Assembly (NCBI RefSeq): GCF_000526715.1
Contig: NZ_JAGP01000001.1
Span: 2,385,026-2,449,025, forward strand
DNA: 64,000 nucleotides
Reading direction: 5' to 3'
Origin: Hydrogenovibrio kuenenii DSM 12350
GTDB lineage: Bacteria; Pseudomonadota; Gammaproteobacteria; Thiomicrospirales; Thiomicrospiraceae
Position numbers and translations under genes: made by a program. A model generated the notes under the pieces. That model saw only the letters and a list, made by a program, of their open reading frames with translations, searched no databases and had not been told where the DNA came from. Position 1 is the first letter of the stretch. Every line of letters begins with the position of its first letter. Below are positions 1-64,000 of the stretch, piece after piece.

Positions 1-1
1 A

Positions 2-1213
2 CAATTCCGTATTCGCTACTACGATACTGGCATGCCAAAATCTTTTGAATCAGATGTCGTTCTTACCGCTCCAGATTTGAAAAAACCGATTGTCAAAACA
101 ATCAAAGTAAACCATCCATTACTTTATAAAAACTATGCTGTTTACCAATCTTCTTTTGGTGATGGCGGTACCAAATTAAATTTAGAAATTCATCCACTAT
201 TATCGCCTTATCCAAATGCGTTAAAAATCAATACTGCCGTCAAGCAAGTTGAGCCTTTAAAAACACCTGTCGGTACTTTTAAAGCAGAGTTCAACGACTT
301 TAAGATGTTTAACATTGTGCCAGCAACACCGGAAGAGAAGAAGAAAACCGGGCATAAAATGCATAACAATGGCCCAACGATTATCTTTAAAGTTCGTAAC
401 GATCAAGGGAAAGCTTGGGAGTATGTAAACTACATGCAGCCAAATCTACAGGATGGTCGTTGGTTCTTTATGAGCGGCGTTCGCACAACACCTGCTGCAC
501 CTTACCGCTACTTGTTTATTCCAGCTGATGAAAAACGTACCAAAGAACGTTTCTTTAAGTTCTTAGCACTACTGAATAATCCTGTACAAATTCATCAATA
601 TTTGAAAGATTCGATACCTCATTCGAAAAATATTGATGATAAAACCTATAACTTGCAAATGCGCTTGCTTCAACAGTTGATGGTTTTGTTCAGAGACAAG
701 GGATTCAGAGGTATTGACTTATTCGTTGAGAAAAAAGTACCTAAAGCACAGCAGAAAAAGGTTAAGGACTATTACCTAAGCCAAACCAGTTATGCTTTGC
801 AAATGCTTTATCTAGAGTTTTTACAAAAACAGTACCCTACAAAAAACTTTGATCCTAATACGCTTTCCGATTTCAACAAACAATGGTTTGAAGATACTTT
901 GAATGTTATTAACGCCTTACCTAACTACGGGCCACCAATGTATTTTGAAGTGAAATCTTTTAAACAAATCAATGCAACCGGATTACAAATCACTAAATCC
1001 CCTGGAAAAGATGTCGTTTTCTTTGGAAGCGCAATGCTTATAATCGGGGTATTCATCCTGTTCTATATTCGCCAGAAACGCGTTTGGCTGGCTTATTCTA
1101 AACAAGAAAACGCACTGACCATCGCGGGTAAAGACACTAAGGATTTACCTGAAACACAAAACGAATTTGACCAACTCGTAGAGATTGTCAAAACTAACAT
1201 GAAGGTATCATGA
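2..1213 (+). CDS. resB: Cytochrome c biogenesis protein ResB (5' end outside window)
   Basis: ResB works with CcsA in System II cytochrome c maturation, where the pair moves heme across the inner membrane and attaches it to CxxCH apocytochromes in the periplasm. The reading frame is already open at base 2, upstream of the first in-window ATG at 32, so the gene is cut by the window edge and only about 400 C-terminal residues are visible. These include a ResB-like periplasmic region and, near the C-terminus, a last transmembrane segment (about 1012-1070) followed by a basic cytoplasmic tail. The stop overlaps the ccsA start as ATGA at 1210-1213, so the two are translationally coupled. The family assignment rests on overall sequence character and on the adjacent ccsA; the N-terminal membrane segments cannot be checked here. 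Confidence 0.88.
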   Translation, partial: QFRIRYYDTGMPKSFESDVVLTAPDLKKPIVKTIKVNHPLLYKNYAVYQSSFGDGGTKLNLEIHPLLSPYPNALKINTAVKQVEPLKTPVGTFKAEFNDFKMFNIVPATPEEKKKTGHKMHNNGPTIIFKVRNDQGKAWEYVNYMQPNLQDGRWFFMSGVRTTPAAPYRYLFIPADEKRTKERFFKFLALLNNPVQIHQYLKDSIPHSKNIDDKTYNLQMRLLQQLMVLFRDKGFRGIDLFVEKKVPKAQQKKVKDYYLSQTSYALQMLYLEFLQKQYPTKNFDPNTLSDFNKQWFEDTLNVINALPNYGPPMYFEVKSFKQINATGLQITKSPGKDVVFFGSAMLIIGVFILFYIRQKRVWLAYSKQENALTIAGKDTKDLPETQNEFDQLVEIVKTNMKVS

Positions 1214-2388
1214 TTATGAACACTCTCAATTCGACAATGGAAAGTCCTGTTCCAAAAAGTCATCTTGTGAAAGACGCTATTTGGGCGACATTAGTTGCTA
1301 TTGGTAGCTTTTTAGCCTGGCAAGAATTTAATGCGTTAATGGGAATTTATGAAGACGGTATTCTAATCGGTGTAACAGTCGGTTTAATCATGCTAGGGCG
1401 CTTTTGGCCAAGCATTAAAACACTGTCTTTCTTTATTACTGCCCTAACTCTTTTGGCCCTGTGGTCCTATAGTCTCCACAATAACCAAATCAGCGCGAAT
1501 GAACATGCATTCTTTTTACGCTTTTTGGTTTCAAGCCAATCGGCATTTATGTGGATGAGCGCTTTGTATGTAATGGCGACCGTTACTTACTTCGGCGCGC
1601 TTTGGGCTAAATCAGAGTTTACTGGTAAAGTAGCTTCAACCTTAGCTTGGTCTGGGATCACTTTTGGTTTGGTTGGTATGTTAGTTCGTTGGCGCGAATC
1701 TTACCTAATCAACCCTGATTATGGTCATATTCCAGTCAGTAGTTTGTATGAAGTGTTTATTTTATTTACTGTTATCACTACCCTGCTATACCTTTACTAC
1801 GAGCAAAAACTGAAAACCCGTGCAATGGGCGGCTTCGTTATGTTGGTTGTTAGTGCTGCAGTTGGTTTTATCCTTTGGTATACCTTTGACCGTCATGCTT
1901 ATGTGATTCAACCACTAGTACCAGCTCTAAAAAGTTATTGGATGAAAATACACGTTCCAGCTAACTTTATTGGTTATGGTAGTTTCTCTATTGCGGCAAT
2001 GGTTGGCTTGTCATATATCTTGACTGACAGAGCCAAAGAAAAGAATCCAAACAGCGAATTCGTTGCCAGAATGCCAAGTTTAGAAAAAATGGATGACTTG
2101 ATGTATAAAGCCATTTCTCTTGGATTTGGTTTCTTTACTATTGCGACTATTCTTGGCGCTCTCTGGGCTGCAGAAGCTTGGGGTGGTTATTGGTCTTGGG
2201 ATCCAAAAGAAACTTGGGCATTAATTGTTTGGCTAAACTATGCGGCTTGGTTACATATGCGTATGTCTAAAGGTTTGCGTGGTCGTCCAATGGCTTATTG
2301 GGCATTAATTGGCCTATTGGTTACAACTTTTGCTTTCCTTGGTGTGAATATGTTCCTATCAGGATTACATTCATACGGTGAGCTTTAA
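1210..2388 (+). CDS. ccsA: Cytochrome c biogenesis protein CcsA (ResC; CcsB in some schemes), heme-handling WWD protein
   Basis: This is the second System II component, a polytopic inner-membrane protein that presents heme for attachment to apocytochromes on the periplasmic side. It is 392 residues and strongly hydrophobic. The tryptophan-rich WWD signature WGGYWSWDPKETW lies at about residues 323-335, followed by conserved histidine-containing membrane segments near the C-terminus. The start at 1210 overlaps the resB stop (ATGA); a second ATG at 1216 is equally possible, with GAAGG at 1201-1205 as the ribosome site. dsbA follows at once, so resB-ccsA-dsbA probably form one envelope thiol/heme maturation operon. 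Naming varies between schemes, because the WWD protein is CcsA in beta- and gammaproteobacteria but CcsB in TIGRFAM usage. Confidence 0.93.
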   Translation: MIMNTLNSTMESPVPKSHLVKDAIWATLVAIGSFLAWQEFNALMGIYEDGILIGVTVGLIMLGRFWPSIKTLSFFITALTLLALWSYSLHNNQISANEHAFFLRFLVSSQSAFMWMSALYVMATVTYFGALWAKSEFTGKVASTLAWSGITFGLVGMLVRWRESYLINPDYGHIPVSSLYEVFILFTVITTLLYLYYEQKLKTRAMGGFVMLVVSAAVGFILWYTFDRHAYVIQPLVPALKSYWMKIHVPANFIGYGSFSIAAMVGLSYILTDRAKEKNPNSEFVARMPSLEKMDDLMYKAISLGFGFFTIATILGALWAAEAWGGYWSWDPKETWALIVWLNYAAWLHMRMSKGLRGRPMAYWALIGLLVTTFAFLGVNMFLSGLHSYGEL

Positions 2389-2410
2389 TCCAATCATCGA
2401 AAAACAGACT

Positions 2411-3040
2411 ATGCTAAGAAGATATTTTTTAACAACTGTTTTGGGTCTTTCAGCACTGGGATTAAGCTCCCAGGCTTTAAGTGCCCAGCAATCGAAATTT
2501 TTGGAAGGCATTAACTACCAAAAACTAGAGAAACCCGTTTCAATAGAACCTTATAAGAAAAAAGTCGTAGAAGTATTTTTTTACGGCTGCCCTCATTGTT
2601 ATCATTTGGAATCCAGTCTTAACCAGTGGCTTAAAAACAAACCAAAAGACATCGATTTTGAACGTATGCCTGCAGTTTTAGATAATCCAAATTGGGTTTT
2701 TATGGCACGTGTTTTTTATACCGCTAAAGCACTTGGCATTTTAGACAAATTCCATGAAACTTACTTTAATGCGATTCAACGTGATGGAAAACGTATTTTT
2801 GACATTGATACGCTAGCAAACTATTGTGAGCAATTCGGTATCAAACATAAAGATTATGTACAAATGTTCAAAAGCTTCCAAGTGAGTCAAATGGTTCAAA
2901 AAGCTAAAATCTTAACCAAAGAATATGGCGTAGATGGTGTACCTGCTGTTATCGTTAATGGTCGTTACCGTACTGATGTACCTATGGCAGAAGGTAAACC
3001 TCAACTTTGGCACTTGGTTAACGAACTCGTTAATAAATAA
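2411..3040 (+). CDS. dsbA: Thiol:disulfide interchange protein DsbA
   Basis: This is a periplasmic oxidase that introduces disulfide bonds. From the ATG at 2411 the protein is 209 residues with a good Sec signal peptide ending near residue 25 (LSSQALSA then QQ). The redox motif CPHC is at residues 60-63 and is preceded by VFFYG. The cis-proline loop GVPAVIVNG is present near the C-terminus. The frame is open further upstream to a GTG at 2378 inside the end of ccsA, but that start would put a hydrophilic leader before the signal peptide, so 2411 is preferred. It is followed by a strong hairpin terminator at 3067-3088, which closes the resB-ccsA-dsbA unit. Confidence 0.92.
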   Translation: MLRRYFLTTVLGLSALGLSSQALSAQQSKFLEGINYQKLEKPVSIEPYKKKVVEVFFYGCPHCYHLESSLNQWLKNKPKDIDFERMPAVLDNPNWVFMARVFYTAKALGILDKFHETYFNAIQRDGKRIFDIDTLANYCEQFGIKHKDYVQMFKSFQVSQMVQKAKILTKEYGVDGVPAVIVNGRYRTDVPMAEGKPQLWHLVNELVNK

Positions 3041-3066
3041 TCACATCACTATTACATTTCTAATGA

Positions 3067-3088
3067 CGGCGCTATTGCGCCGTTTTTT
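3067..3088 (+). terminator. Rho-independent terminator after dsbA
   Basis: CGGCGC and GCGCCG form a perfect 6-bp GC-rich stem around a TATT loop, followed directly by six T. It lies 27 bases after the dsbA stop and ends the resB-ccsA-dsbA transcript. Confidence 0.9.
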
Positions 3089-3126
3089 ATCGCCTTTTAA
3101 ATCCGATGGTTTATAATCAAATCAAT

Positions 3127-3145
3127 AAAATCTGCCAGGCTGGGT
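3127..3145 (+). repeat. Dispersed 20-bp motif, copy 1 (intergenic)
   Basis: AAAATCTGCCAGGCTGGGT matches the window consensus AAAATCTGCCAGGCTGGGGT except for a missing G in the G-run. It lies between the dsbA terminator and the next gene. Confidence 0.85.
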
Positions 3146-3180
3146 AGATCAAGCATAACTGAGGATTAAAGGGACTCATA

Positions 3181-4824
3181 ATGAAAGCATCACAACTCTT
3201 TGTTCAATGTCTGGAAAATGAAGGCGTCGAATATATTTTCGGTATCCCAGGCGAAGAAAACATGGATGTTATGGATGCTTTGGTCGATTCCAAAATCCAA
3301 TTTATTACCTGTCGTCATGAACAAGGTGCTGCCTTTATGGCAGATGTCTATGGTCGGTTAACGGGTAAAGCCGGTGTTTGCCTTTCTACTCTTGGACCTG
3401 GCGCAACCAACCTTGTTACCGGGGTTGCAGATGCTAATATGGATAATTCTCCTGTCGTTGCTATTGCAGGCCAAGCTGCCACCACCCGCATGCATAAGGA
3501 ATCACATCAAGTATTAGATTTGGTCAGTATGTTTAGACCTATTTCCAAATATGCTATTCAGATTTTAGAACCTGAAACGATTCCAGAGGTTATGCGTAAA
3601 GCATTCAAATTAGCGCAGGCAGAAAAACCTGGCGCGTCTTTTATTGATTTTCCAGAAAATATCAGTGAAATGGAAATTGTTGAATCACCTCTTCCAGTTA
3701 TCAACTCCAAATTAACTTTGGCAGACTCACAACTGATTTTGGATGCTGCTGAAATTATTAAACAAGCAAAAAAACCTTTAATTTTGGTTGGTAACGGCGC
3801 AGTCAGAGCCAAAGCTTCAGGAAGCTTATTCGCATTTTCTAATCACTACAATATTCCGGTTATCAACACTTTTATGGCAAAAGGCGTCGTGCCTCACTAT
3901 AAAAACCCACTATCAATGGGAACTGCAGGTTTACAAAAAGGTGACTACAACAATGGCGGTTTTGCCGAAGCGGATTTAGTGATTTGTATCGGTTTTGATA
4001 TGGTTGAGTATCATCCTCATTTATGGAATCCGAACCGAGAGCACAAAATTATTCATATTGATACTAAAGCTGCAGAAGTTGATTACAGCTATATTCCACA
4101 TGTCGAACTCATCGGTAATATCGGTTTTAATTTAGACGCTTTAAAACAGGCATTACCGGAAAAACCTAAGACATCTATTCAATTTCCACTAAGACAATCT
4201 CTATTTGATGAAATGGAGCGTGTTTCACAGAGCCAAGATTGGCCAATGAAGCCACAAAAAATAATTTGGGATCTCAGAACTGCAATGAAGAAGAAAGACA
4301 TTGCTATCAGTGATGTAGGCGCTCATAAGATGTGGATGGCACGCATGTTCCGCTGCGAATTACCAAATACCTGTATTATTTCCAACGGATTTGCCAGTAT
4401 GGGTATCGCTGTACCTGGTGCAGTAGGTGCCAAGCTTGCATTTCCAGACAGAGCTATCGTTGCAGTAACTGGTGATGCCGGCTTTATGATGAACTCTCAA
4501 GAAATTGAAACTGCTCTACGCTGCGAAACACCTTTTGTTATTTTAATTTGGAATGACAACCAATACGGTTTAATTAATTGGAAGCAAAAACGTCGATACG
4601 GCCGCCCTGCTTACATAGACTTTAAAAACCCAGACTTTGTTAAGTATGCTGAATCTTTTGGTGCTACAGGCATCAGAATTAACGCAGCAGATGAATTATT
4701 ACCTGCTTTAAAAACAGCATTAACAGCTAATACGGTTACTGTTATAGATTGCCCGGTTGATTATTCAGAAAACGATCGTTTAACGGAACTCTTGGGTAGT
4801 GTAATATCTGAAATAGAGAATTAA
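3181..4824 (+). CDS. Thiamine-diphosphate enzyme, acetolactate synthase-like catalytic subunit
   Basis: This is a 547-residue member of the ThDP-dependent decarboxylase/acetolactate synthase family; AlsS-type enzymes condense two pyruvates to 2-acetolactate. The N-terminal ThDP domain carries FGIPGEEN and the conserved catalytic glutamate in CRHEQGAAFMA (about residue 50), then LSTLGPGATN. The C-terminal domain has the ThDP/Mg motif starting GDAGFMMN and running to NDNQYG. There is no adjacent ilvN-type regulatory subunit, which favours a stand-alone catabolic enzyme of AlsS type over biosynthetic IlvB. Ribosome site GAGG/AAAGGG lies upstream of the ATG at 3181. Related enzymes (glyoxylate carboligase, sulfoacetaldehyde acetyltransferase, benzoylformate decarboxylase) share this fold, so the substrate is not certain. 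Confidence 0.8.
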   Translation: MKASQLFVQCLENEGVEYIFGIPGEENMDVMDALVDSKIQFITCRHEQGAAFMADVYGRLTGKAGVCLSTLGPGATNLVTGVADANMDNSPVVAIAGQAATTRMHKESHQVLDLVSMFRPISKYAIQILEPETIPEVMRKAFKLAQAEKPGASFIDFPENISEMEIVESPLPVINSKLTLADSQLILDAAEIIKQAKKPLILVGNGAVRAKASGSLFAFSNHYNIPVINTFMAKGVVPHYKNPLSMGTAGLQKGDYNNGGFAEADLVICIGFDMVEYHPHLWNPNREHKIIHIDTKAAEVDYSYIPHVELIGNIGFNLDALKQALPEKPKTSIQFPLRQSLFDEMERVSQSQDWPMKPQKIIWDLRTAMKKKDIAISDVGAHKMWMARMFRCELPNTCIISNGFASMGIAVPGAVGAKLAFPDRAIVAVTGDAGFMMNSQEIETALRCETPFVILIWNDNQYGLINWKQKRRYGRPAYIDFKNPDFVKYAESFGATGIRINAADELLPALKTALTANTVTVIDCPVDYSENDRLTELLGSVISEIEN

Positions 4825-4841
4825 TAAATAAGGGTATTTTT

Positions 4842-5186
4842 ATGATCTATGTAAAAAGGAATGAATCCAATCAAATTATTGATATTTGTTTTGATGAAAA
4901 AGAAAATTACGAAAAATCCTCTATTTTTAATGAAGAAATAAAAACATTTATTCAAAATTCCAATAATCAAAACCAAGTTAAAGAGATCATGACAAACTTG
5001 GATCTTGATATGGTCAGAATTACGGAAGATGTAATTGAAATTTTAATAAAAAAAGAAATTTTACTCTTCACTGACTTCCCTGAAGCTGTTCAAAGCAAAC
5101 TTCTCTTTAAACGTTTCTTAAGACAAGCATTAAGTAAAAATGGTGTAAATCTGACAGAAGATGGTGAATCAATTCAGTTTAATTAA
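4842..5186 (+). CDS. Small conserved protein, tryptophan-synthase-beta-like family of unknown function
   Basis: A 114-residue acidic protein starting 17 bases after the preceding gene. The pattern DLDMVRITEDVIEILIKKEILLFTD-PEAVQSKLL resembles a short gammaproteobacterial family often labelled tryptophan synthase subunit beta-like; that label is historical and the protein has no catalytic domain of TrpB. It looks helical, with no signal peptide or membrane segment. The last four bases overlap the end of the convergent nitroreductase gene. No function is proposed. Confidence 0.75.
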   Translation: MIYVKRNESNQIIDICFDEKENYEKSSIFNEEIKTFIQNSNNQNQVKEIMTNLDLDMVRITEDVIEILIKKEILLFTDFPEAVQSKLLFKRFLRQALSKNGVNLTEDGESIQFN

Positions 5187-5749
5187 TCAAAATGCTTTAT
5201 AACTTCTGATACTTCTTTACGTTGTGTTGTCCCTACAGCATGAGGATACCCAATATAAAGTGCCGCAATTAACTCATGTTTATTAGAGTCTAAAGACAAA
5301 ATATCAAACGTTCTGCTATCTTTTAAAATAGGCCCAGAACTCCATTGAACACCTACCCCCTTCTCCCAAGCAGCAAGTTGAAAATTCTGAATTGCACAAC
5401 TACAGGCAGCATAATCTTCTTTGCTTGTAATCGAATCTTCATCTAAATTTTGTACGACAAAAACAATTTGTGGGATTGAACAAAACTTATCCAATGATTT
5501 ATCAAAGGCTTTCTTATATCCTTCTGAATCCTCAACCTGATACTTAAGTGCCCTATTCTCAGCGTAAATTTTAGCTATATTTTCCTGAGTATTATTACCA
5601 ATAATTAAAAATTGCCAAGGCTCAGTCAACTTATGATTTGGCGCATAAATAGCTGCTTCAATAAAAGATTGGATTAAATCCAATGAAACTTCTTTTTCTA
5701 TAAATTGGTAAATAGTACGACGGTTTTTTATTAACTCAGTTAAAGACAT
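5183..5749 (-). CDS. Nitroreductase family protein
   Basis: A 188-residue FMN-dependent nitroreductase-fold protein, predicted to reduce nitro-compounds, quinones or related substrates with NAD(P)H in the cytoplasm. The N-terminal phosphate-binding region (LIKNRRTIYQF, then AAIYAPNHKLTEPWQFLII) is characteristic. It includes the asparagine/proline cluster usually seen as APS/APN-x(3)-P(W)xF. The C-terminal half keeps the GVGVQWSSGP segment. It is transcribed divergently from the OxyR-like regulator across a 313-bp AT-rich spacer, so control by that regulator is plausible. It overlaps the convergent upstream gene by four bases. Confidence 0.88.
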   Translation of the reverse strand: MSLTELIKNRRTIYQFIEKEVSLDLIQSFIEAAIYAPNHKLTEPWQFLIIGNNTQENIAKIYAENRALKYQVEDSEGYKKAFDKSLDKFCSIPQIVFVVQNLDEDSITSKEDYAACSCAIQNFQLAAWEKGVGVQWSSGPILKDSRTFDILSLDSNKHELIAALYIGYPHAVGTTQRKEVSEVIKHFD

Positions 5750-6062
5750 AGTTATTGGGCTTTTAATATTAAATTTTCACTATTATAAATCGCTTAATAA
5801 TATAATCTGATAAAAGAAAACTCATGAATAACCCTTGTAAAAGGTGTTATAAATTGTGAATAACTTTTGGATACTTTTAATAACCAAAAACTATCCACAA
5901 ACTAATCACATTAACTAAAGCAGTTTTATCTAAAGTTAAACAACGATTATTCACAAATCAACTCTTTGAAAATAAAGATCTTTATAGAGTTATTCACTGA
6001 AAACTAGCTCACTAATAATAAAGAAAAGAATAAAAAAAGAATATATATATATTTAATTTAAT
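5750..6062. promoter_or_regulatory. AT-rich divergent spacer with clustered DnaA-box-like 9-mers
   Basis: This spacer separates the nitroreductase and oxyR-like genes. It holds TTATTCACA on the plus strand at 5947-5955 and on the minus strand at 5855-5863. One-mismatch relatives are CTATCCACA at 5891-5899, TTATTCACT at 5990-5998 and a minus-strand TTATTCATG at 5823-5831. The 3' third (about 6002-6062) is almost pure A/T and ends in an alternating AT tract. The arrangement resembles DnaA boxes next to an unwinding element. It must also contain both divergent promoters and any OxyR site. An origin function is only an inference. Confidence 0.5.
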
Positions 6063-6977
6063 ATGACATTAACCGAACTTAAATATTGCGTTGAACTCGC
6101 AAAAACCAAACATTTTCGAAAAGCATCGGAAAATTGTTATGTCAGTCAACCTACACTTAGTGTTGCTATTAAAAAGTTAGAAGAAGAGTTAAATGTCACT
6201 CTATTCGAAAGAAGAAAAAACGATGTTATTCTCACGCCTATAGGAAAAAAAGTTATTGAGATAGCAGAAAATATTTTGAAGCAATCTCAGATGATTCAAC
6301 AAATAACAAAAGATGAGTTTTCTGAAGTTACAGAAGTAAATATTGGCGCAATTTATACAATAGGCCCCTATCTATTACCAAGCATGATTAAAAAGCTCAA
6401 TCAACAAGCGCCTTATATACGGCTTACTATTGAAGAAAACTATACTCATGAGCTTGCTAAAAAATTACAGTCTGGAGAATTAGATATTATTTTGATCGCA
6501 GAGCCTTTTGATGAAAAAAATATCGAGAAAATGGCTCTTTATGAAGAACCTTTTGTAGCGGCTTTGCCATCTCATCACAAAATGGTCGGTCAGAAAACAA
6601 TTGATTTAAAGTCAATTGAAGATGATGTTGTTTTTTTACTAGGTGCAGGGCATTGTTTTAGAGATCAAGTGCTAGAGGCTTACCCTAATTTGAATCATTC
6701 CGGTTATCAAAGTCATCCATTACAAAAAACATTAGAAGGTAGTTCTCTTGAAACCATTCGCTATATGGTTGCTTCTGGTGCGGGTTTGACAATATTGCCA
6801 TGTACCGCAGTTCAAGAAAATAATAATGAATTGTTAGTCTATAAACCTTTAACCATGCCTGTACCTAAAAGAAAGGTTATTATGGCTTGGCGAAAAAGTT
6901 TTCCGAGAACAAAATTATTGAAACTTTTTCAGGAACTTTTGTTATCTATTGACTTAACCTGCACAGAAAAAAATTAA
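6063..6977 (+). CDS. oxyR: LysR-family regulator, OxyR-like
   Basis: A 304-residue LysR-type regulator. Residues 1-60 form the winged-helix DNA-binding domain (FRKASENCYVSQPTLSVAIK) and residues from about 90 form the effector domain. The OxyR signature GAGHCFRDQVLEA is present with the peroxidatic cysteine at Cys198, equivalent to E. coli Cys199. The position equivalent to the resolving Cys208 is Tyr207, so the usual Cys199-Cys208 disulfide cannot form. Other cysteines in the effector half are the one in ILPCTA and one near the C-terminus. mlaA starts five bases after its stop. The call is OxyR-like rather than proven OxyR because of that missing residue. It is transcribed divergently from a nitroreductase. 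Confidence 0.8.
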   Translation: MTLTELKYCVELAKTKHFRKASENCYVSQPTLSVAIKKLEEELNVTLFERRKNDVILTPIGKKVIEIAENILKQSQMIQQITKDEFSEVTEVNIGAIYTIGPYLLPSMIKKLNQQAPYIRLTIEENYTHELAKKLQSGELDIILIAEPFDEKNIEKMALYEEPFVAALPSHHKMVGQKTIDLKSIEDDVVFLLGAGHCFRDQVLEAYPNLNHSGYQSHPLQKTLEGSSLETIRYMVASGAGLTILPCTAVQENNNELLVYKPLTMPVPKRKVIMAWRKSFPRTKLLKLFQELLLSIDLTCTEKN

Positions 6978-6982
6978 TTTTT

Positions 6983-7717
6983 ATGAAAACAGTTTTAATT
7001 GGTTTGTTTTTAACTTTTTTTTCCGTTTCTTGTTTTGCAGCTGCAGACAAAGACAGTTCGCCAATGAATGATAAGGATCCCTATGAATCCTATAACCGTT
7101 TTATGTTTAATTTTAATATGGGGTTTAATGATTCAGTCGGTGCACCAGTTGCTAATGTTTATAAAAATTATGTTCCATCACCAGCACGAAAAGGCATCAG
7201 TAATTTTTTCCAAAATTTAAAAGAACCGTTAAATATTGTTAATGCGCTTTTTCAAGCTAAGCCGAAAGAAGCTTTAACGAGCTTGATGAGATTAAGTTTG
7301 AATACAACATTAGGCTTATTCGGGTTAATTGATATAGCGACGCCTGCCAAATTAAAATATCAAAAAGAAGATTTGGGTCAAACGCTTTATAAATGGGGTG
7401 TTTGGGATAAATCTTCATTTATTATGATGCCAATTTTAGGGCCTTACACAACACGTGAGTTGGTTGGTGGATCTGTTGATTCAACTTATGATCCAACCTA
7501 CCCTTATTTGATCAAAACAGATTTATCTGGAAGAGTTGGTTTCTTTATAGGTGGAAAATTTGTTGATTACACTAAGGCAATGACTTTGATTCCTGAAATT
7601 AAAGCGCAACCAGATCCTTACATTTTTATGCGTGAATCCTATCTACAATATCGAACTAATTTGATTTACGACGGTCATCCTCCACAACCTAAATTAGATG
7701 ATTTTGATTTTAATTAG
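6983..7717 (+). CDS. mlaA: MlaA/VacJ family outer-membrane phospholipid-trafficking protein
   Basis: MlaA sits in the outer membrane and removes mislocalised phospholipids from the outer leaflet, passing them to the MlaC/MlaFEDB pathway. The 244-residue product has a hydrophobic leader with SVSC at the processing site, an unusual lipobox because the -3 residue is Ser instead of Leu/Val. The family core DPYESYNRFMFNFN is present at about residues 33-46, followed by the conserved PARKGISNFFQNLKEP and EDLGQTLYKWGV segments. No other mla genes are adjacent. It starts only five bases after the oxyR-like stop and may be cotranscribed with it. Confidence 0.92.
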   Translation: MKTVLIGLFLTFFSVSCFAAADKDSSPMNDKDPYESYNRFMFNFNMGFNDSVGAPVANVYKNYVPSPARKGISNFFQNLKEPLNIVNALFQAKPKEALTSLMRLSLNTTLGLFGLIDIATPAKLKYQKEDLGQTLYKWGVWDKSSFIMMPILGPYTTRELVGGSVDSTYDPTYPYLIKTDLSGRVGFFIGGKFVDYTKAMTLIPEIKAQPDPYIFMRESYLQYRTNLIYDGHPPQPKLDDFDFN

Positions 7718-7725
7718 CAGTTATA

Positions 7726-7745
7726 AAAATCTGCCAGGCTGGACC
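7726..7745 (+). repeat. Dispersed 20-bp motif, copy 2 (intergenic)
   Basis: AAAATCTGCCAGGCTGGACC matches the first 17 bases of the consensus exactly. It lies just after the mlaA stop. The rest of the mlaA-downstream spacer (7746-7868) shows no other recognisable element. Confidence 0.85.
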
Positions 7746-7868
7746 AATTAAAAAATCCTTATTATTAATGATGTTAATCAAGAAATTAACAATAATTTAT
7801 TGGAAGCTAAAGGGTGAGGTAATTTAAACTACTCGCACTTTATCTGATGAAAATTTAATCATTAAAAA

Positions 7869-10484
7869 ATGGATTTTAAAAAACCGAGTATTCGAAAAAC
7901 TATCCTTTTGGGAGCGCTAGCTGCTTCCTTGTTGATTTTTGTTGGTTCTTATTTTTTCTCGTCTAAATTATTCGAAAACTCAATTATTGAAAATAATCAC
8001 CGTGTTGCAGTTACTTTTTCTCGTCTGACTTTCGATAATATGTATCAAATTATGAGCGAAGGTTGGACACGTAAATAGCTCAATAATTTTCTTGAAAAAA
8101 CCCAAAAAACCTATCAATTATCAAATATTAATATTGATATTTTTCGCAGTCAGATTGTTAGTAAACAGTTTGGCGCAATCCCTCAACATTTAGAAAATTC
8201 TCCAAAATTAAAAAAACGATTGGATCAGGTTTTTTTAGATAAAGAACCTTTGTCATTAACGCAAGATGCGGTTTTAGATAGCCTGTTTCCACTTAAAGCA
8301 GAGCAAAGATGTTTGGTATGTCATACACAAGCGAAAGTAGGGGATGTATTAGGAGTGATGCACTTTCGTCAAGATATGCGTCAAACCTTATCTGATGCTA
8401 ATCAACGATTTTTGCTTTTTTTCCTTCTCTTATTGCCTTTACCTATTATTGTTGCTTATTTAATTACTTTAAAACTCAGCGGTTTTTTAGAAAGAGTAAT
8501 TAGCTCTCTTCATGAAAAAATAGAACATATTCATAAGATTAGAGATTTAAAATAAATCCAACCATCAGATATTTTTTCAAAATTTAAAGAACTCGAAATG
8601 CTGGGTGTAGAGTTTGAAAAACTATCCGATAAGTTGCAGATGGTTGCAGTGGATAGAGATATTCTTGAATTTGAAATTAAGCTTTTAGATAAATTTATTA
8701 TTACATCTGAAGTGGTTCGAGATTGGAAAGAGCATGTTAATCAACTGATTGTTGAAATCACTAAAATTTTACCGATTTATGGGCTTTTTGTAGTTTTCAG
8801 AACGGATGATGAAGAACGTTTTGGGATGGAAATATTTTGGGCAGGTACGCCTTCAGAGGAAATGAAAAAGCATTTTGAAAAGTTAGCTGAAGCCCAAATT
8901 TTAGAGCACCCTATTTTAAAATTGAACCCACAAATTGATGTTCATCATAGTATTGCTGATGAAAATCTTCGGCTAGAAGATAATCAAGAAAATATTGAAA
9001 CTCAAGCCAAAAGTTTAATGCTAGAGCAGCCTCGTATTGGTGGTGTGGTTGGTATTGGTGTTCAGGCAATAAATCAAGATTTAACTCGTACTATCGTTAT
9101 TGAAAGTATTTTAACGACTTTGATTAATGTAGTTGGTTCTATCAAAGCCATTAATAAATATACTCATGATTTGGAATATTATGCGACTCGAGATCCTTTA
9201 ACCAACCTTTATAACCGTCGTGTATTTCATGAATTACTGGAATATGAAATACAACGTGCTGATAGACATGAGTATCACTTCTCATTGATGATGATTGATT
9301 GTGATAATTTTAAAATGATTAATGATCGATATGGCCATGCATTTGGTGATCAGATGTTACAAGCTTTGACTAACAAAGTAGAGGAAGCTTTGAGAGGTGA
9401 AGATGTATTTGGTCGTTATGGTGGTGATGAATTTTGTGTGCTGTTACCAGAGACGGATATAGAGAAAGCGCATGTGATTGCACAGCATATTATGGATGAA
9501 ATTCATCAAATCGAAGAAATTCATCCTAGTGGTGAAAGGGTTCATTTAACCTGTTCTATTGGTTTGGCTAACTATCCTGATCATGCTGATAGTGCAAAAG
9601 ACTTATTTATTGTTTCTGACAATATGATGTATAAGGGTAAACGAAATGGTAAGAACCAATTTTGTTTCCCTGATGAAGATGAGCTTGCTGAACTTTATCG
9701 TAGAAATACTGAAAAAAGTGCATTCATTATGCAAGCTTTAGCGGATGAAGATTGTATTGAACCGCATTTTCAACCGATTTTATCTTTTAAAAATCATAAA
9801 GATATTCAAGTACACGAATTGTTGATGCGTATTCGTAAAAATGATGAATTAGTGTCAGCTGGTGAGTTTATTGATATTGCTGAAAACATGGGTGTTGTGC
9901 ATCAACTTGATTATCTATTAATCAAAAAAGCATTTATCAAAATGCGGCAACAAAATTATCAAGGTTTGATGTTTATTAATATTTCGCCTCGTGCCTTAAT
10001 ATTGAATGAATTTATCAATAAGGTAAAAGAGCTCGCAAGAGAGTATGAAATAGTGCCTAGTCGCATTGTTTTTGAAATAACTGAGCGTGAGACTGTAAGA
10101 AACATCAGCCTTTTAGAAAAGTTTGTTAAAGAACTTAAATTTGAAGGCTTTATGTTTGCCATTGATGATTTTGGTTCCGGTTTTTCGTCTTTTCAATACA
10201 TAAAACGCTTCCCAATCGACTATTTAAAAATAGAAGGGGAGTTTATTAGCAATATGCTGAATGATCGTATTGATTATGCATTTGTAGAAAGTGCGGTCAC
10301 ACTAGCAAAATCAGTTGGTATTGAAACCGTTGCTGAATTTATTGAATCTGAAGAAGTGTTAAAAGCTGTTCAAGATTGCGGTATTACTATGGCTCAAGGC
10401 TATTTTATAGGTAAAGCTGAGCTAGAGTTTTTAGACCAGGTTCCTGATAGAGTTCTTAATGTTTTGGATTTAGATAATACTTAA
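7869..10484 (+). pseudogene. Membrane heme-motif GGDEF-EAL protein gene interrupted by two in-frame stops
   Basis: One continuous reading frame of 872 codons is broken by TAG at 8076-8078 and TAA at 8553-8555, with no frameshift. Restored, it would encode a short cytoplasmic tail and TM1 (about residues 12-32), then a periplasmic segment containing CLVCH at about 8311-8325. CLVCH is a CxxCH c-type heme motif. TM2 (about 8405-8470), a linker, a GAF-like region, GGDEF and EAL follow. Both stops differ from glutamine codons by one C-to-T change (CAG to TAG, CAA to TAA), and the flanking sequence stays protein-like throughout. The likely reading is a recent pseudogene of a redox- or ligand-sensing cyclic-di-GMP enzyme. 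Stop readthrough or internal restart at 8598 could still yield product. Confidence 0.75.
8598..10484 (+). CDS. Intact cytoplasmic GGDEF-EAL portion of the interrupted gene
   Basis: From the ATG at 8598 a 628-residue GAF-like/GGDEF/EAL polypeptide remains open. GGDEF is intact at about residues 275-279 and is preceded by RGED five residues upstream, a canonical product-inhibition I-site. The EAL domain has ELLMR in place of EALLR. It keeps the asparagine of FINISP, EIT, the DDFG pair, LKIEG, the glutamate of AEFIE and QGY, so phosphodiesterase activity is plausible. No strong ribosome-binding site precedes 8598 (only AAAGAA), so whether this fragment is expressed is unclear. Its 3' end overlaps the convergent lipoprotein gene by four bases. 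Confidence 0.6.
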   Translation: MLGVEFEKLSDKLQMVAVDRDILEFEIKLLDKFIITSEVVRDWKEHVNQLIVEITKILPIYGLFVVFRTDDEERFGMEIFWAGTPSEEMKKHFEKLAEAQILEHPILKLNPQIDVHHSIADENLRLEDNQENIETQAKSLMLEQPRIGGVVGIGVQAINQDLTRTIVIESILTTLINVVGSIKAINKYTHDLEYYATRDPLTNLYNRRVFHELLEYEIQRADRHEYHFSLMMIDCDNFKMINDRYGHAFGDQMLQALTNKVEEALRGEDVFGRYGGDEFCVLLPETDIEKAHVIAQHIMDEIHQIEEIHPSGERVHLTCSIGLANYPDHADSAKDLFIVSDNMMYKGKRNGKNQFCFPDEDELAELYRRNTEKSAFIMQALADEDCIEPHFQPILSFKNHKDIQVHELLMRIRKNDELVSAGEFIDIAENMGVVHQLDYLLIKKAFIKMRQQNYQGLMFINISPRALILNEFINKVKELAREYEIVPSRIVFEITERETVRNISLLEKFVKELKFEGFMFAIDDFGSGFSSFQYIKRFPIDYLKIEGEFISNMLNDRIDYAFVESAVTLAKSVGIETVAEFIESEEVLKAVQDCGITMAQGYFIGKAELEFLDQVPDRVLNVLDLDNT

Positions 10485-10729
10485 TCTGCCTGTTTATAGC
10501 CTAATTGACGCATACAATCCTCATAAGAGATTGCACCCATTTCACCTTTATAAATATTCATTTTAGACACGCCATTCCGGTTGTTCCATGCACCAGTAGC
10601 TTCGCCTTTACAGTAAAGCATGTCATTACGGTATTGATTATTGGTTTGCCCTGATTTTTTTAGAAATGCTTGATTATGAGCACAACTGCTCAAAAGCAAT
10701 ATGCCTGCAAAAATACCTAGTTTTTTCAT
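10481..10729 (-). CDS. Small putative lipoprotein of unknown function
   Basis: An 82-residue protein with a short lipoprotein signal, MKKLGIFAGILLLSSC, lipobox LSSC at residues 13-16. The start at 10729 has AGGA at good spacing. An upstream in-frame ATG at 10750 would give a duplicated MKKLGF leader and overlaps the stop of the preceding gene. The mature part contains two more cysteines (YCKGEATGAW and YEDCMRQLGY), reminiscent of small gammaproteobacterial lipoproteins with a Cys-x(n)-DCM-x(2)-KGY/LGY ending. It probably shares a transcript with the Na/Pi cotransporter-family gene upstream of it on the minus strand. Function unknown. Confidence 0.7.
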   Translation of the reverse strand: MKKLGIFAGILLLSSCAHNQAFLKKSGQTNNQYRNDMLYCKGEATGAWNNRNGVSKMNIYKGEMGAISYEDCMRQLGYKQAD

Positions 10730-10749
10730 AATAAATCCTAATTTTTTCA

Positions 10750-12534
10750 TTAATTTTGTGGTGATTCCAAACCCTTGGTTTGTAATCTTGCAATCCTTTT
10801 AGATAGAGTGTGTAAACGTTTCAGTGCATCGACAATTTGCATTTCTATTCTAAAAATAATCAGTCTGGATTCATCTGATCTCATATGTTTCACTTGATGT
10901 TTTAATGTCATTTGTATCATTTCATCAATGGCTGCTTTTGCTGAAAACACTTCCAAAGCTTTTTCTTTTTGCTGCTCATCAAGAGCAATTAAAGCATTAT
11001 TTAGAGATTTAACCACTTCTTTGGTGATATTACCCATTAAATCCTGCATGGTAGGGCTAACCTTGAGTTGGAATTCAAACGTTTGATGGCGGGCATCTAA
11101 CAGTCCATTTTCAATGGTTTCCATTACCGATTCTAATATGTTCGATATGGTAATCAATTCAACATATTTTTGTTGTTGGGTTTCATCAAGATTAGATTGA
11201 GAGATTTTGCTTAAATACAGCAATATTAAATGTTGATATTGTCGAAGCTGTCGAAGTGATTTTTCTTCAAATTTAAGAGCATTTAATTGAACAGGATAGT
11301 TATTGTTTATGAAATGTTGGAATAGATTATTCAGTTTTTCACGAAAAACATTCAGTTCCATTACAACTGCACCAAAAGCTAATTCAGGGGTTTTTAGAAA
11401 GTTGTCATCCAAAAATTTAGGATCGAATGATTGTTGTTTTTCTTCATCCAAAACGGGTACGAAACGGTAAGCTAGCCAAACAAATAAACCCAGTAAAGGT
11501 AAAAATAGAATCAGAGCAGAAAGTTTGAAAATTGTATTGGCATTGGCAATCTCACGAGGTGTATTTTCTGCCAGGCTGGCCATAGAATTTAAGTCAGTTC
11601 CTGTCATTGGAGAAATATAAACAGCTAAAGCTGCTAACACACTAATAAACGGTAACCAAAGTAGCACGCCAAATACATTGAACAGCACATGAATCAAAGC
11701 TGCTCTAATCGCTTCTCGAGATTGTCCGATGGTAGCGAGAACCGCTGTAATACAAGTACCTATGTCAGCGCCCATCGATAGAGCAATACCGTTGGGTAAG
11801 GTCAAAAATCCTTGGCTTGCCATGACAATCACAATACCAATAGTTGCTGAAGAAGACTGTACTAAGGCAGTAAACCCCAGGCCAATCAAAATGCCGTAAA
11901 GTGGATGGTTAAGTTCTCTGATTGTTTGTAAAAAAGGCTCATAGGTTTTGAGTGGAGACATACCTTCACCCATTAAATTCATGCCGATGAAAAGTAACCC
12001 AAGACCTAAAAGCAATTGGCCGAAATTTTTTCTAACACGTGTTTCGCTCATAAATTGAATTAGAAAACCGACAAAGACCATTATGAGTGCTAGGTTGTAG
12101 ATTTTGAAAGCAACGATTTGGGCAGTGATTGTTGTCCCTAAGTTTGCTCCCATTATGATGCTACCCGCCTGCATAAGCGTCATCATGCCTGAAGCAACAA
12201 AACCGATGACTAAAACACTAGTGACGGAAGAAGATTGGATAATAGCAGTTACGAAAGTACCAGATAGGGCGCCCATCACTCGGTTGGTGGTTAAGGTAGC
12301 TAGCAGTTGTTTCATGCGGCCACCGGCAATTGCCAACAAGCCTTTAACCATCAAATCCAAACCAAAGAGAAAGAGTGCTAGACCGCCTAATAATTGCAAC
12401 AGCATTTCATACCAATTCAGGGTAGAAATCATTTCTCTTGGTAGAACAGCCAGTGCAGTACCTGACCAAAAAAGTAGCAGTAGGAGAGTTTTGACAGGTT
12501 TTATTTTGATTTGCATAGGTACAGCTTTAAACAA
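10750..12534 (-). CDS. Na/Pi cotransporter family protein with C-terminal PhoU-like domain
   Basis: A 594-residue NptA/YjbB-type protein (PF02690 repeats), expected to move phosphate across the inner membrane with sodium; bacterial members have been linked to phosphate export. The two inverted family repeats are each marked by a QSSS motif: FVTAIIQSSSVTS in the first and TALVQSSSATIG in the second. Eight or more membrane segments precede residue ~350. The soluble C-terminal ~220 residues are helical and PhoU-like, which suggests regulation by phosphate status. An internal ATG six codons in (12516) is an alternative start. A partial copy of the dispersed 20-bp motif lies inside the gene at 11564-11581. 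Confidence 0.88.
   Translation of the reverse strand: MFKAVPMQIKIKPVKTLLLLLFWSGTALAVLPREMISTLNWYEMLLQLLGGLALFLFGLDLMVKGLLAIAGGRMKQLLATLTTNRVMGALSGTFVTAIIQSSSVTSVLVIGFVASGMMTLMQAGSIIMGANLGTTITAQIVAFKIYNLALIMVFVGFLIQFMSETRVRKNFGQLLLGLGLLFIGMNLMGEGMSPLKTYEPFLQTIRELNHPLYGILIGLGFTALVQSSSATIGIVIVMASQGFLTLPNGIALSMGADIGTCITAVLATIGQSREAIRAALIHVLFNVFGVLLWLPFISVLAALAVYISPMTGTDLNSMASLAENTPREIANANTIFKLSALILFLPLLGLFVWLAYRFVPVLDEEKQQSFDPKFLDDNFLKTPELAFGAVVMELNVFREKLNNLFQHFINNNYPVQLNALKFEEKSLRQLRQYQHLILLYLSKISQSNLDETQQQKYVELITISNILESVMETIENGLLDARHQTFEFQLKVSPTMQDLMGNITKEVVKSLNNALIALDEQQKEKALEVFSAKAAIDEMIQMTLKHQVKHMRSDESRLIIFRIEMQIVDALKRLHTLSKRIARLQTKGLESPQN
11564..11581 (+). repeat. Dispersed motif, partial copy 3 (inside Na/Pi gene)
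   Basis: TTTTCTGCCAGGCTGGCC keeps the 12-base core CTGCCAGGCTGG. In the minus-strand gene it encodes ASLAEN. Confidence 0.7.
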
Positions 12535-12692
12535 TGGATATAAAGGTTATTCTGAACCCGTTTAGATGTTTATGGGTATTTTTTTGATAAAAATTTTTAT
12601 TTTTAAATAAACGAATTTTGGGTCTTTTATACGATTTTTTATGTATTATGAAATTACTGTTGCTTGAGAAAGTCTATTAGAAGGATCTATAT

Positions 12693-13958
12693 ATGACTCA
12701 TAGATCAACGCGAGAGATCATCGATGATCTCTATGAAAAGTTTTATCAAGAGCTGCTGTCTGAACCGCATTATGCAGTGTTTTTTGAGAAACAAAATATT
12801 AATTCAATCAAGCAAAAACAAGCTCAATCTCTTTTTGATCTACTCAGTCTTTCTGACGAAGAAATCCATGAAAATGGTCTTTTACTTGGCAAAATTCATG
12901 TCAATATCGGCCTACCTTTTGAAGATTTATATGCGGGTTATCACAAACTTCAGCAATTAATTCCGTTATATTTTGATGAATATTGGTTGGCAAATCACCA
13001 ACTTTTCCGAAGATTGAGTTTACAAAAAGATGCTGTTGCAAAAGGTTATTTGATTAGTTATATCGAGCAACTTAAGCAAGAAATTGACACGACTATAGAT
13101 AAACGCAGACTTTTACTCCGAGCCAATTTTTCAGAGTTGGCAAACTATCCTTTGGTTTGGTTCCAAGAAATTTTAGTTCACTTATCCGACAAAAAAAATC
13201 CTTTACCGGAAATGGATCACAATTTGTGTTCGTTAACAGATCAATTAGTTAATCATACTTGTTTGAAGGAGTCCGAAAGAGCAGAGTTGCTCCATACCCA
13301 TACGGTACAGCATATTATGGGTAATAATTTTCTGTTTTTTGTTAATCATAAAGAATATACGTTAGCGGTATTTTTGTTATCACGTTTTTACGGCCTGACT
13401 TTAGATTTATCTAATCGTATTGGCCTGGCTTTTCAAATGTCGTTTATTCAGGAGCTGCAAAAAGATCCTTTAACGCATTTTTATCTGCGACATGATATGG
13501 AAAGTCTTATTGAAGAAGTGCTTCAAATTTCTGTGACTACAAAGCGGAATGTTGCCATTGTTATGCTTGATTTAGATGACTTTAAACAGATTAATGATCT
13601 TTACGGACACTTGGCGGGAGATAATGTTTTAAAAGAAATTAGTGAATTGTTTGCCCAAATTGTTAGAGAATCAGACAAGATTTTTCGTTATGGCGGAGAA
13701 GAATTTTTGATTTTATTGGACGGTGCTAATATTGAAGTAGCAGCAACAATCTCTGAGCGTTTGCGTAAGCTGATTGAAGAACATGATTTTTCAATTAACG
13801 AAACGGTAAAAATGCACATTACCGCCAGTATCGGTATTGCTGCTTATCATCCGAGTATGATGGAAAAAGTGCCTAGTGCTAGACACTTTATTGATACCTG
13901 TGATCGTATGTTGCTTAGAGCAAAACGAAACGGTAAAAACCGTATTGAGTATTGCTAA
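12693..13958 (+). CDS. Globin-coupled-sensor-like diguanylate cyclase
   Basis: A 421-residue soluble protein. The N-terminal ~160 residues resemble sensory globin domains of HemAT/DosC type: an early FYQELLSEPHYAVFF helix and then GKIHVNIGLPFEDLYAGY, where His69 aligns with the proximal heme ligand region. The C-terminal GGDEF domain carries GGEEF at about residues 334-338, with RESD five residues upstream as an I-site. The predicted role is cyclic-di-GMP synthesis controlled by O2 or another heme ligand. Heme binding itself is inferred from the pattern. AAGGA precedes the start by eight bases. The 158-bp spacer upstream contains AT-rich sequence and no clear operator. Confidence 0.78.
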   Translation: MTHRSTREIIDDLYEKFYQELLSEPHYAVFFEKQNINSIKQKQAQSLFDLLSLSDEEIHENGLLLGKIHVNIGLPFEDLYAGYHKLQQLIPLYFDEYWLANHQLFRRLSLQKDAVAKGYLISYIEQLKQEIDTTIDKRRLLLRANFSELANYPLVWFQEILVHLSDKKNPLPEMDHNLCSLTDQLVNHTCLKESERAELLHTHTVQHIMGNNFLFFVNHKEYTLAVFLLSRFYGLTLDLSNRIGLAFQMSFIQELQKDPLTHFYLRHDMESLIEEVLQISVTTKRNVAIVMLDLDDFKQINDLYGHLAGDNVLKEISELFAQIVRESDKIFRYGGEEFLILLDGANIEVAATISERLRKLIEEHDFSINETVKMHITASIGIAAYHPSMMEKVPSARHFIDTCDRMLLRAKRNGKNRIEYC

Positions 13959-13961
13959 ATC

Positions 13962-15380
13962 TTAAAACAAGTTAGCGTTAATCAAGCTGTGAACCCAAAT
14001 ACTGGCAAAATAACCCAATAGAATCGCTGGCATCCATTTTAAATGCCCGACAAAGGTATATTTTCCTTTTGATTGTCCCATCAGTGCAACACCCGCTGCA
14101 GAACCAATAGAAAGTAAGGAACCACCAACCCCCGCGGTTAAAGTGACTAGTAACCATTGACCGTCTGGCATGCTTGGATTCATTGTTAGTACAGCGTACA
14201 TAACAGGGATGTTATCAACAATCGCTGATAAGAAACCTACTGCAATGTTAGCTTCTGTCGCGCCCCACTGGTTATACATAACATTGGAAGCCACAGCAAG
14301 ATAACCAATCGTTCCTAAACCACCTACAGCGAGAATTACACCGAAGAAGAATAAAAGCGTATCCCACTCTGCACGGGCAATTTTGTTGAAAATATCAAAA
14401 CTGACGGGTTGAGAAATGTGTTTGATTGAACCATCGCTTCCTGTGTTCATTTCATAAGACAATTCCCCCGTTTTCTTTAGATAGAAAGCAAAGAACTGTA
14501 AATAAGCTAAACCGGTCATCATGCCCAATACGGGAGGCAGTTCGAGGAAGTTATGGATAGAAACTGCAGTTGCAATGGTTGCGAAGAACAAGAAAATAAT
14601 GCGCTTTGCACCACGTTTCATTTTGGTAATTTCTTCTAAAGCATCAGGTTTTGATTTTGGCAGGGCTAAAGACATGAAAATCGCCGGTACAACAAAGTTC
14701 ACCAAAGCTGGAATAAATAAGTCGAAGAATTCATGGAATTTCAACAAACCTTTTTGCCAAACCATTAGCGTGGTGATATCACCAAATGGGCTGAAAGCAC
14801 CACCCGCATTGGCAGCGATAACAACATTAATAAAGCTCAGTGTAACGAACTTCGGTGAGTTTACACCTACAGCAAGGATAACAGCGCCCATTAGCAAAGC
14901 GGTTGTTGAGTTGTCTGCAACCGGAGAAATAAAGAAAGCTAAGAACCCGGTAATCCAAAAGAGTTGTCGGTAAGAAAAACCTTTAGAGACCAACCAACCG
15001 CGAAGCGCGTCAAATACATGGCGCTCTTCCATTGCATTGATATAAGTCATGGCTGCCAGTAAGAATAAAAATAGTTCGGCATATTCTAAAATATTATGGC
15101 GTACAGCCTCTTCAGCTGCATGAGGGAAACCGTGAGTATGCATGACATAGGCAATCAGTATCCATATCAATCCCGCAGCTAGAATCACAGGTTTTGATTT
15201 ACGAAGTTGGGTAAATTCTTCTGTCATTACCAGTAAATAGGCGACAACGAAAATACCCAAAGCAGTATAACCAATCCAATGTGTTGTTAAATCTAAACTG
15301 CTGGGTGTTTCCGCAGCGAAAGCAAATCCCGGGATGAATGAGATAGCCAGAACGAAAAGAGTGGACAGAAATGTCTTCAT
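13962..15380 (-). CDS. nhaD: Na+/H+ antiporter NhaD
   Basis: An NhaD-type antiporter that exports Na+ or Li+ in exchange for protons, typical of marine and haloalkaliphilic bacteria. About 472 residues from the ATG at 15380, chosen because AAAGGA sits seven bases upstream; an upstream in-frame ATG at 15401 lacks a site. There is a cleavable-looking leader ending FAFAAE, then more than ten membrane segments. Family segments such as ISPVADNSTTALLMGAVI and ANAGGAFSPFGDITTLMVW are clear. It is convergent with the diguanylate cyclase (three-base gap) and divergent from nhaA, so the pair shares a 74-bp control region. Confidence 0.93.
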   Translation of the reverse strand: MKTFLSTLFVLAISFIPGFAFAAETPSSLDLTTHWIGYTALGIFVVAYLLVMTEEFTQLRKSKPVILAAGLIWILIAYVMHTHGFPHAAEEAVRHNILEYAELFLFLLAAMTYINAMEERHVFDALRGWLVSKGFSYRQLFWITGFLAFFISPVADNSTTALLMGAVILAVGVNSPKFVTLSFINVVIAANAGGAFSPFGDITTLMVWQKGLLKFHEFFDLFIPALVNFVVPAIFMSLALPKSKPDALEEITKMKRGAKRIIFLFFATIATAVSIHNFLELPPVLGMMTGLAYLQFFAFYLKKTGELSYEMNTGSDGSIKHISQPVSFDIFNKIARAEWDTLLFFFGVILAVGGLGTIGYLAVASNVMYNQWGATEANIAVGFLSAIVDNIPVMYAVLTMNPSMPDGQWLLVTLTAGVGGSLLSIGSAAGVALMGQSKGKYTFVGHLKWMPAILLGYFASIWVHSLINANLF

Positions 15381-15454
15381 CACTATTCCTTTAAAAAGCA
15401 TTAATTATGTGTATTATAAGGAATTGATGTCATAAATGGGATTAATCAAAGCTG

Positions 15455-16819
15455 ATGCAGAGTTTTAAAGAATATAAGTTGTATGCGCCTTGGGAAAAGG
15501 CATTTAACCGTCTTGCTACACCTTTTGAACGTTTCCTTCATCAACAAACCACCACGGGTTTGGTGTTGATGTTTATGACGGTGGTTGCACTGATTCTAGC
15601 CAATACACCTTTAGCAGAAGCCTATAGTCATTTGTTTCATACACACATTGTTGTGGGTATTGGTGATTTTAAAATTGATCACTCTTTACATCACTGGATT
15701 AATGATGGATTGATGGCACTGTTTTTCTTTGTGATTGGTCTTGAAATTAAACGAGAAGTGCTTGTTGGTGAACTTTCCGATATTCGCAATGCTATTTTGC
15801 CGATTATCGCTGCATTAGGCGGTGTTATTATGCCGGCTATGCTTTATTTCGGTATTAACCAAGGCTTGCCAAGTGAAAATGGCTGGGGAATCCCAATGGC
15901 AACGGATATCGCGTTTGCCATCAGTGCGTTGGTGTTGCTTGGCAGAAGAGTTCCAACGGCATTAGTGACATTTTTAGTTGCCTTGGCAATTGTCGACGAT
16001 TTGATGGCGGTTGTTGTAATCGCCTTGTTTTACACTGAGCAAATTCACTTTATTCCATTATTTGTGGCACTTGGTTTTTTCCTAGTGTTGATCTTGTTTA
16101 ATCGTTTTGGTATCCATAAACCTTTACCATATTTCATCATTGGTGGCTTGATGTGGGTCGCTATGCTGGAGTCCGGTGTGCATGCAACCATTGCAGGGAT
16201 TTTAACGGCTATGGCTATTCCAGCTAAGCCTTCGTTTAATCCTGAAGCATTTGACTCACAAATCAAAACGTTGACCGAAAAATTCCGTTCTTACAATGTT
16301 CAGAATGATTTTCAGCTTCATGAAAAACAAGAGCCTATTTTGCATGAAATCAATCATACAGTTCATGCAGTACAAGCACCATTGAATCGTTTGGAGCATG
16401 ATTTTCATTTGCCGGTCAGTTTAATTGTCATTCCTTTGTTTGCATTGGCAAATGCCGGGATTACGATAGACTTTTCAGCAATGGAAAGTATGATTATGGA
16501 ACCCGTTACTCTAGGGGTTATTATTGGATTGGTAGCAGGGAAAGTCATCGGTATTGCTGGGGTGTCAATGCTGGCTATTAAATTAGGTATTGCGCGTTTG
16601 CCGACAGGATCAAGTTATTCTCAATTGCTCGGAGTGTCTTTCCTTGGTGGGATAGGGTTTACCATGTCTATTTTTATTGCCGGACTAGCTTGGCCAGCTA
16701 ATGAAGCTTTCTTATTACAGGCTAAGGTAGGTATTTTACTCGCATCTTTGTTTGCGGGACTATTTGGTTTTATGTGGTTACGCTTCGTTGCGAAACCAAT
16801 CCATTTAAAAGATATTTAA
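15455..16819 (+). CDS. nhaA: Na+/H+ antiporter NhaA
   Basis: An electrogenic pH-regulated antiporter of the inner membrane. It has 454 residues, somewhat longer than E. coli NhaA (388) because of an N-terminal extension and a hydrophilic insert at about residues 270-310. The ion-binding aspartate pair is present as Asp181-Asp182 in LALAIVDDL, and the ATDIAFAISAL segment and the FFFVIGLEIKRE loop are conserved. It is divergent from nhaD across a very short intergenic region. Two different antiporters side by side suggest strong sodium or pH stress in the habitat. Confidence 0.95.
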   Translation: MQSFKEYKLYAPWEKAFNRLATPFERFLHQQTTTGLVLMFMTVVALILANTPLAEAYSHLFHTHIVVGIGDFKIDHSLHHWINDGLMALFFFVIGLEIKREVLVGELSDIRNAILPIIAALGGVIMPAMLYFGINQGLPSENGWGIPMATDIAFAISALVLLGRRVPTALVTFLVALAIVDDLMAVVVIALFYTEQIHFIPLFVALGFFLVLILFNRFGIHKPLPYFIIGGLMWVAMLESGVHATIAGILTAMAIPAKPSFNPEAFDSQIKTLTEKFRSYNVQNDFQLHEKQEPILHEINHTVHAVQAPLNRLEHDFHLPVSLIVIPLFALANAGITIDFSAMESMIMEPVTLGVIIGLVAGKVIGIAGVSMLAIKLGIARLPTGSSYSQLLGVSFLGGIGFTMSIFIAGLAWPANEAFLLQAKVGILLASLFAGLFGFMWLRFVAKPIHLKDI

Positions 16820-16841
16820 TCCCTATTTGAAATGATGGGAT

Positions 16842-17054
16842 TCAATCAAGCGTTGGATGTATCAATGTATTGGGTTCCGTCATTTCTTCATTCGCTTCGG
16901 AATTGAAGTGAATTTCATAATGCGTAAAATCCGTATCCTTTATGCTGATAAGTTGTTCCGCGACTTTTTTTAAATAAACGGAATCATAATGTTTGGCTTT
17001 AAAAGTCAGGTTGTGTTTTCCATACACCTTAAGCACAAACTCTTCGTCTTTCAT
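16842..17054 (-). CDS. Hypothetical 70-residue protein downstream of yjbQ
   Basis: A small acidic protein with no signal peptide or membrane segment, starting two bases after the yjbQ stop and so almost certainly cotranscribed with it. The N-terminus reads like a beta strand-helix (EFVLKVYGKHNLTFKAKHYD, then a helix ending EQLISI). I do not recognise the family. Confidence 0.6.
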   Translation of the reverse strand: MKDEEFVLKVYGKHNLTFKAKHYDSVYLKKVAEQLISIKDTDFTHYEIHFNSEANEEMTEPNTLIHPTLD

Positions 17055-17056
17055 TA

Positions 17057-17476
17057 TTATTCTCCTTGTACCGTGATCACAATACGGCGCTCAAATCGAC
17101 CAGTACGATGTTCATATAGAAAAATACCCTGCCAGGTACCCAAATTCAAAAACCCATTGGTGACCGGTAAGGTTTGGCTCGATTGGGTAATCATACTACG
17201 AATGTGACCACTCATATCATCGTCACCCTCGTAATCATGACGATAGGATGGGTCGCCATCTTTAACGGTTTTTTGCATCCAATATTCAATATCTTCCCTT
17301 ACGGTTGGATCGGCATTTTCAGTAATGATTAAAGAAGCCGATGTATGTTGACAAAACACATGACACAAACCAGTCTTAATGCCTGATTCTCTGACACATT
17401 GCTCAATTTTATCCGTGATTGAATAAGTTCCTCGATTTGGGGTATTAACGTTTAACGTGGTTTGGAATGTTTTCAT
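17057..17476 (-). CDS. yjbQ: YjbQ / UPF0047 family protein
   Basis: A 139-residue protein of the widespread YjbQ family (UPF0047), annotated in databases as secondary thiamine-phosphate synthase enzyme because E. coli YjbQ has weak activity of that kind. The family histidines are visible in CQHTSASLIITENADP and SYRHDYEGDDDMSGHIRSM, and the C-terminal GTWQGIFLYEHR segment is conserved. The true physiological role is not settled. It is transcribed divergently from the chemoreceptor gene across a 176-bp spacer that contains a parS-like palindrome. Confidence 0.92.
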   Translation of the reverse strand: MKTFQTTLNVNTPNRGTYSITDKIEQCVRESGIKTGLCHVFCQHTSASLIITENADPTVREDIEYWMQKTVKDGDPSYRHDYEGDDDMSGHIRSMITQSSQTLPVTNGFLNLGTWQGIFLYEHRTGRFERRIVITVQGE

Positions 17477-17511
17477 ATTTTCTTAAAAAGACCTACAGAT
17501 TTGTATTTTAC

Positions 17512-17527
17512 CGTTTCACATGAAACA
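17512..17527. promoter_or_regulatory. parS-like palindrome in the yjbQ-mcp spacer
   Basis: CGTTTCACATGAAACA matches the ParB-binding consensus TGTTTCACGTGAAACA at 14 of 16 positions. The same 14-base core, GTTTCACATGAAAC, recurs at 30981-30996 (reverse complement) and 36804-36819. Confidence 0.5.
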
Positions 17528-17652
17528 TTTTACTACGTAAAAAAACTAATTTATTGAAAGTAAAAGAGATTTTTATGATGTTTCATAAAAGGTTAAAAAT
17601 TCCTTAACGATGGATTGCTAAAGTACGCGCTGTCATTGCAAAGGAAAATAGA

Positions 17653-20388
17653 ATGTTAAAACTCAAAAATAAGATTATTTTGAACTTAATGGTTGTCGGA
17701 ATTTTACCACTAATTGTAGTAGTTTCTATTTCTTGGTTTCTAACTAAGAATGAAATATCTAAAGAAACCTATAGCCACTTAGAAGCCGTTAGAGATCTTA
17801 AAGAACAGGCGTTAACAGACTATTTCCAACAGGTAAAAGCGCAGCTGGTCAACCTTTCTGCCACCAGCCGAGTTCAAAGAATGGCAGGTTACATTGCACC
17901 TAACTTTGCCTATATGGTCGATTTTTTAGCGGTAAACAAAACCGAACAAAAAGAAGCCGTAAAAAATTATTGGAAGACACAGTTTGCTAAAGAGTATCTA
18001 AAACGTAATCCTGGTAGTCATCTTAATATCGATAAGTATTTTGATCAGATGGATCCTTCTGCAATTAGCGCGCAATATCTGTATTTAGCCTCTAATCCAT
18101 TTCCTTTGGGGCAGAAAAATAAACTGCTGACAGCAAAAAAAGATGAGTCACCTTATTCTGACTTTCACTCGCTAAACCATGCGTTTTTTAATCAGTATCT
18201 GAAGAATTTTGGTTTGTTTGATATTTTTGTTATCAGTAATGATGGCAGAGTAGGTTATAGCGTTTATAAGAATCTTGAGTTTGGTACAGACTTGAACAAG
18301 GGGCCATGGAAAAAATCAGGTCTGGCACGTGCTTTTCAAGCGGCTAAAAAACTCAAAAAAGGGCAAGTCTACTTAGAAGACTTTGCACTTTACACGCCTT
18401 ACTATGATGCACCAAGTAGCTTTATTGCTACGCCGATTTTTGATGATGATGGGCGCCAAGGCACATTGGTTTTCCAATTGCCTTTAGATCGTATTACCCA
18501 AGTGATGAGTGCTCGTTCAGGAATGGGTAAAACGGGTGAATCTTATTTGGTTGGTCCCGATGGTTTATTGCGTTCCGATACCTTTCTAGATGCGTCGCAT
18601 TTTAATGTTGTGAATGCTTTCCGTGATCCTAAGCAATATAAAATTATCTCTTCACAGGTTAAACAAGCGATTGCAGGCAAAAAAGGATCGATGTTAACAA
18701 CCAACTATCTTGGTCAATCAGTGTTATCAGCCTATGGACCAATCAAAATCCTCGACAAAAACTGGGGCATGATAGTTGAAATCAATAAAAAAGAAGCCTA
18801 TGCCTCTTTAACCCAGTATCTTCAACTTATATTGGTAATCACAGGGGTGATTTTGATTGTGTTGTTAGTAATGGGCATATTCTTAAGTCACAGTATTACC
18901 AAACCGATTTTGAAAATTGCTAAAACCATTCGTACCGTTGGTAAAACAGGGGACTTCTCTTTGAAGTCTGATGTTAAGTCAAAAGATGAAATTGGTGAAA
19001 TGGGACAAGCCTTTAATGAAATGACATCGGATTTATCTGCCATTTTCGGTGAGATCAATTTTGTAGTGGATCAGATTTCAAAAGGACAGTTCCAACATAA
19101 AATTACCGGAGAATTTTCAGGGGACTTGGCAACATTGAAAACAGGTGTGAATACTTCTGTTGAGATGATCGAAAAAACCATGAGTGTGATTCGTTCTGCG
19201 CTAGAAAACTTGGAACAGGGTGAATTTAAAACCAATGTATTGGTAGATGGCGAAATACAAGGTGAGTTCCAGCAAATATTATCAAATTTAGGTTCCGCAA
19301 TGCAGGGTCTGGATGCGATTATCAATGAAATTAACCAAGTGATGCGTGAAGTGAAACATGGCGTGTTTGATCAACGTTCAACTTCTGAAGCCAAGGGAGA
19401 TCTTAAGTACCTGCAATCGAATATCAATATTTCATTAGATGCGTTGCAAAATGCATTCTCTGAAATTAAGCAGGTCGTTGAAGCTCAAGCTCTGGGTGAT
19501 TTAACGCAAAAGGTTCAAGGTGATTATCCAGGTGACTTAGGTGTGCTGGCCAAAGACCTTAACCGAGCGACTGAATCAAGCCAAGTGGCATTGCATCAAG
19601 TAAATACCAATGCCCGTTTGGTCTTTGACAGTGCTCAAGAGATTGCTAAAGGAAGTGAAGACGTTTCTTTAAGAACACAAAATCAGGCGTCGGCGCTTGA
19701 AGAAACGGTAGCAACCATGGAACAGATGAATTCTGCCGTTGCACAAAATGCAGAGAATGCGCAGAGCGCAGCAGAGAAAGCTGAATCCACAGCAAAAATA
19801 GCTGAAGAAGGCCGTGTGGTGATGCAGCAGCTACAAAATGCGATGGTCGATATTTCAGAGTCCAGTCAACGTATTCCAGCCATTATCGAGTTGATTGAGA
19901 GTATTGCTTTCCAAACCAATCTATTAGCGTTAAATGCAGCAGTTGAAGCTGCAAGAGCAGGGGAGCAAGGACGAGGATTTGCGGTTGTAGCCTCTGAAGT
20001 CCGTACGCTTGCCGGGAAGTCCACCTCTGCGGCGCATGACATTAAAGTACTGATTGAAGATTCCGTTTCTAAGGTTGAGACAGGAACAAAATTGACTGAG
20101 TCTTCTATGGCGTTCTTAAACAAGATTCATTTAGGCATAACAGAAGTCAACAATGTGGTTGCCGATATCAGCCATGCGACTGCGGAACAAAGTCTCGGTA
20201 TCCATCAGGTGAATACTTCCATGACGTCAATTGATGCAGATAACCAGCAAAATGCTGCTCTTTCAGAGCAAACTGCCAGCGCGGCAGATGCTTTGAAAGA
20301 AATGGCTGAAAAGCTTGAACAATCGGTTACTCAGTTCAAGCTATCAGCCTCAATCGAAAGCTTGGAATATGAAAAAGAGGTGGCTTAA
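17653..20388 (+). CDS. Methyl-accepting chemotaxis protein with periplasmic sensor and poly-HAMP linker
   Basis: A 911-residue chemoreceptor. TM1 is at about residues 7-30. A large periplasmic region (about 31-388) resembles a dCache sensor, and TM2 is at about 391-413. A canonical HAMP follows, then about four further HAMP-like repeats, each with a G-x-F/L ... GDL/GEF ... N/L pattern (for example [19 protein letters not shown] and [19 protein letters not shown]). The signalling hairpin tip, [20 protein letters not shown], starts at about residue 750. No CheW/CheR-binding pentapeptide is visible at the C-terminus, which ends EYEKEVA. The ligand is unknown. No other chemotaxis genes are nearby. 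The start has AAGGAAA upstream. Confidence 0.93.
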
Positions 20389-20408
20389 ACCTCTTTTTAG
20401 AGGGTTTT
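20388..20408. terminator. Bidirectional hairpin between convergent mcp and cytochrome genes
   Basis: ACCTCT and AGAGGGT form a short stem around a T-rich loop with T4 on the plus side and an A-run (T on the minus strand) on the other. It fills the gap between the convergent genes, so it probably ends both transcripts. Confidence 0.5.
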
Positions 20409-20838
20409 AAAGCTTGAGCGCCTTTACTTTGATTTGGTAAGCTTTATGGCAAGCAACACAGTTTTTTTGTAATGCCGCCAAACGGTTTAGGATGACCTCT
20501 TTATCACCCAGACTTGAAGCTTCATCAGCAATGCTTTCAAAGCCACGATGTGTTTCTGGACCTAATTTCATCATACCAGGTGGTAGTTGTTTTTTAAGCG
20601 ATAGAGGAGTGTTCTTAATCATTTTGATACCTACTTCTCGCGCTGATTTTTCCACTTGGTCCATATTATCTGCCAGGCTGGCCTCTAGTATTTGTTGGCT
20701 GGCAGACATGAAATCACGCATTTCTTGTAAGAACATGGCTTTTTGTTCTGCAGATAGCCACACAATGGTTCGGTTATCTGCATAGCTATTGGCTGAAAAT
20801 ATCAGCCCCATTAACATCAATAAAAGATTTCTTTTCAT
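20407..20838 (-). CDS. Periplasmic cytochrome c'-like (class II c-type) protein
   Basis: From the ATG at 20838 the protein is 143 residues, with AAAGGAGC at good spacing upstream; a GTG one codon earlier is not needed. It has a signal peptide of about 20 residues ending NSYA. A helical body follows, with a single C-terminal heme motif CVACH (Cys127, Cys130, His131) followed by KAYQ, the placement typical of cytochrome c' and c-556. Such proteins bind NO or CO or carry electrons in the periplasm; which applies here cannot be told. It lies about 30 bases downstream of the TetR gene on the same strand and is probably cotranscribed with it. Confidence 0.82.
   Translation of the reverse strand: MKRNLLLMLMGLIFSANSYADNRTIVWLSAEQKAMFLQEMRDFMSASQQILEASLADNMDQVEKSAREVGIKMIKNTPLSLKKQLPPGMMKLGPETHRGFESIADEASSLGDKEVILNRLAALQKNCVACHKAYQIKVKALKL
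20666..20683 (+). repeat. Dispersed motif, partial copy 4 (inside cytochrome gene)
   Basis: TTATCTGCCAGGCTGGCC keeps the core ATCTGCCAGGCTGG. In the minus-strand gene it encodes ASLADN, nearly the same peptide as the copy in the Na/Pi gene. Confidence 0.7.
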
Positions 20839-20870
20839 CACTACGCTCCTTTGCGCTTGTTACTTAATGT

Positions 20871-21497
20871 TTAGTGAATTTTTACTGCATTATTAATCAA
20901 ACGATAAATTTCGTTGGTTGCTTCATCTAATGTCGGATCAAGTGGTTGCTCGGAGCCAATAGCATCACGCATTGGCTTACTGGTGATAAAGAAACATAGG
21001 CTGCCGATAATCATAAAGTGCGTGGTTAAAGGGTCCACTTTAGCGAAGATGCCCTGTTTTTCCCCCTCAAGCAGAATGGTTCTCAGAGCTTCAAGTAAGC
21101 GCTGCATTTGCTGTCTGGCTGCTATGGGCATGTGGATGCCGCCAGAGGCGATTTCTCGCATTAGAATGGATGGCATTTGGCTGTGGGTTTGAGTTTGCTT
21201 TGCAAACGTCTGTACAAATGCCCAGAGCTTGTCTTCTACTCCCGTTTGCGATTCAACTTGAGCGATGACCGCATCTGCTACAGTCGCAAACAGGTCATGC
21301 AAACAAAAATCATAAAGATTTTCTTTGCTTTGAAAGTGATAGTAAATGCTCGCTTTATTTACCGCTATAAGTTCAGCCAATTCATCCATAATCGTGCCGT
21401 CATAGCCTTTTTCTGCAAACAGTTTGGTAGCGGCCTGTTGGATTTTGATCGCGGTTTTAGATGTTTTTTTATTCAATGGCATTACTTCGTTCATCAT
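20871..21497 (-). CDS. TetR/AcrR family transcriptional regulator
   Basis: A 208-residue repressor-type protein. The N-terminal helix-turn-helix (residues ~12-60: AATKLFAEKGYDGTIMDELA then VNKASIYYHFQSKENLYDF) is typical. The C-terminal ligand domain is of AcrR/CerR type and unassigned. A later ATG at 21479 is an alternative start. Two TTTAACTA-type half-site pairs lie directly upstream at 21521-21551, so it may control itself and the divergent oligopeptidase A gene. The cytochrome c'-like gene follows on the same strand. Confidence 0.9.
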   Translation of the reverse strand: MMNEVMPLNKKTSKTAIKIQQAATKLFAEKGYDGTIMDELAELIAVNKASIYYHFQSKENLYDFCLHDLFATVADAVIAQVESQTGVEDKLWAFVQTFAKQTQTHSQMPSILMREIASGGIHMPIAARQQMQRLLEALRTILLEGEKQGIFAKVDPLTTHFMIIGSLCFFITSKPMRDAIGSEQPLDPTLDEATNEIYRLINNAVKIH

Positions 21498-21520
21498 AGG
21501 TTTTTCATTGTTTGAAATTA

Positions 21521-21551
21521 TTTAACTATACAGTTTAACTATTTAGTTAAA
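21521..21551. promoter_or_regulatory. Candidate TetR-family operator
   Basis: TTTAACTA at 21534-21541 and TAGTTAAA at 21544-21551 form perfect 8-bp arms with a 2-bp spacer. A further TTTAACTA at 21521-21528 makes an overlapping imperfect palindrome (AACTATACAGTT). It lies 24 bases from the TetR start codon, in the divergent spacer. Confidence 0.55.
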
Positions 21552-21632
21552 TAAGTCAAAAATTTTCACAACGCTGTTGATGCACTATAATTTGTACACT
21601 TAAATAAAAATGATTAAACAAAGGGCATAAAG

Positions 21633-23723
21633 ATGCAGAACTCCGAAGTTTCGACGAATCCTCTTTTGGATATAAATGGTTTACCGAGATTTGATGCGTT
21701 TCATGTGGAACACATTAAACCCGCTGTCGAAACTCTGATCAAAGAAAACCTAGAAAAGATCGAGTATTTGATTGAGGAATCAATCGCGCCGACTTGGGAA
21801 AATTTTGTTCAGCCGCTAGAAGTACTGAGTAACCGTTTGGAAAGAGTTTGGGGGCCGGTCAGTCATTTAGATGCAGTGAAAAATAATGATGCTTGGCACG
21901 AAGCTTATAATGAGTGTCTTGCACCGATTACGGATTACTATGCACAGATGGGTCAAAACAAAGGTTTGTTTAAAAAGTTTGAAGCCATAGTTAATTCAGC
22001 GGAATATCACAGCTATACACTTGCTCAGAAAAAGGTTGTGGAAAATGCATTACGGGATTTTCGTTTATCCGGTATCGATCTGCCAAGTGAAAAGCAGGAT
22101 GAATACAAATCTATCTCGCAGAAATTATCGCAATTGAGCAGTCAGTTTAGTAACAATGTTTTAAAAAGTAGCCAAGCTTGGTCAAAGCATATTACAGATG
22201 AAGCTGAGTTGTCTGGACTGCCAGAAACTGCAATGGGTTTATTGAAGCAACTCGCTGAACAGCGTAGCGAAAAGGATGGAAAGTCTTATCCGGGTTGGAT
22301 GGTGACGTTAGATTTTCCATCTTATCTGGCAGTGATGACACATGCAGATAATCGCTCTCTAAGAGAAGAGGTGTATAAAGCATTTTCTACTAGAGCATCT
22401 GAATTGGCAGATAATCCAGCCTATGATAATTCCGACTTGATTAGACAAATCTTAGATTTACGCCATCAAAAAGCCCAATTACTTGGTTTTGATCATTATG
22501 CAGATTTATCGCTTGCAACCAAAATGGCAGAGTCAATCGAGCAAGTAACAAGCTTTATTCGCGATTTGGCAACACAATCCAAACAACAAGCCGAGCTTGA
22601 GCTCAATAAACTAAAAGACTTTGCCAAAACCCTTGACCCCAGCCTGGTAGATTTTCAACCTTGGGATGTTAGCTATTGTTCTGAGAAATATAAGAATGAA
22701 ACCCTGTCTTTATCACAGGAAGTACTTCGTCCTTTTTTTCCGGTGGAAAAAGTATTGGGCGGTCTATTTAAAATTACCGAGACTTTGTTTGGGGTAAAAG
22801 TCCAGCAGCGTGAAGATGTAAAAACCTGGCATAAAGATGTGCGTTTTTATGATGTCATGGGTAATCAGAATGAAGTTGTGGCGTCTTTTTATCTCGACTT
22901 ATATGCCCGAGAAAATAAGCGTGGTGGCGCATGGATGGATTCGGCAATCAGTCGTTGGAAATTGCCATCTGGAGAAATTCAAACGCCTGTAGCTTATTTA
23001 GTGTGTAACTTCACGCCGCCAGTCGGCGATAAACCAGCGTGTTTAACGCATGACGAGGTAACAACCTTATTCCATGAGTTTGGTCATGGTTTACATCACA
23101 TGTTGACGGAAATGAGCCACTTTGATGTTTCTGGCATTAATGGTGTGCCCTGGGATGCAGTAGAGTTGCCATCACAATTTATGGAAAACTTTTGCTGGCA
23201 TAGAGAAAGCTTAGATTTAATGACTTCTCATATTGAAACAGGCGATTGTCTGCCGGAAGAGTTATTGCAAGCATTGCAAAAAAGTAGAGGTTTTCAGTCG
23301 GCAATGATGATGTTACGTCAATTGGAATTCAGTCTGTTTGATTTTGTTGCACACGCTGAATATGATCCGAATGAACCCAAAGAAATTCTGCAGCTTGCAC
23401 AAGAAGTACGTGATGAAGTAGCTGTGATTCAACCACCTGAATACAGTCGTTTTGCACAAAGTTTTAGTCATATATTCTCAGGTGGCTATGCTGCAGGCTA
23501 TTTCAGTTATAAGTGGGCAGAAGTACTGTCTTCAGATGCGTTTGGGTTATTTGAAGAAGAAGGCATCCTTAACCCAGATATTGGCGCTAAGTTTAAAAAC
23601 ACGATTTTAGCTGCTGGCGGTTCTGTTCATCCGATGACATTGTTTAAAAGTTTCCGAGGGCGCGAACCACGGGTTGAAGCTTTATTAAGGCATTCTGGCA
23701 TTAAGGTGGAAGATGCTGCTTAA
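21633..23723 (+). CDS. prlC: Oligopeptidase A, M3 zinc metallopeptidase
   Basis: A cytoplasmic M3-family peptidase that degrades short peptides, including cleaved signal peptides. The 696-residue length is close to the ~680 of E. coli PrlC/OpdA. The zinc motif HEFGH is at residues 481-485, and the downstream ligand region GVPWDAVELPSQFMENFCW is conserved. Ribosome site AAAGGG lies upstream of the ATG. The last four bases overlap the convergent lpxR-like gene. A 19/20 copy of the dispersed motif lies inside the gene at 22636-22655, and a weak three-mismatch parS-like match is at 21697-21712. Confidence 0.95.
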   Translation: MQNSEVSTNPLLDINGLPRFDAFHVEHIKPAVETLIKENLEKIEYLIEESIAPTWENFVQPLEVLSNRLERVWGPVSHLDAVKNNDAWHEAYNECLAPITDYYAQMGQNKGLFKKFEAIVNSAEYHSYTLAQKKVVENALRDFRLSGIDLPSEKQDEYKSISQKLSQLSSQFSNNVLKSSQAWSKHITDEAELSGLPETAMGLLKQLAEQRSEKDGKSYPGWMVTLDFPSYLAVMTHADNRSLREEVYKAFSTRASELADNPAYDNSDLIRQILDLRHQKAQLLGFDHYADLSLATKMAESIEQVTSFIRDLATQSKQQAELELNKLKDFAKTLDPSLVDFQPWDVSYCSEKYKNETLSLSQEVLRPFFPVEKVLGGLFKITETLFGVKVQQREDVKTWHKDVRFYDVMGNQNEVVASFYLDLYARENKRGGAWMDSAISRWKLPSGEIQTPVAYLVCNFTPPVGDKPACLTHDEVTTLFHEFGHGLHHMLTEMSHFDVSGINGVPWDAVELPSQFMENFCWHRESLDLMTSHIETGDCLPEELLQALQKSRGFQSAMMMLRQLEFSLFDFVAHAEYDPNEPKEILQLAQEVRDEVAVIQPPEYSRFAQSFSHIFSGGYAAGYFSYKWAEVLSSDAFGLFEEEGILNPDIGAKFKNTILAAGGSVHPMTLFKSFRGREPRVEALLRHSGIKVEDAA
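22636..22655 (-). repeat. Dispersed 20-bp motif, 19/20 copy (inside prlC)
   Basis: ACCCCAGCCTGGTAGATTTT is the reverse-complement form with one change (C to T). It encodes DPSLVDF in prlC. Confidence 0.8.
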
Positions 23724-24721
23724 AATCCCCAGTGAAAATTTAAACTGGAATAGCGGAAACGCTTTTCCGGTTGATTATCATAATATTGTGGCGTCGATTT
23801 GGTGCTGTAATTAACACTAAATTGATTGTGGGTAAGGCCGATACCGACATCAAATAATGGAAAAAACTTTCGTCTATTTACCAATGGCCTATCATCGGTG
23901 AATAAGCGGCCATCGGTGATTCGATTGTAAATTTCATAATTGACATTGATTGTTGAATAGACAAACCACCCCCATCCCCATCCAAATTTGATGGTGTTGA
24001 GCTGGTTATCGAAAAAATTGGGTGAACAGTTAGAGGCATAATCTATGCCTAAACCACCTCCTAAATTGGTTCTCAATGTTCCTAGCTGCCCACTTAGTGT
24101 GTAAAAACTATGGAAGCTGTCATTTGATAATTGTGATATATCGCTTTGTATACTTAGGTTGAAGTTGATCGTTGGTTGATTAGGGTATTGATGGTTCCAG
24201 CCTCTTTCATTGCTGTTTCCGATCAGTTTGTGAACGCCGTTTTGGATCTCTTCTCCACCGCTACCTGGGCCAATCCATCCCAGGTTCAATTCCATTCCCA
24301 GTTGTTGTTTTTGATAGGACTCTATATGGCGAAAGGCAAAATAAGTCCAACCGGTATTTGCCAGTGGTTCTATTTGGTTACCATCCTTTTTTCTGAGGGT
24401 GTAAATTTCTGTGGCTAAAATGAGCTGGTCTATTTGGTCGCTTTTAGGTGAGAAATGGGGGCGTAGAGGCTTGAAAAGAGGAGAAAATATCTGTTCGTTT
24501 AGCTTGATTGAGTTTTCAGTCCAATAAAAATGACTGCCGGCCGTATATTCCCGATCTGTCCCAAAAAGAATATCGTTATCCAAATTAAACACAATTTGAG
24601 TTGTGCCATTGTTAATCAATGTGCCGGCATAAGCTTTTGTTGTAAAGACTACAGCTGCAAACACAAGCGGTGTCTTTATCAAAAGAAATAAGGCAAAACG
24701 GTGCCTTATGACAGAAATCAT
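23720..24721 (-). CDS. lpxR: LpxR family lipid A 3'-O-deacylase / outer-membrane protein
   Basis: LpxR is an outer-membrane beta-barrel that removes the 3'-acyloxyacyl group of lipid A (family DUF2219). The 333-residue product has an N-terminal hydrophobic leader and, just after it, the family signature FNLDNDILFGTDREYTAG, which holds the Asn-Asp pair used in catalysis. NGVHKLIGN carries the likely active-site histidine. The remainder alternates aromatic and polar residues as in a barrel and ends in a phenylalanine (HWGF), the usual outer-membrane assembly signal. It is divergent from fadL. Activity on lipid A is inferred from the family. Confidence 0.82.
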   Translation of the reverse strand: MISVIRHRFALFLLIKTPLVFAAVVFTTKAYAGTLINNGTTQIVFNLDNDILFGTDREYTAGSHFYWTENSIKLNEQIFSPLFKPLRPHFSPKSDQIDQLILATEIYTLRKKDGNQIEPLANTGWTYFAFRHIESYQKQQLGMELNLGWIGPGSGGEEIQNGVHKLIGNSNERGWNHQYPNQPTINFNLSIQSDISQLSNDSFHSFYTLSGQLGTLRTNLGGGLGIDYASNCSPNFFDNQLNTIKFGWGWGWFVYSTINVNYEIYNRITDGRLFTDDRPLVNRRKFFPLFDVGIGLTHNQFSVNYSTKSTPQYYDNQPEKRFRYSSLNFHWGF

Positions 24722-24861
24722 TTTATGTCCATATTATTTTTATATAGTGTAGTGAATATTACACTTTTGCATGATGAAAATCACCAAGTATTCTTTATTG
24801 ATAAATCATTATCAGATTGATTTAACCCATAATAAGAATGAATCGTGTTTTTAGGTGAAGT

Positions 24862-24870
24862 TGTTATAAT
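24862..24870 (+). promoter_or_regulatory. Extended -10 promoter element for fadL
   Basis: TGTTATAAT is a perfect extended -10 (TGnTATAAT), 46 bases before the fadL start codon. No good -35 is visible, as is usual with extended -10 promoters. Confidence 0.5.
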
Positions 24871-24916
24871 CCTGCACCAATGTCTATAACGATTTGATTT
24901 TGATGGAGAATGCAGG

Positions 24917-26197
24917 ATGCGTGTTGCCTATAAATTACCTTTACTTTTATTATTTAGTGCTCAGGCGCAAGCTTCAGGTTTTGCATTGATTGAGCAGTCG
25001 GCCAGCTTTCAAGGCTATTCGTATGCCGGAGCGGCGGCATCAGCTGCAGATGCTTCGACAATTTGGTTTAATCCGGCAGGAATGACTCAGATTAAAGGTA
25101 ATCAAGCTATTTTAGGTGCGCATTTGATTGTACCGAAGGCAAAGTTCACCAATAAAGGCTCAACAACCCCTCTTTCAACAGCGATTACGGGTAGTGGTGA
25201 AGATGGGGCGACTATTGGTCTTGTCCCGAATATTTATTGGAAAGGTCAGTACGGTGCCTATGATGTTGGTTTAGGTATCAGCGTGCCTTTTGGTCAGGAG
25301 ATCAAATATTCCGACAAATCGGTATTGCGTTACCATGCGACTACAACGGATCTGAAATCTTTGAACATCAACCCATCGATAGCCAGAAAAATTAATGACA
25401 AATGGTCGGTCGGACTGGGATTAAATGCGCAATACGTGCATTTGATTATGGAAAATCAAGTTGATGTTGGGACAGCTCTTGGTAGCCCGTATACTTATTC
25501 TCAAAAATTAGATGGCCACGCTAAATTGACAGCCGATAGCTGGGCATATGGCTATAACTTGGGGGTTTTGTTCAAGCCGGCTGAGCAAACCCATATTGGA
25601 TTCTCTTACCGTTCACAAATGTCCCATCATGCAAAAGGGAATGTGAAGTTCACGGACATTAACGCGGCAGCAGCCAGTTCCTTTCCAAATACGGGGGTGA
25701 GTTCCACAGTAAATCTTCCTGCTTCTGCAATGCTGAGTTTAACGCAAGGCATCTCACCTAATATGACCGTCTTGGCGGATGCGACTTGGACAGGTTGGAA
25801 GGCCTATGATTCTTTGGTGATTCATTATGATCAAGCTGTCGGTGGTAAGACACAATCTTCAACCAATCAACACTTTAAGGATGTGATGCGCTATTCACTT
25901 GGTTTGAAATATCAAATGAGCGACAGATTAAAACTGAGAACTGGGGTGGCAGTTGATGAAACGCCTGTACCGAATGCTGCATCCAGAACGCCTAGAACTC
26001 CCGATTCAACGCGTAAATGGGTATCGGCAGGGTTTGGGTATGAGTTTAGTCCAAAAATGGGCGTAGACGTCGCTTATAGCCACTTGTTTGCAGACCGTAG
26101 TGATGTGAACTATAACAATGGTAGCAACTATATTTTGAAAGGCTATTACGACTCTTCCGTTGATATTGTCAGCGCGCAATTCCGCTGGAATTATTAA
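24917..26197 (+). CDS. fadL: FadL/OmpP1/TodX family outer-membrane transporter
   Basis: An outer-membrane beta-barrel for uptake of long-chain fatty acids or other hydrophobic compounds. It has 426 residues with a signal peptide ending AQAQAS. The mature N-terminus GFALIEQSASFQGYSYAGAA is the FadL hatch signature, and AADASTIWFNPAGMTQ is the conserved following segment. The barrel ends in ...FRWNY, with a terminal aromatic. GGAG lies eight bases upstream of the ATG. In context with lpxR, the LplT-like transporter and aas, an envelope-lipid role is likely, although a hydrocarbon or hydrophobic-compound porin cannot be excluded. Confidence 0.92.
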   Translation: MRVAYKLPLLLLFSAQAQASGFALIEQSASFQGYSYAGAAASAADASTIWFNPAGMTQIKGNQAILGAHLIVPKAKFTNKGSTTPLSTAITGSGEDGATIGLVPNIYWKGQYGAYDVGLGISVPFGQEIKYSDKSVLRYHATTTDLKSLNINPSIARKINDKWSVGLGLNAQYVHLIMENQVDVGTALGSPYTYSQKLDGHAKLTADSWAYGYNLGVLFKPAEQTHIGFSYRSQMSHHAKGNVKFTDINAAAASSFPNTGVSSTVNLPASAMLSLTQGISPNMTVLADATWTGWKAYDSLVIHYDQAVGGKTQSSTNQHFKDVMRYSLGLKYQMSDRLKLRTGVAVDETPVPNAASRTPRTPDSTRKWVSAGFGYEFSPKMGVDVAYSHLFADRSDVNYNNGSNYILKGYYDSSVDIVSAQFRWNY

Positions 26198-26218
26198 TCA
26201 AGTCCAATGAGCGAGCAT

Positions 26219-26244
26219 GCCCTGGTTTATTACCGGGGCTTTTT
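26219..26244 (+). terminator. Rho-independent terminator after fadL
   Basis: GCCCTGG and CCGGGGC pair over seven positions (one wobble) around a seven-base loop, followed by TTTTT. It lies 22 bases after the fadL stop. Confidence 0.85.
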
Positions 26245-26326
26245 GTAACTTTTGGTAAAAGTCGATTAAACTAGGTGCTTAAAGTAAATGTGTTTTTATA
26301 ACATGCAAATTCATCAATATTAGGCT

Positions 26327-27634
26327 TTGAAGTTTGTGACCAAGACTTTCTTTTTTCAAAAACGTTTTTTTCCTTTGTTTTGCGTTCAGTTCTTGGGTGC
26401 ATTTAATGACAATGTCTTTAAAAATGCTTTGGTGATGCTCATCACCTTTCAATTAGCGAAAACACCGAATGAAGCGGGGCTTCTCATTACCTTAGCAGCG
26501 GGAATTTTCATTTTGCCGTTTTTTCTATTATCCGCGTTTGCCGGACAACTGGCTGACAGTCATGATAAAACGATGTTAATCCGAAAGATTAAGTTAGCGG
26601 AAGTATTAATTATGCTGACGGCAGCAGTCGCTTTTTGGATGCAGGATATTCAACTATTACTTGTCGTTTTGTTTTTTATGGGCGCACAATCCGCATTTTT
26701 CGGTCCGATTAAATATGGGGTTTTGCCTGAGTATTTATCTGAAACTGAACTTTTGAAAGGCAATGGTTGGTTTAGTGGGTCTACTTTTATTGCGATTTTG
26801 CTAGGCACGCTTTTAGGTGGCTGGATGGTACTGAGCCAAGACGGTATCAAATGGGTGTCTCTCACCGTTATAGTGATTGCGCTAGCGGGTTATCTTATGA
26901 GTTTGAAAGTTCCTTCTTCTGACCTGAAAATTGAGCCTGTTACTTTAGAGTGGAATCTTTTGGGTGCAATTCGTCATGAAGTTGCTCATGCCCGCCAATT
27001 TCCACAAGCATTTTTTGCGGTATTGGCAATCTCTTGGTTCTGGTTTTTAGGTGCAACTTATTTAAGCCAAATGCCAGTGTTGGTTAAGGAAACGTTAGGT
27101 GCAAACGACTCAGTGGTATTGATGTTCTTATCACTCTTTTCCATTGGTATTGGTTTAGGCGCATGGGTGGTGAATCAATTTAAGCTGGATATAGCCAATA
27201 TTCGTCAACTTCGTTGGCTAGTGCTGCCTTTATTGGGTATCTCTTTGGTAATGTTGCTGTCCAATGCCTTAATGCAACATTCCGGTACGGACACCAGTGA
27301 GCACGGACTGATAACGCTGTCGCATTTTCTAAGTAGTCCATTTCACGATATTGTGCTTGTTTTAATGGGGTTGATTGCCGTATTAGGCGGCATCTATATT
27401 GTCCCGCTTTATACGCTTCTGCAAGTGCAAACACCGGATGGTAAGCGTTCACGCATGGTGGCAGCCAACAACATCCTTAATGCCGTATTTATGGTGGCGT
27501 CATCGCTATGGATTATGATGCTTTATGCGCTGGATTGGTCTTTATTGACCATTTTGACAAGCATTGCGGTATTGAATTTAGTTGCAGCGATTTGGTTTAT
27601 GTTGCGTGCTAAAAGATTAAGTATCGAAGAATAA
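26327..27634 (+). CDS. MFS transporter, LplT-like (lysophospholipid flippase candidate)
   Basis: A 12-TM major-facilitator protein of about 435 residues. The N-terminus RFFPLFCVQFLGAFNDNVFKNAL and the motif A-like GQLADSHDKTMLIRK are typical of the LplT subgroup. These proteins flip lysophospholipids inward for re-acylation by Aas. The aas-like gene follows after 58 bases, exactly the pairing that supports this role. The start is uncertain: the frame opens with TTG at 26327, and GTG at 26336 is an alternative with AGG at more normal spacing. No strong promoter was seen in the 82 bases after the fadL terminator. Confidence 0.85.
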   Translation: MKFVTKTFFFQKRFFPLFCVQFLGAFNDNVFKNALVMLITFQLAKTPNEAGLLITLAAGIFILPFFLLSAFAGQLADSHDKTMLIRKIKLAEVLIMLTAAVAFWMQDIQLLLVVLFFMGAQSAFFGPIKYGVLPEYLSETELLKGNGWFSGSTFIAILLGTLLGGWMVLSQDGIKWVSLTVIVIALAGYLMSLKVPSSDLKIEPVTLEWNLLGAIRHEVAHARQFPQAFFAVLAISWFWFLGATYLSQMPVLVKETLGANDSVVLMFLSLFSIGIGLGAWVVNQFKLDIANIRQLRWLVLPLLGISLVMLLSNALMQHSGTDTSEHGLITLSHFLSSPFHDIVLVLMGLIAVLGGIYIVPLYTLLQVQTPDGKRSRMVAANNILNAVFMVASSLWIMMLYALDWSLLTILTSIAVLNLVAAIWFMLRAKRLSIEE

Positions 27635-27692
27635 TAAAAACATGGGCAGCATAAGCCGCTCGGTGTAAACAGAAAATAGGAAAAATAAAAAC

Positions 27693-29843
27693 ATGAAACG
27701 ATTGGTGAAATTACTGCTTTTGGTATTTTTTCGCGTCAAGGTAAAAGGATTGGAAAATTATCATACGCTCGATAAGAGTGGTGAGCCCATGCTGATTATC
27801 GCCAATCACACCTCTTTGCTTGATGGCTTGTTGATTGCCAGTTTTTTACCGGGTAAGACAGCGTTTATGATTGCCGAAGAGCACACCAAGCAGTGGTATG
27901 AACGCTTCTTATTGAGTTTTGTTGATCACTTCAAAGTAGAGTTCCATAATCCTTACGCCACCAAACGTGTTATTCAAGAGCTGAAAAACGGCACCCATTG
28001 TATGATTTTCCCCGAAGGGCGTATTACGACCACGGGTAGCTTGATGAAGGTCTATGAAGGTACGGCGATGGTCGCTACCAAAGCCAATGCAATGATTCTG
28101 CCGATCCATATTTCAGGTGCAGAAAAAAGTAAATTGTCTTATCTAGATGGATCACATTATGCCTATACCAAGCGCCGATGGTTTCCAAAGATTCAGTTAT
28201 CGATCCAACCCGCCGTAAAATTAAATCTGCCTAAAGGGTACAAAGGTACACGCAAGCATGAATACTTTAAAGACCGTATTTTTAATATTTTGAAGGATGC
28301 CGGTTTCCACGGACAGTTTGAACCGCAATCGCTCTTTAAAGCCTTAGTTAAGGCAAGAAAGTCTTATGATGCTTCTGAAGTTTGTTTAGAAGATTTTAAT
28401 CACAATACGCTGACACTGAAGAAATTGTTGGCGGCCAGTAAGGTGCTCGGTAAGAAGTTGCACCAAGAGCTTGGTGAACAGAAACGAGTGGGGGTGTTGT
28501 TACCGAATGTTGTAGGGTTACCAACCACTTTCTTTGCACTACAAGCCTATGGTTATGTACCCGCAATGCTGAATTTTACGTCAGGACTTGGGCCGATAAA
28601 ATCTGCCTGTGAAACAGCAGAATTACAGACGGTAATTACTTCTCGCAAGTTTGTTGAAGTTTTTCAGCTGGATGCGGTAATCGAAAATCTGTCTGCACAA
28701 ACCGACTTTATCTATTTAGAGGATATCCGTGCACAAATCGGTTTGCTTGATAAATTAAGCTTGCTTTGGACTTGTAGTAAAAAACTGCCTGGCTACGGTT
28801 TAGATGAAGAAGAGGAAGCGGTTGTACTCTTTACTTCCGGCTCCGAAGGTGCGCCAAAAGGTGTGGTTTTATCGCATAAGAATATCAATAGTAATATTGA
28901 TCAAATCTCTGCGGTACTTACATTACTACCAGGAGAGAAAATCTTTAATGCTTTGCCGACTTTCCATAGTTTTGGCTTAACTGCGGGTACGCTTTGGCCA
29001 GTGCTTAAAGGGGCAAGTGTTTACATGTATCCATCGCCGTTACACTATGCGGTGATTCCGGAAATGATCTATCAGCTGAATGCCAAGTTCTTATTTGCAA
29101 CGGATACCTTCTTTACAGGCTATGCGAAAAAGGCCGATCCTTATGACTTCTACAGTATTCGTGCTTTGGTTGCTGGCGCCGAGAGATTGCGCCCTGAAAC
29201 GCGTCAACTGTACGCTGAAAAATTCCATACCCCCATTTTTGAAGGTTATGGCGTAACTGAAACGGCGCCGGTGCTTGCGGTGAATATCCCGCAAAAATTC
29301 AAACATGGCACTGTGGGTCAGTTGGTACCAGGCATTGAGTATCATTTGGAACCTGTCGAGGGGATTGAGGCAGGTGGACGCCTGTTGGTTAAAGGGCCGA
29401 ACATTATGAAAGGCTATTTACTATCAGATCAGCCAGGTGTGTTGATTCCACCCAAAGATGGTTGGCATGACACCGGCGATATTGTCGATATTGATGAAGA
29501 AGGTTATATGTCGATTAAAGGGCGAGCCAAACGTTTTGCGAAAATTGGCGGAGAGATGATTTCTTTGGCGGCGGTGGAAAACTATATCAACAAAGCCAGT
29601 CCAGAAGGCCATCATGTTGTGGCAGCAGTGGCTGACCCAAGAAAAGGGGAACAACTCGTTCTTGTGACCAATGACGAATCTTTAAGTCGCCACACGGTCA
29701 AAGAGGCGGCTAGAGCAGCAGAAGTGTCTGAAATTATGATTCCGAAAACGGTGATCTTGGTGGAGGAAATGCCTGTGTTGGGTACGGGTAAAACCAACTA
29801 TCCTGAAGTGCAAAAAATAGCAGATGGGCATAGTGCCAATTAA
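27693..29843 (+). CDS. aas: Bifunctional acyltransferase / acyl-ACP synthetase Aas
   Basis: A 716-residue fusion matching E. coli Aas (719). The N-terminal PlsC-like domain has the HX4D motif NHTSLLD (His39, Asp44) and FPEGR. The C-terminal AMP-binding domain has LFTSGSEGAPKG (about residues 379-391), YGVTE and the GWHDTGDIVDID motif. The protein re-acylates 2-acyl-lysophospholipids at the inner membrane and activates fatty acids on ACP. Together with the adjacent LplT-like transporter it forms a phospholipid-repair module, which fits the neighbouring mlaA, lpxR and fadL. Confidence 0.94.
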   Translation: MKRLVKLLLLVFFRVKVKGLENYHTLDKSGEPMLIIANHTSLLDGLLIASFLPGKTAFMIAEEHTKQWYERFLLSFVDHFKVEFHNPYATKRVIQELKNGTHCMIFPEGRITTTGSLMKVYEGTAMVATKANAMILPIHISGAEKSKLSYLDGSHYAYTKRRWFPKIQLSIQPAVKLNLPKGYKGTRKHEYFKDRIFNILKDAGFHGQFEPQSLFKALVKARKSYDASEVCLEDFNHNTLTLKKLLAASKVLGKKLHQELGEQKRVGVLLPNVVGLPTTFFALQAYGYVPAMLNFTSGLGPIKSACETAELQTVITSRKFVEVFQLDAVIENLSAQTDFIYLEDIRAQIGLLDKLSLLWTCSKKLPGYGLDEEEEAVVLFTSGSEGAPKGVVLSHKNINSNIDQISAVLTLLPGEKIFNALPTFHSFGLTAGTLWPVLKGASVYMYPSPLHYAVIPEMIYQLNAKFLFATDTFFTGYAKKADPYDFYSIRALVAGAERLRPETRQLYAEKFHTPIFEGYGVTETAPVLAVNIPQKFKHGTVGQLVPGIEYHLEPVEGIEAGGRLLVKGPNIMKGYLLSDQPGVLIPPKDGWHDTGDIVDIDEEGYMSIKGRAKRFAKIGGEMISLAAVENYINKASPEGHHVVAAVADPRKGEQLVLVTNDESLSRHTVKEAARAAEVSEIMIPKTVILVEEMPVLGTGKTNYPEVQKIADGHSAN

Positions 29844-29871
29844 ATAAACTCTATGGAAGGAGACTAGGAAG

Positions 29872-30456
29872 ATGATGCGACAATATATAACGGCAAAGAA
29901 TATTTTTGCTTTGCTTTTTATTATTTTGATTGTGACCAAGTTACATGCTTTTACGGCGATTACGCTCGATAGTAAATTTGCTGAGCATTTCATCGTCATT
30001 AACTGGCCGTTGGTGGTGACGGTATTTGTGATTGCTGCCAGTGCCATTTTCGTGCGCCGTGGCTCCAATGACTGCTGGTTTATAGCGTTGAATTTTATTG
30101 CCTTAATCCTCCTTTCGATTGTGTTGGAATGGTATCAACCTGGGTTGGGTATCGGCATTTTCATCATGATGATTTCTACCGCGGTGGCTGAAGAGTTAAT
30201 CGTGCGTTATGCGTTATTTGAAGTGCTTTGGCCGCGTTTTAAACCAGCTATGATCGTGTTGATTAGTGCGCTATTGTTTATGGGCATTCACACCAATATT
30301 TATACGGAGTTTGAATCTTCCTTGATGGTATTCTTTTTCGGCTTGGTTTTGGGTTCGATATATGCCAAATTTAAACAAAAAGATCAAACCATAAAAGGCT
30401 TAGCATTGGTTGCTTGGCTGCATCTTGGGGCTTTGTTGCTTACTATCTATTTATAG
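29872..30456 (+). CDS. CPBP (Abi) family intramembrane metalloprotease
   Basis: A 194-residue polytopic membrane protein with about six hydrophobic segments. The CPBP/Rce1-like motifs are visible: AEELIVRYALF (EExxxR), LLFMGIH (FxxxH) and a C-terminal AWLHLG histidine. These residues form the metal site in Rce1-type proteases; bacterial members mature or confer immunity to peptides or process other membrane substrates. GGAGACTAGGAAG lies upstream of ATGATG. It is the last gene of the aas cluster, starting 28 bases after it, and its transcript ends at the inverted motif pair. Confidence 0.8.
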   Translation: MMRQYITAKNIFALLFIILIVTKLHAFTAITLDSKFAEHFIVINWPLVVTVFVIAASAIFVRRGSNDCWFIALNFIALILLSIVLEWYQPGLGIGIFIMMISTAVAEELIVRYALFEVLWPRFKPAMIVLISALLFMGIHTNIYTEFESSLMVFFFGLVLGSIYAKFKQKDQTIKGLALVAWLHLGALLLTIYL

Positions 30457-30468
30457 TTTTGTATTGCT

Positions 30469-30520
30469 AAAATCTGCCAGGCTGGGGTCAGGGATAGATA
30501 ACCCAGCCTGGTATATTTTT
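30469..30520. terminator. Bidirectional terminator made of two inverted copies of the dispersed 20-bp motif
   Basis: An exact 20-mer AAAATCTGCCAGGCTGGGGT at 30469-30488 faces an inverted partial copy ACCCAGCCTGG at 30501-30511. CCAGGCTGGG and CCCAGCCTGG form a perfect 10-bp stem with a 15-base loop. A T-run follows on the plus strand (TATATTTTT) and four T follow on the minus strand. It sits exactly between the convergent CPBP and batD genes. Confidence 0.8.
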
Positions 30521-32222
30521 AGGTTGGATAGATCGGATCCAGCTGTCGACCTTCTTGCTTGTCAGATACCTTCGAATTTTGATTCTCCGCTGCTTTCAAT
30601 GCTCCACAAAGCCCATTAAGCGTTTGTTCGCCTAAAGTCGTCTGGTGGAACAGGTGCGCCTTTAAATCCTCAAAGATTGCGGCATTGTCTGGTGAAGATA
30701 AGAATTGCTGTGCATTATCGGGAAACGTCTGAGACCAATGATTAAAGGCTAGATAAACGCCTTTAGCATCCTTTGCACTACTCAAATCGCAAATCTGACG
30801 GATTGTTGGATGTACCGATATTTTCTCCGAACCAGACACGCTTTGGTTTGCTTGCTTTGTTTTTACATGGCTTGATTGTTTGCGCTCGCGCCAATAAAGA
30901 ATCAAAGTGACAAGCCAGAGTAATGCAAATACTCCCGTTAAAGCCTGCCAGAGCCAAGATGATTTTCCAAGGCTAACTGTCGTTTCATGTGAAACCTTGG
31001 TTTGGTTCGCTTGAGGCGCTAAAGGGGTTAGGTTTGTTTGTGGTTTAAGCGACGGTAAGACTTCCAATGTTTTTGCCGGCAAAACACTGGTTTCCTGTTT
31101 ATGGGTTTGTGTGTTCCACCAACTGATTTTTATAGGTGGTAAGGTGATTTTTCCTGCTTCTAAAGGCACAATTGCCATTTTGACGGTTTTGGCGGAAATT
31201 ACCCCTTCATCGGTTTCTTGATCAGACAGTTTAGGGTCGTCCGGATAAACATGGAAACTCCCTTGTTCTTCCAATGATATATCCGGCAATTGCGAAGACA
31301 TCAAATCTTGCGCTTGTAAATGGATAGTGCGTGTAATTGAATCCCCGACCCGAAGCTTATCTGGCGTTTGCCAATCTTGTGTCAGATTTAGTTGAGGTGT
31401 CGGTAGCCAGGTTTGATCTTTAGGATAACTTGCGTCTTGAGGCATTACCTTAAGCGTTAAAGGTTGGCTAGTGTTACGGATCATTTTAATCACGCCACGG
31501 TATTGCAGGCGGCCATCAAATTCTTCAGGTGGAATTGTCAGTGTACCGCTTTTTTGCGGGTAAAAAGCCCAGCTCCACTCATAGACTTGGTAGAGTTGTC
31601 CATTAATGGTTTTTTGATAATTTACCTGATTTTTAAGCTGCTTATTTATGGAATTTTTAAAAATAGGCGGTCTGATATTGCCATCAATAAAACGCCCCAA
31701 ATGGTAGTATTTCAGCGTGTAGATTACCTGTTGCTGTACGTAGGCTTTGTTGGTGCTGACTGAAGACTCTAAGAAACTGACACCTTGTCGTCCGGTTTTC
31801 TTCATCGCCGAAACATAGAGTTTATAGGGCTGACTGCTAATGCTATCAACTGTCAAAGGCGGCACCATTAATTCACCGATTTGCTTGGGTGTGATGTTCA
31901 CATCCCAGCGCGTTAGCGCCTTGTAATTACCATTCACTATGCTGACATTAGTAGAGCGCTGTGTGCCCAAAATCTTGAATTGATCTTTAAGTGGCGACAA
32001 ATCCAGGTCATCAAATGTTTGGAAGTTGGTTTGTATCACCAAATCAATGACATCGCCCATTTCGACTTTTTGGCGGTCAGTGGAAACGGTCAGTGTTTTG
32101 GTAGCAGCAAAGGCATTTAGGGTAAACATAGCCATTAAAAAAGCCATAGCCGACACCAGCCATTTACGTTTCAGGCGTTCTGTTGCTGCACTTTGTAAAA
32201 ATTGAACGGGGGTCATTGCCAT
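30519..32222 (-). CDS. batD: BatD-like protein of Bat operon 1
   Basis: A 567-residue BatD-family (oxygen tolerance) protein, the last gene of a minus-strand MoxR/Bat operon. It has a signal-anchor near residues 20-40 (LVSAMAFLMAMFTLNAFAA), then a long beta-rich periplasmic region starting TLTVSTDRQKVEMGDVIDLV. A single membrane segment (WLWQALTGVFALLWLVTLIL) near residue 430 is followed by a cytoplasmic tail. Bat proteins are thought to work with VWA partners in envelope stress or protein maturation, but the biochemical role is unknown. It starts 33 bases downstream of the BatB/C-like gene. A parS-like palindrome lies inside it. Confidence 0.85.
   Translation of the reverse strand: MAMTPVQFLQSAATERLKRKWLVSAMAFLMAMFTLNAFAATKTLTVSTDRQKVEMGDVIDLVIQTNFQTFDDLDLSPLKDQFKILGTQRSTNVSIVNGNYKALTRWDVNITPKQIGELMVPPLTVDSISSQPYKLYVSAMKKTGRQGVSFLESSVSTNKAYVQQQVIYTLKYYHLGRFIDGNIRPPIFKNSINKQLKNQVNYQKTINGQLYQVYEWSWAFYPQKSGTLTIPPEEFDGRLQYRGVIKMIRNTSQPLTLKVMPQDASYPKDQTWLPTPQLNLTQDWQTPDKLRVGDSITRTIHLQAQDLMSSQLPDISLEEQGSFHVYPDDPKLSDQETDEGVISAKTVKMAIVPLEAGKITLPPIKISWWNTQTHKQETSVLPAKTLEVLPSLKPQTNLTPLAPQANQTKVSHETTVSLGKSSWLWQALTGVFALLWLVTLILYWRERKQSSHVKTKQANQSVSGSEKISVHPTIRQICDLSSAKDAKGVYLAFNHWSQTFPDNAQQFLSSPDNAAIFEDLKAHLFHQTTLGEQTLNGLCGALKAAENQNSKVSDKQEGRQLDPIYPT
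30981..30996. promoter_or_regulatory. parS-like palindrome inside batD
   Basis: CGTTTCATGTGAAACC has the 14-base core GTTTCATGTGAAAC, one mismatch from GTTTCACGTGAAAC, and is the reverse complement of the core at 17513-17526. Confidence 0.45.
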
Positions 32223-32255
32223 AGTCTCACTGCATTTCTCGTATTGTATTCATGA

Positions 32256-34334
32256 TCACCATATTTTCCCTGAATTTTGCGTGTTATCAGAGTTTTGATG
32301 CTGTAGTTGATATTGATACTCAAATTTCCGTTTCAAAAAAAGCCCAGGTTCATCTGGAATTTGGTTTAGCCAAGCTTTTTCTGCTTGCTCTGACTCGGTT
32401 AGTTTTTTACCTGATTGTCCTTTTCCGTCTTTCATTTGTTCAGAGAGCCTACTAGGTGCTGTTTGTTTTCCGTTCGGATGCGGTTGTTTGTTTGGTTTTA
32501 CCTGAGACATTTCTGTCGCCTGCTGACCTTTTTTACCTGTTTTTTGCCCAGATTTTTCAGCTTGTTTTTGTGAGTCTGGTGATTGTTTGCTTTTTTCTGG
32601 TTGTGGCTTATTCTGTACGTTTTTAGATTCTGACTGTTTATCTTTAGCGGGTTTTCCAGATTCATCTTTTGGTTTGGCTTGAACGGGTTGGTTCAAGTCG
32701 TTTTTAGCATCAGACTTACCAGAATGATCGGCATTGCTGTTTTCTTTCCCTTTTTTCTTGGAAGGTTGCTGCCCGCCAGAAGAGTTTTGTTGGTTTTGCT
32801 GATTGTTCGTTTGGTTCTGCTGCGATGCCTTTTGGTGTTGTTTGGCTTGTTTATGCTTTAATAGTTTCTCCACCAGATTCAGGTTTTGCTTCGCTTTAGA
32901 CCAGTTGGGACGCGCTTTTAAAGCCGCCTGATATTGTTCTTTTGCCTTTTTAAGTTCTCCCAGGTGTGCATAGGCGTTACCTTGATTGTAATGACCTTCG
33001 GGAGTGTGTTCCAAACTAAACTGTTTTTGTGCTTCTTTATAGTCTCCAGCACGATAGTAGCTAGCACCTTTCCAGCCAGGGCTTTCAAAGCGGTCAGCAG
33101 CCGTTTCGTAATCCTTCTGCTGCCATTTTTCATAACCTTGCTGATTGGGTGATTTGAACACATCCGTAAAATGCACGCTGGCATCTTCATGTTTGGTTTT
33201 TTGTGTTGCCTTAGCAGTGCTTTCCGTGTTTTGCGTTTCTGCCGCAAAAGTAGGTGAAGAGTAAAGAGAGCTAGCGCCCATTAACCAAAATGCGAGTAAG
33301 CCGCTACCGATAGAAACACTAAATAACCAACCGCGACGATAAGCCAATGCAATTAAAGGCACCAGTAAATAAAGCAGGTACATGCCTTTATCTAACCAAG
33401 CGGTAAATGTCTTGGGTGGATTTTTTTTGTTTTTGGCTTGTTGAGCTGCCATTTGATTAAGGAATGGGGGCAGCAATACAGGCAAATCATCATCTGAGTT
33501 TTGCAGGAGCGTTACGCGTGCATCCAAAGCTTGAGCCAGTTTTTGAATCCGTGCGACGGGAATTTTTGCCATGATGATTTTGCCACTGTCATCCTTCAGT
33601 AAGCCGTAGTTTGGTACGGGAATCGGCCCGCCATCTGCAGTACCGCTGATTAAAATACTTACGCTGACTTTTGCATCTTTAATCAGTGATACCACCTTGG
33701 AAATGGCATTTGGTTCAATATCGTCCATCACCCAAATCAAGTGACCGTGTTTGATATGTGCGCCTTTGAATAGGCTGAGTGCTTTTTTGACACCCTGTAC
33801 GGCATCAGAACCATATTTAGGCATCATGGTTGGGCTTAAGTGTGGAATGAGCGATAGCAGGGTTTCATTATCGTCTGAAATGGGTGCTAAAGTATGGGCA
33901 CTGCCGGCATAGACAACCATGCCTGTTGCCATTTCCGGATGCTGTTTTAACAGGTCGATGAGTTTGTATTGTGTTCGTCTAATGCGATTGGGTTTAAGGT
34001 CGTCTGCCAACATAGATAAAGACAAATCTTGTAATATCACCGTGCCTTCAGTTGATTTTTCTGCGGGTACTTTTACTTGATCCCAAGTCGGACCAGACAG
34101 TGCAATGATTGCACTGAACCAAATTAGCATTAAACCAATCACTTCCCATGGTTTATCGGCTTTCTCAGCTGTTTCACCCAGTAGAATCGGTTTGAAACTT
34201 GGGTTAATAACCTCTTGCCAACTGCTTTGTTGACTGCGTCTTTGCCAGAGTTTCCAGCCTAGCCATGCGGAAGGTAGTAGTAGCCAGAGCCATTCAGGGC
34301 GTAAAAAGTGGAAAGCCATTTCAGCAGAACTCAT
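32256..34334 (-). CDS. BatB/BatC fusion of Bat operon 1: VWA domain plus TPRs and a low-complexity tail
   Basis: A 692-residue inner-membrane protein. N-terminal hydrophobic segments precede a periplasmic von Willebrand A domain with MIDAS residues DLSLS. The canonical TDG motif reads MDD here. A membrane segment lies near residue 335 and TPR-like helices are at about 400-490 (PEGHYNQGNAYAHLGELKKA). A ~150-residue tail of Lys, Gln, Asn, Ser and Pro is probably disordered. It ends in a conserved-looking WLNQIPDEPGLFLKRKFEYQ. The fusion of BatB (VWA) and BatC (TPR) functions is common in proteobacteria. Four bases overlap the upstream VWA gene, so the two are translationally coupled. Confidence 0.85.
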   Translation of the reverse strand: MSSAEMAFHFLRPEWLWLLLPSAWLGWKLWQRRSQQSSWQEVINPSFKPILLGETAEKADKPWEVIGLMLIWFSAIIALSGPTWDQVKVPAEKSTEGTVILQDLSLSMLADDLKPNRIRRTQYKLIDLLKQHPEMATGMVVYAGSAHTLAPISDDNETLLSLIPHLSPTMMPKYGSDAVQGVKKALSLFKGAHIKHGHLIWVMDDIEPNAISKVVSLIKDAKVSVSILISGTADGGPIPVPNYGLLKDDSGKIIMAKIPVARIQKLAQALDARVTLLQNSDDDLPVLLPPFLNQMAAQQAKNKKNPPKTFTAWLDKGMYLLYLLVPLIALAYRRGWLFSVSIGSGLLAFWLMGASSLYSSPTFAAETQNTESTAKATQKTKHEDASVHFTDVFKSPNQQGYEKWQQKDYETAADRFESPGWKGASYYRAGDYKEAQKQFSLEHTPEGHYNQGNAYAHLGELKKAKEQYQAALKARPNWSKAKQNLNLVEKLLKHKQAKQHQKASQQNQTNNQQNQQNSSGGQQPSKKKGKENSNADHSGKSDAKNDLNQPVQAKPKDESGKPAKDKQSESKNVQNKPQPEKSKQSPDSQKQAEKSGQKTGKKGQQATEMSQVKPNKQPHPNGKQTAPSRLSEQMKDGKGQSGKKLTESEQAEKAWLNQIPDEPGLFLKRKFEYQYQLQHQNSDNTQNSGKIW

Positions 34335-35422
34335 AAGGATCCTCCTGAAGACGGACCTGTTGAATCAGTAGACGTAGATGAGCTGTTTTCAGTCTCTGTG
34401 GTATTTAAGCGGTTTTTAAATAGCCTGCTCGGTTGATAGAGTCTATTGATAACAACCAAGAGACTGAGTAACAATGCTAAGCCAAGCGGCCAGACAAACA
34501 ATTCTTCTCGCATGCGATACTGATGAAGCTCATGAGGTGTGGATTCGAGTTTATCGATGCTGTCATAAACCTTGTTCAGTTTGTCTGTGTCAGCCGCATA
34601 GAAGAATTGACCGCCAGTGATTTTGGCGATGTTTTTCAAAGTAGCTAAATCCATATCGCTGCCACCGAAGAAGACGCTCATTGCGCTAGCCTGAGAGCGA
34701 CCAATACCGATGGTATAGATCTTTAAGCCCATTTTTTTCGCTTGTTTAGCGGCGTCTATCGGTTGCACCGTGCCGGCGGTATTGGAACCATCGGTCAGCA
34801 AAATCATCACTGCATTTTTTTGGTGAGCTTGGCGCAGATGTTTCAGCGTAATTCCTATCGCATCACCAATAGCTGTGTTGTTTCCCGCCATACCAATTTC
34901 AGTTTGATTGAGTAGGGATTCGACGGTTTTTAAATCGTAGGTTAAAGGGCTTTGCAGAAACGCTTGCGTACCGAATACCACCAAACCCATGCGATCGCCT
35001 TGACGTTTTTTAATAAACTGAGAGACCACCGCTTTAACGGAAGTAAGTCTATCGACGGGTTTACCGTCAAGTATCATATCGTTTTTTTCCATACTGCCGG
35101 ACAAATCCACTGCCAACATCATGTCTTTACCGCTGGCGGTAAAAGTGGTTGGTGTTAGAAACCAAACGGGGCGCATGGCAGCCAAAATTATCAGTAACCA
35201 AAGCAGAATAAATAACCACGGAATTCGTCTTTGTTGACCGTTCGCTTCTAGAGAGGGCAGACTGGTAGATTTTGATAATCTTGCCATCAAGTGTGGCGCA
35301 AACAGCGGGAGTTGCTTTTGTGCGGCTGGCGGTAGTATTAGGCGCATAATCCAAGGCAAGGGTAAGAAGGCTAGCATCCAAGCCCACAAAAAGCTGAAGC
35401 TATCTAAGAAATCTAAACTCAT
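34331..35422 (-). CDS. batA: BatA-like VWA domain protein of Bat operon 1
   Basis: A 363-residue protein with two N-terminal membrane segments (residues ~10-30 and ~70-90), a VWA domain with intact MIDAS motifs DLSGSM and LLTDGSN, and a C-terminal membrane segment (FVWPLGLALLLSLLVVI). The domain binds a divalent metal and probably a protein partner, activated by the MoxR ATPase encoded in the same operon. It overlaps the DUF4381 gene by four bases upstream and the BatB/C gene by four bases downstream. Confidence 0.9.
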   Translation of the reverse strand: MSLDFLDSFSFLWAWMLAFLPLPWIMRLILPPAAQKQLPLFAPHLMARLSKSTSLPSLEANGQQRRIPWLFILLWLLIILAAMRPVWFLTPTTFTASGKDMMLAVDLSGSMEKNDMILDGKPVDRLTSVKAVVSQFIKKRQGDRMGLVVFGTQAFLQSPLTYDLKTVESLLNQTEIGMAGNNTAIGDAIGITLKHLRQAHQKNAVMILLTDGSNTAGTVQPIDAAKQAKKMGLKIYTIGIGRSQASAMSVFFGGSDMDLATLKNIAKITGGQFFYAADTDKLNKVYDSIDKLESTPHELHQYRMREELFVWPLGLALLLSLLVVINRLYQPSRLFKNRLNTTETENSSSTSTDSTGPSSGGSL

Positions 35423-35961
35423 TTGTGATGCCCCTTAATCCATTGCTTCACATAATTGAGCGTTTCTTGAATGTCTTGCGGTTCTAAAGGTTGGTTTGGG
35501 TTGTAGAGTGAGGCAAAGCAATCCTCTAGGCCATCTGGTTGTTGTACATAGGATGCGCTTTGTTTTAGAAACAATACCCAATCTATACCCGTGAGGCCGG
35601 CGACTTGTTTCCGTCCATAGCTGGTAATTGCTACTTGTTTGAGTAGTTGGTTTGCAATTTGTAACTGACGCTTTGGGTTGTCGGATTTTGCAATGGCATC
35701 GTCAAATAAAGACTGTGCTTCTCGACGATATTGGTTTTGTTTGCGTTGATTCAAAAAATACCAACTCAACCCAATGATAATGCCGGCAACACCAATAAAT
35801 AACGCAATAAGTGAATCGGAAATAGGCCACCAGCCAACCGGAGGGGGCACCACTATGTCATGCAGCTGTGATAAAGCAGCTTGCAGTTGAGGTGAGACAT
35901 TAGTTGCGGCATTAGTATTCGGTAGAGTGTTGAGCATGGTGTTCGGCATGGTTGTCGGCAT
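35419..35961 (-). CDS. DUF4381 family protein of Bat operon 1
   Basis: A 180-residue protein with one membrane segment (SLIALFIGVAGIIIGLSWYFL, about residues 48-68) followed by a basic helical cytoplasmic part. The segment PPPVGWWPISD just before the membrane segment is the family hallmark and matches PPQPGTNWWLGLE in the second operon. DUF4381 proteins are constant partners in MoxR-VWA operons, with no known activity. A run of closely spaced ATG and ACC codons at the N-terminus (MPTTMPNTMLNTLPNTN) makes the start uncertain. The CDS overlaps batA by four bases and follows the DUF58 stop by one base. Confidence 0.85.
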   Translation of the reverse strand: MPTTMPNTMLNTLPNTNAATNVSPQLQAALSQLHDIVVPPPVGWWPISDSLIALFIGVAGIIIGLSWYFLNQRKQNQYRREAQSLFDDAIAKSDNPKRQLQIANQLLKQVAITSYGRKQVAGLTGIDWVLFLKQSASYVQQPDGLEDCFASLYNPNQPLEPQDIQETLNYVKQWIKGHHK

Positions 35962-35962
35962 C

Positions 35963-36904
35963 TTAGGTCACCACCTTTTGAGCACGCAGGCTTTCTAATG
36001 CATTTTCTTGCGTTGAGACCGAGAGTAACGGAATTTGCATACCATGGCTTAGCTGTTGTAATTGTTCAAAGCGTGATTCATATTGCGCATGATAATCTGC
36101 CAATTGAGCGGATGAAAAAGTATCAAAATCAGTTTGGCTTTCACCATCGGTCAGTTTGAGCAACCCTTGCGTTGGCAGATTAGATTCAATAGGATCAAAA
36201 AGATGAATCAAGACAATTTCGCAATGAGATTTGAAATTCGATAGCGTTTTAAAAAAATCCGCCTCTACATCCAAAAAATCCCCAATCAAATAGACGCGAC
36301 TACCAGATTTTAAATAGGGTAACACTTGCGCTAGATGTTGCTGCCAGTCGGTCTGGCTGCCAGGTTTTGTCACCTGTTGTTGTAAGGTGCTTGCAGCGCT
36401 TAAAAACTGTAAAACGGTCTTAGCTTGGTGTTTTGCTTCAACCCACTGATGCGCTTTGTGATTAAAAACATAACCGCCAAAGCGGTCACCTTCCTGCAAG
36501 GTAATCCAGCCAATCAGCGCAGCGATATTGAGCGCTTGCACTGATTTGAAGCGGGTTTGGCTGCCAAAAAACAGTTTTGGGCTTTGCTCCAATAAACAGA
36601 GAACAGGGCGTTCCAGTTCTTCGGTAAACAATTTGGTGTGGTATTTTTGAGTGCGAGCGCTCACTTTCCAATCGATGTGGCGAATGTCATCTCCGGCCGC
36701 ATATTCCCGCACTTCGTTGAATTCCATGCCTCGCCCTTTGCGAATGGCTTGGCGGTAGCCGGCTTTTTCGGAAATCAGCTTTTGTTGGCTATTGAGTCTA
36801 AGGCGTTTCACATGAAACCTAACGCGCAGCAATTCATCCAGCTGAGAATAGATCGCCGGATTATCCAAATAGGTATTTTGCGTTGGGTTTGCTTCTGTCA
36901 TCAT
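35963..36904 (-). CDS. DUF58 domain protein of Bat operon 1
   Basis: A 313-residue protein with the DUF58 signature REYAAGDDIRHIDWKVSART at about residues 66-85, a cytoplasmic VWA-like fold found next to MoxR ATPases. The upstream RKGRGMEFNEV is also typical. It probably couples the MoxR ATPase to the membrane VWA proteins, as inferred from fixed gene order across bacteria. It begins ten bases after the moxR stop. A parS-like palindrome lies inside it at 36804-36819. Confidence 0.9.
   Translation of the reverse strand: MMTEANPTQNTYLDNPAIYSQLDELLRVRFHVKRLRLNSQQKLISEKAGYRQAIRKGRGMEFNEVREYAAGDDIRHIDWKVSARTQKYHTKLFTEELERPVLCLLEQSPKLFFGSQTRFKSVQALNIAALIGWITLQEGDRFGGYVFNHKAHQWVEAKHQAKTVLQFLSAASTLQQQVTKPGSQTDWQQHLAQVLPYLKSGSRVYLIGDFLDVEADFFKTLSNFKSHCEIVLIHLFDPIESNLPTQGLLKLTDGESQTDFDTFSSAQLADYHAQYESRFEQLQQLSHGMQIPLLSVSTQENALESLRAQKVVT
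36804..36819. promoter_or_regulatory. parS-like palindrome inside DUF58 gene 1
   Basis: CGTTTCACATGAAACC carries the same 14-base core as 17513-17526, one mismatch from GTTTCACGTGAAAC. Confidence 0.45.
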
Positions 36905-36914
36905 TTGTCCAAGC

Positions 36915-37886
36915 TTAGATAACAGGTACCAATTGAATCAGTTGGTCGACCAATTTGTCGGCAGTCATACCTGCTGCTTCGCCTTCGAAACTCAGTAATA
37001 ATCTATGACGGAAAACATCATGTACAATCGCTTGAACTTCTTCCGGGCTGACAAAATCCTGACCTTTTAACCAAGCCAATGCACGCGCACCACGTGATAA
37101 GGCGAGGGTTGCACGAGGGCTAACGCCAAACTCGATGTATTTCGCGAGTGCTGGGTCATATTTTTCCAATTGACGGGTAGCCATTACCAATTCGACAATA
37201 TAGGTCTTGGTTTCTTCGGATAGATAGAGATTCAGAATTTCGTTTCTGGCTTCAAATAAATCTTCTTGTGATAATGGCTCGAAATACGGGAATCCTGCGC
37301 TGTTGTCTCGTGCTTCGTCTTCAACCAGATTCAAAATGTTGCGTTCAGTTTCTGCATTTGGGTAGTCGATTTGTACATGCAGCATAAAGCGGTCGAGCTG
37401 CGCTTCCGGCAGAGGATAGGTTCCTTCCTGTTCGATCGGGTTTTGGGTTGCCATAACCATAAACAAACGTTCAAGCGGTAGCGTGTGTTTTCCCACGGTA
37501 ACCTGTTCTTCTGCCATGGCTTCTAACAATGCAGATTGCACTTTGGCAGGTGCTCGGTTGATTTCATCGGCAAGAATTAAGTTATGAAAGATAGGGCCTT
37601 TTTGCAGACCAAATTCACCATTAGGCTGCAGAACTTCGGTTCCGGTGATATCGGAAGGCAATAAATCCGGTGTGAATTGAATACGGTGATAATCGCCTTC
37701 GATCAATTCAGATAGGGTTTTAATGGCTTTGGTTTTAGCCAGACCCGGAGGGCCTTCTACCAATACGTGGCCATCAGCCAGTAAAGCGACCAACATGCGT
37801 TCAGTAAGGTGATGTTGACCGAGAATATGTTGATCCAATCTCGCCAATAATGCAGAAAATTTTTCAGATAAATTGGTTGCGGACAT
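36915..37886 (-). CDS. moxR: MoxR-type AAA+ ATPase of Bat operon 1
   Basis: A 323-residue AAA+ ATPase, first gene of the minus-strand operon. Walker A is EGPPGLAKT at residues 44-52 and Walker B ILADEINRAPAKVQ at about 107-120. The sensor region ATQNPIEQEGTYPLPEAQLDRF is the MoxR hallmark. MoxR proteins act as chaperone-like activators of VWA partners, which are encoded downstream here. The 158-bp region between this start and the cmoB stop should contain the operon promoter; I saw no clear -35/-10 pair. It is clearly paralogous to the ATPase at 45709. Confidence 0.94.
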   Translation of the reverse strand: MSATNLSEKFSALLARLDQHILGQHHLTERMLVALLADGHVLVEGPPGLAKTKAIKTLSELIEGDYHRIQFTPDLLPSDITGTEVLQPNGEFGLQKGPIFHNLILADEINRAPAKVQSALLEAMAEEQVTVGKHTLPLERLFMVMATQNPIEQEGTYPLPEAQLDRFMLHVQIDYPNAETERNILNLVEDEARDNSAGFPYFEPLSQEDLFEARNEILNLYLSEETKTYIVELVMATRQLEKYDPALAKYIEFGVSPRATLALSRGARALAWLKGQDFVSPEEVQAIVHDVFRHRLLLSFEGEAAGMTADKLVDQLIQLVPVI

Positions 37887-38044
37887 AATGTGCCTTTTCT
37901 TGTTCTCAGAAATTGTGTTTTGTCGTTAGTGATAGACAAGTGGCTTCATTATATAGACTTCGTTAGGCAGAAGTCTTTCAACATGTTTAAAAGAAATTGG
38001 AAGAAGCTCTTAGGCCCTTCAAAGCCAGATTTTTACACCATGTT

Positions 38045-39037
38045 TTACTTATTGGCTAATATAACCGCTCTTAAAGGCGCGGGATAACCTTCAATGGTTT
38101 TGGAGGCATCATTCGGGTCTAAAAAGCTCTCCAATGAATTCCACTCCATCCATTCTGTAGAACGCTGTTCTTCAATTGAAGTCTGATCGAGATCAACGCA
38201 ACGCACGTTTTTGTAGCCACATTTTTCCATCCAACGCATCAGTTCGGGAACGGAAGGCAAAAACCAGACATTATTCATTTGTGCATAACGCTCTGCCGGC
38301 ACCAGCAATTGTCCATAACTTTCGGGGACGACCAGTGTTTCTAGCACCAGCTCGCCACCGGGTTTGAGGTGTTTTTTCAAATCCAAAAGGTGGTCGATGG
38401 GAGAGCGGCGGTGATAAAGCACGCCCATGGAGAAAACAGTGTCGAATTCTTCGGCTTTGTTGATGACAGGGAGTTGCTCTAAGGTTAGCGGCAAGAAGTA
38501 AGCGGGCACTTCTTCACCGATAAAATGCTTCAACACCAAAAACTGGCTCATAAACAATAAACTTGGGTCAACGCCAACGGCTAACTCTGCACCTTCGCCC
38601 ATCATGCGCCAAATGTGATAACCGCTACCACAGCCAATATCCAGTACTTTTTTGCCCTTTAAACTACGTAAATGAGGTTGGACACGATCCCATTTCCAGT
38701 CTGAGTGCCACTCGGTGTCGATAAAAACGCCTTCAATATCGAAAGGGCCTTTGCGCCAGGGCATTAAATCTTTTAAATGGGCACTTAATGTTTCGCGATT
38801 ATCGTCTGTGGTATTACTTGAGTGAACGGTAATAGCCGAAGTGTTAAGTTGATAATTTTCTGACTTCGGGTATTGAAATATCGCTTCCAAAGCAGGTTGC
38901 CAACGAGGTAAGTTGCCATTGTTTTCAGGTGTTAAGGCCTGCTCAAGAATTGGAGGTAAGACTTCTTTCCACTCTTCAAGGCGCGTGTCGGCGAGCGTTG
39001 ACCAAAAGGATTTGTAATGTTCAAAATAATGTTTCAC
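38045..39037 (-). CDS. cmoB: tRNA U34 carboxymethyltransferase CmoB
   Basis: CmoB transfers a carboxymethyl group from carboxy-SAM to 5-hydroxyuridine at tRNA position 34, producing cmo5U. The 330-residue product is full length. The methyltransferase motif KVLDIGCGSGYHIWRMMGEG is present, the upstream PWRKGPFDIEGVFIDTEWHSDWKWDR region is diagnostic of CmoB, and VFSMGVLYHRRSP is conserved. It follows cmoA by 17 bases on the same strand. A TGTTTCACGTGGCACT sequence at 39030-39045 overlaps its start, sharing the parS half-site but with three mismatches. Confidence 0.96.
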   Translation of the reverse strand: MKHYFEHYKSFWSTLADTRLEEWKEVLPPILEQALTPENNGNLPRWQPALEAIFQYPKSENYQLNTSAITVHSSNTTDDNRETLSAHLKDLMPWRKGPFDIEGVFIDTEWHSDWKWDRVQPHLRSLKGKKVLDIGCGSGYHIWRMMGEGAELAVGVDPSLLFMSQFLVLKHFIGEEVPAYFLPLTLEQLPVINKAEEFDTVFSMGVLYHRRSPIDHLLDLKKHLKPGGELVLETLVVPESYGQLLVPAERYAQMNNVWFLPSVPELMRWMEKCGYKNVRCVDLDQTSIEEQRSTEWMEWNSLESFLDPNDASKTIEGYPAPLRAVILANK

Positions 39038-39054
39038 GTGGCACTAAGCTTTAA

Positions 39055-39777
39055 TCAGGATTTAATGGCTAAAAATGAGACGAAATTATACGCTTGAAAC
39101 CAGATGGATGCTGAGTCAAATCCCGCTGTTTTCAAACGGTCTAAATGTGTGGTTTCAGTATCGCTAATTAGCACGTTTTCGAGGGAAGCTCTTTTTTGGC
39201 CAATTTCCAACTCCGAATAACCATTCGCTCGTTTGAACTGTAAGTGTAAATGTTCAATAGCCGACTGAATCGCTGGCTGCTCGAAATGAATTTTTTCCGA
39301 CAAAATAAGGATTCCACCCGGTTTTAAGCCTTGGTAAATGGTGTCAATTAAAGCTTGGCGGTCTTCAGGCTCAATGAACTGTAGTGTGAAGTTAATCACC
39401 ACCACCGAAGCATTTTCGATGGTGACGTTCTGTATATCTTCGCAAAGTAGCTCGACGGGAACATCGGCATGAAAAGCTAGAATATGTTCTTTGGCTCGTT
39501 CAATCATGGCACTGGAATTATCGACCGCAATGATTTCACAACCCGCTTTCGCCTTACGGCGCATGGTGATGGTCGCCGCACCGAGTGAACACCCTAAGTC
39601 ATAGAGTTTACTATTTGGCTGGCTGAAGTTTTCCGTAAGCTCACCGATGCCAGTCAGAATGGTCTGATAGCCTGGCACCGAGCGTTGAATCATATCGGGG
39701 AAAACGGCAACCACCGATTCATCAAATTGAAATGCGGCGAGTGCTTCATGAGGTTGGGCGTAAATGTTATCTTTCAC
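39055..39777 (-). CDS. cmoA: Carboxy-S-adenosyl-L-methionine synthase CmoA
   Basis: CmoA makes carboxy-SAM from SAM and prephenate, the donor used by CmoB. The 240-residue length is normal. The SAM-binding motif YDLGCSLGAAT, the N-terminal FPDMIQRSVPGYQ and NFTLQFIEPEDR are family hallmarks. It is the first gene of a cmoA-cmoB pair. The next plus-strand-oriented copy of the dispersed 20-bp motif lies just upstream, at 39872-39891. Confidence 0.96.
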   Translation of the reverse strand: MKDNIYAQPHEALAAFQFDESVVAVFPDMIQRSVPGYQTILTGIGELTENFSQPNSKLYDLGCSLGAATITMRRKAKAGCEIIAVDNSSAMIERAKEHILAFHADVPVELLCEDIQNVTIENASVVVINFTLQFIEPEDRQALIDTIYQGLKPGGILILSEKIHFEQPAIQSAIEHLHLQFKRANGYSELEIGQKRASLENVLISDTETTHLDRLKTAGFDSASIWFQAYNFVSFLAIKS

Positions 39778-39871
39778 GAGTGTCCTTACAACAGCTGGGC
39801 AATTATGTCGCTTATTATAATGGATTCAATGGGTTGGCAAAATGGATTCGCAAACAAGTTGGTTTGATTTG

Positions 39872-39891
39872 AAAATCTGCCAGGCTGGGGT
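39872..39891 (+). repeat. Dispersed 20-bp motif, exact copy (intergenic)
   Basis: AAAATCTGCCAGGCTGGGGT, exact consensus, between the mltC-like stop and the cmoA start. Confidence 0.9.
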
Positions 39892-39904
39892 AGCGCTATT
39901 TACC

Positions 39905-41092
39905 TCAAGCTTTGAGGTATTTGGTTTTATTGCGCGTGACCTTTTGTACGTAATGACGTGCTTCTTCGTATTTCAAGTGGTTGACTAGGTGTTGATAGAC
40001 CTGCTGGCTGGACAGTTTATTGATCTTATCAACAGCGCGACCACGGTCGTTATCGAAAGCTTTGAGTACATTGCCACTGCCGGTGTTGTAGGCAGCAATC
40101 ACGCAGTATTCTCGTGATTTTTCATGTTTGATATTGCCGAGGTATTTGGTATCGAGAATATGCAAGTAGGCTGTACCCATCTCGATATTGTTGTCAGCTT
40201 TAAATAGATAGTTTTTGCTGGGGGCGACATCTTTATTGTGAATCAAACGGTATGCATCGCGCCCTGCAGTTTGCGGTACGATCTGCATCAAGCCGTAAGC
40301 GGGAATATGGCTCATGGCATAAGGGTTGAACGCACTTTCAGTTTCGATAATGGCATAAACCAATGCTGGCTCAATATCAAAACGTTTACTTTCACGCTTA
40401 ACCTGTGAGGCATATTTTCTTTGTTGGCTCTGATCGTGATCTTTCACCATTTCAAAGGTGACGTAATGGCGAGCTTTACCATTGTAGCTGTCGCTTTTAT
40501 AAGCGTGTGCCAGTAGATAATCTGCATAGCGGCCAGCACGCCATTGGGTGGTGACGGATTTTTTATCTCGATCCAATACCAGTCCGTATAAAAATGGTTT
40601 TTGACCGGTTTTGACAGATTTGTCAGACAATAAATCGACCGTACTCGGGTCATCAGGCGTGAGAAGAGTGCTGATGATGGCGGCTTTTAATGCTGCTTTT
40701 TCATTTTTGGCAACCACAGTTTCGACACGGATATGGCCTGTCTTGAAGTTGATGATGGCACGACTTTGGTATTTGTCGGTGTATTTAACATACTCTTTTT
40801 GAGAAGCGACTTTTTTATCGCCCCAAGTTTTCGCCAGCTCTTTAACGAGATGATTGATTTGTTTACGAACTAGGTGGTCGATTTGTGGGATGCCGGTTAC
40901 AGGTATTTGTGAGGTCAACGCACTTGGCACATCGCCTTTATAGAGTTGTTCGGCCGAGCTAAAGCTTCTGCGGACTTGTGTTGGTGTGCATCCGGCAAGC
41001 AGTCCAATCGCGCCCAACGAAAGGAAGGCGCTACCATTTTTTAAAAATTGGCGGCGGCTGGCGATATCAAGTTGTTTTTTAGGTTCTTCCAT
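39905..41092 (-). CDS. mltC: MltC-like lytic murein transglycosylase with Tat-like lipoprotein leader
   Basis: A 395-residue protein with an N-terminal DUF3393 domain (about 60-215) and a C-terminal SLT goose-lysozyme-like domain. The SLT domain carries IIETESAFNPYAMS (catalytic Glu at 250/252), AYGLMQIVP and YNTGSGNV, the MltC domain order. It would cleave peptidoglycan glycan strands in the periplasm. The leader SRRQFLKNGSAFLSLGAIGL ends in the lipobox LLAGC (Cys35). The twin arginine followed by FLK suggests Tat export, which is unusual for MltC. It is five bases downstream of the nuclease gene, so the two are cotranscribed. Confidence 0.88.
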   Translation of the reverse strand: MEEPKKQLDIASRRQFLKNGSAFLSLGAIGLLAGCTPTQVRRSFSSAEQLYKGDVPSALTSQIPVTGIPQIDHLVRKQINHLVKELAKTWGDKKVASQKEYVKYTDKYQSRAIINFKTGHIRVETVVAKNEKAALKAAIISTLLTPDDPSTVDLLSDKSVKTGQKPFLYGLVLDRDKKSVTTQWRAGRYADYLLAHAYKSDSYNGKARHYVTFEMVKDHDQSQQRKYASQVKRESKRFDIEPALVYAIIETESAFNPYAMSHIPAYGLMQIVPQTAGRDAYRLIHNKDVAPSKNYLFKADNNIEMGTAYLHILDTKYLGNIKHEKSREYCVIAAYNTGSGNVLKAFDNDRGRAVDKINKLSSQQVYQHLVNHLKYEEARHYVQKVTRNKTKYLKA

Positions 41093-41097
41093 ACTGA

Positions 41098-42003
41098 TTA
41101 ATAACGGCTAGGTCGATTTGCAACGGCGGGTAATCCCCACGCTTTAATGTTGGAATGTGCTTCCAGTTTATTTTCAACAGTATCCTTGAGTTTCCAGAAA
41201 AAGTCGATACCTGTGCGTTTTTCCACCTCGTCAATTGGCACCACGTATTTTAAGAGTGAATCGTTTGGCTTAGCGGTTTGCGGCATAATGAAAGCTAGAG
41301 CAATTGGCGGTTTATCATCTATGGCTGGGCGCACGAAAATCTTATAAAAAGCTGTTGGAATCGCAATTTTTGAACCTTTTAAGGTTTTAGGTTTGGCATC
41401 AAAAATGGGGCCTGTTACCACCCAAAAGCTTTTAAATTCTTTGGAGAACACATCGGCGCTGACTTCTTCCAATCTTTGCCAGATTTTGGCATTGAATTTA
41501 TGTTTTTGTGGTGTGATATTAGTCATGAGAAAAGTTTGCAACTGCGCGGTTCGACCGTAACGGCTGGCAATGAGATAGTTGGGTGCCATGTGCCCGCGAT
41601 CATAGCCCGTTCGGCGGTAATCGTCGGTTGTGACATGGCGTAGGCTGCGCCAGTCGGCATGAAATTCTCCGCGCTTGCCAAACTTTTTTCTATTTTGTGT
41701 CACGCGATAAGTGACCCACAGCGGATTCCCCAATTTTTCTGAATAACCCACCATATAACCATCGTTTCTTAGCGTGTGAGTTAGCATTTCCCAGTCATTT
41801 TGTGTTTTGGGTACGCCCATATAGGCCATTTGAGGGCGGGCGACCTCGCTTTCATAAACATAGGCCAAGGTGCCGAGAATAATGAACAACCCAAATAGTG
41901 TGGGTAGCCAGAACAAACTGATTTGTAGCAGCTTGGGCTGGCGCTTTAATTGTTTAAAAGCTTGTGACAGTAGTTGTTTTTGCAGATGTTGAGTGTTGTT
42001 CAT
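41098..42003 (-). CDS. Membrane-anchored DNA/RNA non-specific endonuclease (NUC1 family)
   Basis: A 301-residue beta-beta-alpha-metal nuclease. One membrane anchor lies at residues ~28-50 (ISLFWLPTLFGLFIILGTLAY), which places the nuclease domain in the periplasm. The DRGH catalytic motif is at residues 135-138 (YDRGHMAPN), with the metal-binding asparagine in FLMTNITPQ. The frame is open 20 codons further upstream, but the ATG at 42003 is preferred because it overlaps the cmoM stop as ATGA and lets the membrane anchor start near the N-terminus. Possible roles are nucleotide scavenging, degradation of incoming DNA or extracellular DNA turnover; context does not decide. Confidence 0.85.
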   Translation of the reverse strand: MNNTQHLQKQLLSQAFKQLKRQPKLLQISLFWLPTLFGLFIILGTLAYVYESEVARPQMAYMGVPKTQNDWEMLTHTLRNDGYMVGYSEKLGNPLWVTYRVTQNRKKFGKRGEFHADWRSLRHVTTDDYRRTGYDRGHMAPNYLIASRYGRTAQLQTFLMTNITPQKHKFNAKIWQRLEEVSADVFSKEFKSFWVVTGPIFDAKPKTLKGSKIAIPTAFYKIFVRPAIDDKPPIALAFIMPQTAKPNDSLLKYVVPIDEVEKRTGIDFFWKLKDTVENKLEAHSNIKAWGLPAVANRPSRY

Positions 42004-42770
42004 AATTTTTGTGCGACTAAATGAATGTAGCGCCCCATGTCTCTGTAGGTAGGCATTCGGCAATATTGATATTCTAGGGCAAAGAGTTCGTCTTGATCTG
42101 ATTTTTCCAGCACTTGGGGCGTGAGGTAATCATGAAACACCCGTATGCCGGTTTGCATTTGAATATCAAAGCCCCAGCCTTGTAAAGCGCTGATGACGTC
42201 ATGGGGAAATTGTGGATTCGGGGGCGTGAGATTCTTGCCTTTGCCAATATAGGCGTCGTCCAAAATATATTGCCAGCGCCATTCACCCTTTAGCACGTTG
42301 TTGTAAACAAACGCATTGCGGTTGTAGAACAATAAGGAAAGCGTACCGCCAGGTTTCACTTTGTCAGCAACGGTTTTAAGGGTTTCCAAAGGGGTTGCTA
42401 GCCATTCGAGCACGGCATGAAACAGCACCAAATCGAAATCGGGTAATTCCGGTGCCAAATCCTGTGCGGCACCGTGTAAAAATTCTGCTTGTAGATCGGC
42501 TTCAGAAAAACTTTTTTCAGCTTGATGGAGCATTTTTTGAGACAAATCGCATAAAGTCACCTGATGCCCAGCTTCAGCCAACCATTGCGATACCTGAGCA
42601 AAACCACAACCCGCATCCCAAACATTTAACTTGGATTGTTGGTAGAGGTGATCAAGATCTTCTTTTACCAGTTTTAGACGCCATTCGCCTTTAACGGTGT
42701 TGTAAACCCGTTTTTCAAATTTATGAATCAGGCTGTCAAAGTTGCGATCGCTAGGGGTCTGTTTTTTCAT
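42000..42770 (-). CDS. cmoM: tRNA 5-carboxymethoxyuridine methyltransferase CmoM
   Basis: A 256-residue SAM-dependent methyltransferase matching the SmtA/CmoM family, which converts cmo5U34 to its methyl ester mcmo5U. Motif I is VWDAGCGFAQVSQWLAE at about residues 50-66. The motif LFHAVLEWLATP and the segment SLLFYNRNAFVYNNVLKGE are characteristic. It heads the cluster cmoM-nuclease-mltC on the minus strand, just upstream of cmoA-cmoB, so all three cmo-specific enzymes of the pathway lie within 5 kb. Confidence 0.92.
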   Translation of the reverse strand: MKKQTPSDRNFDSLIHKFEKRVYNTVKGEWRLKLVKEDLDHLYQQSKLNVWDAGCGFAQVSQWLAEAGHQVTLCDLSQKMLHQAEKSFSEADLQAEFLHGAAQDLAPELPDFDLVLFHAVLEWLATPLETLKTVADKVKPGGTLSLLFYNRNAFVYNNVLKGEWRWQYILDDAYIGKGKNLTPPNPQFPHDVISALQGWGFDIQMQTGIRVFHDYLTPQVLEKSDQDELFALEYQYCRMPTYRDMGRYIHLVAQKL

Positions 42771-42899
42771 CTTTACGGCGTTTTGTTTATGGAATGTCTA
42801 TTTTACAGAAAACAAATTTGCAATCTGTAAATGAAATCGGTTCAATAGAGCAAAGGCAAGATCATCTACATCCTTTTCACTTTGTTGCCAGGAGTTTAC

Positions 42900-42929
42900 A
42901 TGAGCCTAAAGTCGAGCTTTGAAAAATGA
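42900..42929 (+). CDS. Nine-codon leader ORF coupled to the next gene
   Basis: A strong ribosome site AGGAG (42890-42894) stands five bases before ATG at 42900, opening a 9-residue peptide MSLKSSFEK. Its stop overlaps the ATG of the following gene (ATGA at 42926-42929). The peptide resembles the start of the next protein (MSLESALNT), so it may be a leader peptide that provides translational coupling or a relic of a duplicated or frameshifted start. Confidence 0.4.
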   Translation: MSLKSSFEK

Positions 42930-43426
42930 GTTTAGAAAGTGCTTTGAATACCTGGAATGGTCATCCCGATGACCTGCAAGCCATTTATCGACAGTATAAA
43001 ATACAATCAGACTTCATCTCCCAAGTCATTCCTCTGCTAAAACAAAAACAACAACGTGGCGCCAGCGAACTATTAAAGTTTTATCTGTTGAATCAACAAA
43101 CGCTAACAGATGGCGAGGTAAATGATATTTTTCGAAGTCTAGGTTTGATACGGCATTGGCAGACGCAAGAAAATTTGTTGGCTTGTTTGCCTTATCTTCA
43201 CCCTTATCCAAAACAAAAGCAGGCTGCGCTTGCCCACTTTATCCATAATGCATTGCACTCCAGTCATAAATCCATCTCGGTACTGGCAAAGCAAATGATT
43301 GCGGAATATGAGCAAGATTTTCCCGATCAGCCGATTTCACAATTCCTTTCTGAAGAAGAAAAGGCGAAGGATAACAGTACACCTAAAAAATCTAATGCAG
43401 AGCAAACAACTCAGTCACTTTTTTAG
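42926..43426 (+). CDS. Hypothetical 166-residue helical protein
   Basis: A helical cytoplasmic protein with no signal or membrane segment. The middle part (ASELLKFYLLNQQTLTDGEVN and repeats of paired helices to about residue 130) looks like a HEAT- or ARM-like solenoid. The tail is hydrophilic. The ATG at 42926 lacks its own good ribosome site and relies on the leader ORF upstream. Its stop is 11 bases from an exact copy of the dispersed 20-bp motif. Family not recognised. Confidence 0.65.
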   Translation: MSLESALNTWNGHPDDLQAIYRQYKIQSDFISQVIPLLKQKQQRGASELLKFYLLNQQTLTDGEVNDIFRSLGLIRHWQTQENLLACLPYLHPYPKQKQAALAHFIHNALHSSHKSISVLAKQMIAEYEQDFPDQPISQFLSEEEKAKDNSTPKKSNAEQTTQSLF

Positions 43427-43437
43427 AAAAATTAGTT

Positions 43438-43457
43438 ACCCCAGCCTGGCAGATTTT
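43438..43457 (-). repeat. Dispersed 20-bp motif, exact copy (convergent gene ends)
   Basis: ACCCCAGCCTGGCAGATTTT, the exact reverse complement of the consensus, filling the gap between two convergent genes; its last base is the last base of the MFS stop codon. Confidence 0.9.
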
Positions 43458-44725
43458 TACGTTTTTTTCGGCAGACTAATCTGAACGACTATAGCCGATA
43501 GTAACATGGCGATGCTGACGAACCAGAAAGGCAAAATCAGGTTTTGTGACCATTGCGCCATAATCCCCATTGCTAAAGCGCCAAAGGCATAGCCGGAATC
43601 TCGCCAGAAACGATAGATACCAATTAGGCTTGCACGGTGTTGTGCCGGTGCAAAGTCACCAACAGCCGCTCCTAAGTTTGGGTAGAGCATTGCCATACCG
43701 AATCCGATAAAAGCGGCTTCCAATGTCCACAATGAAATGCTTGCAGTATAAGGAATGGCGAGAATACCCACGCCACAAAATATCATCCCCCATACAATCA
43801 AAATTTTGCGACCGATTTTGTCGGAAAGCGGCCCCGTAATCAATTGGCTTGCGCCCCAAACAATACCGTACACGGCAATGATCGCCCCTGCCTGTACTAA
43901 AGTAAGCTTTTGCGTGAGAAAGTAGACGGGAAGGAATATCCAAATAATGGCATCGGTGAATTTTTCTACCAGCCCGGCTTGATTGAGTGCGATAAGGTGT
44001 TTGTTTTCAATACTTGCGGTTTTGAAAAGCTGCCCAAGTGTTTTATGCGTTGTTTCCTGACCTGCCGCTTGTGCATTTTGGGTGTGCAATTGCGCCCAAG
44101 GTAAGGTTTCAATAATGGTAAATTTTGCCAGCAATAAGCCAGATAAAATCACAATTAAACTGAAAATGAATAGACCCTCTTTCGCGCCCCAAAGCTCAAC
44201 AAAATAGGCGGTTACAAACCCCGCTATCCCGACAGCAGCGTAGCCGGAAAATTCATTAACACCATTTACTAGGCCTTTTTGAGTACTTTTAGCTAAATCC
44301 AATTTACTGTTAAGTGCCATTGACCAACATAACCCTTGGTTGAATCCCAATAAAACGGTAGCAGCGATAATCCAATTCCAATTTGGAGAATAAAGCAGCA
44401 TAAACGGAATGGGCAAGGCAATCAGCCAACCCCAAATCAATACGCGTTTACGGCCATGGTGCTCGCTGAGTTTACCGGCAAACAGATTCATTACTGCTTT
44501 GACGATACCGAACACGACAACAAATGAGGTTAGCAAGAAAAAAGCTTGATCTGCCAGTCCAAAATCCGTTTTAGCCAGCCCAGGTACAACCACACGAGTC
44601 ATACCGATAGTTAAGCCGACAAGAAAAATCTGGATGAGATGCATGGCAAATTGATGTTTGTTGAGTGAGATGCCATGGACAATAGATGGCTGATGGTTGA
44701 TTGTCATAGTGTGTGGTATCCGCAT
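43457..44725 (-). CDS. MFS transporter
   Basis: A 422-residue major-facilitator protein with about 12 membrane segments. Motif A-like segments are LFAGKLSEHHGRKRVLIWG between TM2 and TM3 and TGPLSDKIGRKILIVWG in the second half. The substrate is unknown. It is divergent from an ArsR-rhodanese regulator gene across a perfect inverted repeat, so it is probably the regulator's target. That arrangement would suit export of a sulfur compound, metalloid or toxic metabolite. A later ATG at 44707 is an alternative start; neither has a good ribosome site. Confidence 0.85.
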   Translation of the reverse strand: MRIPHTMTINHQPSIVHGISLNKHQFAMHLIQIFLVGLTIGMTRVVVPGLAKTDFGLADQAFFLLTSFVVVFGIVKAVMNLFAGKLSEHHGRKRVLIWGWLIALPIPFMLLYSPNWNWIIAATVLLGFNQGLCWSMALNSKLDLAKSTQKGLVNGVNEFSGYAAVGIAGFVTAYFVELWGAKEGLFIFSLIVILSGLLLAKFTIIETLPWAQLHTQNAQAAGQETTHKTLGQLFKTASIENKHLIALNQAGLVEKFTDAIIWIFLPVYFLTQKLTLVQAGAIIAVYGIVWGASQLITGPLSDKIGRKILIVWGMIFCGVGILAIPYTASISLWTLEAAFIGFGMAMLYPNLGAAVGDFAPAQHRASLIGIYRFWRDSGYAFGALAMGIMAQWSQNLILPFWFVSIAMLLSAIVVQISLPKKT

Positions 44726-44752
44726 AAAACAAATTGCATTGTAATGACCATT

Positions 44753-44788
44753 GCTATAACATTCAATCGATTGATTGAATGTTATAGC
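44753..44788. promoter_or_regulatory. Operator-like perfect palindrome between MFS and ArsR-rhodanese genes
   Basis: GCTATAACATTCAATC at 44753-44768 and GATTGAATGTTATAGC at 44773-44788 are perfect 16-bp inverted repeats with a GATT spacer. The size and position, 28 bases before the MFS start, fit an ArsR-family dimer site covering the divergent promoters. Confidence 0.75.
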
Positions 44789-44892
44789 TAAATTGCCTAG
44801 CGATCACGCTTGTATAATGTCCTCATGAAGTTTGCATTGAATTGCCTCAAGCGGCGGTTTACCATCTAATAAAGAGTGTTCGGATTCATTTA

Positions 44893-45546
44893 ATGGCAGA
44901 AGTTAAAAAACAATTGTTTGAGAAACTCGCGTTGGTCGCGCATTGTCTTTCTTCTCCTCAGCGCATTGAGCTGCTAGATTACCTTGCACAAGCGGAGCGA
45001 AGCGTAGAAGAGTTAAGTAAGCTGAGTGGTTTGAACTTTGCCAATACGTCACGTCATCTGCAAGTGCTAAAAAATCACGGTTTGGTGTCGGTTCAAAAGC
45101 AAGGCAAAAGCCGTGTGTATGAAATTGCTGGCGAAGATGTGGTGCTATTGGTTCGCAGCTTGAGGCAAACCGCAGAAAGCCATATTGCAGAAATGGATCG
45201 CCTCTTGTCGAGTTTAGAACCAACCGATGCTTTGCCTGAAAAAATCACTCGGCAGGAGTTGTTATCGAATTTGGATAAAGAAAACCTGTTGGTCATTGAC
45301 GTTAGGCCAGAGAAAGAGTTTGCTCAAGGCCATATCAAAGGGGCGATCAATGTGCCGCCGAACCAAATTGATAAAGCGGCTGAAAGCTTGCCGAAAGATA
45401 AAACATTAGTCGCTTATTGTCGCGGGCCTTATTGTGTTTATTCGCATCAACTTCTGCAGGCGCTTCGGCAAAATGGCATGCAATCTTACCAACTGGAAGA
45501 AGGGTTTCCTGAATGGAAGGCAGAAGGCTTGCCTTGGCTGACCTAG
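44893..45546 (+). CDS. ArsR-family regulator fused to a rhodanese domain
   Basis: A 217-residue protein. The N-terminal winged helix (residues ~8-95: HCLSSPQRIELLDYL, then FANTSRHLQVLKNHGLV) is ArsR type. The C-terminal rhodanese domain (about 118-217) has the active loop YCRGPYC with Cys176 and Cys181. ArsR-rhodanese fusions are widespread, and a sulfur- or metalloid-responsive repressor is the natural guess. Start at 44893 is chosen over an upstream TTG because translation from there begins right at the HTH. It probably binds the palindrome at 44753-44788 and controls the divergent MFS gene. Confidence 0.9.
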   Translation: MAEVKKQLFEKLALVAHCLSSPQRIELLDYLAQAERSVEELSKLSGLNFANTSRHLQVLKNHGLVSVQKQGKSRVYEIAGEDVVLLVRSLRQTAESHIAEMDRLLSSLEPTDALPEKITRQELLSNLDKENLLVIDVRPEKEFAQGHIKGAINVPPNQIDKAAESLPKDKTLVAYCRGPYCVYSHQLLQALRQNGMQSYQLEEGFPEWKAEGLPWLT

Positions 45547-45708
45547 TTAGATAACTTGGTGATGCCGGAACACCTGCGATTAGATTTGTTGATAGCTTTG
45601 GTCGAAAAATGAATTTCTCTTTCAGGGATAAAACTGATTAAATTAGCATCTTCTTATAAATAGAAACTGAGAAGATAAAAAGCAAATGAAGCTTTAAAAG
45701 GAAAGCAT

Positions 45709-46713
45709 ATGTCCACTCTAAACGATTTTAAAAATTTAAAAACGCATTTACAGAAGGTAATCGTAGGGCAAGAGTCATTACTGGAACGTTTAATGATTGC
45801 GATGCTGACAGGTGGACATTTGTTGTTGGAAGGGCCTCCAGGTCTGGCCAAAACCACTGCAGTAAAAACGTTGGCTGAAGCCGTAAAAGCAAGCTTTCAA
45901 CGTATTCAGTTCACACCGGATTTAATGCCTGGGGATGTAATGGGGTCAGATATTCTCGATCCGCAATCTGGGCAATTGAACTTTGTAAAAGGACCGATTT
46001 TTAACGAAATCGTGCTGGCAGATGAAATCAACCGTGCACCACCGAAAGTACAGTCGGCTTTGCTGGAAGCGATGGCAGAGAAACAAGTCACGGCTGGTGG
46101 TAAGACGCGAATTTTGCCGGATTTGTTTATTGTTATGGCAACGCAAAACCCTTTAGAACAAAGCGGAACCTATCCGCTACCAGAAGCGCAACTTGACCGT
46201 TTTATGTTGCATGTGGTGTTGGATTACCCAACGGATGAAGAAGAGTTGGCAATCTTGCGCCTTGATCGCGCGCATCACTTTGGTGAAGACAAAGAACAAC
46301 TGGATGCTTTCTTAACGCCGGAGATGGTATTAAGTGCTCGTCATAAAATTTCAGAGCAATATGTGTCGCCAGAAGTTGAAAAATATATGGTGGACTTAAC
46401 TGCCGCAACCCGTCATCTTGATAAGTATGATGCTTCATTGGCTGGTATCGTTGAGATCGGTGCATCACCTCGTGCAACCTTGTCGCTTTTGCACAGTGCG
46501 AGTGCTTATGCTTGGTTGCAAGGGCGTGACTTTGTGACACCGGATGATGCCATTGTCATGCTGCCGGATATTTTAAGACATCGTATTCGTGTCAGCTTTT
46601 CTGGCCGTGCGCAACAGTGGACGGAAGATTCGGTGATTACCGAAATCATTAAACGTGTTCCGGTGCCTATGTCTCAAGCTTCTGAGTCAGTAGCGCAAAC
46701 TGCTGTTCAATAA
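45709..46713 (+). CDS. moxR: MoxR-type AAA+ ATPase of Bat operon 2
   Basis: A 334-residue MoxR ATPase, first gene of a plus-strand six-gene operon. Walker A is EGPPGLAKTTAVKT and Walker B LADEINRAPPKVQSALLEAM, with the ATQNPLEQSGTYPLPEAQLD sensor region. It is similar to the copy at 36915 but clearly diverged, so the two operons are old paralogues or separately acquired. AAAGGAAAG precedes the start by six bases. The 162-bp spacer upstream should contain the operon promoter. Confidence 0.94.
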   Translation: MSTLNDFKNLKTHLQKVIVGQESLLERLMIAMLTGGHLLLEGPPGLAKTTAVKTLAEAVKASFQRIQFTPDLMPGDVMGSDILDPQSGQLNFVKGPIFNEIVLADEINRAPPKVQSALLEAMAEKQVTAGGKTRILPDLFIVMATQNPLEQSGTYPLPEAQLDRFMLHVVLDYPTDEEELAILRLDRAHHFGEDKEQLDAFLTPEMVLSARHKISEQYVSPEVEKYMVDLTAATRHLDKYDASLAGIVEIGASPRATLSLLHSASAYAWLQGRDFVTPDDAIVMLPDILRHRIRVSFSGRAQQWTEDSVITEIIKRVPVPMSQASESVAQTAVQ

Positions 46714-46733
46714 ACTTCGATTTAAGGTTTTAT

Positions 46734-47732
46734 ATGTCATCAAAGTCGGTGTTATCACAGCTTAGTGGGTGGTTGTACAAGCTTTTCAAGCCTGTACAGC
46801 CGGACGCTTTGGTGGTCAAACAGCCGATTTTGTCGCAACAAGCGATTAACCAATTAGGTGAGAGCTTGTCACAGATGGTGCCGAAAGCCACGTTAAACCC
46901 AAAAGCCAGTGAGTCCTTAAAGCAAGGTGAGCAAGGCAGTCGTTTTCTTGGGTCTGGTATGGAGTACGAAGAAAGCCGCTTGTATCAGCCGGGCGATGAA
47001 GTGCGTCGTATTAACTGGCGCTTGATGGCACGAACCGGGCAAGCCTACACCAAACTGTTTCAGGAAGAGCGTCAAGAAAGCTGGACCTTGTTGGTGGATC
47101 AGCGCCAATCCATGCGCTTCGGTACTCAGCAACGATTGAAAGTGACTCAAGCCGTTCGTGTTGCCGGCTATTATGCTTGGCAAGCACAAACAGCAGGTTT
47201 GCCGATAGATGCGATTCGTTTGTCGGAAAACGTTAAATCCACTCCTATTTTTGAAGGCCGTAGTAGTTTTGAGCAATTGATGGAGTTTTTGTCGATTCCA
47301 CAACCGCCAATGACAGTGCAAAAAGAACCGCGCTTGCATGATGAGTTATTGGAGTGCCAAAAACGTCTACAAGTAGGGTCAAGGTTAATTATTATCAGCG
47401 ACTTTCAGGATTTGGATGATGCGACTTTGAATGTGATGGCAGCGTTACAACAAAAAGTCATGCTAAAAGCTGTGTTGGTCTATGACGCAGTGGAAAAACA
47501 TCTGCCAGCTATTTCTGGTCTCAAGTTAAAGGGTTTAAGCGGGCGAACGCAAGCACACAGCTTGACCCACCAAGATTACCAAGCCTATGAAACCTGGGCG
47601 CAACAATACTTTGAGACTTTGCGTCAAAAATTATCCAATGTTGGCGTCACTCTTATCGAAATCTCGACACAGGACGATTTGCTGAAATTGCATAATCAAC
47701 CCGGTTCTGCTCAGACGGCGGGGGCGGCTTAA
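46734..47732 (+). CDS. DUF58 domain protein of Bat operon 2
   Basis: A 332-residue protein with the DUF58 signature LYQPGDEVRRINWRLMART at about residues 83-101, preceded by GSRFLGSGMEYEESR. It has no membrane segment. The start follows the moxR stop by 20 bases. It is longer at the N-terminus than its operon 1 counterpart. Predicted to couple the ATPase to the VWA membrane proteins encoded downstream. Confidence 0.9.
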   Translation: MSSKSVLSQLSGWLYKLFKPVQPDALVVKQPILSQQAINQLGESLSQMVPKATLNPKASESLKQGEQGSRFLGSGMEYEESRLYQPGDEVRRINWRLMARTGQAYTKLFQEERQESWTLLVDQRQSMRFGTQQRLKVTQAVRVAGYYAWQAQTAGLPIDAIRLSENVKSTPIFEGRSSFEQLMEFLSIPQPPMTVQKEPRLHDELLECQKRLQVGSRLIIISDFQDLDDATLNVMAALQQKVMLKAVLVYDAVEKHLPAISGLKLKGLSGRTQAHSLTHQDYQAYETWAQQYFETLRQKLSNVGVTLIEISTQDDLLKLHNQPGSAQTAGAA

Positions 47733-48377
47733 ATGTTGTTTTCAAGCCGACACATATCTAGAGTTACGTTATTGGTAGCAGGCGCCTCGATGCTTTATTC
47801 TTCTCTAAGCTTAGCGGCACAAGTTGCTTCACCTAGTGCTGAAAATGTTGCTACAAGTCAGGAACCCGCTACACAGTTGATTGATATTGAATTGCCACCC
47901 CAGCCTGGCACAAATTGGTGGCTTGGCTTGGAAATTGGTTTGGCGATAGTTGCCGTTATTGTGTTGTTAGCATTGCTCTATTGGTTGCGAAACCGCTACT
48001 GGCGTAGTTTTCATTTACGTTGGCAGTTAAAGAGCATGAGTAAACAGTGGGCTTCACTTTCAACGAATAATAGCCGTGAAGAAGCGCTTAAGCTATATCA
48101 GATTTTTGATAATGCCCAGCGTCATCAATTGTTATTGGAAAAGGATGCCATTGTCCTCAAAGAAACCTTAGAGCCTATGTGCTTTAGTCAAAATAATGCT
48201 TCACGTGAAACATTGGTTTCAGCCTTGTCGACATTAAAGCAAGCGCTTGCTGATTATGAAAAACACAAACTCAAATCCCTGCCTGGAAACTTAGCTCAAA
48301 GGTTGCGCAAAGCTGTTCATTACGGAATGACACGCTTGCAACAATCCAAAACCCACAGAGGGCAGAACCATGGTTAA
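47733..48377 (+). CDS. DUF4381 family protein of Bat operon 2
   Basis: A 214-residue protein that starts immediately after the DUF58 stop. An N-terminal signal peptide ends SLAAQ, followed by the DUF4381 hallmark IELPPQPGTNWWLGLEIGLA. One membrane segment (VAVIVLLALLYWL region, about 70-90) precedes a helical cytoplasmic part. It contains a partial copy of the dispersed motif (47897-47910) at the PPQPG codons and the best parS-like match of the window at 48197-48212. It overlaps the next gene by eight bases. Confidence 0.85.
   Translation: MLFSSRHISRVTLLVAGASMLYSSLSLAAQVASPSAENVATSQEPATQLIDIELPPQPGTNWWLGLEIGLAIVAVIVLLALLYWLRNRYWRSFHLRWQLKSMSKQWASLSTNNSREEALKLYQIFDNAQRHQLLLEKDAIVLKETLEPMCFSQNNASRETLVSALSTLKQALADYEKHKLKSLPGNLAQRLRKAVHYGMTRLQQSKTHRGQNHG
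47897..47910 (-). repeat. Dispersed motif, partial copy (inside DUF4381 gene 2)
   Basis: ACCCCAGCCTGGCA is the first 14 bases of the reverse-complement consensus; it encodes part of PPQPGT. Confidence 0.65.
48197..48212. promoter_or_regulatory. parS-like palindrome, 15 of 16 match
   Basis: TGCTTCACGTGAAACA differs from the ParB consensus TGTTTCACGTGAAACA only at position 3 and has the canonical central CG. Confidence 0.55.
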
Positions 48378-49500
48378 TGGTGGATTGAGTTGGCAAGTAT
48401 TTTGGCAAGAGCTACCAAATTGGCCGAGTTGGGTGTTTGAACATCCCGCTGCGATGGCATTGATTGGTTTGGCGCCGCTTTTAACGCTGTTGTTTTGGGG
48501 GGTGTCGAAAACTGTGAAACGTTTTACTGGACGAAGCGATTGGGATTCGGCAGCAGAAATGAAGTCTATGTCTTTTCGACATCCATTGATTGATCGGATG
48601 CATTGGATTGCGCAACCACAAGCAAAATCGAGTTTTTGGCGTTGGATATTGCAGGGACTGCGTTGGTCAATACTGGCTTTATTGGCGATTGCTTTGGCAA
48701 GTCCAGTTAAAGAAGTGCCTTTACCGCCTGAACCTCAAACCAAAACAGTGCGAGATTTGGTATTTGTTGTCGAAACCTCTGCTAGCTTTCTCTTGCCGGA
48801 TTATCAAATGAACGGTCAGCCAACCACGCGTATGGATGTGGTGAAATCGGTACTGGATCAATTTGTCTCTGGTTTACAGGGGAATCGCTTCAGTTTCATT
48901 GTCTATGCTGAAAATGCTTTTACGCTTATGCCATTAACCACCGATGCTGTTACTGCAAGACTGATGTTAAAAAGACTTAGACCTTACTTAGCGGGTCGTA
49001 CCGATGAAGCAGCCGGTGAAGCGTTAGGCCTAGGTTTGCAACAAACGGAAAAAAGTACCAAAACCACACAAAAGCGGGTGGTAATTTTTATCTCGGACGG
49101 ACAGTCTCGCGCCAGCCGTGTTCCTTTGGAAGATGCGGTTACTTATGCGCAAGGCTTAAATGTTCCTATTTATACCATTGGGATTGGAGCAGGAAGTAAG
49201 CAAGCCGATAAACGTGTATTTACCGGGTTGCTTTATCAACCATTAAAAAGCGGTATGCTGCGACATTTAGCCGCCGAAACGGGTGGGCGTTATTATCAGG
49301 TGAACGGCGAGGCGAGTTTGCAAAAAGTGTTGCAAGCGATCGACCAAACCGAAGGCGCACAATTGGAAACGCCGCAAAAGAAAACTGCAAAAATTGAACT
49401 ATATCCTTACTTTGTTGCTTTGGCATTAATGATATTCGTGCTGTATTTCAGTTTGGTTCAACTGCTGGCGAGACGCCTCCAAACAGAGGAAGCGGCTTGA
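48370..49500 (+). CDS. BatA-like VWA protein of Bat operon 2, altered MIDAS
   Basis: A 376-residue membrane protein with N-terminal hydrophobic segments (about 25-45 and 95-112), a VWA domain and a C-terminal membrane segment (FVALALMIFVLYFSL). The first MIDAS motif reads VVETSASF, with Glu in place of the usual Asp of DxSxS, while IFISDGQS is normal. Compared with its intact operon 1 paralogue, metal binding may be altered. It overlaps DUF4381 upstream by eight bases, and its stop shares one base with the next ATG (TGATG). Confidence 0.87.
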   Translation: MVNGGLSWQVFWQELPNWPSWVFEHPAAMALIGLAPLLTLLFWGVSKTVKRFTGRSDWDSAAEMKSMSFRHPLIDRMHWIAQPQAKSSFWRWILQGLRWSILALLAIALASPVKEVPLPPEPQTKTVRDLVFVVETSASFLLPDYQMNGQPTTRMDVVKSVLDQFVSGLQGNRFSFIVYAENAFTLMPLTTDAVTARLMLKRLRPYLAGRTDEAAGEALGLGLQQTEKSTKTTQKRVVIFISDGQSRASRVPLEDAVTYAQGLNVPIYTIGIGAGSKQADKRVFTGLLYQPLKSGMLRHLAAETGGRYYQVNGEASLQKVLQAIDQTEGAQLETPQKKTAKIELYPYFVALALMIFVLYFSLVQLLARRLQTEEAA

Positions 49501-51596
49501 TGGAACAACTATTGATGCAGCATTTAAATAATATCTGGGCATTTATTTTGCCGGAAGGTTGGCAGTGGCGAGATGCACAAACTTTGTGGTTTGTATTGAT
49601 TCCTGTTATTTGGTGGTTGGTTGTCTACCTGATTAAAAAACGCCAAGTAGCACACTATGCCGATGCAGATTTATTGCCTTGGGTAAAAGCTGATGCAGCA
49701 ACTCATCGTGGATCAGCATCATCCGTTGATATTGAAGGCACTAATACAAGACCCCAGCCTGGCAGATTTTTATGGCGTCTGGTAAAACGAATCTTAGGCG
49801 CATTTGTGTCACCAACGGCATTGCTTTCTTTTGCTTGGGTGGCGCTGATTATTGCATTGGCAGGGCCAAGAAGTGCGATTCCATCGCCCAATGAGTCGTC
49901 ACGAGCAGGTGTAGACATTTTGATAGGTTTGGATGTGTCGCGTTCCATGCTGGTTCAAGATATGGGCGGTAACCGTTTTATTTTTAGTCGTGCGCTAATC
50001 GAGTCTTTATTAAACAGGCTTGAACCAAACGATCGTGTCGGTCTGATGGTTTATGCCGGTAAACCGCATTTAGTTTCTCCTTTAACTTTCGATAGAGATT
50101 TGTTTAAACATTATCTGAGTTTGGTGCGCCCAGGCATGCTACCAACCAGAGGATCTCAAATTTATCCTGCACTGAATTTCGGCTTGAAGCATTTGCAACA
50201 AACCGCTGGTAAAGCACAAATTTTACTGATGCTGACAAATGGTGAACCCGCTGAATATGAATCGCAAACTTTACCGCAGAGTCTGGCTAAAAGAGGACTG
50301 ACCCAAACGCCTGGTGTTAAACAGGATAAAAAGGATGATTCGTCTGCTAAGGTGATTCTTGTTGGAGTTGGAAAAAACGCCGCAAGTCGTGTTCCAGAGT
50401 TTACCGATCCAACTGGCTATTTGCATGCCTATGGTCGCCTGGTGACGTCACGACTTGAAGCAGGTTTTTTGAAAAAATTGGCGGGTCAAATCAACGGTCA
50501 ATATCTTCAGGCAAGTAATCAGGGTTCCTTTTTGCAGAAACTTTTGGACTCTGTGACGGAAGAAGCACAGAAACGCACTATTGTCTCTTCAACACCTATT
50601 TGGCAAGACCATGCTTGGCCATTTATGGTAGCGGCATTTATTTTATTGATTTTGGCATTTTATCCCATTCGATTACGCCCTTCCGAGATGTCCGGTTCAC
50701 TTGGATTACTTGCTATTGCGTTAGTTTCAGCAGGTTTAACTGGGTTACCAACGCCTTCTCAAGCAGCAGATGAAGTTGATAGCGCTCAGCAGTCTTCGGC
50801 AGAGTTAAGCGCAAGTCAGCGTATCTCAAGACAACAGCAGGCTTTTCAAGCTTTTCAGACTAAAAAGTTTGAATTATCCGAGCAGCTTTATGATGGTTTA
50901 AACCAATATACGGGTTGGTTTGGCGCAGGTGATGCAGCTTACCGTGCCGGAGATTATGAGTCGGCAGTGCTCTACTTTACACAAGCTGCAGTAGCCGGCC
51001 ACAACGACAAAGAACGCGCCCATGCGTTGTTTAACCTAGGAAATACTTTTTTCGAATCCAATTTGATGCCTCAAGCGATAGAAGCCTATACGCAGGCATT
51101 GGTGTATGTGCCTGATTACGATAAAGCCAAGCATAATTTAGAGTTGGCGAAAAAAATGCAGCGTCAGAAAAAGAAAGGAAAGCAGAAAAACCAAGAAAAA
51201 GGTGATGGTAAGGGTGCAGGAAGCCAGTCCCGTGATGCTGAAGGCAGTTTTTATGGCGGACAAAAGCCTAATAGCGAACCTGGCAAAGGCGTATCGGGCG
51301 ACTCGGAAGATGGTGAAAAGCAGGCAAAAGATTTTGTATTGCCTGACGAAGAAGATCGTACCGACTTTCGTTTGAAATCTGAAGGCCGATTACAAGCAAA
51401 TGGCAAAGCTAATGATGTTGCTAATGCGATTATTGATCAGCAGAAACGCAGACAAACTATTGAGAAATTTGAACAGAAAATGAAGCAAGTTCAGGACAAG
51501 CAATCCGCCTTATTAAAGCGCTTATTTGAGCGTGAAGAAGGATTCCAAGCAGAGCAGGAGCAAGCGCACGACTTGCCTGGAGTGAAGCCATGGTAG
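49500..51596 (+). CDS. BatB/BatC fusion of Bat operon 2: VWA plus TPR
   Basis: A 698-residue membrane protein from the ATG at 49500, which overlaps the preceding stop by one base; a TTG one codon earlier is not needed. The VWA domain has MIDAS DVSRS and the later motif reads LTNGE where TDG is usual. A membrane segment lies near residue 385. TPR-like repeats are at about 460-560 (ALFNLGNTFFESNLMPQAIE) and a basic low-complexity tail follows. The closing region VANAIIDQQKRRQTIEKFEQ is helical. It has the same architecture as the operon 1 gene at 32256. An exact copy of the dispersed 20-bp motif lies inside it. Confidence 0.87.
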   Translation: MEQLLMQHLNNIWAFILPEGWQWRDAQTLWFVLIPVIWWLVVYLIKKRQVAHYADADLLPWVKADAATHRGSASSVDIEGTNTRPQPGRFLWRLVKRILGAFVSPTALLSFAWVALIIALAGPRSAIPSPNESSRAGVDILIGLDVSRSMLVQDMGGNRFIFSRALIESLLNRLEPNDRVGLMVYAGKPHLVSPLTFDRDLFKHYLSLVRPGMLPTRGSQIYPALNFGLKHLQQTAGKAQILLMLTNGEPAEYESQTLPQSLAKRGLTQTPGVKQDKKDDSSAKVILVGVGKNAASRVPEFTDPTGYLHAYGRLVTSRLEAGFLKKLAGQINGQYLQASNQGSFLQKLLDSVTEEAQKRTIVSSTPIWQDHAWPFMVAAFILLILAFYPIRLRPSEMSGSLGLLAIALVSAGLTGLPTPSQAADEVDSAQQSSAELSASQRISRQQQAFQAFQTKKFELSEQLYDGLNQYTGWFGAGDAAYRAGDYESAVLYFTQAAVAGHNDKERAHALFNLGNTFFESNLMPQAIEAYTQALVYVPDYDKAKHNLELAKKMQRQKKKGKQKNQEKGDGKGAGSQSRDAEGSFYGGQKPNSEPGKGVSGDSEDGEKQAKDFVLPDEEDRTDFRLKSEGRLQANGKANDVANAIIDQQKRRQTIEKFEQKMKQVQDKQSALLKRLFEREEGFQAEQEQAHDLPGVKPW
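49751..49770 (-). repeat. Dispersed 20-bp motif, exact copy (inside BatB/C-like gene 2)
   Basis: ACCCCAGCCTGGCAGATTTT, exact. It encodes RPQPGRFL here, a different reading frame from the copies that encode SLAD/SLAE, so the conservation is at DNA level. Confidence 0.9.
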
Positions 51597-53071
51597 TTTC
51601 TTGCAAAGTTTGTAAACGTTTGATGTTTATTGTTCTGACAATCATCAATATGGCGCTACTGGCAATGCCAGCAAAAGCGGATAGCGTTAATTTATCGCCT
51701 TTAGAAATTACATTGGGTGAGCCGGTAACGTTGATCTTGAAAGGCAAAAATATAGAAAACGACTTCACAAAATTCGATAAATCTAAAATTCGCCAGCATT
51801 TTGAAATTTATGATGTGGACGGCGATTCAGACTATATGCGATTGGTCCTTTATCCTCGCATTGCAGGTGATGCCAAATTCCCTGCTATCCATATTGGTGG
51901 GTTACAGTTTGATGGAGCGGTGGTTAAGGTCAACCCTAATCCTGATGTAACTATTAATTGGCAGAGACCAAAAGATCATGCCTATATTAACCAACTACAG
52001 AGCTGGAAGGCATTGGTTAAAACATCTGATCCAGGTCTAGGAGCACGTTTGTTATTGCATTCACATGCCAATGATAAGGTGACGCATATTTTCAAAGAAA
52101 CGGCGTTAGATGCGAATCAGAAGTGGTTTGGTAATCAACGTGTTTTTCAAATGCTGGTTGGTGGTGGTGAGCCAGGAAAATTAAAAGTTCGTACACCGAT
52201 TGTTGAAGTTCGCAATACTGGTAATGGTCGCCCTTGGTTATTTTTCGATAATACACTTTGGTTGCAATTAAAGCCTACACCAAGTTTCTTACCTGTTGCC
52301 ATGCCTATTGGTAAGGTTTCTGTACAGGTTCAAAAGTTAAGTTTTTGGCAAATACAGAACCAAATGATAGATTGGAAAATGATTCTGAAAGGTGAGAATG
52401 TCAACCCAAATACATTGCCTGACCCGACTGCTCAGTTTGCCTACAACCGTGCAATTGAATGGTTGATGCCTGATATGCAAAAAGAACAACGCTGGACAGA
52501 CACAGGGTTGGTATCAGAACGTGTTATTAAACAACCATTGCGTTTCTTGGCGTTAGGATTAGTGCGTTTACCTAATATGAGAGTAACGTATTTTGATCCA
52601 CTCACTGGTAAGTTGGTTGATCAGTATGTGCAAGGACAATGGATATTTTCTGTGCCGAAAGTAGTTTATTGGTTAATCAATATTTTGTTCTACGCGTTAA
52701 TAGGGTTCGCTTTGCTTGTATTGGTATGGATCTTTATTGATGCTTGGTACAAGCTTCGTTTGGTGGTTGCTATTAAGCGAGCAGAAAGCACAGATGAGGT
52801 GTGGCAGGCGCTTTTGTCATGGACAGCATCACAATTTGGACAAGGTGCACAAAATCTCAGTTTTGGCCAATGGGAAAGTAAAATGAGCGCGCACTATGGA
52901 AGTTACGAAAGTTTGCACGAGCTGACAAAAGCTTTGGATAGAGACCGTTTCAGCCCACTTTCTGCAGATACCCAAACTTTAGCGCTGGTTTGGGCAAAGC
53001 AGGTGCCAGTTTTTAAATGGCAACGTGTGTATCATCGCTTCACAATAGTTAAGCTAAAGCTTTTTAGTTAA
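51590..53071 (+). CDS. BatD-like protein of Bat operon 2
   Basis: A 493-residue protein with a signal peptide ending MPAKADS, a beta-rich periplasmic region (LSPLEITLGEPVTLILKGKN) and one membrane segment near residues 365-385 (INILFYALIGFALLVLVWIF). A helical cytoplasmic tail follows. It overlaps the upstream gene by seven bases. It is weakly similar in layout to BatD of operon 1; sequence identity looks low, so the assignment leans on position and topology. An internal ATG at 51623 is an alternative start. Confidence 0.78.
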   Translation: MVVSCKVCKRLMFIVLTIINMALLAMPAKADSVNLSPLEITLGEPVTLILKGKNIENDFTKFDKSKIRQHFEIYDVDGDSDYMRLVLYPRIAGDAKFPAIHIGGLQFDGAVVKVNPNPDVTINWQRPKDHAYINQLQSWKALVKTSDPGLGARLLLHSHANDKVTHIFKETALDANQKWFGNQRVFQMLVGGGEPGKLKVRTPIVEVRNTGNGRPWLFFDNTLWLQLKPTPSFLPVAMPIGKVSVQVQKLSFWQIQNQMIDWKMILKGENVNPNTLPDPTAQFAYNRAIEWLMPDMQKEQRWTDTGLVSERVIKQPLRFLALGLVRLPNMRVTYFDPLTGKLVDQYVQGQWIFSVPKVVYWLINILFYALIGFALLVLVWIFIDAWYKLRLVVAIKRAESTDEVWQALLSWTASQFGQGAQNLSFGQWESKMSAHYGSYESLHELTKALDRDRFSPLSADTQTLALVWAKQVPVFKWQRVYHRFTIVKLKLFS

Positions 53072-53083
53072 TCTGTTCTCTAT

Positions 53084-53323
53084 CTACAGTTTGCCTAGCG
53101 TTTTCTTATATTTGACGAAAGCTACGGAAAGCGCGTAAATAAGTGCGATGGCAATAATTGCTTGACCCGCTAATGCCAAACCGATTGAGAAGGTGTTTTC
53201 ACGAATAAGGCTTGGAATCATCAAAAATAAACCAATTACCAACCCAATAGTCATCGTTTTAACAGCGATTTTAACAATACTTTTTGTTAAAAGCCTTTTG
53301 TGTTCTGGTGAACCAATTTCCAT
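53084..53323 (-). CDS. Small hypothetical membrane protein
   Basis: A 79-residue protein with two membrane segments (about residues 22-40 and 47-68) and a basic C-terminus. It is convergent with the BatD-like gene and follows trxC by 21 bases on the minus strand, so it is probably cotranscribed with trxC. Family not recognised. Confidence 0.65.
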   Translation of the reverse strand: MEIGSPEHKRLLTKSIVKIAVKTMTIGLVIGLFLMIPSLIRENTFSIGLALAGQAIIAIALIYALSVAFVKYKKTLGKL

Positions 53324-53344
53324 AAATTTTTATCTCATTTTTTG

Positions 53345-53767
53345 TTAAAGCGATTGCTGAACCCATTGTACAAAGCTAGGTAACGGCATGGCGCCAGATT
53401 GTCTGGCGATTTCTTTTCCATTTTTAAAAATAGCTAAAGTAGGTATTGAACGGATATTAAATTTTGCGGCAATTTGTTGCTCGACTTCAGTATTAATTTT
53501 GACCAGTTTTGCTTGAGATTTTAACTGTTGCGCTGCTTGAGCAAAAGTGGGAGCAAACATTTTGCAAGGGCCACACCAAGGTGCCCAAAAATCGACGACG
53601 ATCGGTTGATCGGTTTTTTCGATTGCTCTTAGTAATTGGTCGCCTGTCATTTCTATGGGTGTATCAGTCAATAGCGATTGTTTGCATTTACCACAGGATG
53701 GAGATTGATTTAGTTTTTCGTCAGGAATTCGATTTAATCCACCGCAGTGTGGGCACATAATAATCAT
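53345..53767 (-). CDS. trxC: Thioredoxin 2 (TrxC)
   Basis: A cytoplasmic protein-disulfide reductase of the TrxC type, induced by oxidative stress in relatives. The 140-residue product has an N-terminal zinc-finger module with CPHC (Cys5, Cys8) and CGKC (Cys25, Cys28), then a thioredoxin fold with WCGPC (Cys65, Cys68) and the cis-Pro loop RSIPTLAIF. AAGGA precedes the ATG at 53767 by six to seven bases, which favours that start over the one three codons later. Confidence 0.95.
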   Translation of the reverse strand: MIIMCPHCGGLNRIPDEKLNQSPSCGKCKQSLLTDTPIEMTGDQLLRAIEKTDQPIVVDFWAPWCGPCKMFAPTFAQAAQQLKSQAKLVKINTEVEQQIAAKFNIRSIPTLAIFKNGKEIARQSGAMPLPSFVQWVQQSL

Positions 53768-53832
53768 GGCTGTTCCTTCATTTGGTTACTTGACTTTGGT
53801 TTTATAGGGATTTAACTCCTTTAATTCAAGTG

Positions 53833-54288
53833 TTATTCAAGCCATTCAGGTTTTGGGCTCTCTCGCCCACCAGCTTCAAGCCCTTCGTTTACAAAGCCAT
53901 GTAGTGTCTGGTCATGGCAATGGATTAATTCAATGAGCTTCGGATCTTCAGCTGTTAAAGTCGCCTGCACGCCATTTTCTATTGCTTCGTAATGCATATC
54001 AATCTGATCTTTATATTCAAAAAGAGCTGCAAATAAAGGATCCCAAGAGCGAATCGCTCTGCCCATACCAAAACGTTTTTCCATACCAATGACATGATCT
54101 TGAAGCACTTGTGCGAGTTCTGGATTATTTGAGGTGGTGGTAGCAATAATGCCATTTTCAATTTTTTGGGTTTCACGCTCAAGTTCAGTATGACATTCCA
54201 ACAGTTTTGAAAATAAAGCTTGGTCTTGCTTATGTTGTTCATCAGTACCATGACCGTGACGATAGGGTTTGCCATGAACAGTTTTCAT
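53833..54288 (-). CDS. Hypothetical histidine-rich helical protein
   Basis: A 151-residue soluble protein with no signal peptide, starting after GGAG at seven bases spacing. Clustered His, Asp and Glu are seen near the N-terminus (GKPYRHGHGTDEQHKQDQ) and near the C-terminus (LIHCHDQTLHGFVNEG). Long helices lie between (ALFEYKDQIDMHYEAIENG). The pattern could suit a metal-binding four-helix bundle, but I cannot assign it to hemerythrin or another family. It is preceded on the minus strand by a structured region and a terminator, so its expression may be attenuated. Confidence 0.65.
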   Translation of the reverse strand: MKTVHGKPYRHGHGTDEQHKQDQALFSKLLECHTELERETQKIENGIIATTTSNNPELAQVLQDHVIGMEKRFGMGRAIRSWDPLFAALFEYKDQIDMHYEAIENGVQATLTAEDPKLIELIHCHDQTLHGFVNEGLEAGGRESPKPEWLE

Positions 54289-54337
54289 GTAATAGCTCCA
54301 GAAAATTGGATTGGAGTTGATATTTTAGGGAATTTTG

Positions 54338-54367
54338 TAAAAAAAAGCGCCGAAATTGTATCGGCGC
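54338..54367 (-). terminator. Rho-independent terminator upstream of the 151-residue gene
   Basis: On the minus strand GCGCCGA and TCGGCGC pair perfectly over seven bases with a seven-base loop, followed by eight T. It lies about 50 bases before the start codon of the gene at 54288, the layout of an attenuator or of the end of a separate small RNA. Confidence 0.85.
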
Positions 54368-54386
54368 GATTTTCAACTGAGGAGCA

Positions 54387-54485
54387 TATTCAAATAAGTA
54401 GGAGACCTAGTTTGAATATTAATGGAGTTAATGAAATTAGGTTTCAAAGAAACCGAGTTAAGAAACATCCTGTTTCGTTAACTTA
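54387..54485 (-). ncRNA. Candidate structured RNA or leader
   Basis: Three consecutive inverted repeats fill this stretch. ATATTCAAA with TTTGAATAT is a 9-bp stem enclosing an inner TAGG/CCTA hairpin. GGTTTC with GAAACC is separated by AAA. GTTAAGAAACA pairs with TGTTTCGTTAAC, an 11-bp stem with one bulge. On the minus strand they run straight into the terminator at 54338-54367. It matches no riboswitch I recognise. It could be a small RNA, a 5' leader of the 151-residue gene, or spacer sequence. Confidence 0.4.
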
Positions 54486-54562
54486 GAAATAAGTGTACGC
54501 CTAAACTTGAAAAAAGAGTTTTGAGGGAGTGTGAAATTGTATTGAAGAACAGTGACGTAAAA

Positions 54563-54604
54563 GCCTCCGCCCAATGCTAAAAATTAGCGAATAGGCGGTG
54601 GAAG
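54563..54604 (-). terminator. Hairpin terminator after the 112-residue gene
   Basis: On the minus strand CCGCC...GCTAA and TTAGC...GGCGG pair with an internal bulge, and GGAGGCTTTTAC follows. It lies just downstream of the stop of the gene at 54622-54960. Confidence 0.6.
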
Positions 54605-54621
54605 GGAGGATTGTTTCTGAT

Positions 54622-54960
54622 TTAACGTTTTGTATTTGTTGCGTTGAAAGCGTTATAGTTTGCTTGAGCTTGAAGGTTTGAAGCATAAGTCAAACCATTT
54701 GTAGTATCACCTTTTTCGGTAGGTTCTGAGCCTGCTGAATCTTTTTCATTTACCCGGCGATCTTTAGCTAAATTTAAATAATCTGTTTGTTGTGTTTGAT
54801 TTTTGTCAGACAAAGTAACAGAGGAATTGCCAGCAGATGAAGTAACAGCTGTAGATTTTTCGGTCACTTTCGGTTCTTTTGCTGTAGCGTCAGCTAACCC
54901 ATTCGATTGAAGGTAAGTTGCGTGTGTAGCGCTTGCTAAAACTGGATTGACATTATTCAT
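54622..54960 (-). CDS. Hypothetical 112-residue low-complexity protein divergent from the adhesin
   Basis: A hydrophilic Ser/Thr/Asn/Ala-rich protein without signal peptide or membrane segment. The N-terminus MNNVNPVLASATHATYLQSN and the C-terminal TYASNLQAQANYNAFNAT contain spaced hydrophobics typical of short coiled or secretion-type segments. It has AGGA-like sequence (ACAAGAGGAATGCGGTT on the minus strand) before the start. It is divergent from the LapA-like adhesin and may be regulated with it. Family not recognised. Confidence 0.6.
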   Translation of the reverse strand: MNNVNPVLASATHATYLQSNGLADATAKEPKVTEKSTAVTSSAGNSSVTLSDKNQTQQTDYLNLAKDRRVNEKDSAGSEPTEKGDTTNGLTYASNLQAQANYNAFNATNTKR

Positions 54961-55194
54961 AACCGCATTCCTCTTGTATCCAGAAAGTGTGTTTGCTATA
55001 CATTTCTGTCTATCGGTAGCTGCAATTATAAAAAAAAAAATCTAAAAAATCTAGTTTCATCAATTAGTTAGTAACTTCCTGAATAAAAAGTAAGCAAAAT
55101 TACGTTTTATTGTCCTTAGGTACAATAGATTTTTATTGACACTATAACTATAGTGATTCTACTGAAAAAAGAATTGTTGATTGGGAGAGTCGAA
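54961..55194. promoter_or_regulatory. Divergent spacer before the adhesin gene
   Basis: 234 bp, AT-rich, containing an A11 tract near 55030 and no strong inverted repeat. It must hold the promoter of the adhesin and that of the 112-residue gene. I cannot point to a convincing -35/-10 pair. Confidence 0.4.
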
Positions 55195-58100
55195 ATGGCT
55201 ACAGGAAATTCCGTTATTATTGGTCGAGTTGGAGAGCTTTCTGGCAAGGTATACATCAAATTACCTTCAGGTGAATTAGTGCCACTGAAAGAAGGGATGG
55301 TTGTTCATGCCAATGATGTTATCGTAACGGCCGATGGCGGTTCAATCCTAGTTTATTTGGCTAATGGTACCGTTTTTACTCTTGGGCAAAACTCTGTAGC
55401 TCGTCTTGATGACGATGTTATGCCAAAAGCCGATGTCGAAGAGCTGCAAGCCAAGCAAGATGATGTTCAGGACATGGTTCAGAAAGTGCTTTCTGGCCAG
55501 GCAGAATCATTAGACGCGACAGCTGCTGGTCAAGACAGCGGGCAGCCAACTTCTTCCTCTTCACAAACGCCTGATGCAATCCAAGCGGATAGAGCGCAAG
55601 GTAATGTAACGAGTGGGTTTGATGAGGGCACTGATGGTGCCAACCCTAACCCTACGCAAACGCCTGATCCAACGGGTAATAATAACGAGTATCTGTATGC
55701 AGCAAATCAACAAACTGCTTTTTCAATATCTCTCGATATAGACAGAATTACATCGGATAGTCTTGTTAATGCACGTGAAGCCAATGGTAATATTGCGGTT
55801 ACAGGGCAGGTTCTTGGGCAAAATTTAGATCACGGTACGGTTACGCTAACAATTAATGGTAACCAATATTCTGGTAATTTCGGTTCTGATGGGAAATATG
55901 CGATTTCTGTTCTAGGTGCAGATTTTGCTAATGACTCAGACCAAGTTGTGGACGCGACGGCGGTTGCCTATAACAGCAACGGCGAGCAAGCTACCAGTAC
56001 TTCGACAGAATTCTATTTGATTGATACCAGCGCGGGCCGTATTTATATAGATCCGATTACTGGAGACAATATTCTTGCCGGTAACGAAGATAAAAGTGTC
56101 ACCATTAGTGGTAGTACAGGCTCCATTGCTGCCGGGCAAACCGTTACGATTGAAGTGCAAGATTCAAGTGGCAACGTTCTTTTTGACTCAACAACCTTGC
56201 CGTCTAGTCAACAGCCAACTGTAGGGGTTGATGGTAAATGGTCGATTGCTGGCGTTGATATGAGTAGCTGGCCGGATGATGCAAACTATAAAGTGATTGC
56301 CAATTCTGTTGATTCTTCTGGCAACCCAGCCATTAAAGGTGAAGAAAACTTCACAACGCGCGTGACGCAAGATGACTCTATTATTATTCAAGAAAACACC
56401 GTTGCCAATGGAAATGTGTTGGCGAATGACAGTAACCCGAACAATACGTTGAAAGTTGCTAGTTTCACCATCTCTGGAGATTCCACAACGCATAATGCGG
56501 GTGATTCCGTCGCCATTTCAGGTGTAGGGCAGATGACCCTAAATGCAGATGGTAGTTATGCCTTTACGCCTGTGCATGATTGGGATGGCACCGTTCCTCA
56601 AATTACTTACACCACGAACTCCGATGATAGCAGTAAGCTTGACATAAAAGTTGAGCCAGCGGGTAGTGCTCATGTTGGTACGGTCACGATTGATCCTGTT
56701 ACTCAGGACAATGTTGTAAATTCTGCCGAAAGTAACGCTACGATTGCAGTAACTGGGGCAGCAACTGGTGGCGACATCAGTGCAAATGACACAGTGACCA
56801 TGACGATCAACGGCCAAGAGTACACAGCGACAGTGCAAAGCAATGGCACTTGGAGCGTGGATGTAGCCGGATCAGACCTAGCCGCGGATGCCGACAAAGG
56901 CTTCACAGCGAGTGTTGCGTCAACGGATGCCGCAGGCAACCCAGTGACGAGCACAGCGACTCACAGCTACACAGTTGATACCACAGCGGACAAAGGGACA
57001 GTCACCATCAACGACGTGACTTCAGACAACGTGATCAATGCCGCGGAGAGTGGACAAACCATCGCCGTGACAGGAACAGCAACTGGTGGCGACATCAGTG
57101 CAAATGACACAGTGACCATGACGATCAACGGCCAAGAGTACACAGCGACAGTGCAAAGCAATGGCACTTGGAGCGTGGATGTAGCCGGATCAGACCTAGC
57201 CGCGGATGCCGACAAAGGCTTCACAGCGAGTGTTGCGTCAACGGATGCCGCAGGCAACCCAGTGACGAGCACAGCGACTCACAGCTACACAGTTGATACC
57301 ACAGCGGACAAAGGGACAGTCACCATCAACGACGTGACTTCAGACAACGTGATCAATGCCGCGGAGAGTGGACAAACCATCGCCGTGACAGGAACAGCAA
57401 CTGGTGGCGACATCAGTGCAAATGACACAGTGACCATGACGATCAACGGCCAAGAGTACACAGCGACAGTGCAAAGCAATGGCACTTGGAGCGTGGATGT
57501 AGCCGGATCAGACCTAGCCGCGGATGCCGACAAAGGCTTCACAGCGAGTGTTGCGTCAACGGATGCCGCAGGCAACCCAGTGACGAGCACAGCGACTCAC
57601 AGCTACACAGTTGATACCACAGCGGACAAAGGGACAGTCACCATCAACGACGTGACTTCAGACAACGTGATCAATGCCGCGGAGAGTGGACAAACCATCG
57701 CCGTGACAGGAACAGCAACTGGTGGCGACATCAGTGCAAATGACACAGTGACCATGACGATCAACGGCCAAGAGTACACAGCGACAGTGCAAAGCAATGG
57801 CACTTGGAGCGTGGATGTAGCCGGATCAGACCTAGCCGCGGATGCCGACAAAGGCTTCACAGCGAGTGTTGCGTCAACGGATGCCGCAGGCAACCCAGTG
57901 ACGAGCACAGCGACTCACAGCTACACAGTTGATACCACAGCGGACAAAGGGACAGTCACCATCAACGACGTGACTTCAGACAACGTGATCAATGCCGCGG
58001 AGAGTGGACAAACCATCGCCGTGACAGGAACAGCAACTGGTGGCGACATCAGTGCAAATGACACAGTGACCATGACGATCAACGGCCAAGAGTACACAGC

Positions 58101-61100
58101 GACAGTGCAAAGCAATGGCACTTGGAGCGTGGATGTAGCCGGATCAGACCTAGCCGCGGATGCCGACAAAGGCTTCACAGCGAGTGTTGCGTCAACGGAT
58201 GCCGCAGGCAACCCAGTGACGAGCACAGCGACTCACAGCTACACAGTTGATACCACAGCGGACAAAGGGACAGTCACCATCAACGACGTGACTTCAGACA
58301 ACGTGATCAATGCCGCGGAGAGTGGACAAACCATCGCCGTGACAGGAACAGCAACTGGTGGCGACATCAGTGCAAATGACACAGTGACCATGACGATCAA
58401 CGGCCAAGAGTACACAGCGACAGTGCAAAGCAATGGCACTTGGAGCGTGGATGTAGCCGGATCAGACCTAGCCGCGGATGCCGACAAAGGCTTCACAGCG
58501 AGTGTTGCGTCAACGGATGCCGCAGGCAACCCAGTGACGAGCACAGCGACTCACAGCTACACAGTTGATACCACAGCGGACAAAGGGACAGTCACCATCA
58601 ACGACGTGACTTCAGACAACGTGATCAATGCCGCGGAGAGTGGACAAACCATCGCCGTGACAGGAACAGCAACTGGTGGCGACATCAGTGCAAATGACAC
58701 AGTGACCATGACGATCAACGGCCAAGAGTACACAGCGACAGTGCAAAGCAATGGCACTTGGAGCGTGGATGTAGCCGGATCAGACCTAGCCGCGGATGCC
58801 GACAAAGGCTTCACAGCGAGTGTTGCGTCAACGGATGCCGCAGGCAACCCAGTGACGAGCACAGCGACTCACAGCTACACAGTTGATACCACAGCGGACA
58901 AAGGGACAGTCACCATCAACGACGTGACTTCAGACAACGTGATCAATGCCGCGGAGAGTGGACAAACCATCGCCGTGACAGGAACAGCAACTGGTGGCGA
59001 CATCAGTGCAAATGACACAGTGACCATGACGATCAACGGCCAAGAGTACACAGCGACAGTGCAAAGCAATGGCACTTGGAGCGTGGATGTAGCCGGATCA
59101 GACCTAGCCGCGGATGCCGACAAAGGCTTCACAGCGAGTGTTGCGTCAACGGATGCCGCAGGCAACCCAGTGACGAGCACAGCGACTCACAGCTACACAG
59201 TTGATACCACAGCGGACAAAGGGACAGTCACCATCAACGACGTGACTTCAGACAACGTGATCAATGCCGCGGAGAGTGGACAAACCATCGCCGTGACAGG
59301 AACAGCAACTGGTGGCGACATCAGTGCAAATGACACAGTGACCATGACGATCAACGGCCAAGAGTACACAGCGACAGTGCAAAGCAATGGCACTTGGAGC
59401 GTGGATGTAGCCGGATCAGACCTAGCCGCGGATGCCGACAAAGGCTTCACAGCGAGTGTTGCGTCAACGGATGCCGCAGGCAACCCAGTGACGAGCACAG
59501 CGACTCACAGCTACACAGTTGATACCACAGCGGACAAAGGGACAGTCACCATCAACGACGTGACTTCAGACAACGTGATCAATGCCGCGGAGAGTGGACA
59601 AACCATCGCCGTGACAGGAACAGCAACTGGTGGCGACATCAGTGCAAATGACACAGTGACCATGACGATCAACGGCCAAGAGTACACAGCGACAGTGCAA
59701 AGCAATGGCACTTGGAGCGTGGATGTAGCCGGATCAGACCTAGCCGCGGATGCCGACAAAGGCTTCACAGCGAGTGTTGCGTCAACGGATGCCGCAGGCA
59801 ACCCAGTGACGAGCACAGCGACTCACAGCTACACAGTTGATACCACAGCGGACAAAGGGACAGTCACCATCAACGACGTGACTTCAGACAACGTGATCAA
59901 TGCCGCGGAGAGTGGACAAACCATCGCCGTGACAGGAACAGCAACTGGTGGCGACATCAGTGCAAATGACACAGTGACCATGACGATCAACGGCCAAGAG
60001 TACACAGCGACAGTGCAAAGCAATGGCACTTGGAGCGTGGATGTAGCCGGATCAGACCTAGCCGCGGATGCCGACAAAGGCTTCACAGCGAGTGTTGCGT
60101 CAACGGATGCCGCAGGCAACCCAGTGACGAGCACAGCGACTCACAGCTACACAGTTGATACCACAGCGGACAAAGGGACAGTCACCATCAACGACGTGAC
60201 TTCAGACAACGTGATCAATGCCGCGGAGAGTGGACAAACCATCGCCGTGACAGGAACAGCAACTGGTGGCGACATCAGTGCAAATGACACAGTGACCATG
60301 ACGATCAACGGCCAAGAGTACACAGCGACAGTGCAAAGCAATGGCACTTGGAGCGTGGATGTAGCCGGATCAGACCTAGCCGCGGATGCCGACAAAGGCT
60401 TCACAGCGAGTGTTGCGTCAACGGATGCCGCAGGCAACCCAGTGACGAGCACAGCGACTCACAGCTACACAGTTGATACCACAGCGGACAAAGGGACAGT
60501 CACCATCAACGACGTGACTTCAGACAACGTGATCAATGCCGCGGAGAGTGGACAAACCATCGCCGTGACAGGAACAGCAACTGGTGGCGACATCAGTGCA
60601 AATGACACAGTGACCATGACGATCAACGGCCAAGAGTACACAGCGACAGTGCAAAGCAATGGCACTTGGAGCGTGGATGTAGCCGGATCAGACCTAGCCG
60701 CGGATGCCGACAAAGGCTTCACAGCGAGTGTTGCGTCAACGGATGCCGCAGGCAACCCAGTGACGAGCACAGCGACTCACAGCTACACAGTTGATACCAC
60801 AGCGGACAAAGGGACAGTCACCATCAACGACGTGACTTCAGACAACGTGATCAATGCCGCGGAGAGTGGACAAACCATCGCCGTGACAGGAACAGCAACT
60901 GGTGGCGACATCAGTGCAAATGACACAGTGACCATGACGATCAACGGCCAAGAGTACACAGCGACAGTGCAAAGCAATGGCACTTGGAGCGTGGATGTAG
61001 CCGGATCAGACCTAGCCGCGGATGCCGACAAAGGCTTCACAGCGAGTGTTGCGTCAACGGATGCCGCAGGCAACCCAGTGACGAGCACAGCGACTCACAG

Positions 61101-63468
61101 CTACACAGTTGATACCACAGCGGACAAAGGGACAGTCACCATCAACGACGTGACTTCAGACAACGTGATCAATGCCGCGGAGAGTGGACAAACCATCGCC
61201 GTGACAGGAACAGCAACTGGTGGCGACATCAGTGCAAATGACACAGTGACCATGACGATCAACGGCCAAGAGTACACAGCGACAGTGCAAAGCAATGGCA
61301 CTTGGAGCGTGGATGTAGCCGGATCAGACCTAGCCGCGGATGCCGACAAAGGCTTCACAGCGAGTGTTGCGTCAACGGATGCCGCAGGCAACCCAGTGAC
61401 GAGCACAGCGACTCACAGCTACACAGTTGATACCACAGCGGACAAAGGGACAGTCACCATCAACGACGTGACTTCAGACAACGTGATCAATGCCGCGGAG
61501 AGTGGACAAACCATCGCCGTGACAGGAACAGCAACTGGTGGCGACATCAGTGCAAATGACACAGTGACCATGACGATCAACGGCCAAGAGTACACAGCGA
61601 CAGTGCAAAGCAATGGCACTTGGAGCGTGGATGTAGCCGGATCAGACCTAGCCGCGGATGCCGACAAAGGCTTCACAGCGAGTGTTGCGTCAACGGATGC
61701 CGCAGGCAACCCAGTGACGAGCACAGCGACTCACAGCTACACAGTTGATACCACAGCGGACAAAGGGACAGTCACCATCAACGACGTGACTTCAGACAAC
61801 GTGATCAATGCCGCGGAGAGTGGACAAACCATCGCCGTGACAGGAACAGCAACTGGTGGCGACATCAGTGCAAATGACACAGTGACCATGACGATCAACG
61901 GCCAAGAGTACACAGCGACAGTGCAAAGCAATGGCACTTGGAGCGTGGATGTAGCCGGATCAGACCTAGCCGCGGATGCCGACAAAGGCTTCACAGCGAG
62001 TGTTGCGTCAACGGATGCCGCAGGCAACCCAGTGACGAGCACAGCGACTCACAGCTACACAGTTGATACCACAGCGGACAAAGGGACAGTCACCATCAAC
62101 GACGTGACTTCAGACAACGTGATCAATGCCGCGGAGAGTGGACAAACCATCGCCGTGACAGGAACAGCAACTGGTGGCGACATCAGTGCAAATGACACAG
62201 TGACCATGACGATCAACGGCCAAGAGTACACAGCGACAGTGCAAAGCAATGGCACTTGGAGCGTGGATGTAGCCGGATCAGACCTAGCCGCGGATGCCGA
62301 CAAAGGCTTCACAGCGAGTGTTGCGTCAACGGATGCCGCAGGCAACCCAGTGACGAGCACAGCGACTCACAGCTACACAGTTGATACCACAGCGGACAAA
62401 GGGACAGTCACCATCAACGACGTGACTTCAGACAACGTGATCAATGCCGCGGAGAGTGGACAAACCATCGCCGTGACAGGAACAGCAACTGGTGGCGACA
62501 TCAGTGCAAATGACACAGTGACCATGACGATCAACGGCCAAGAGTACACAGCGACAGTGCAAAGCAATGGCACTTGGAGCGTGGATGTAGCCGGATCAGA
62601 CCTAGCCGCGGATGCCGACAAAGGCTTCACAGCGAGTGTTGCGTCAACGGATGCCGCAGGCAACCCAGTGACGAGCACAGCGACTCACAGCTACACAGTT
62701 GATACCACAGCGGACAAAGGGACAGTCACCATCAACGACGTGACTTCAGACAACGTGATCAATGCCGCGGAGAGTGGACAAACCATCGCCGTGACAGGAA
62801 CAGCAACTGGTGGCGACATCAGTGCAAATGACACAGTGACCATGACGATCAACGGCCAAGAGTACACAGCGACAGTGCAAAGCAATGGCACTTGGAGCGT
62901 GGATGTAGCCGGATCAGACCTAGCCGCGGATGCCGACAAAGGCTTCACAGCGAGTGTTGCGTCAACGGATGCCGCAGGCAACCCAGTGACGAGCACAGCG
63001 ACTCACAGCTACACAGTTGATACCACAGCGGACAAAGGGACAGTCACCATCAACGACGTGACTTCAGACAACGTGATCAATGCCGCGGAGAGTGGACAAA
63101 CCATCGCCGTGACAGGAACAGCAACTGGTGGCGACATCAGTGCAAATGACACAGTGACCATGACGATCAACGGCCAAGAGTACACAGCGACAGTGCAAAG
63201 CAATGGCACTTGGAGCGTGGATGTAGCCGGATCAGACCTAGCCGCGGATGCCGACAAAGGCTTCACAGCGAGTGTTGCGTCAACGGATGCCGCAGGCAAC
63301 CCAGTGACGAGCACAGCGACTCACAGCTACACAGTTGATACCACAGCGGACAAAGGGACAGTCACCATCAACGACGTGACTTCAGACAACGTGATCAATG
63401 CCGCGGAGAGTGGACAAAACCATCGCCGTGACAGGAACAGCAACTGGTGGCGACATCAGTGCAAATGA
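55195..63468 (+). CDS. Giant LapA-like repeat adhesin with N-terminal retention module (3' end outside window)
   Basis: A cell-surface adhesin probably secreted by a type I system. The start at 55195 (MATGNSVIIGRVGELSGKVY) has GGGAG seven bases upstream; the frame opens earlier at a GTG (55153) with no site. Residues 1-~100 form the LapA-type retention module that plugs the outer-membrane channel. TAAG at residues 109-112 matches the LapG cleavage motif of Pseudomonas LapA. A Ser/Thr/Gln/Pro linker, two divergent Ig-like domains and a VCBS/cadherin-like domain (about 56350-56670) follow, then 106-residue Ig-like repeats. As read the frame stops at 63468, after a one-base insertion at 63416-63419. 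The repeats continue, so the real gene almost certainly runs past the window end, where RTX repeats and a secretion signal would be expected. Confidence 0.88.
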   Translation: MATGNSVIIGRVGELSGKVYIKLPSGELVPLKEGMVVHANDVIVTADGGSILVYLANGTVFTLGQNSVARLDDDVMPKADVEELQAKQDDVQDMVQKVLSGQAESLDATAAGQDSGQPTSSSSQTPDAIQADRAQGNVTSGFDEGTDGANPNPTQTPDPTGNNNEYLYAANQQTAFSISLDIDRITSDSLVNAREANGNIAVTGQVLGQNLDHGTVTLTINGNQYSGNFGSDGKYAISVLGADFANDSDQVVDATAVAYNSNGEQATSTSTEFYLIDTSAGRIYIDPITGDNILAGNEDKSVTISGSTGSIAAGQTVTIEVQDSSGNVLFDSTTLPSSQQPTVGVDGKWSIAGVDMSSWPDDANYKVIANSVDSSGNPAIKGEENFTTRVTQDDSIIIQENTVANGNVLANDSNPNNTLKVASFTISGDSTTHNAGDSVAISGVGQMTLNADGSYAFTPVHDWDGTVPQITYTTNSDDSSKLDIKVEPAGSAHVGTVTIDPVTQDNVVNSAESNATIAVTGAATGGDISANDTVTMTINGQEYTATVQSNGTWSVDVAGSDLAADADKGFTASVASTDAAGNPVTSTATHSYTVDTTADKGTVTINDVTSDNVINAAESGQTIAVTGTATGGDISANDTVTMTINGQEYTATVQSNGTWSVDVAGSDLAADADKGFTASVASTDAAGNPVTSTATHSYTVDTTADKGTVTINDVTSDNVINAAESGQTIAVTGTATGGDISANDTVTMTINGQEYTATVQSNGTWSVDVAGSDLAADADKGFTASVASTDAAGNPVTSTATHSYTVDTTADKGTVTINDVTSDNVINAAESGQTIAVTGTATGGDISANDTVTMTINGQEYTATVQSNGTWSVDVAGSDLAADADKGFTASVASTDAAGNPVTSTATHSYTVDTTADKGTVTINDVTSDNVINAAESGQTIAVTGTATGGDISANDTVTMTINGQEYTATVQSNGTWSVDVAGSDLAADADKGFTASVASTDAAGNPVTSTATHSYTVDTTADKGTVTINDVTSDNVINAAESGQTIAVTGTATGGDISANDTVTMTINGQEYTATVQSNGTWSVDVAGSDLAADADKGFTASVASTDAAGNPVTSTATHSYTVDTTADKGTVTINDVTSDNVINAAESGQTIAVTGTATGGDISANDTVTMTINGQEYTATVQSNGTWSVDVAGSDLAADADKGFTASVASTDAAGNPVTSTATHSYTVDTTADKGTVTINDVTSDNVINAAESGQTIAVTGTATGGDISANDTVTMTINGQEYTATVQSNGTWSVDVAGSDLAADADKGFTASVASTDAAGNPVTSTATHSYTVDTTADKGTVTINDVTSDNVINAAESGQTIAVTGTATGGDISANDTVTMTINGQEYTATVQSNGTWSVDVAGSDLAADADKGFTASVASTDAAGNPVTSTATHSYTVDTTADKGTVTINDVTSDNVINAAESGQTIAVTGTATGGDISANDTVTMTINGQEYTATVQSNGTWSVDVAGSDLAADADKGFTASVASTDAAGNPVTSTATHSYTVDTTADKGTVTINDVTSDNVINAAESGQTIAVTGTATGGDISANDTVTMTINGQEYTATVQSNGTWSVDVAGSDLAADADKGFTASVASTDAAGNPVTSTATHSYTVDTTADKGTVTINDVTSDNVINAAESGQTIAVTGTATGGDISANDTVTMTINGQEYTATVQSNGTWSVDVAGSDLAADADKGFTASVASTDAAGNPVTSTATHSYTVDTTADKGTVTINDVTSDNVINAAESGQTIAVTGTATGGDISANDTVTMTINGQEYTATVQSNGTWSVDVAGSDLAADADKGFTASVASTDAAGNPVTSTATHSYTVDTTADKGTVTINDVTSDNVINAAESGQTIAVTGTATGGDISANDTVTMTINGQEYTATVQSNGTWSVDVAGSDLAADADKGFTASVASTDAAGNPVTSTATHSYTVDTTADKGTVTINDVTSDNVINAAESGQTIAVTGTATGGDISANDTVTMTINGQEYTATVQSNGTWSVDVAGSDLAADADKGFTASVASTDAAGNPVTSTATHSYTVDTTADKGTVTINDVTSDNVINAAESGQTIAVTGTATGGDISANDTVTMTINGQEYTATVQSNGTWSVDVAGSDLAADADKGFTASVASTDAAGNPVTSTATHSYTVDTTADKGTVTINDVTSDNVINAAESGQTIAVTGTATGGDISANDTVTMTINGQEYTATVQSNGTWSVDVAGSDLAADADKGFTASVASTDAAGNPVTSTATHSYTVDTTADKGTVTINDVTSDNVINAAESGQTIAVTGTATGGDISANDTVTMTINGQEYTATVQSNGTWSVDVAGSDLAADADKGFTASVASTDAAGNPVTSTATHSYTVDTTADKGTVTINDVTSDNVINAAESGQTIAVTGTATGGDISANDTVTMTINGQEYTATVQSNGTWSVDVAGSDLAADADKGFTASVASTDAAGNPVTSTATHSYTVDTTADKGTVTINDVTSDNVINAAESGQTIAVTGTATGGDISANDTVTMTINGQEYTATVQSNGTWSVDVAGSDLAADADKGFTASVASTDAAGNPVTSTATHSYTVDTTADKGTVTINDVTSDNVINAAESGQTIAVTGTATGGDISANDTVTMTINGQEYTATVQSNGTWSVDVAGSDLAADADKGFTASVASTDAAGNPVTSTATHSYTVDTTADKGTVTINDVTSDNVINAAESGQNHRRDRNSNWWRHQCK

Positions 63469-64000
63469 CACAGTGACCATGACGATCAACGGCCAAGAGT
63501 ACACAGCGACAGTGCAAAGCAATGGCACTTGGAGCGTGGGATGTAGCCGGATCAGACCTAGCCGCGGATGCCGACAAAGGCTTCACAGCGAGTGTTGCGT
63601 CAACGGATGCCGCAGGCAACCCAGTGACGAGCACAGCGACTCACAGCTACACAGTTGATACCACAGCGGACAAAGGACAGTCACCATCAACGACGTGACT
63701 TCAGACAACGTGATCAATGCCGCGGAGAGTGGACAAACCATCGCCGTGGACAGGAACAGCAACTGGTGGCGACATCAGTGCAAATGACACAGTGACCATG
63801 ACGATCAACGGCCAAGAGTACACAGCGACAGTGCAAAGCAATGGCACTTGGAGCGTGGATGTAGCCGGATCAGACCTAGCCGCGGATGCCGACAAAGGCT
63901 TCACAGCGAGTGTTGCGTCAACGGATGCCGCAGGCAACCCAGTGACGAGCACAGCGACTCACAGCTACACAGTTGATACCACAGCGGACAAAGGACAGTC
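56677..64000 (+). repeat. Tandem 318-bp coding repeats of the adhesin (about 23 units)
   Basis: Each unit is 318 bp (106 codons), beginning [20 protein letters not shown] and ending YTVDTTADK. Unit 1 (56677-56994) is divergent in its 5' third. Units 2-21 (56995-63354) look identical at DNA level on reading. Units 22 (63355-63674) and 23 (63675-63992) carry one-base indels, and unit 24 begins at 63993. Each repeat is a bacterial Ig-like domain. The near-perfect identity points to recent expansion or homogenisation. The codon choice (GCC, GAC, AAC-rich) is also distinctly GC-richer than the surrounding genes. Confidence 0.95.

Follow-up and report, generated by a model that had tools for sequence, protein, structure and literature searches.

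Why should one 20-bp word recur along a stretch of bacterial chromosome, both between genes and inside them? The 64-kb stretch of the Hydrogenovibrio genome analyzed here (the window) contains repeated copies of AAAATCTRCCAGGCTGGGKW, which an earlier note had read as a possible DNA uptake or chromosome signal. Nine matches with at most three mismatches occur in the window, where 100 dinucleotide shuffles gave 0.01 on average, and all 11 of its occurrences of the core word CCAGGCTGG fall in the 11 sites listed below, whereas the matches at 28780 and 35254 (4–5 mismatches) are without the core.

3127..3146, plus strand: intergenic copy 3' of gene 2378-3040, 2 mismatches
7726..7745, plus strand: copy 8 bp past the stop of gene 6983-7717, 3 mismatches
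11563..11582, plus strand: weak copy (6 mismatches) with intact core CCAGGCTGG in gene 10750-12534, which lies on the opposite strand; reads SLAENTP
20665..20684, plus strand: weak copy (4 mismatches) with intact core in ORF 20407-20841, which lies on the opposite strand; reads SLADNMD
22636..22655, minus strand: 19/20 match in the large gene 21633-23723 (peptidase-like by the look of its sequence); reads DPSLVDFQ
30469..30488, plus strand: exact copy lying between two convergent genes, where it forms an inverted pair with the next site, as the first arm
30500..30519, minus strand: second arm of this pair, 3 mismatches, forming a terminator-like hairpin with the arm at 30469
39872..39891, plus strand: exact intergenic copy, 13 bp beyond the 3' end of gene 39905-41092 (minus strand)
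43438..43457, minus strand: exact motif with convergent genes 42926-43426 (plus) and 43457-44725 (minus) on either side
47897..47916, minus strand: copy with 3 mismatches in gene 47733-48377; reads PPQPGTNWW
49751..49770, minus strand: exact motif in gene 49497-51596; reads RPQPGRFLW

The mismatch scan reproduced the four exact copies of the earlier note (30469, 39872, 43438 and 49751), its 19/20 copy at 22636, and its use of both orientations. Its partial copies at 3127, 7726, and 47897 stand, with 2–3 mismatches, but those placed at 30501, 11564, and 20666 start at 30500, 11563, and 20665, and the latter two are weaker copies, with 6 and 4 mismatches. Likewise, SLAE at 11563, SLAD at 20665, PQPGT at 47897, and PQPGR at 49751 were read correctly, while the peptide at 22636 is SLVD.

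The motif is not confined to this region but occurs throughout the genome. At up to two mismatches, the whole 2.45-Mb genome has 298 copies and the reversed control none, and across 40 stretches, each 20 kb long, the counts show a Poisson-like dispersion (mean 2.75, variance 2.96); both number and dispersion agree with the class of uptake signals. Both strands carry the motif, at 132:166 over the whole genome; this imbalance (p = 0.056) is a point against an uptake signal. In a logo built from 105 sites, the 20 bp have sharp boundaries at both ends and include an A-tract on one side and the CCAGGCTGG core.

The placement of the copies relative to genes was analyzed in a sample of 117 sites from 855 kb, with genes called by a crude ORF caller. 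Despite 91% of this DNA being coding, 78 of the sites are intergenic or at gene edges: 30 between convergent genes, 38 between co-directional genes, only 3 between divergent genes, and 7 at the ends of stretches. For most of these sites, this extends to the larger sample the observation, made originally in the window, that intergenic copies sit at the 3' ends of genes. The 39 sites within genes use all six frames and both strands, which agrees with the proposal that selection acts on the DNA and not on the peptide, as expected of uptake signals. Inverted pairs, too, are expected of uptake signals. Twelve of the 15 pairs less than 100 bp apart form +/− hairpins, and the pair at 30469/30500, previously suggested to be a terminator, indeed gives a strong hairpin when folded (−28.3 kcal/mol, z −3.7). 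Inverted motif pairs have likely been co-opted as transcription terminators.

In our judgment, the motif, with its ~300 copies genome-wide, is quite probably a DNA uptake signal. Of the possibilities raised by the earlier note, this one best fits the dispersion, the frames, the placement at 3' ends and in terminator pairs, the competence genes, and the concerted dialects described below. Hydrogenovibrio would then be naturally competent, with a surface component of the type IV pilus of competent cells binding the motif on free DNA, and we propose that, as a consequence of this binding, DNA of the same species is taken up preferentially. The competence machinery is consistent with such a role: ComEC is present in 29 of 31 genomes and ComEA in 10 of 11, and there is a cluster of prepilin-like genes, although the PilQ model, matched in 11 of 11 genomes, always scored below its cut-off. 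Among the literature matches listed, no paper on competence or uptake bias in Hydrogenovibrio was found.

The two sister genomes G001 and G010 contain the same element with one base altered, CCAGGTTGG. Sites within one mismatch of AAAATCTRCCAGGYTGGG number 360 in the source genome (G000), 386 in G001, and 350 in G010, and among the other 59 of the 62 family genomes, 53 have none and six have one. In the samples, the core takes the form CCAGGCTGG 111 times and CCAGGTTGG once in G000, as opposed to 58 CCAGGTTGG and a single CCAGGCTGG in G001 and G010 together. The alignment covers 86 kb at 74% identity; in it, G000 and G001/G010 have 13 of 17 site positions in common, and all 13 show the change from C to T. 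Six in-gene sites have aligned orthologues in G001/G010, and all six take the T form there; at the four in-gene sites where the C/T difference is non-synonymous, the amino acid is altered every time (TPAWQ to TPTWQ or PPTWQ, PSLVD to PNLVD). Downstream of genes, the T core occurs in 4 of 5 orthologues of genes having a downstream site, compared to 0 of 67 other genes. Uptake followed by recombination would spread the version of the motif that is favored by the receptor, and the joint switch of the sites would be accounted for in this way. Each dialect may also hinder gene exchange between species.

Further forms exist in the family. CCAGGTTGG, the palindrome CCAGGCCTGG, and ACCGGCCGGT are all related to the source motif and mutually exclusive among family members. 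The palindrome is present in 234–856 copies in 26 of the 62 genomes (control 0–2), and one genome has 1025 copies of ACCGGCCGGT. A/T tracts lie 4–7 bp outside the palindromic core in six sampled genomes (66–100% A/T at −7..−4), resembling, together with the one-sided A-tract of the source motif, the AT-tracts that flank the core of the Pasteurellaceae uptake signal sequence (USS). A filter for A/T flanks keeps 55–100% of the palindromes in six genomes and just 5 of 263 in G015, where the tracts are thus not present at this spacing. Because it drops nearly all G015 sites, the census of 272 genomes sampled across the class, which gave 0–2 A/T-flanked palindromes per genome outside the family, is a weak negative. 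One 20-kb stretch of G015 contains no palindromes. The palindrome occupies the place of a G000 in-gene site in 3 of 14 comparisons with palindrome species and is absent from the other 11; downstream of orthologues of G000 genes with a downstream site, it occurs in 4 of 20 cases compared to 17 of 141 controls, which is not a significant excess (p = 0.30). These absences are points against an uptake signal, as is the fact that some family members (G012 and G018) contain no motif at strength despite having ComEC and ComEA. A de novo word search in 80 kb of each of these two gave no motif; the other de novo samples, 13.5 kb from G007 and 20 kb from G061 and from G062, are too small to judge.

Taking these patterns together, we lean towards a scenario in which self-DNA recognition arose independently for a third time, in the Hydrogenovibrio family, with a reader pilin unrelated to ComP and at least four dialects. 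One lineage would have gone from a palindromic to an asymmetric motif by its half-sites moving one base closer, and would then have split by a single C/T change imposed in step on the sites, proteins included; its species would no longer exchange DNA.

Other explanations need to be weighed against this. A chromosome-organizing or nucleoid protein could bind the motif intracellularly, with a homodimer reading the palindrome and the dialects tracking changes in the protein. The even dispersion along the chromosome would suit such a protein, and the symmetrical core found in many relatives, which would also fit a dimeric DNA-binding protein, is a point against an uptake signal. We nevertheless regard this explanation as unlikely, as the symmetry needed by a homodimer is lost in the G000 version, the copies strongly favor gene 3' ends and hairpins, and binding inside the cell would supply no copying or drive process by which hundreds of sites could change the same base in concert. 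Moreover, SlmA- or MatP-type maps are expected to show a gap around the GC-skew switch, whereas sites are present on either side of it in the 855-kb sample, with no gap. Chi and KOPS are short over-represented chromosome motifs, and a replication-oriented motif that is Chi-like or guides FtsK would agree with the motif being short, frequent, and asymmetric in G000, and with the slight excess of one orientation relative to GC skew (68:51 in the 855-kb sample). However, this excess is not significant (p = 0.14), 20 bp is long for such a motif, and the palindrome of many relatives carries no direction; this possibility is therefore very improbable, and the chromosome signal of the earlier note is weakened, also by the sites flanking the skew switch. 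An RNA-level element, with the copies belonging to intrinsic terminators or to signals in 3'-UTRs, would account for the hairpin pairs, including that in the window, and for convergent placement exceeding divergent placement, but scarcely for in-gene sites in every frame and on both strands; at most 30 sampled sites belong to close pairs, and two single copies, when folded, did no better than shuffles, making it a similarly slim prospect. A small transposable or repetitive element as the source of the copies, suggested by near-identity in hundreds of instances, is the least credible explanation, since the 105 sampled sites share no longer flanks (0.00–0.19 bits per column beyond the 20 bp), sites lie in frame within genes and are common to sister species at 74% identity, and the same single base separates the shared sites. 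The last three readings fit poorly, and all four were rejected.

Returning to the DNA uptake signal, the two families with described sequence-specific uptake live mainly in mucosal environments (PMC7811141). Like the DUS of Neisseriaceae, the Hydrogenovibrio motif has dispersed copies in numbers, dialects along the phylogeny (as outlined in PMC3630211), and terminator pairs (PMC1852404), but its sequence is unrelated, its sites are fewer and longer, and its core is palindromic in many relatives. It shares with the USS, for which the receptor ComN is only predicted (PMC12616744), a GC-rich core with AT-tracts and dispersed copies (PMC7811141, PMC5031613), as well as terminator hairpins (PMC1852404), whereas the USS core AAGTGCGGT is unrelated and the copy number in Hydrogenovibrio is lower. 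By the consensus sequences given in PMC5031613, the logo matches neither the DUS sequence ATGCCGTCTGAA nor AAGTGCGGT, nor a dialect of either. A point against an uptake signal is the copy number of ~300–390, which is under the 1,000 or more stated as general in PMC1852404.

The best reading of the sequences is that the motif represents a DNA uptake signal of a third kind, independent of the other two and split into dialects. Explanations of sequence-specific uptake have leaned on mucosal habitat, and the Hydrogenovibrio hosts are presumably free-living, unlike those of the USS; if correct, habitat-based explanations could be tested on a third case, unrelated to the others and from free-living bacteria. 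It would also provide an independent replicate of a receptor changing together with its sites, hundreds of them across the genome, and natural dialect pairs (C/T and palindrome/asymmetric) for finding the receptor and for measuring whether a dialect isolates species.

The reading pilin would not be a recognizable Neisseria-type ComP, which was rejected as receptor: the ComP_DUS model (PF16732) was over its cut-off in none of the 62 family genomes, with one marginal hit in G018; like the PilQ scores, this counts against an uptake signal. GspH/FimT (PF12019), matched in only G012 and G018 among 19 family genomes searched, was dropped as a lead because its pilin-like neighbors there look like a type II secretion cluster by size and order. 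A cluster beside a MiaB-like gene (G000:C1:1863113-1865121) encodes four prepilin-like proteins, of which three match a prepilin model and one does not. Divergence between dialects is greatest in the shortest protein (50–51%, compared to 79% within the T dialect), but since pilins diverge fast anyway, we do not claim a receptor from this cluster. Among viral contigs, the exact 18-mer AAAATCTRCCAGGCTGGG occurs in only two records, which, judged by the flanks, show a single phage gene at an identical position.

The 20-bp motif is a genome-wide DNA tag with exclusive dialects that change in concert, in a family with competence genes. The four exact copies that the earlier note had placed in the window are all present, and up to 3 mismatches the window holds nine matches, compared with a mean of 0.01 in shuffled sequences. 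The genome-wide count that the same note had proposed gives 298 sites within 2 mismatches in the 2,452,457 bases (2 contigs) of the H. kuenenii genome, 132 on the forward and 166 on the reverse strand (p=0.056), while the reversed pattern, used as a control on the whole genome, has no site within 2 mismatches. Finer properties were studied in an 855-kb sample made up of 40 spaced 20-kb stretches and 55 kb from the start of the window, whose final 9 kb, largely occupied by a giant repeat gene, were excluded. Here, a sharp logo, AAAATCTRCCAGGCTGGGKW, emerges from 105 sites selected with no more than 3 mismatches, and the flanking columns, which had no part in site choice, carry 0.00–0.19 bits. 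Of 111 occurrences of the nine-base core CCAGGCTGG in this sample, 103 have the A-tract half. Counts per 20 kb have a mean of 2.75 and a variance of 2.96 over the 40 stretches, four of which are without any motif.

Placement was assessed for 117 sites within 3 mismatches, using a crude ORF caller that classes 91% as coding. By this measure, 69 sites are intergenic, 9 span a gene edge, and 22 and 17 lie within genes on the opposite and the same strand, respectively. The 78 intergenic and edge sites fall between convergent (30), co-directional (38), or divergent (3) genes or at stretch ends (7). Since the in-gene sites occupy all six frames (5/5/7 on the same strand, 6/13/3 on the opposite strand), the peptide is not what is selected, in agreement with the earlier note. 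Fifteen pairs of motifs are less than 100 bp apart, 12 of them in +/- order (11 spaced 28–32 bp, one at 56 bp) and three in -/+ order. The pair at 30469/30500 in the window, previously described as a terminator, indeed folds as a hairpin of -28.3 kcal/mol (z -3.7), whereas single copies, of which two were folded, did no better than shuffles. With respect to GC skew, 68 sites in the 855-kb sample point one way and 51 the other (p=0.14).

The two closest relatives, G001 and G010, have the same element with CCAGGTTGG replacing CCAGGCTGG: their samples hold 58 copies of the former vs 1 of the latter, whereas the H. kuenenii sample holds 1 vs 111. In 86 kb of DNA aligned between species at 74% identity, 13 of 17 distinct site positions are occupied in both, and all 13 have C in H. 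kuenenii and T in the relative. The unshared positions comprise two found only in G010, one of which faces a degenerate remnant, one found only in H. kuenenii, and a weak three-mismatch match that is probably due to chance. All six in-gene sites with aligned orthologues in the relatives have the T form, and at the four sites where the difference is non-synonymous the protein is altered to match (the A of TPAWQ becomes T at two of them, and the S of PSLVD becomes N at the other two). Where a gene has a downstream site, its orthologue has the T core downstream in 4 of 5 cases vs 0 of 67 for other genes. In this small sample, it looks as if the DNA tag dictates residues jointly across the sites that carry it.

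Elsewhere in the family there is a palindrome, CCAGGCCTGG, with 234–856 copies in 26 of 62 genomes (reversed control 0–2), 15–106 in six, and 0–8 in the remaining 30; H. kuenenii, G001, and G010 have 0, 0, and 1. In six sampled genomes it is accompanied on both sides by A/T tracts at 4–7 bp, and 101 of 166 copies are in genes. Another genome, G015, has the tracts at the usual spacing in only 5 of its 263 palindromes, and one 20-kb stretch of it (L324, 57% GC) has no palindrome; flank rules may differ from genus to genus. Other words also occur. G031 has 1025 copies of ACCGGCCGGT (control 1), compared with 0–15 in the other 61 genomes (controls 0–19), and a single 20-kb stretch of it contains nine CCGGCCGG words in A/T-rich surroundings. 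In G025, which has just 27 full palindromes genome-wide, the 20-kb stretch L263 contains nine CAGGCCTG words, three of them as ACCAGGCCTGCC, which looks like a skewed dialect. AAAAAGTCGGGGACCCC, which combines a palindromic GC core with an A-tract, is dispersed in stretches L249, L251 (e.g. at 14948), and L252 of G016, from a genus (g7) without other dialects, and is possibly one more. No motif was found in 80 kb each of G012 and G018.

A palindrome lies at the same gene position as an H. kuenenii in-gene site in 3 of 14 comparisons, involving two sites, one of which rests on a gapped alignment; the other 11 show none. For example, TAAATCTGCCAGG-CTGGG in H. kuenenii corresponds to TAAATCAGCCAGGCCTGGG in G008, where the A-tract half is retained and the second half-site is one base further out. 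In a ComEC tree, the three asymmetric-dialect genomes form one clade (100/100), G001 groups with G010 (100/99), and seven palindrome genomes of Hydrogenovibrio fall together (97/98); some rows are long, and deeper forks give no settled order. The asymmetric form is probably derived, because the palindrome also occurs in three other genera.

Uptake followed by recombination is the known process by which a short motif gains copies at unlinked sites and by which such sites can also be converted in concert. Acting here, it would both multiply the tag and convert its copies together, and because the placement hallmarks agree we favor this reading: the tag is quite likely read during DNA uptake. A search for ComEC in 31 genomes gave a match in 29, among them all 11 of the genus. 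Of the genes that the earlier note had singled out, ComEA is present in 10 of 11 genomes (9 over the cut-off), while for pilQ secretins match the model in all 11 and none exceeds the cut-off. ComEA has no match in G016 and is below the cut-off in G007, both without known motifs, yet G012 and G018 have ComEA and also lack them, and we claim no correlation. ComP_DUS, the model for the Neisseriaceae receptor, exceeds its cut-off in none of the 62 genomes, with one marginal match in G018. Prepilin-like genes are present, and those at G000:C1:1863113-1865121 of H. kuenenii are candidates for the DNA receptor. They adjoin a MiaB-like gene, and several have the phrase LPCPDT in common.

Hydrogenovibrio, placed by NCBI in Piscirickettsiaceae, is sulfur-oxidising and free-living. 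A sulfur-oxidising, free-living habit is stated for Thiomicrospira in a published abstract. Sequence-specific uptake is assigned, in passages of two publications, to two families, Pasteurellaceae and Neisseriaceae (PMC7811141; PMC5031613). Among the literature matches listed, from a coverage that omits most subscription journals, there is no report of such a tag or palindrome for Thiomicrospira, Hydrogenovibrio, or Thiomicrorhabdus. The exact 18-mer AAAATCTRCCAGGCTGGG was found at one place, with identical flanks, in 2 records of a viral collection, in a scan that may leave out records close to H. kuenenii; in one record (L258), a phage-like contig, it lies within an open reading frame.

The window has further features. 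A giant open frame at 55153-63468 (2771 aa) is built from nearly identical units about 100 aa long and is adhesin-like by look. Its last residues shift frame and the contig stops where the window does, so the assembly may be uncertain within the repeat. Two separate gene clusters within 21 kb (32256-37886 and 45709-53071) look, by sequence, like MoxR-type ATPase genes with von Willebrand/BatA-like genes.
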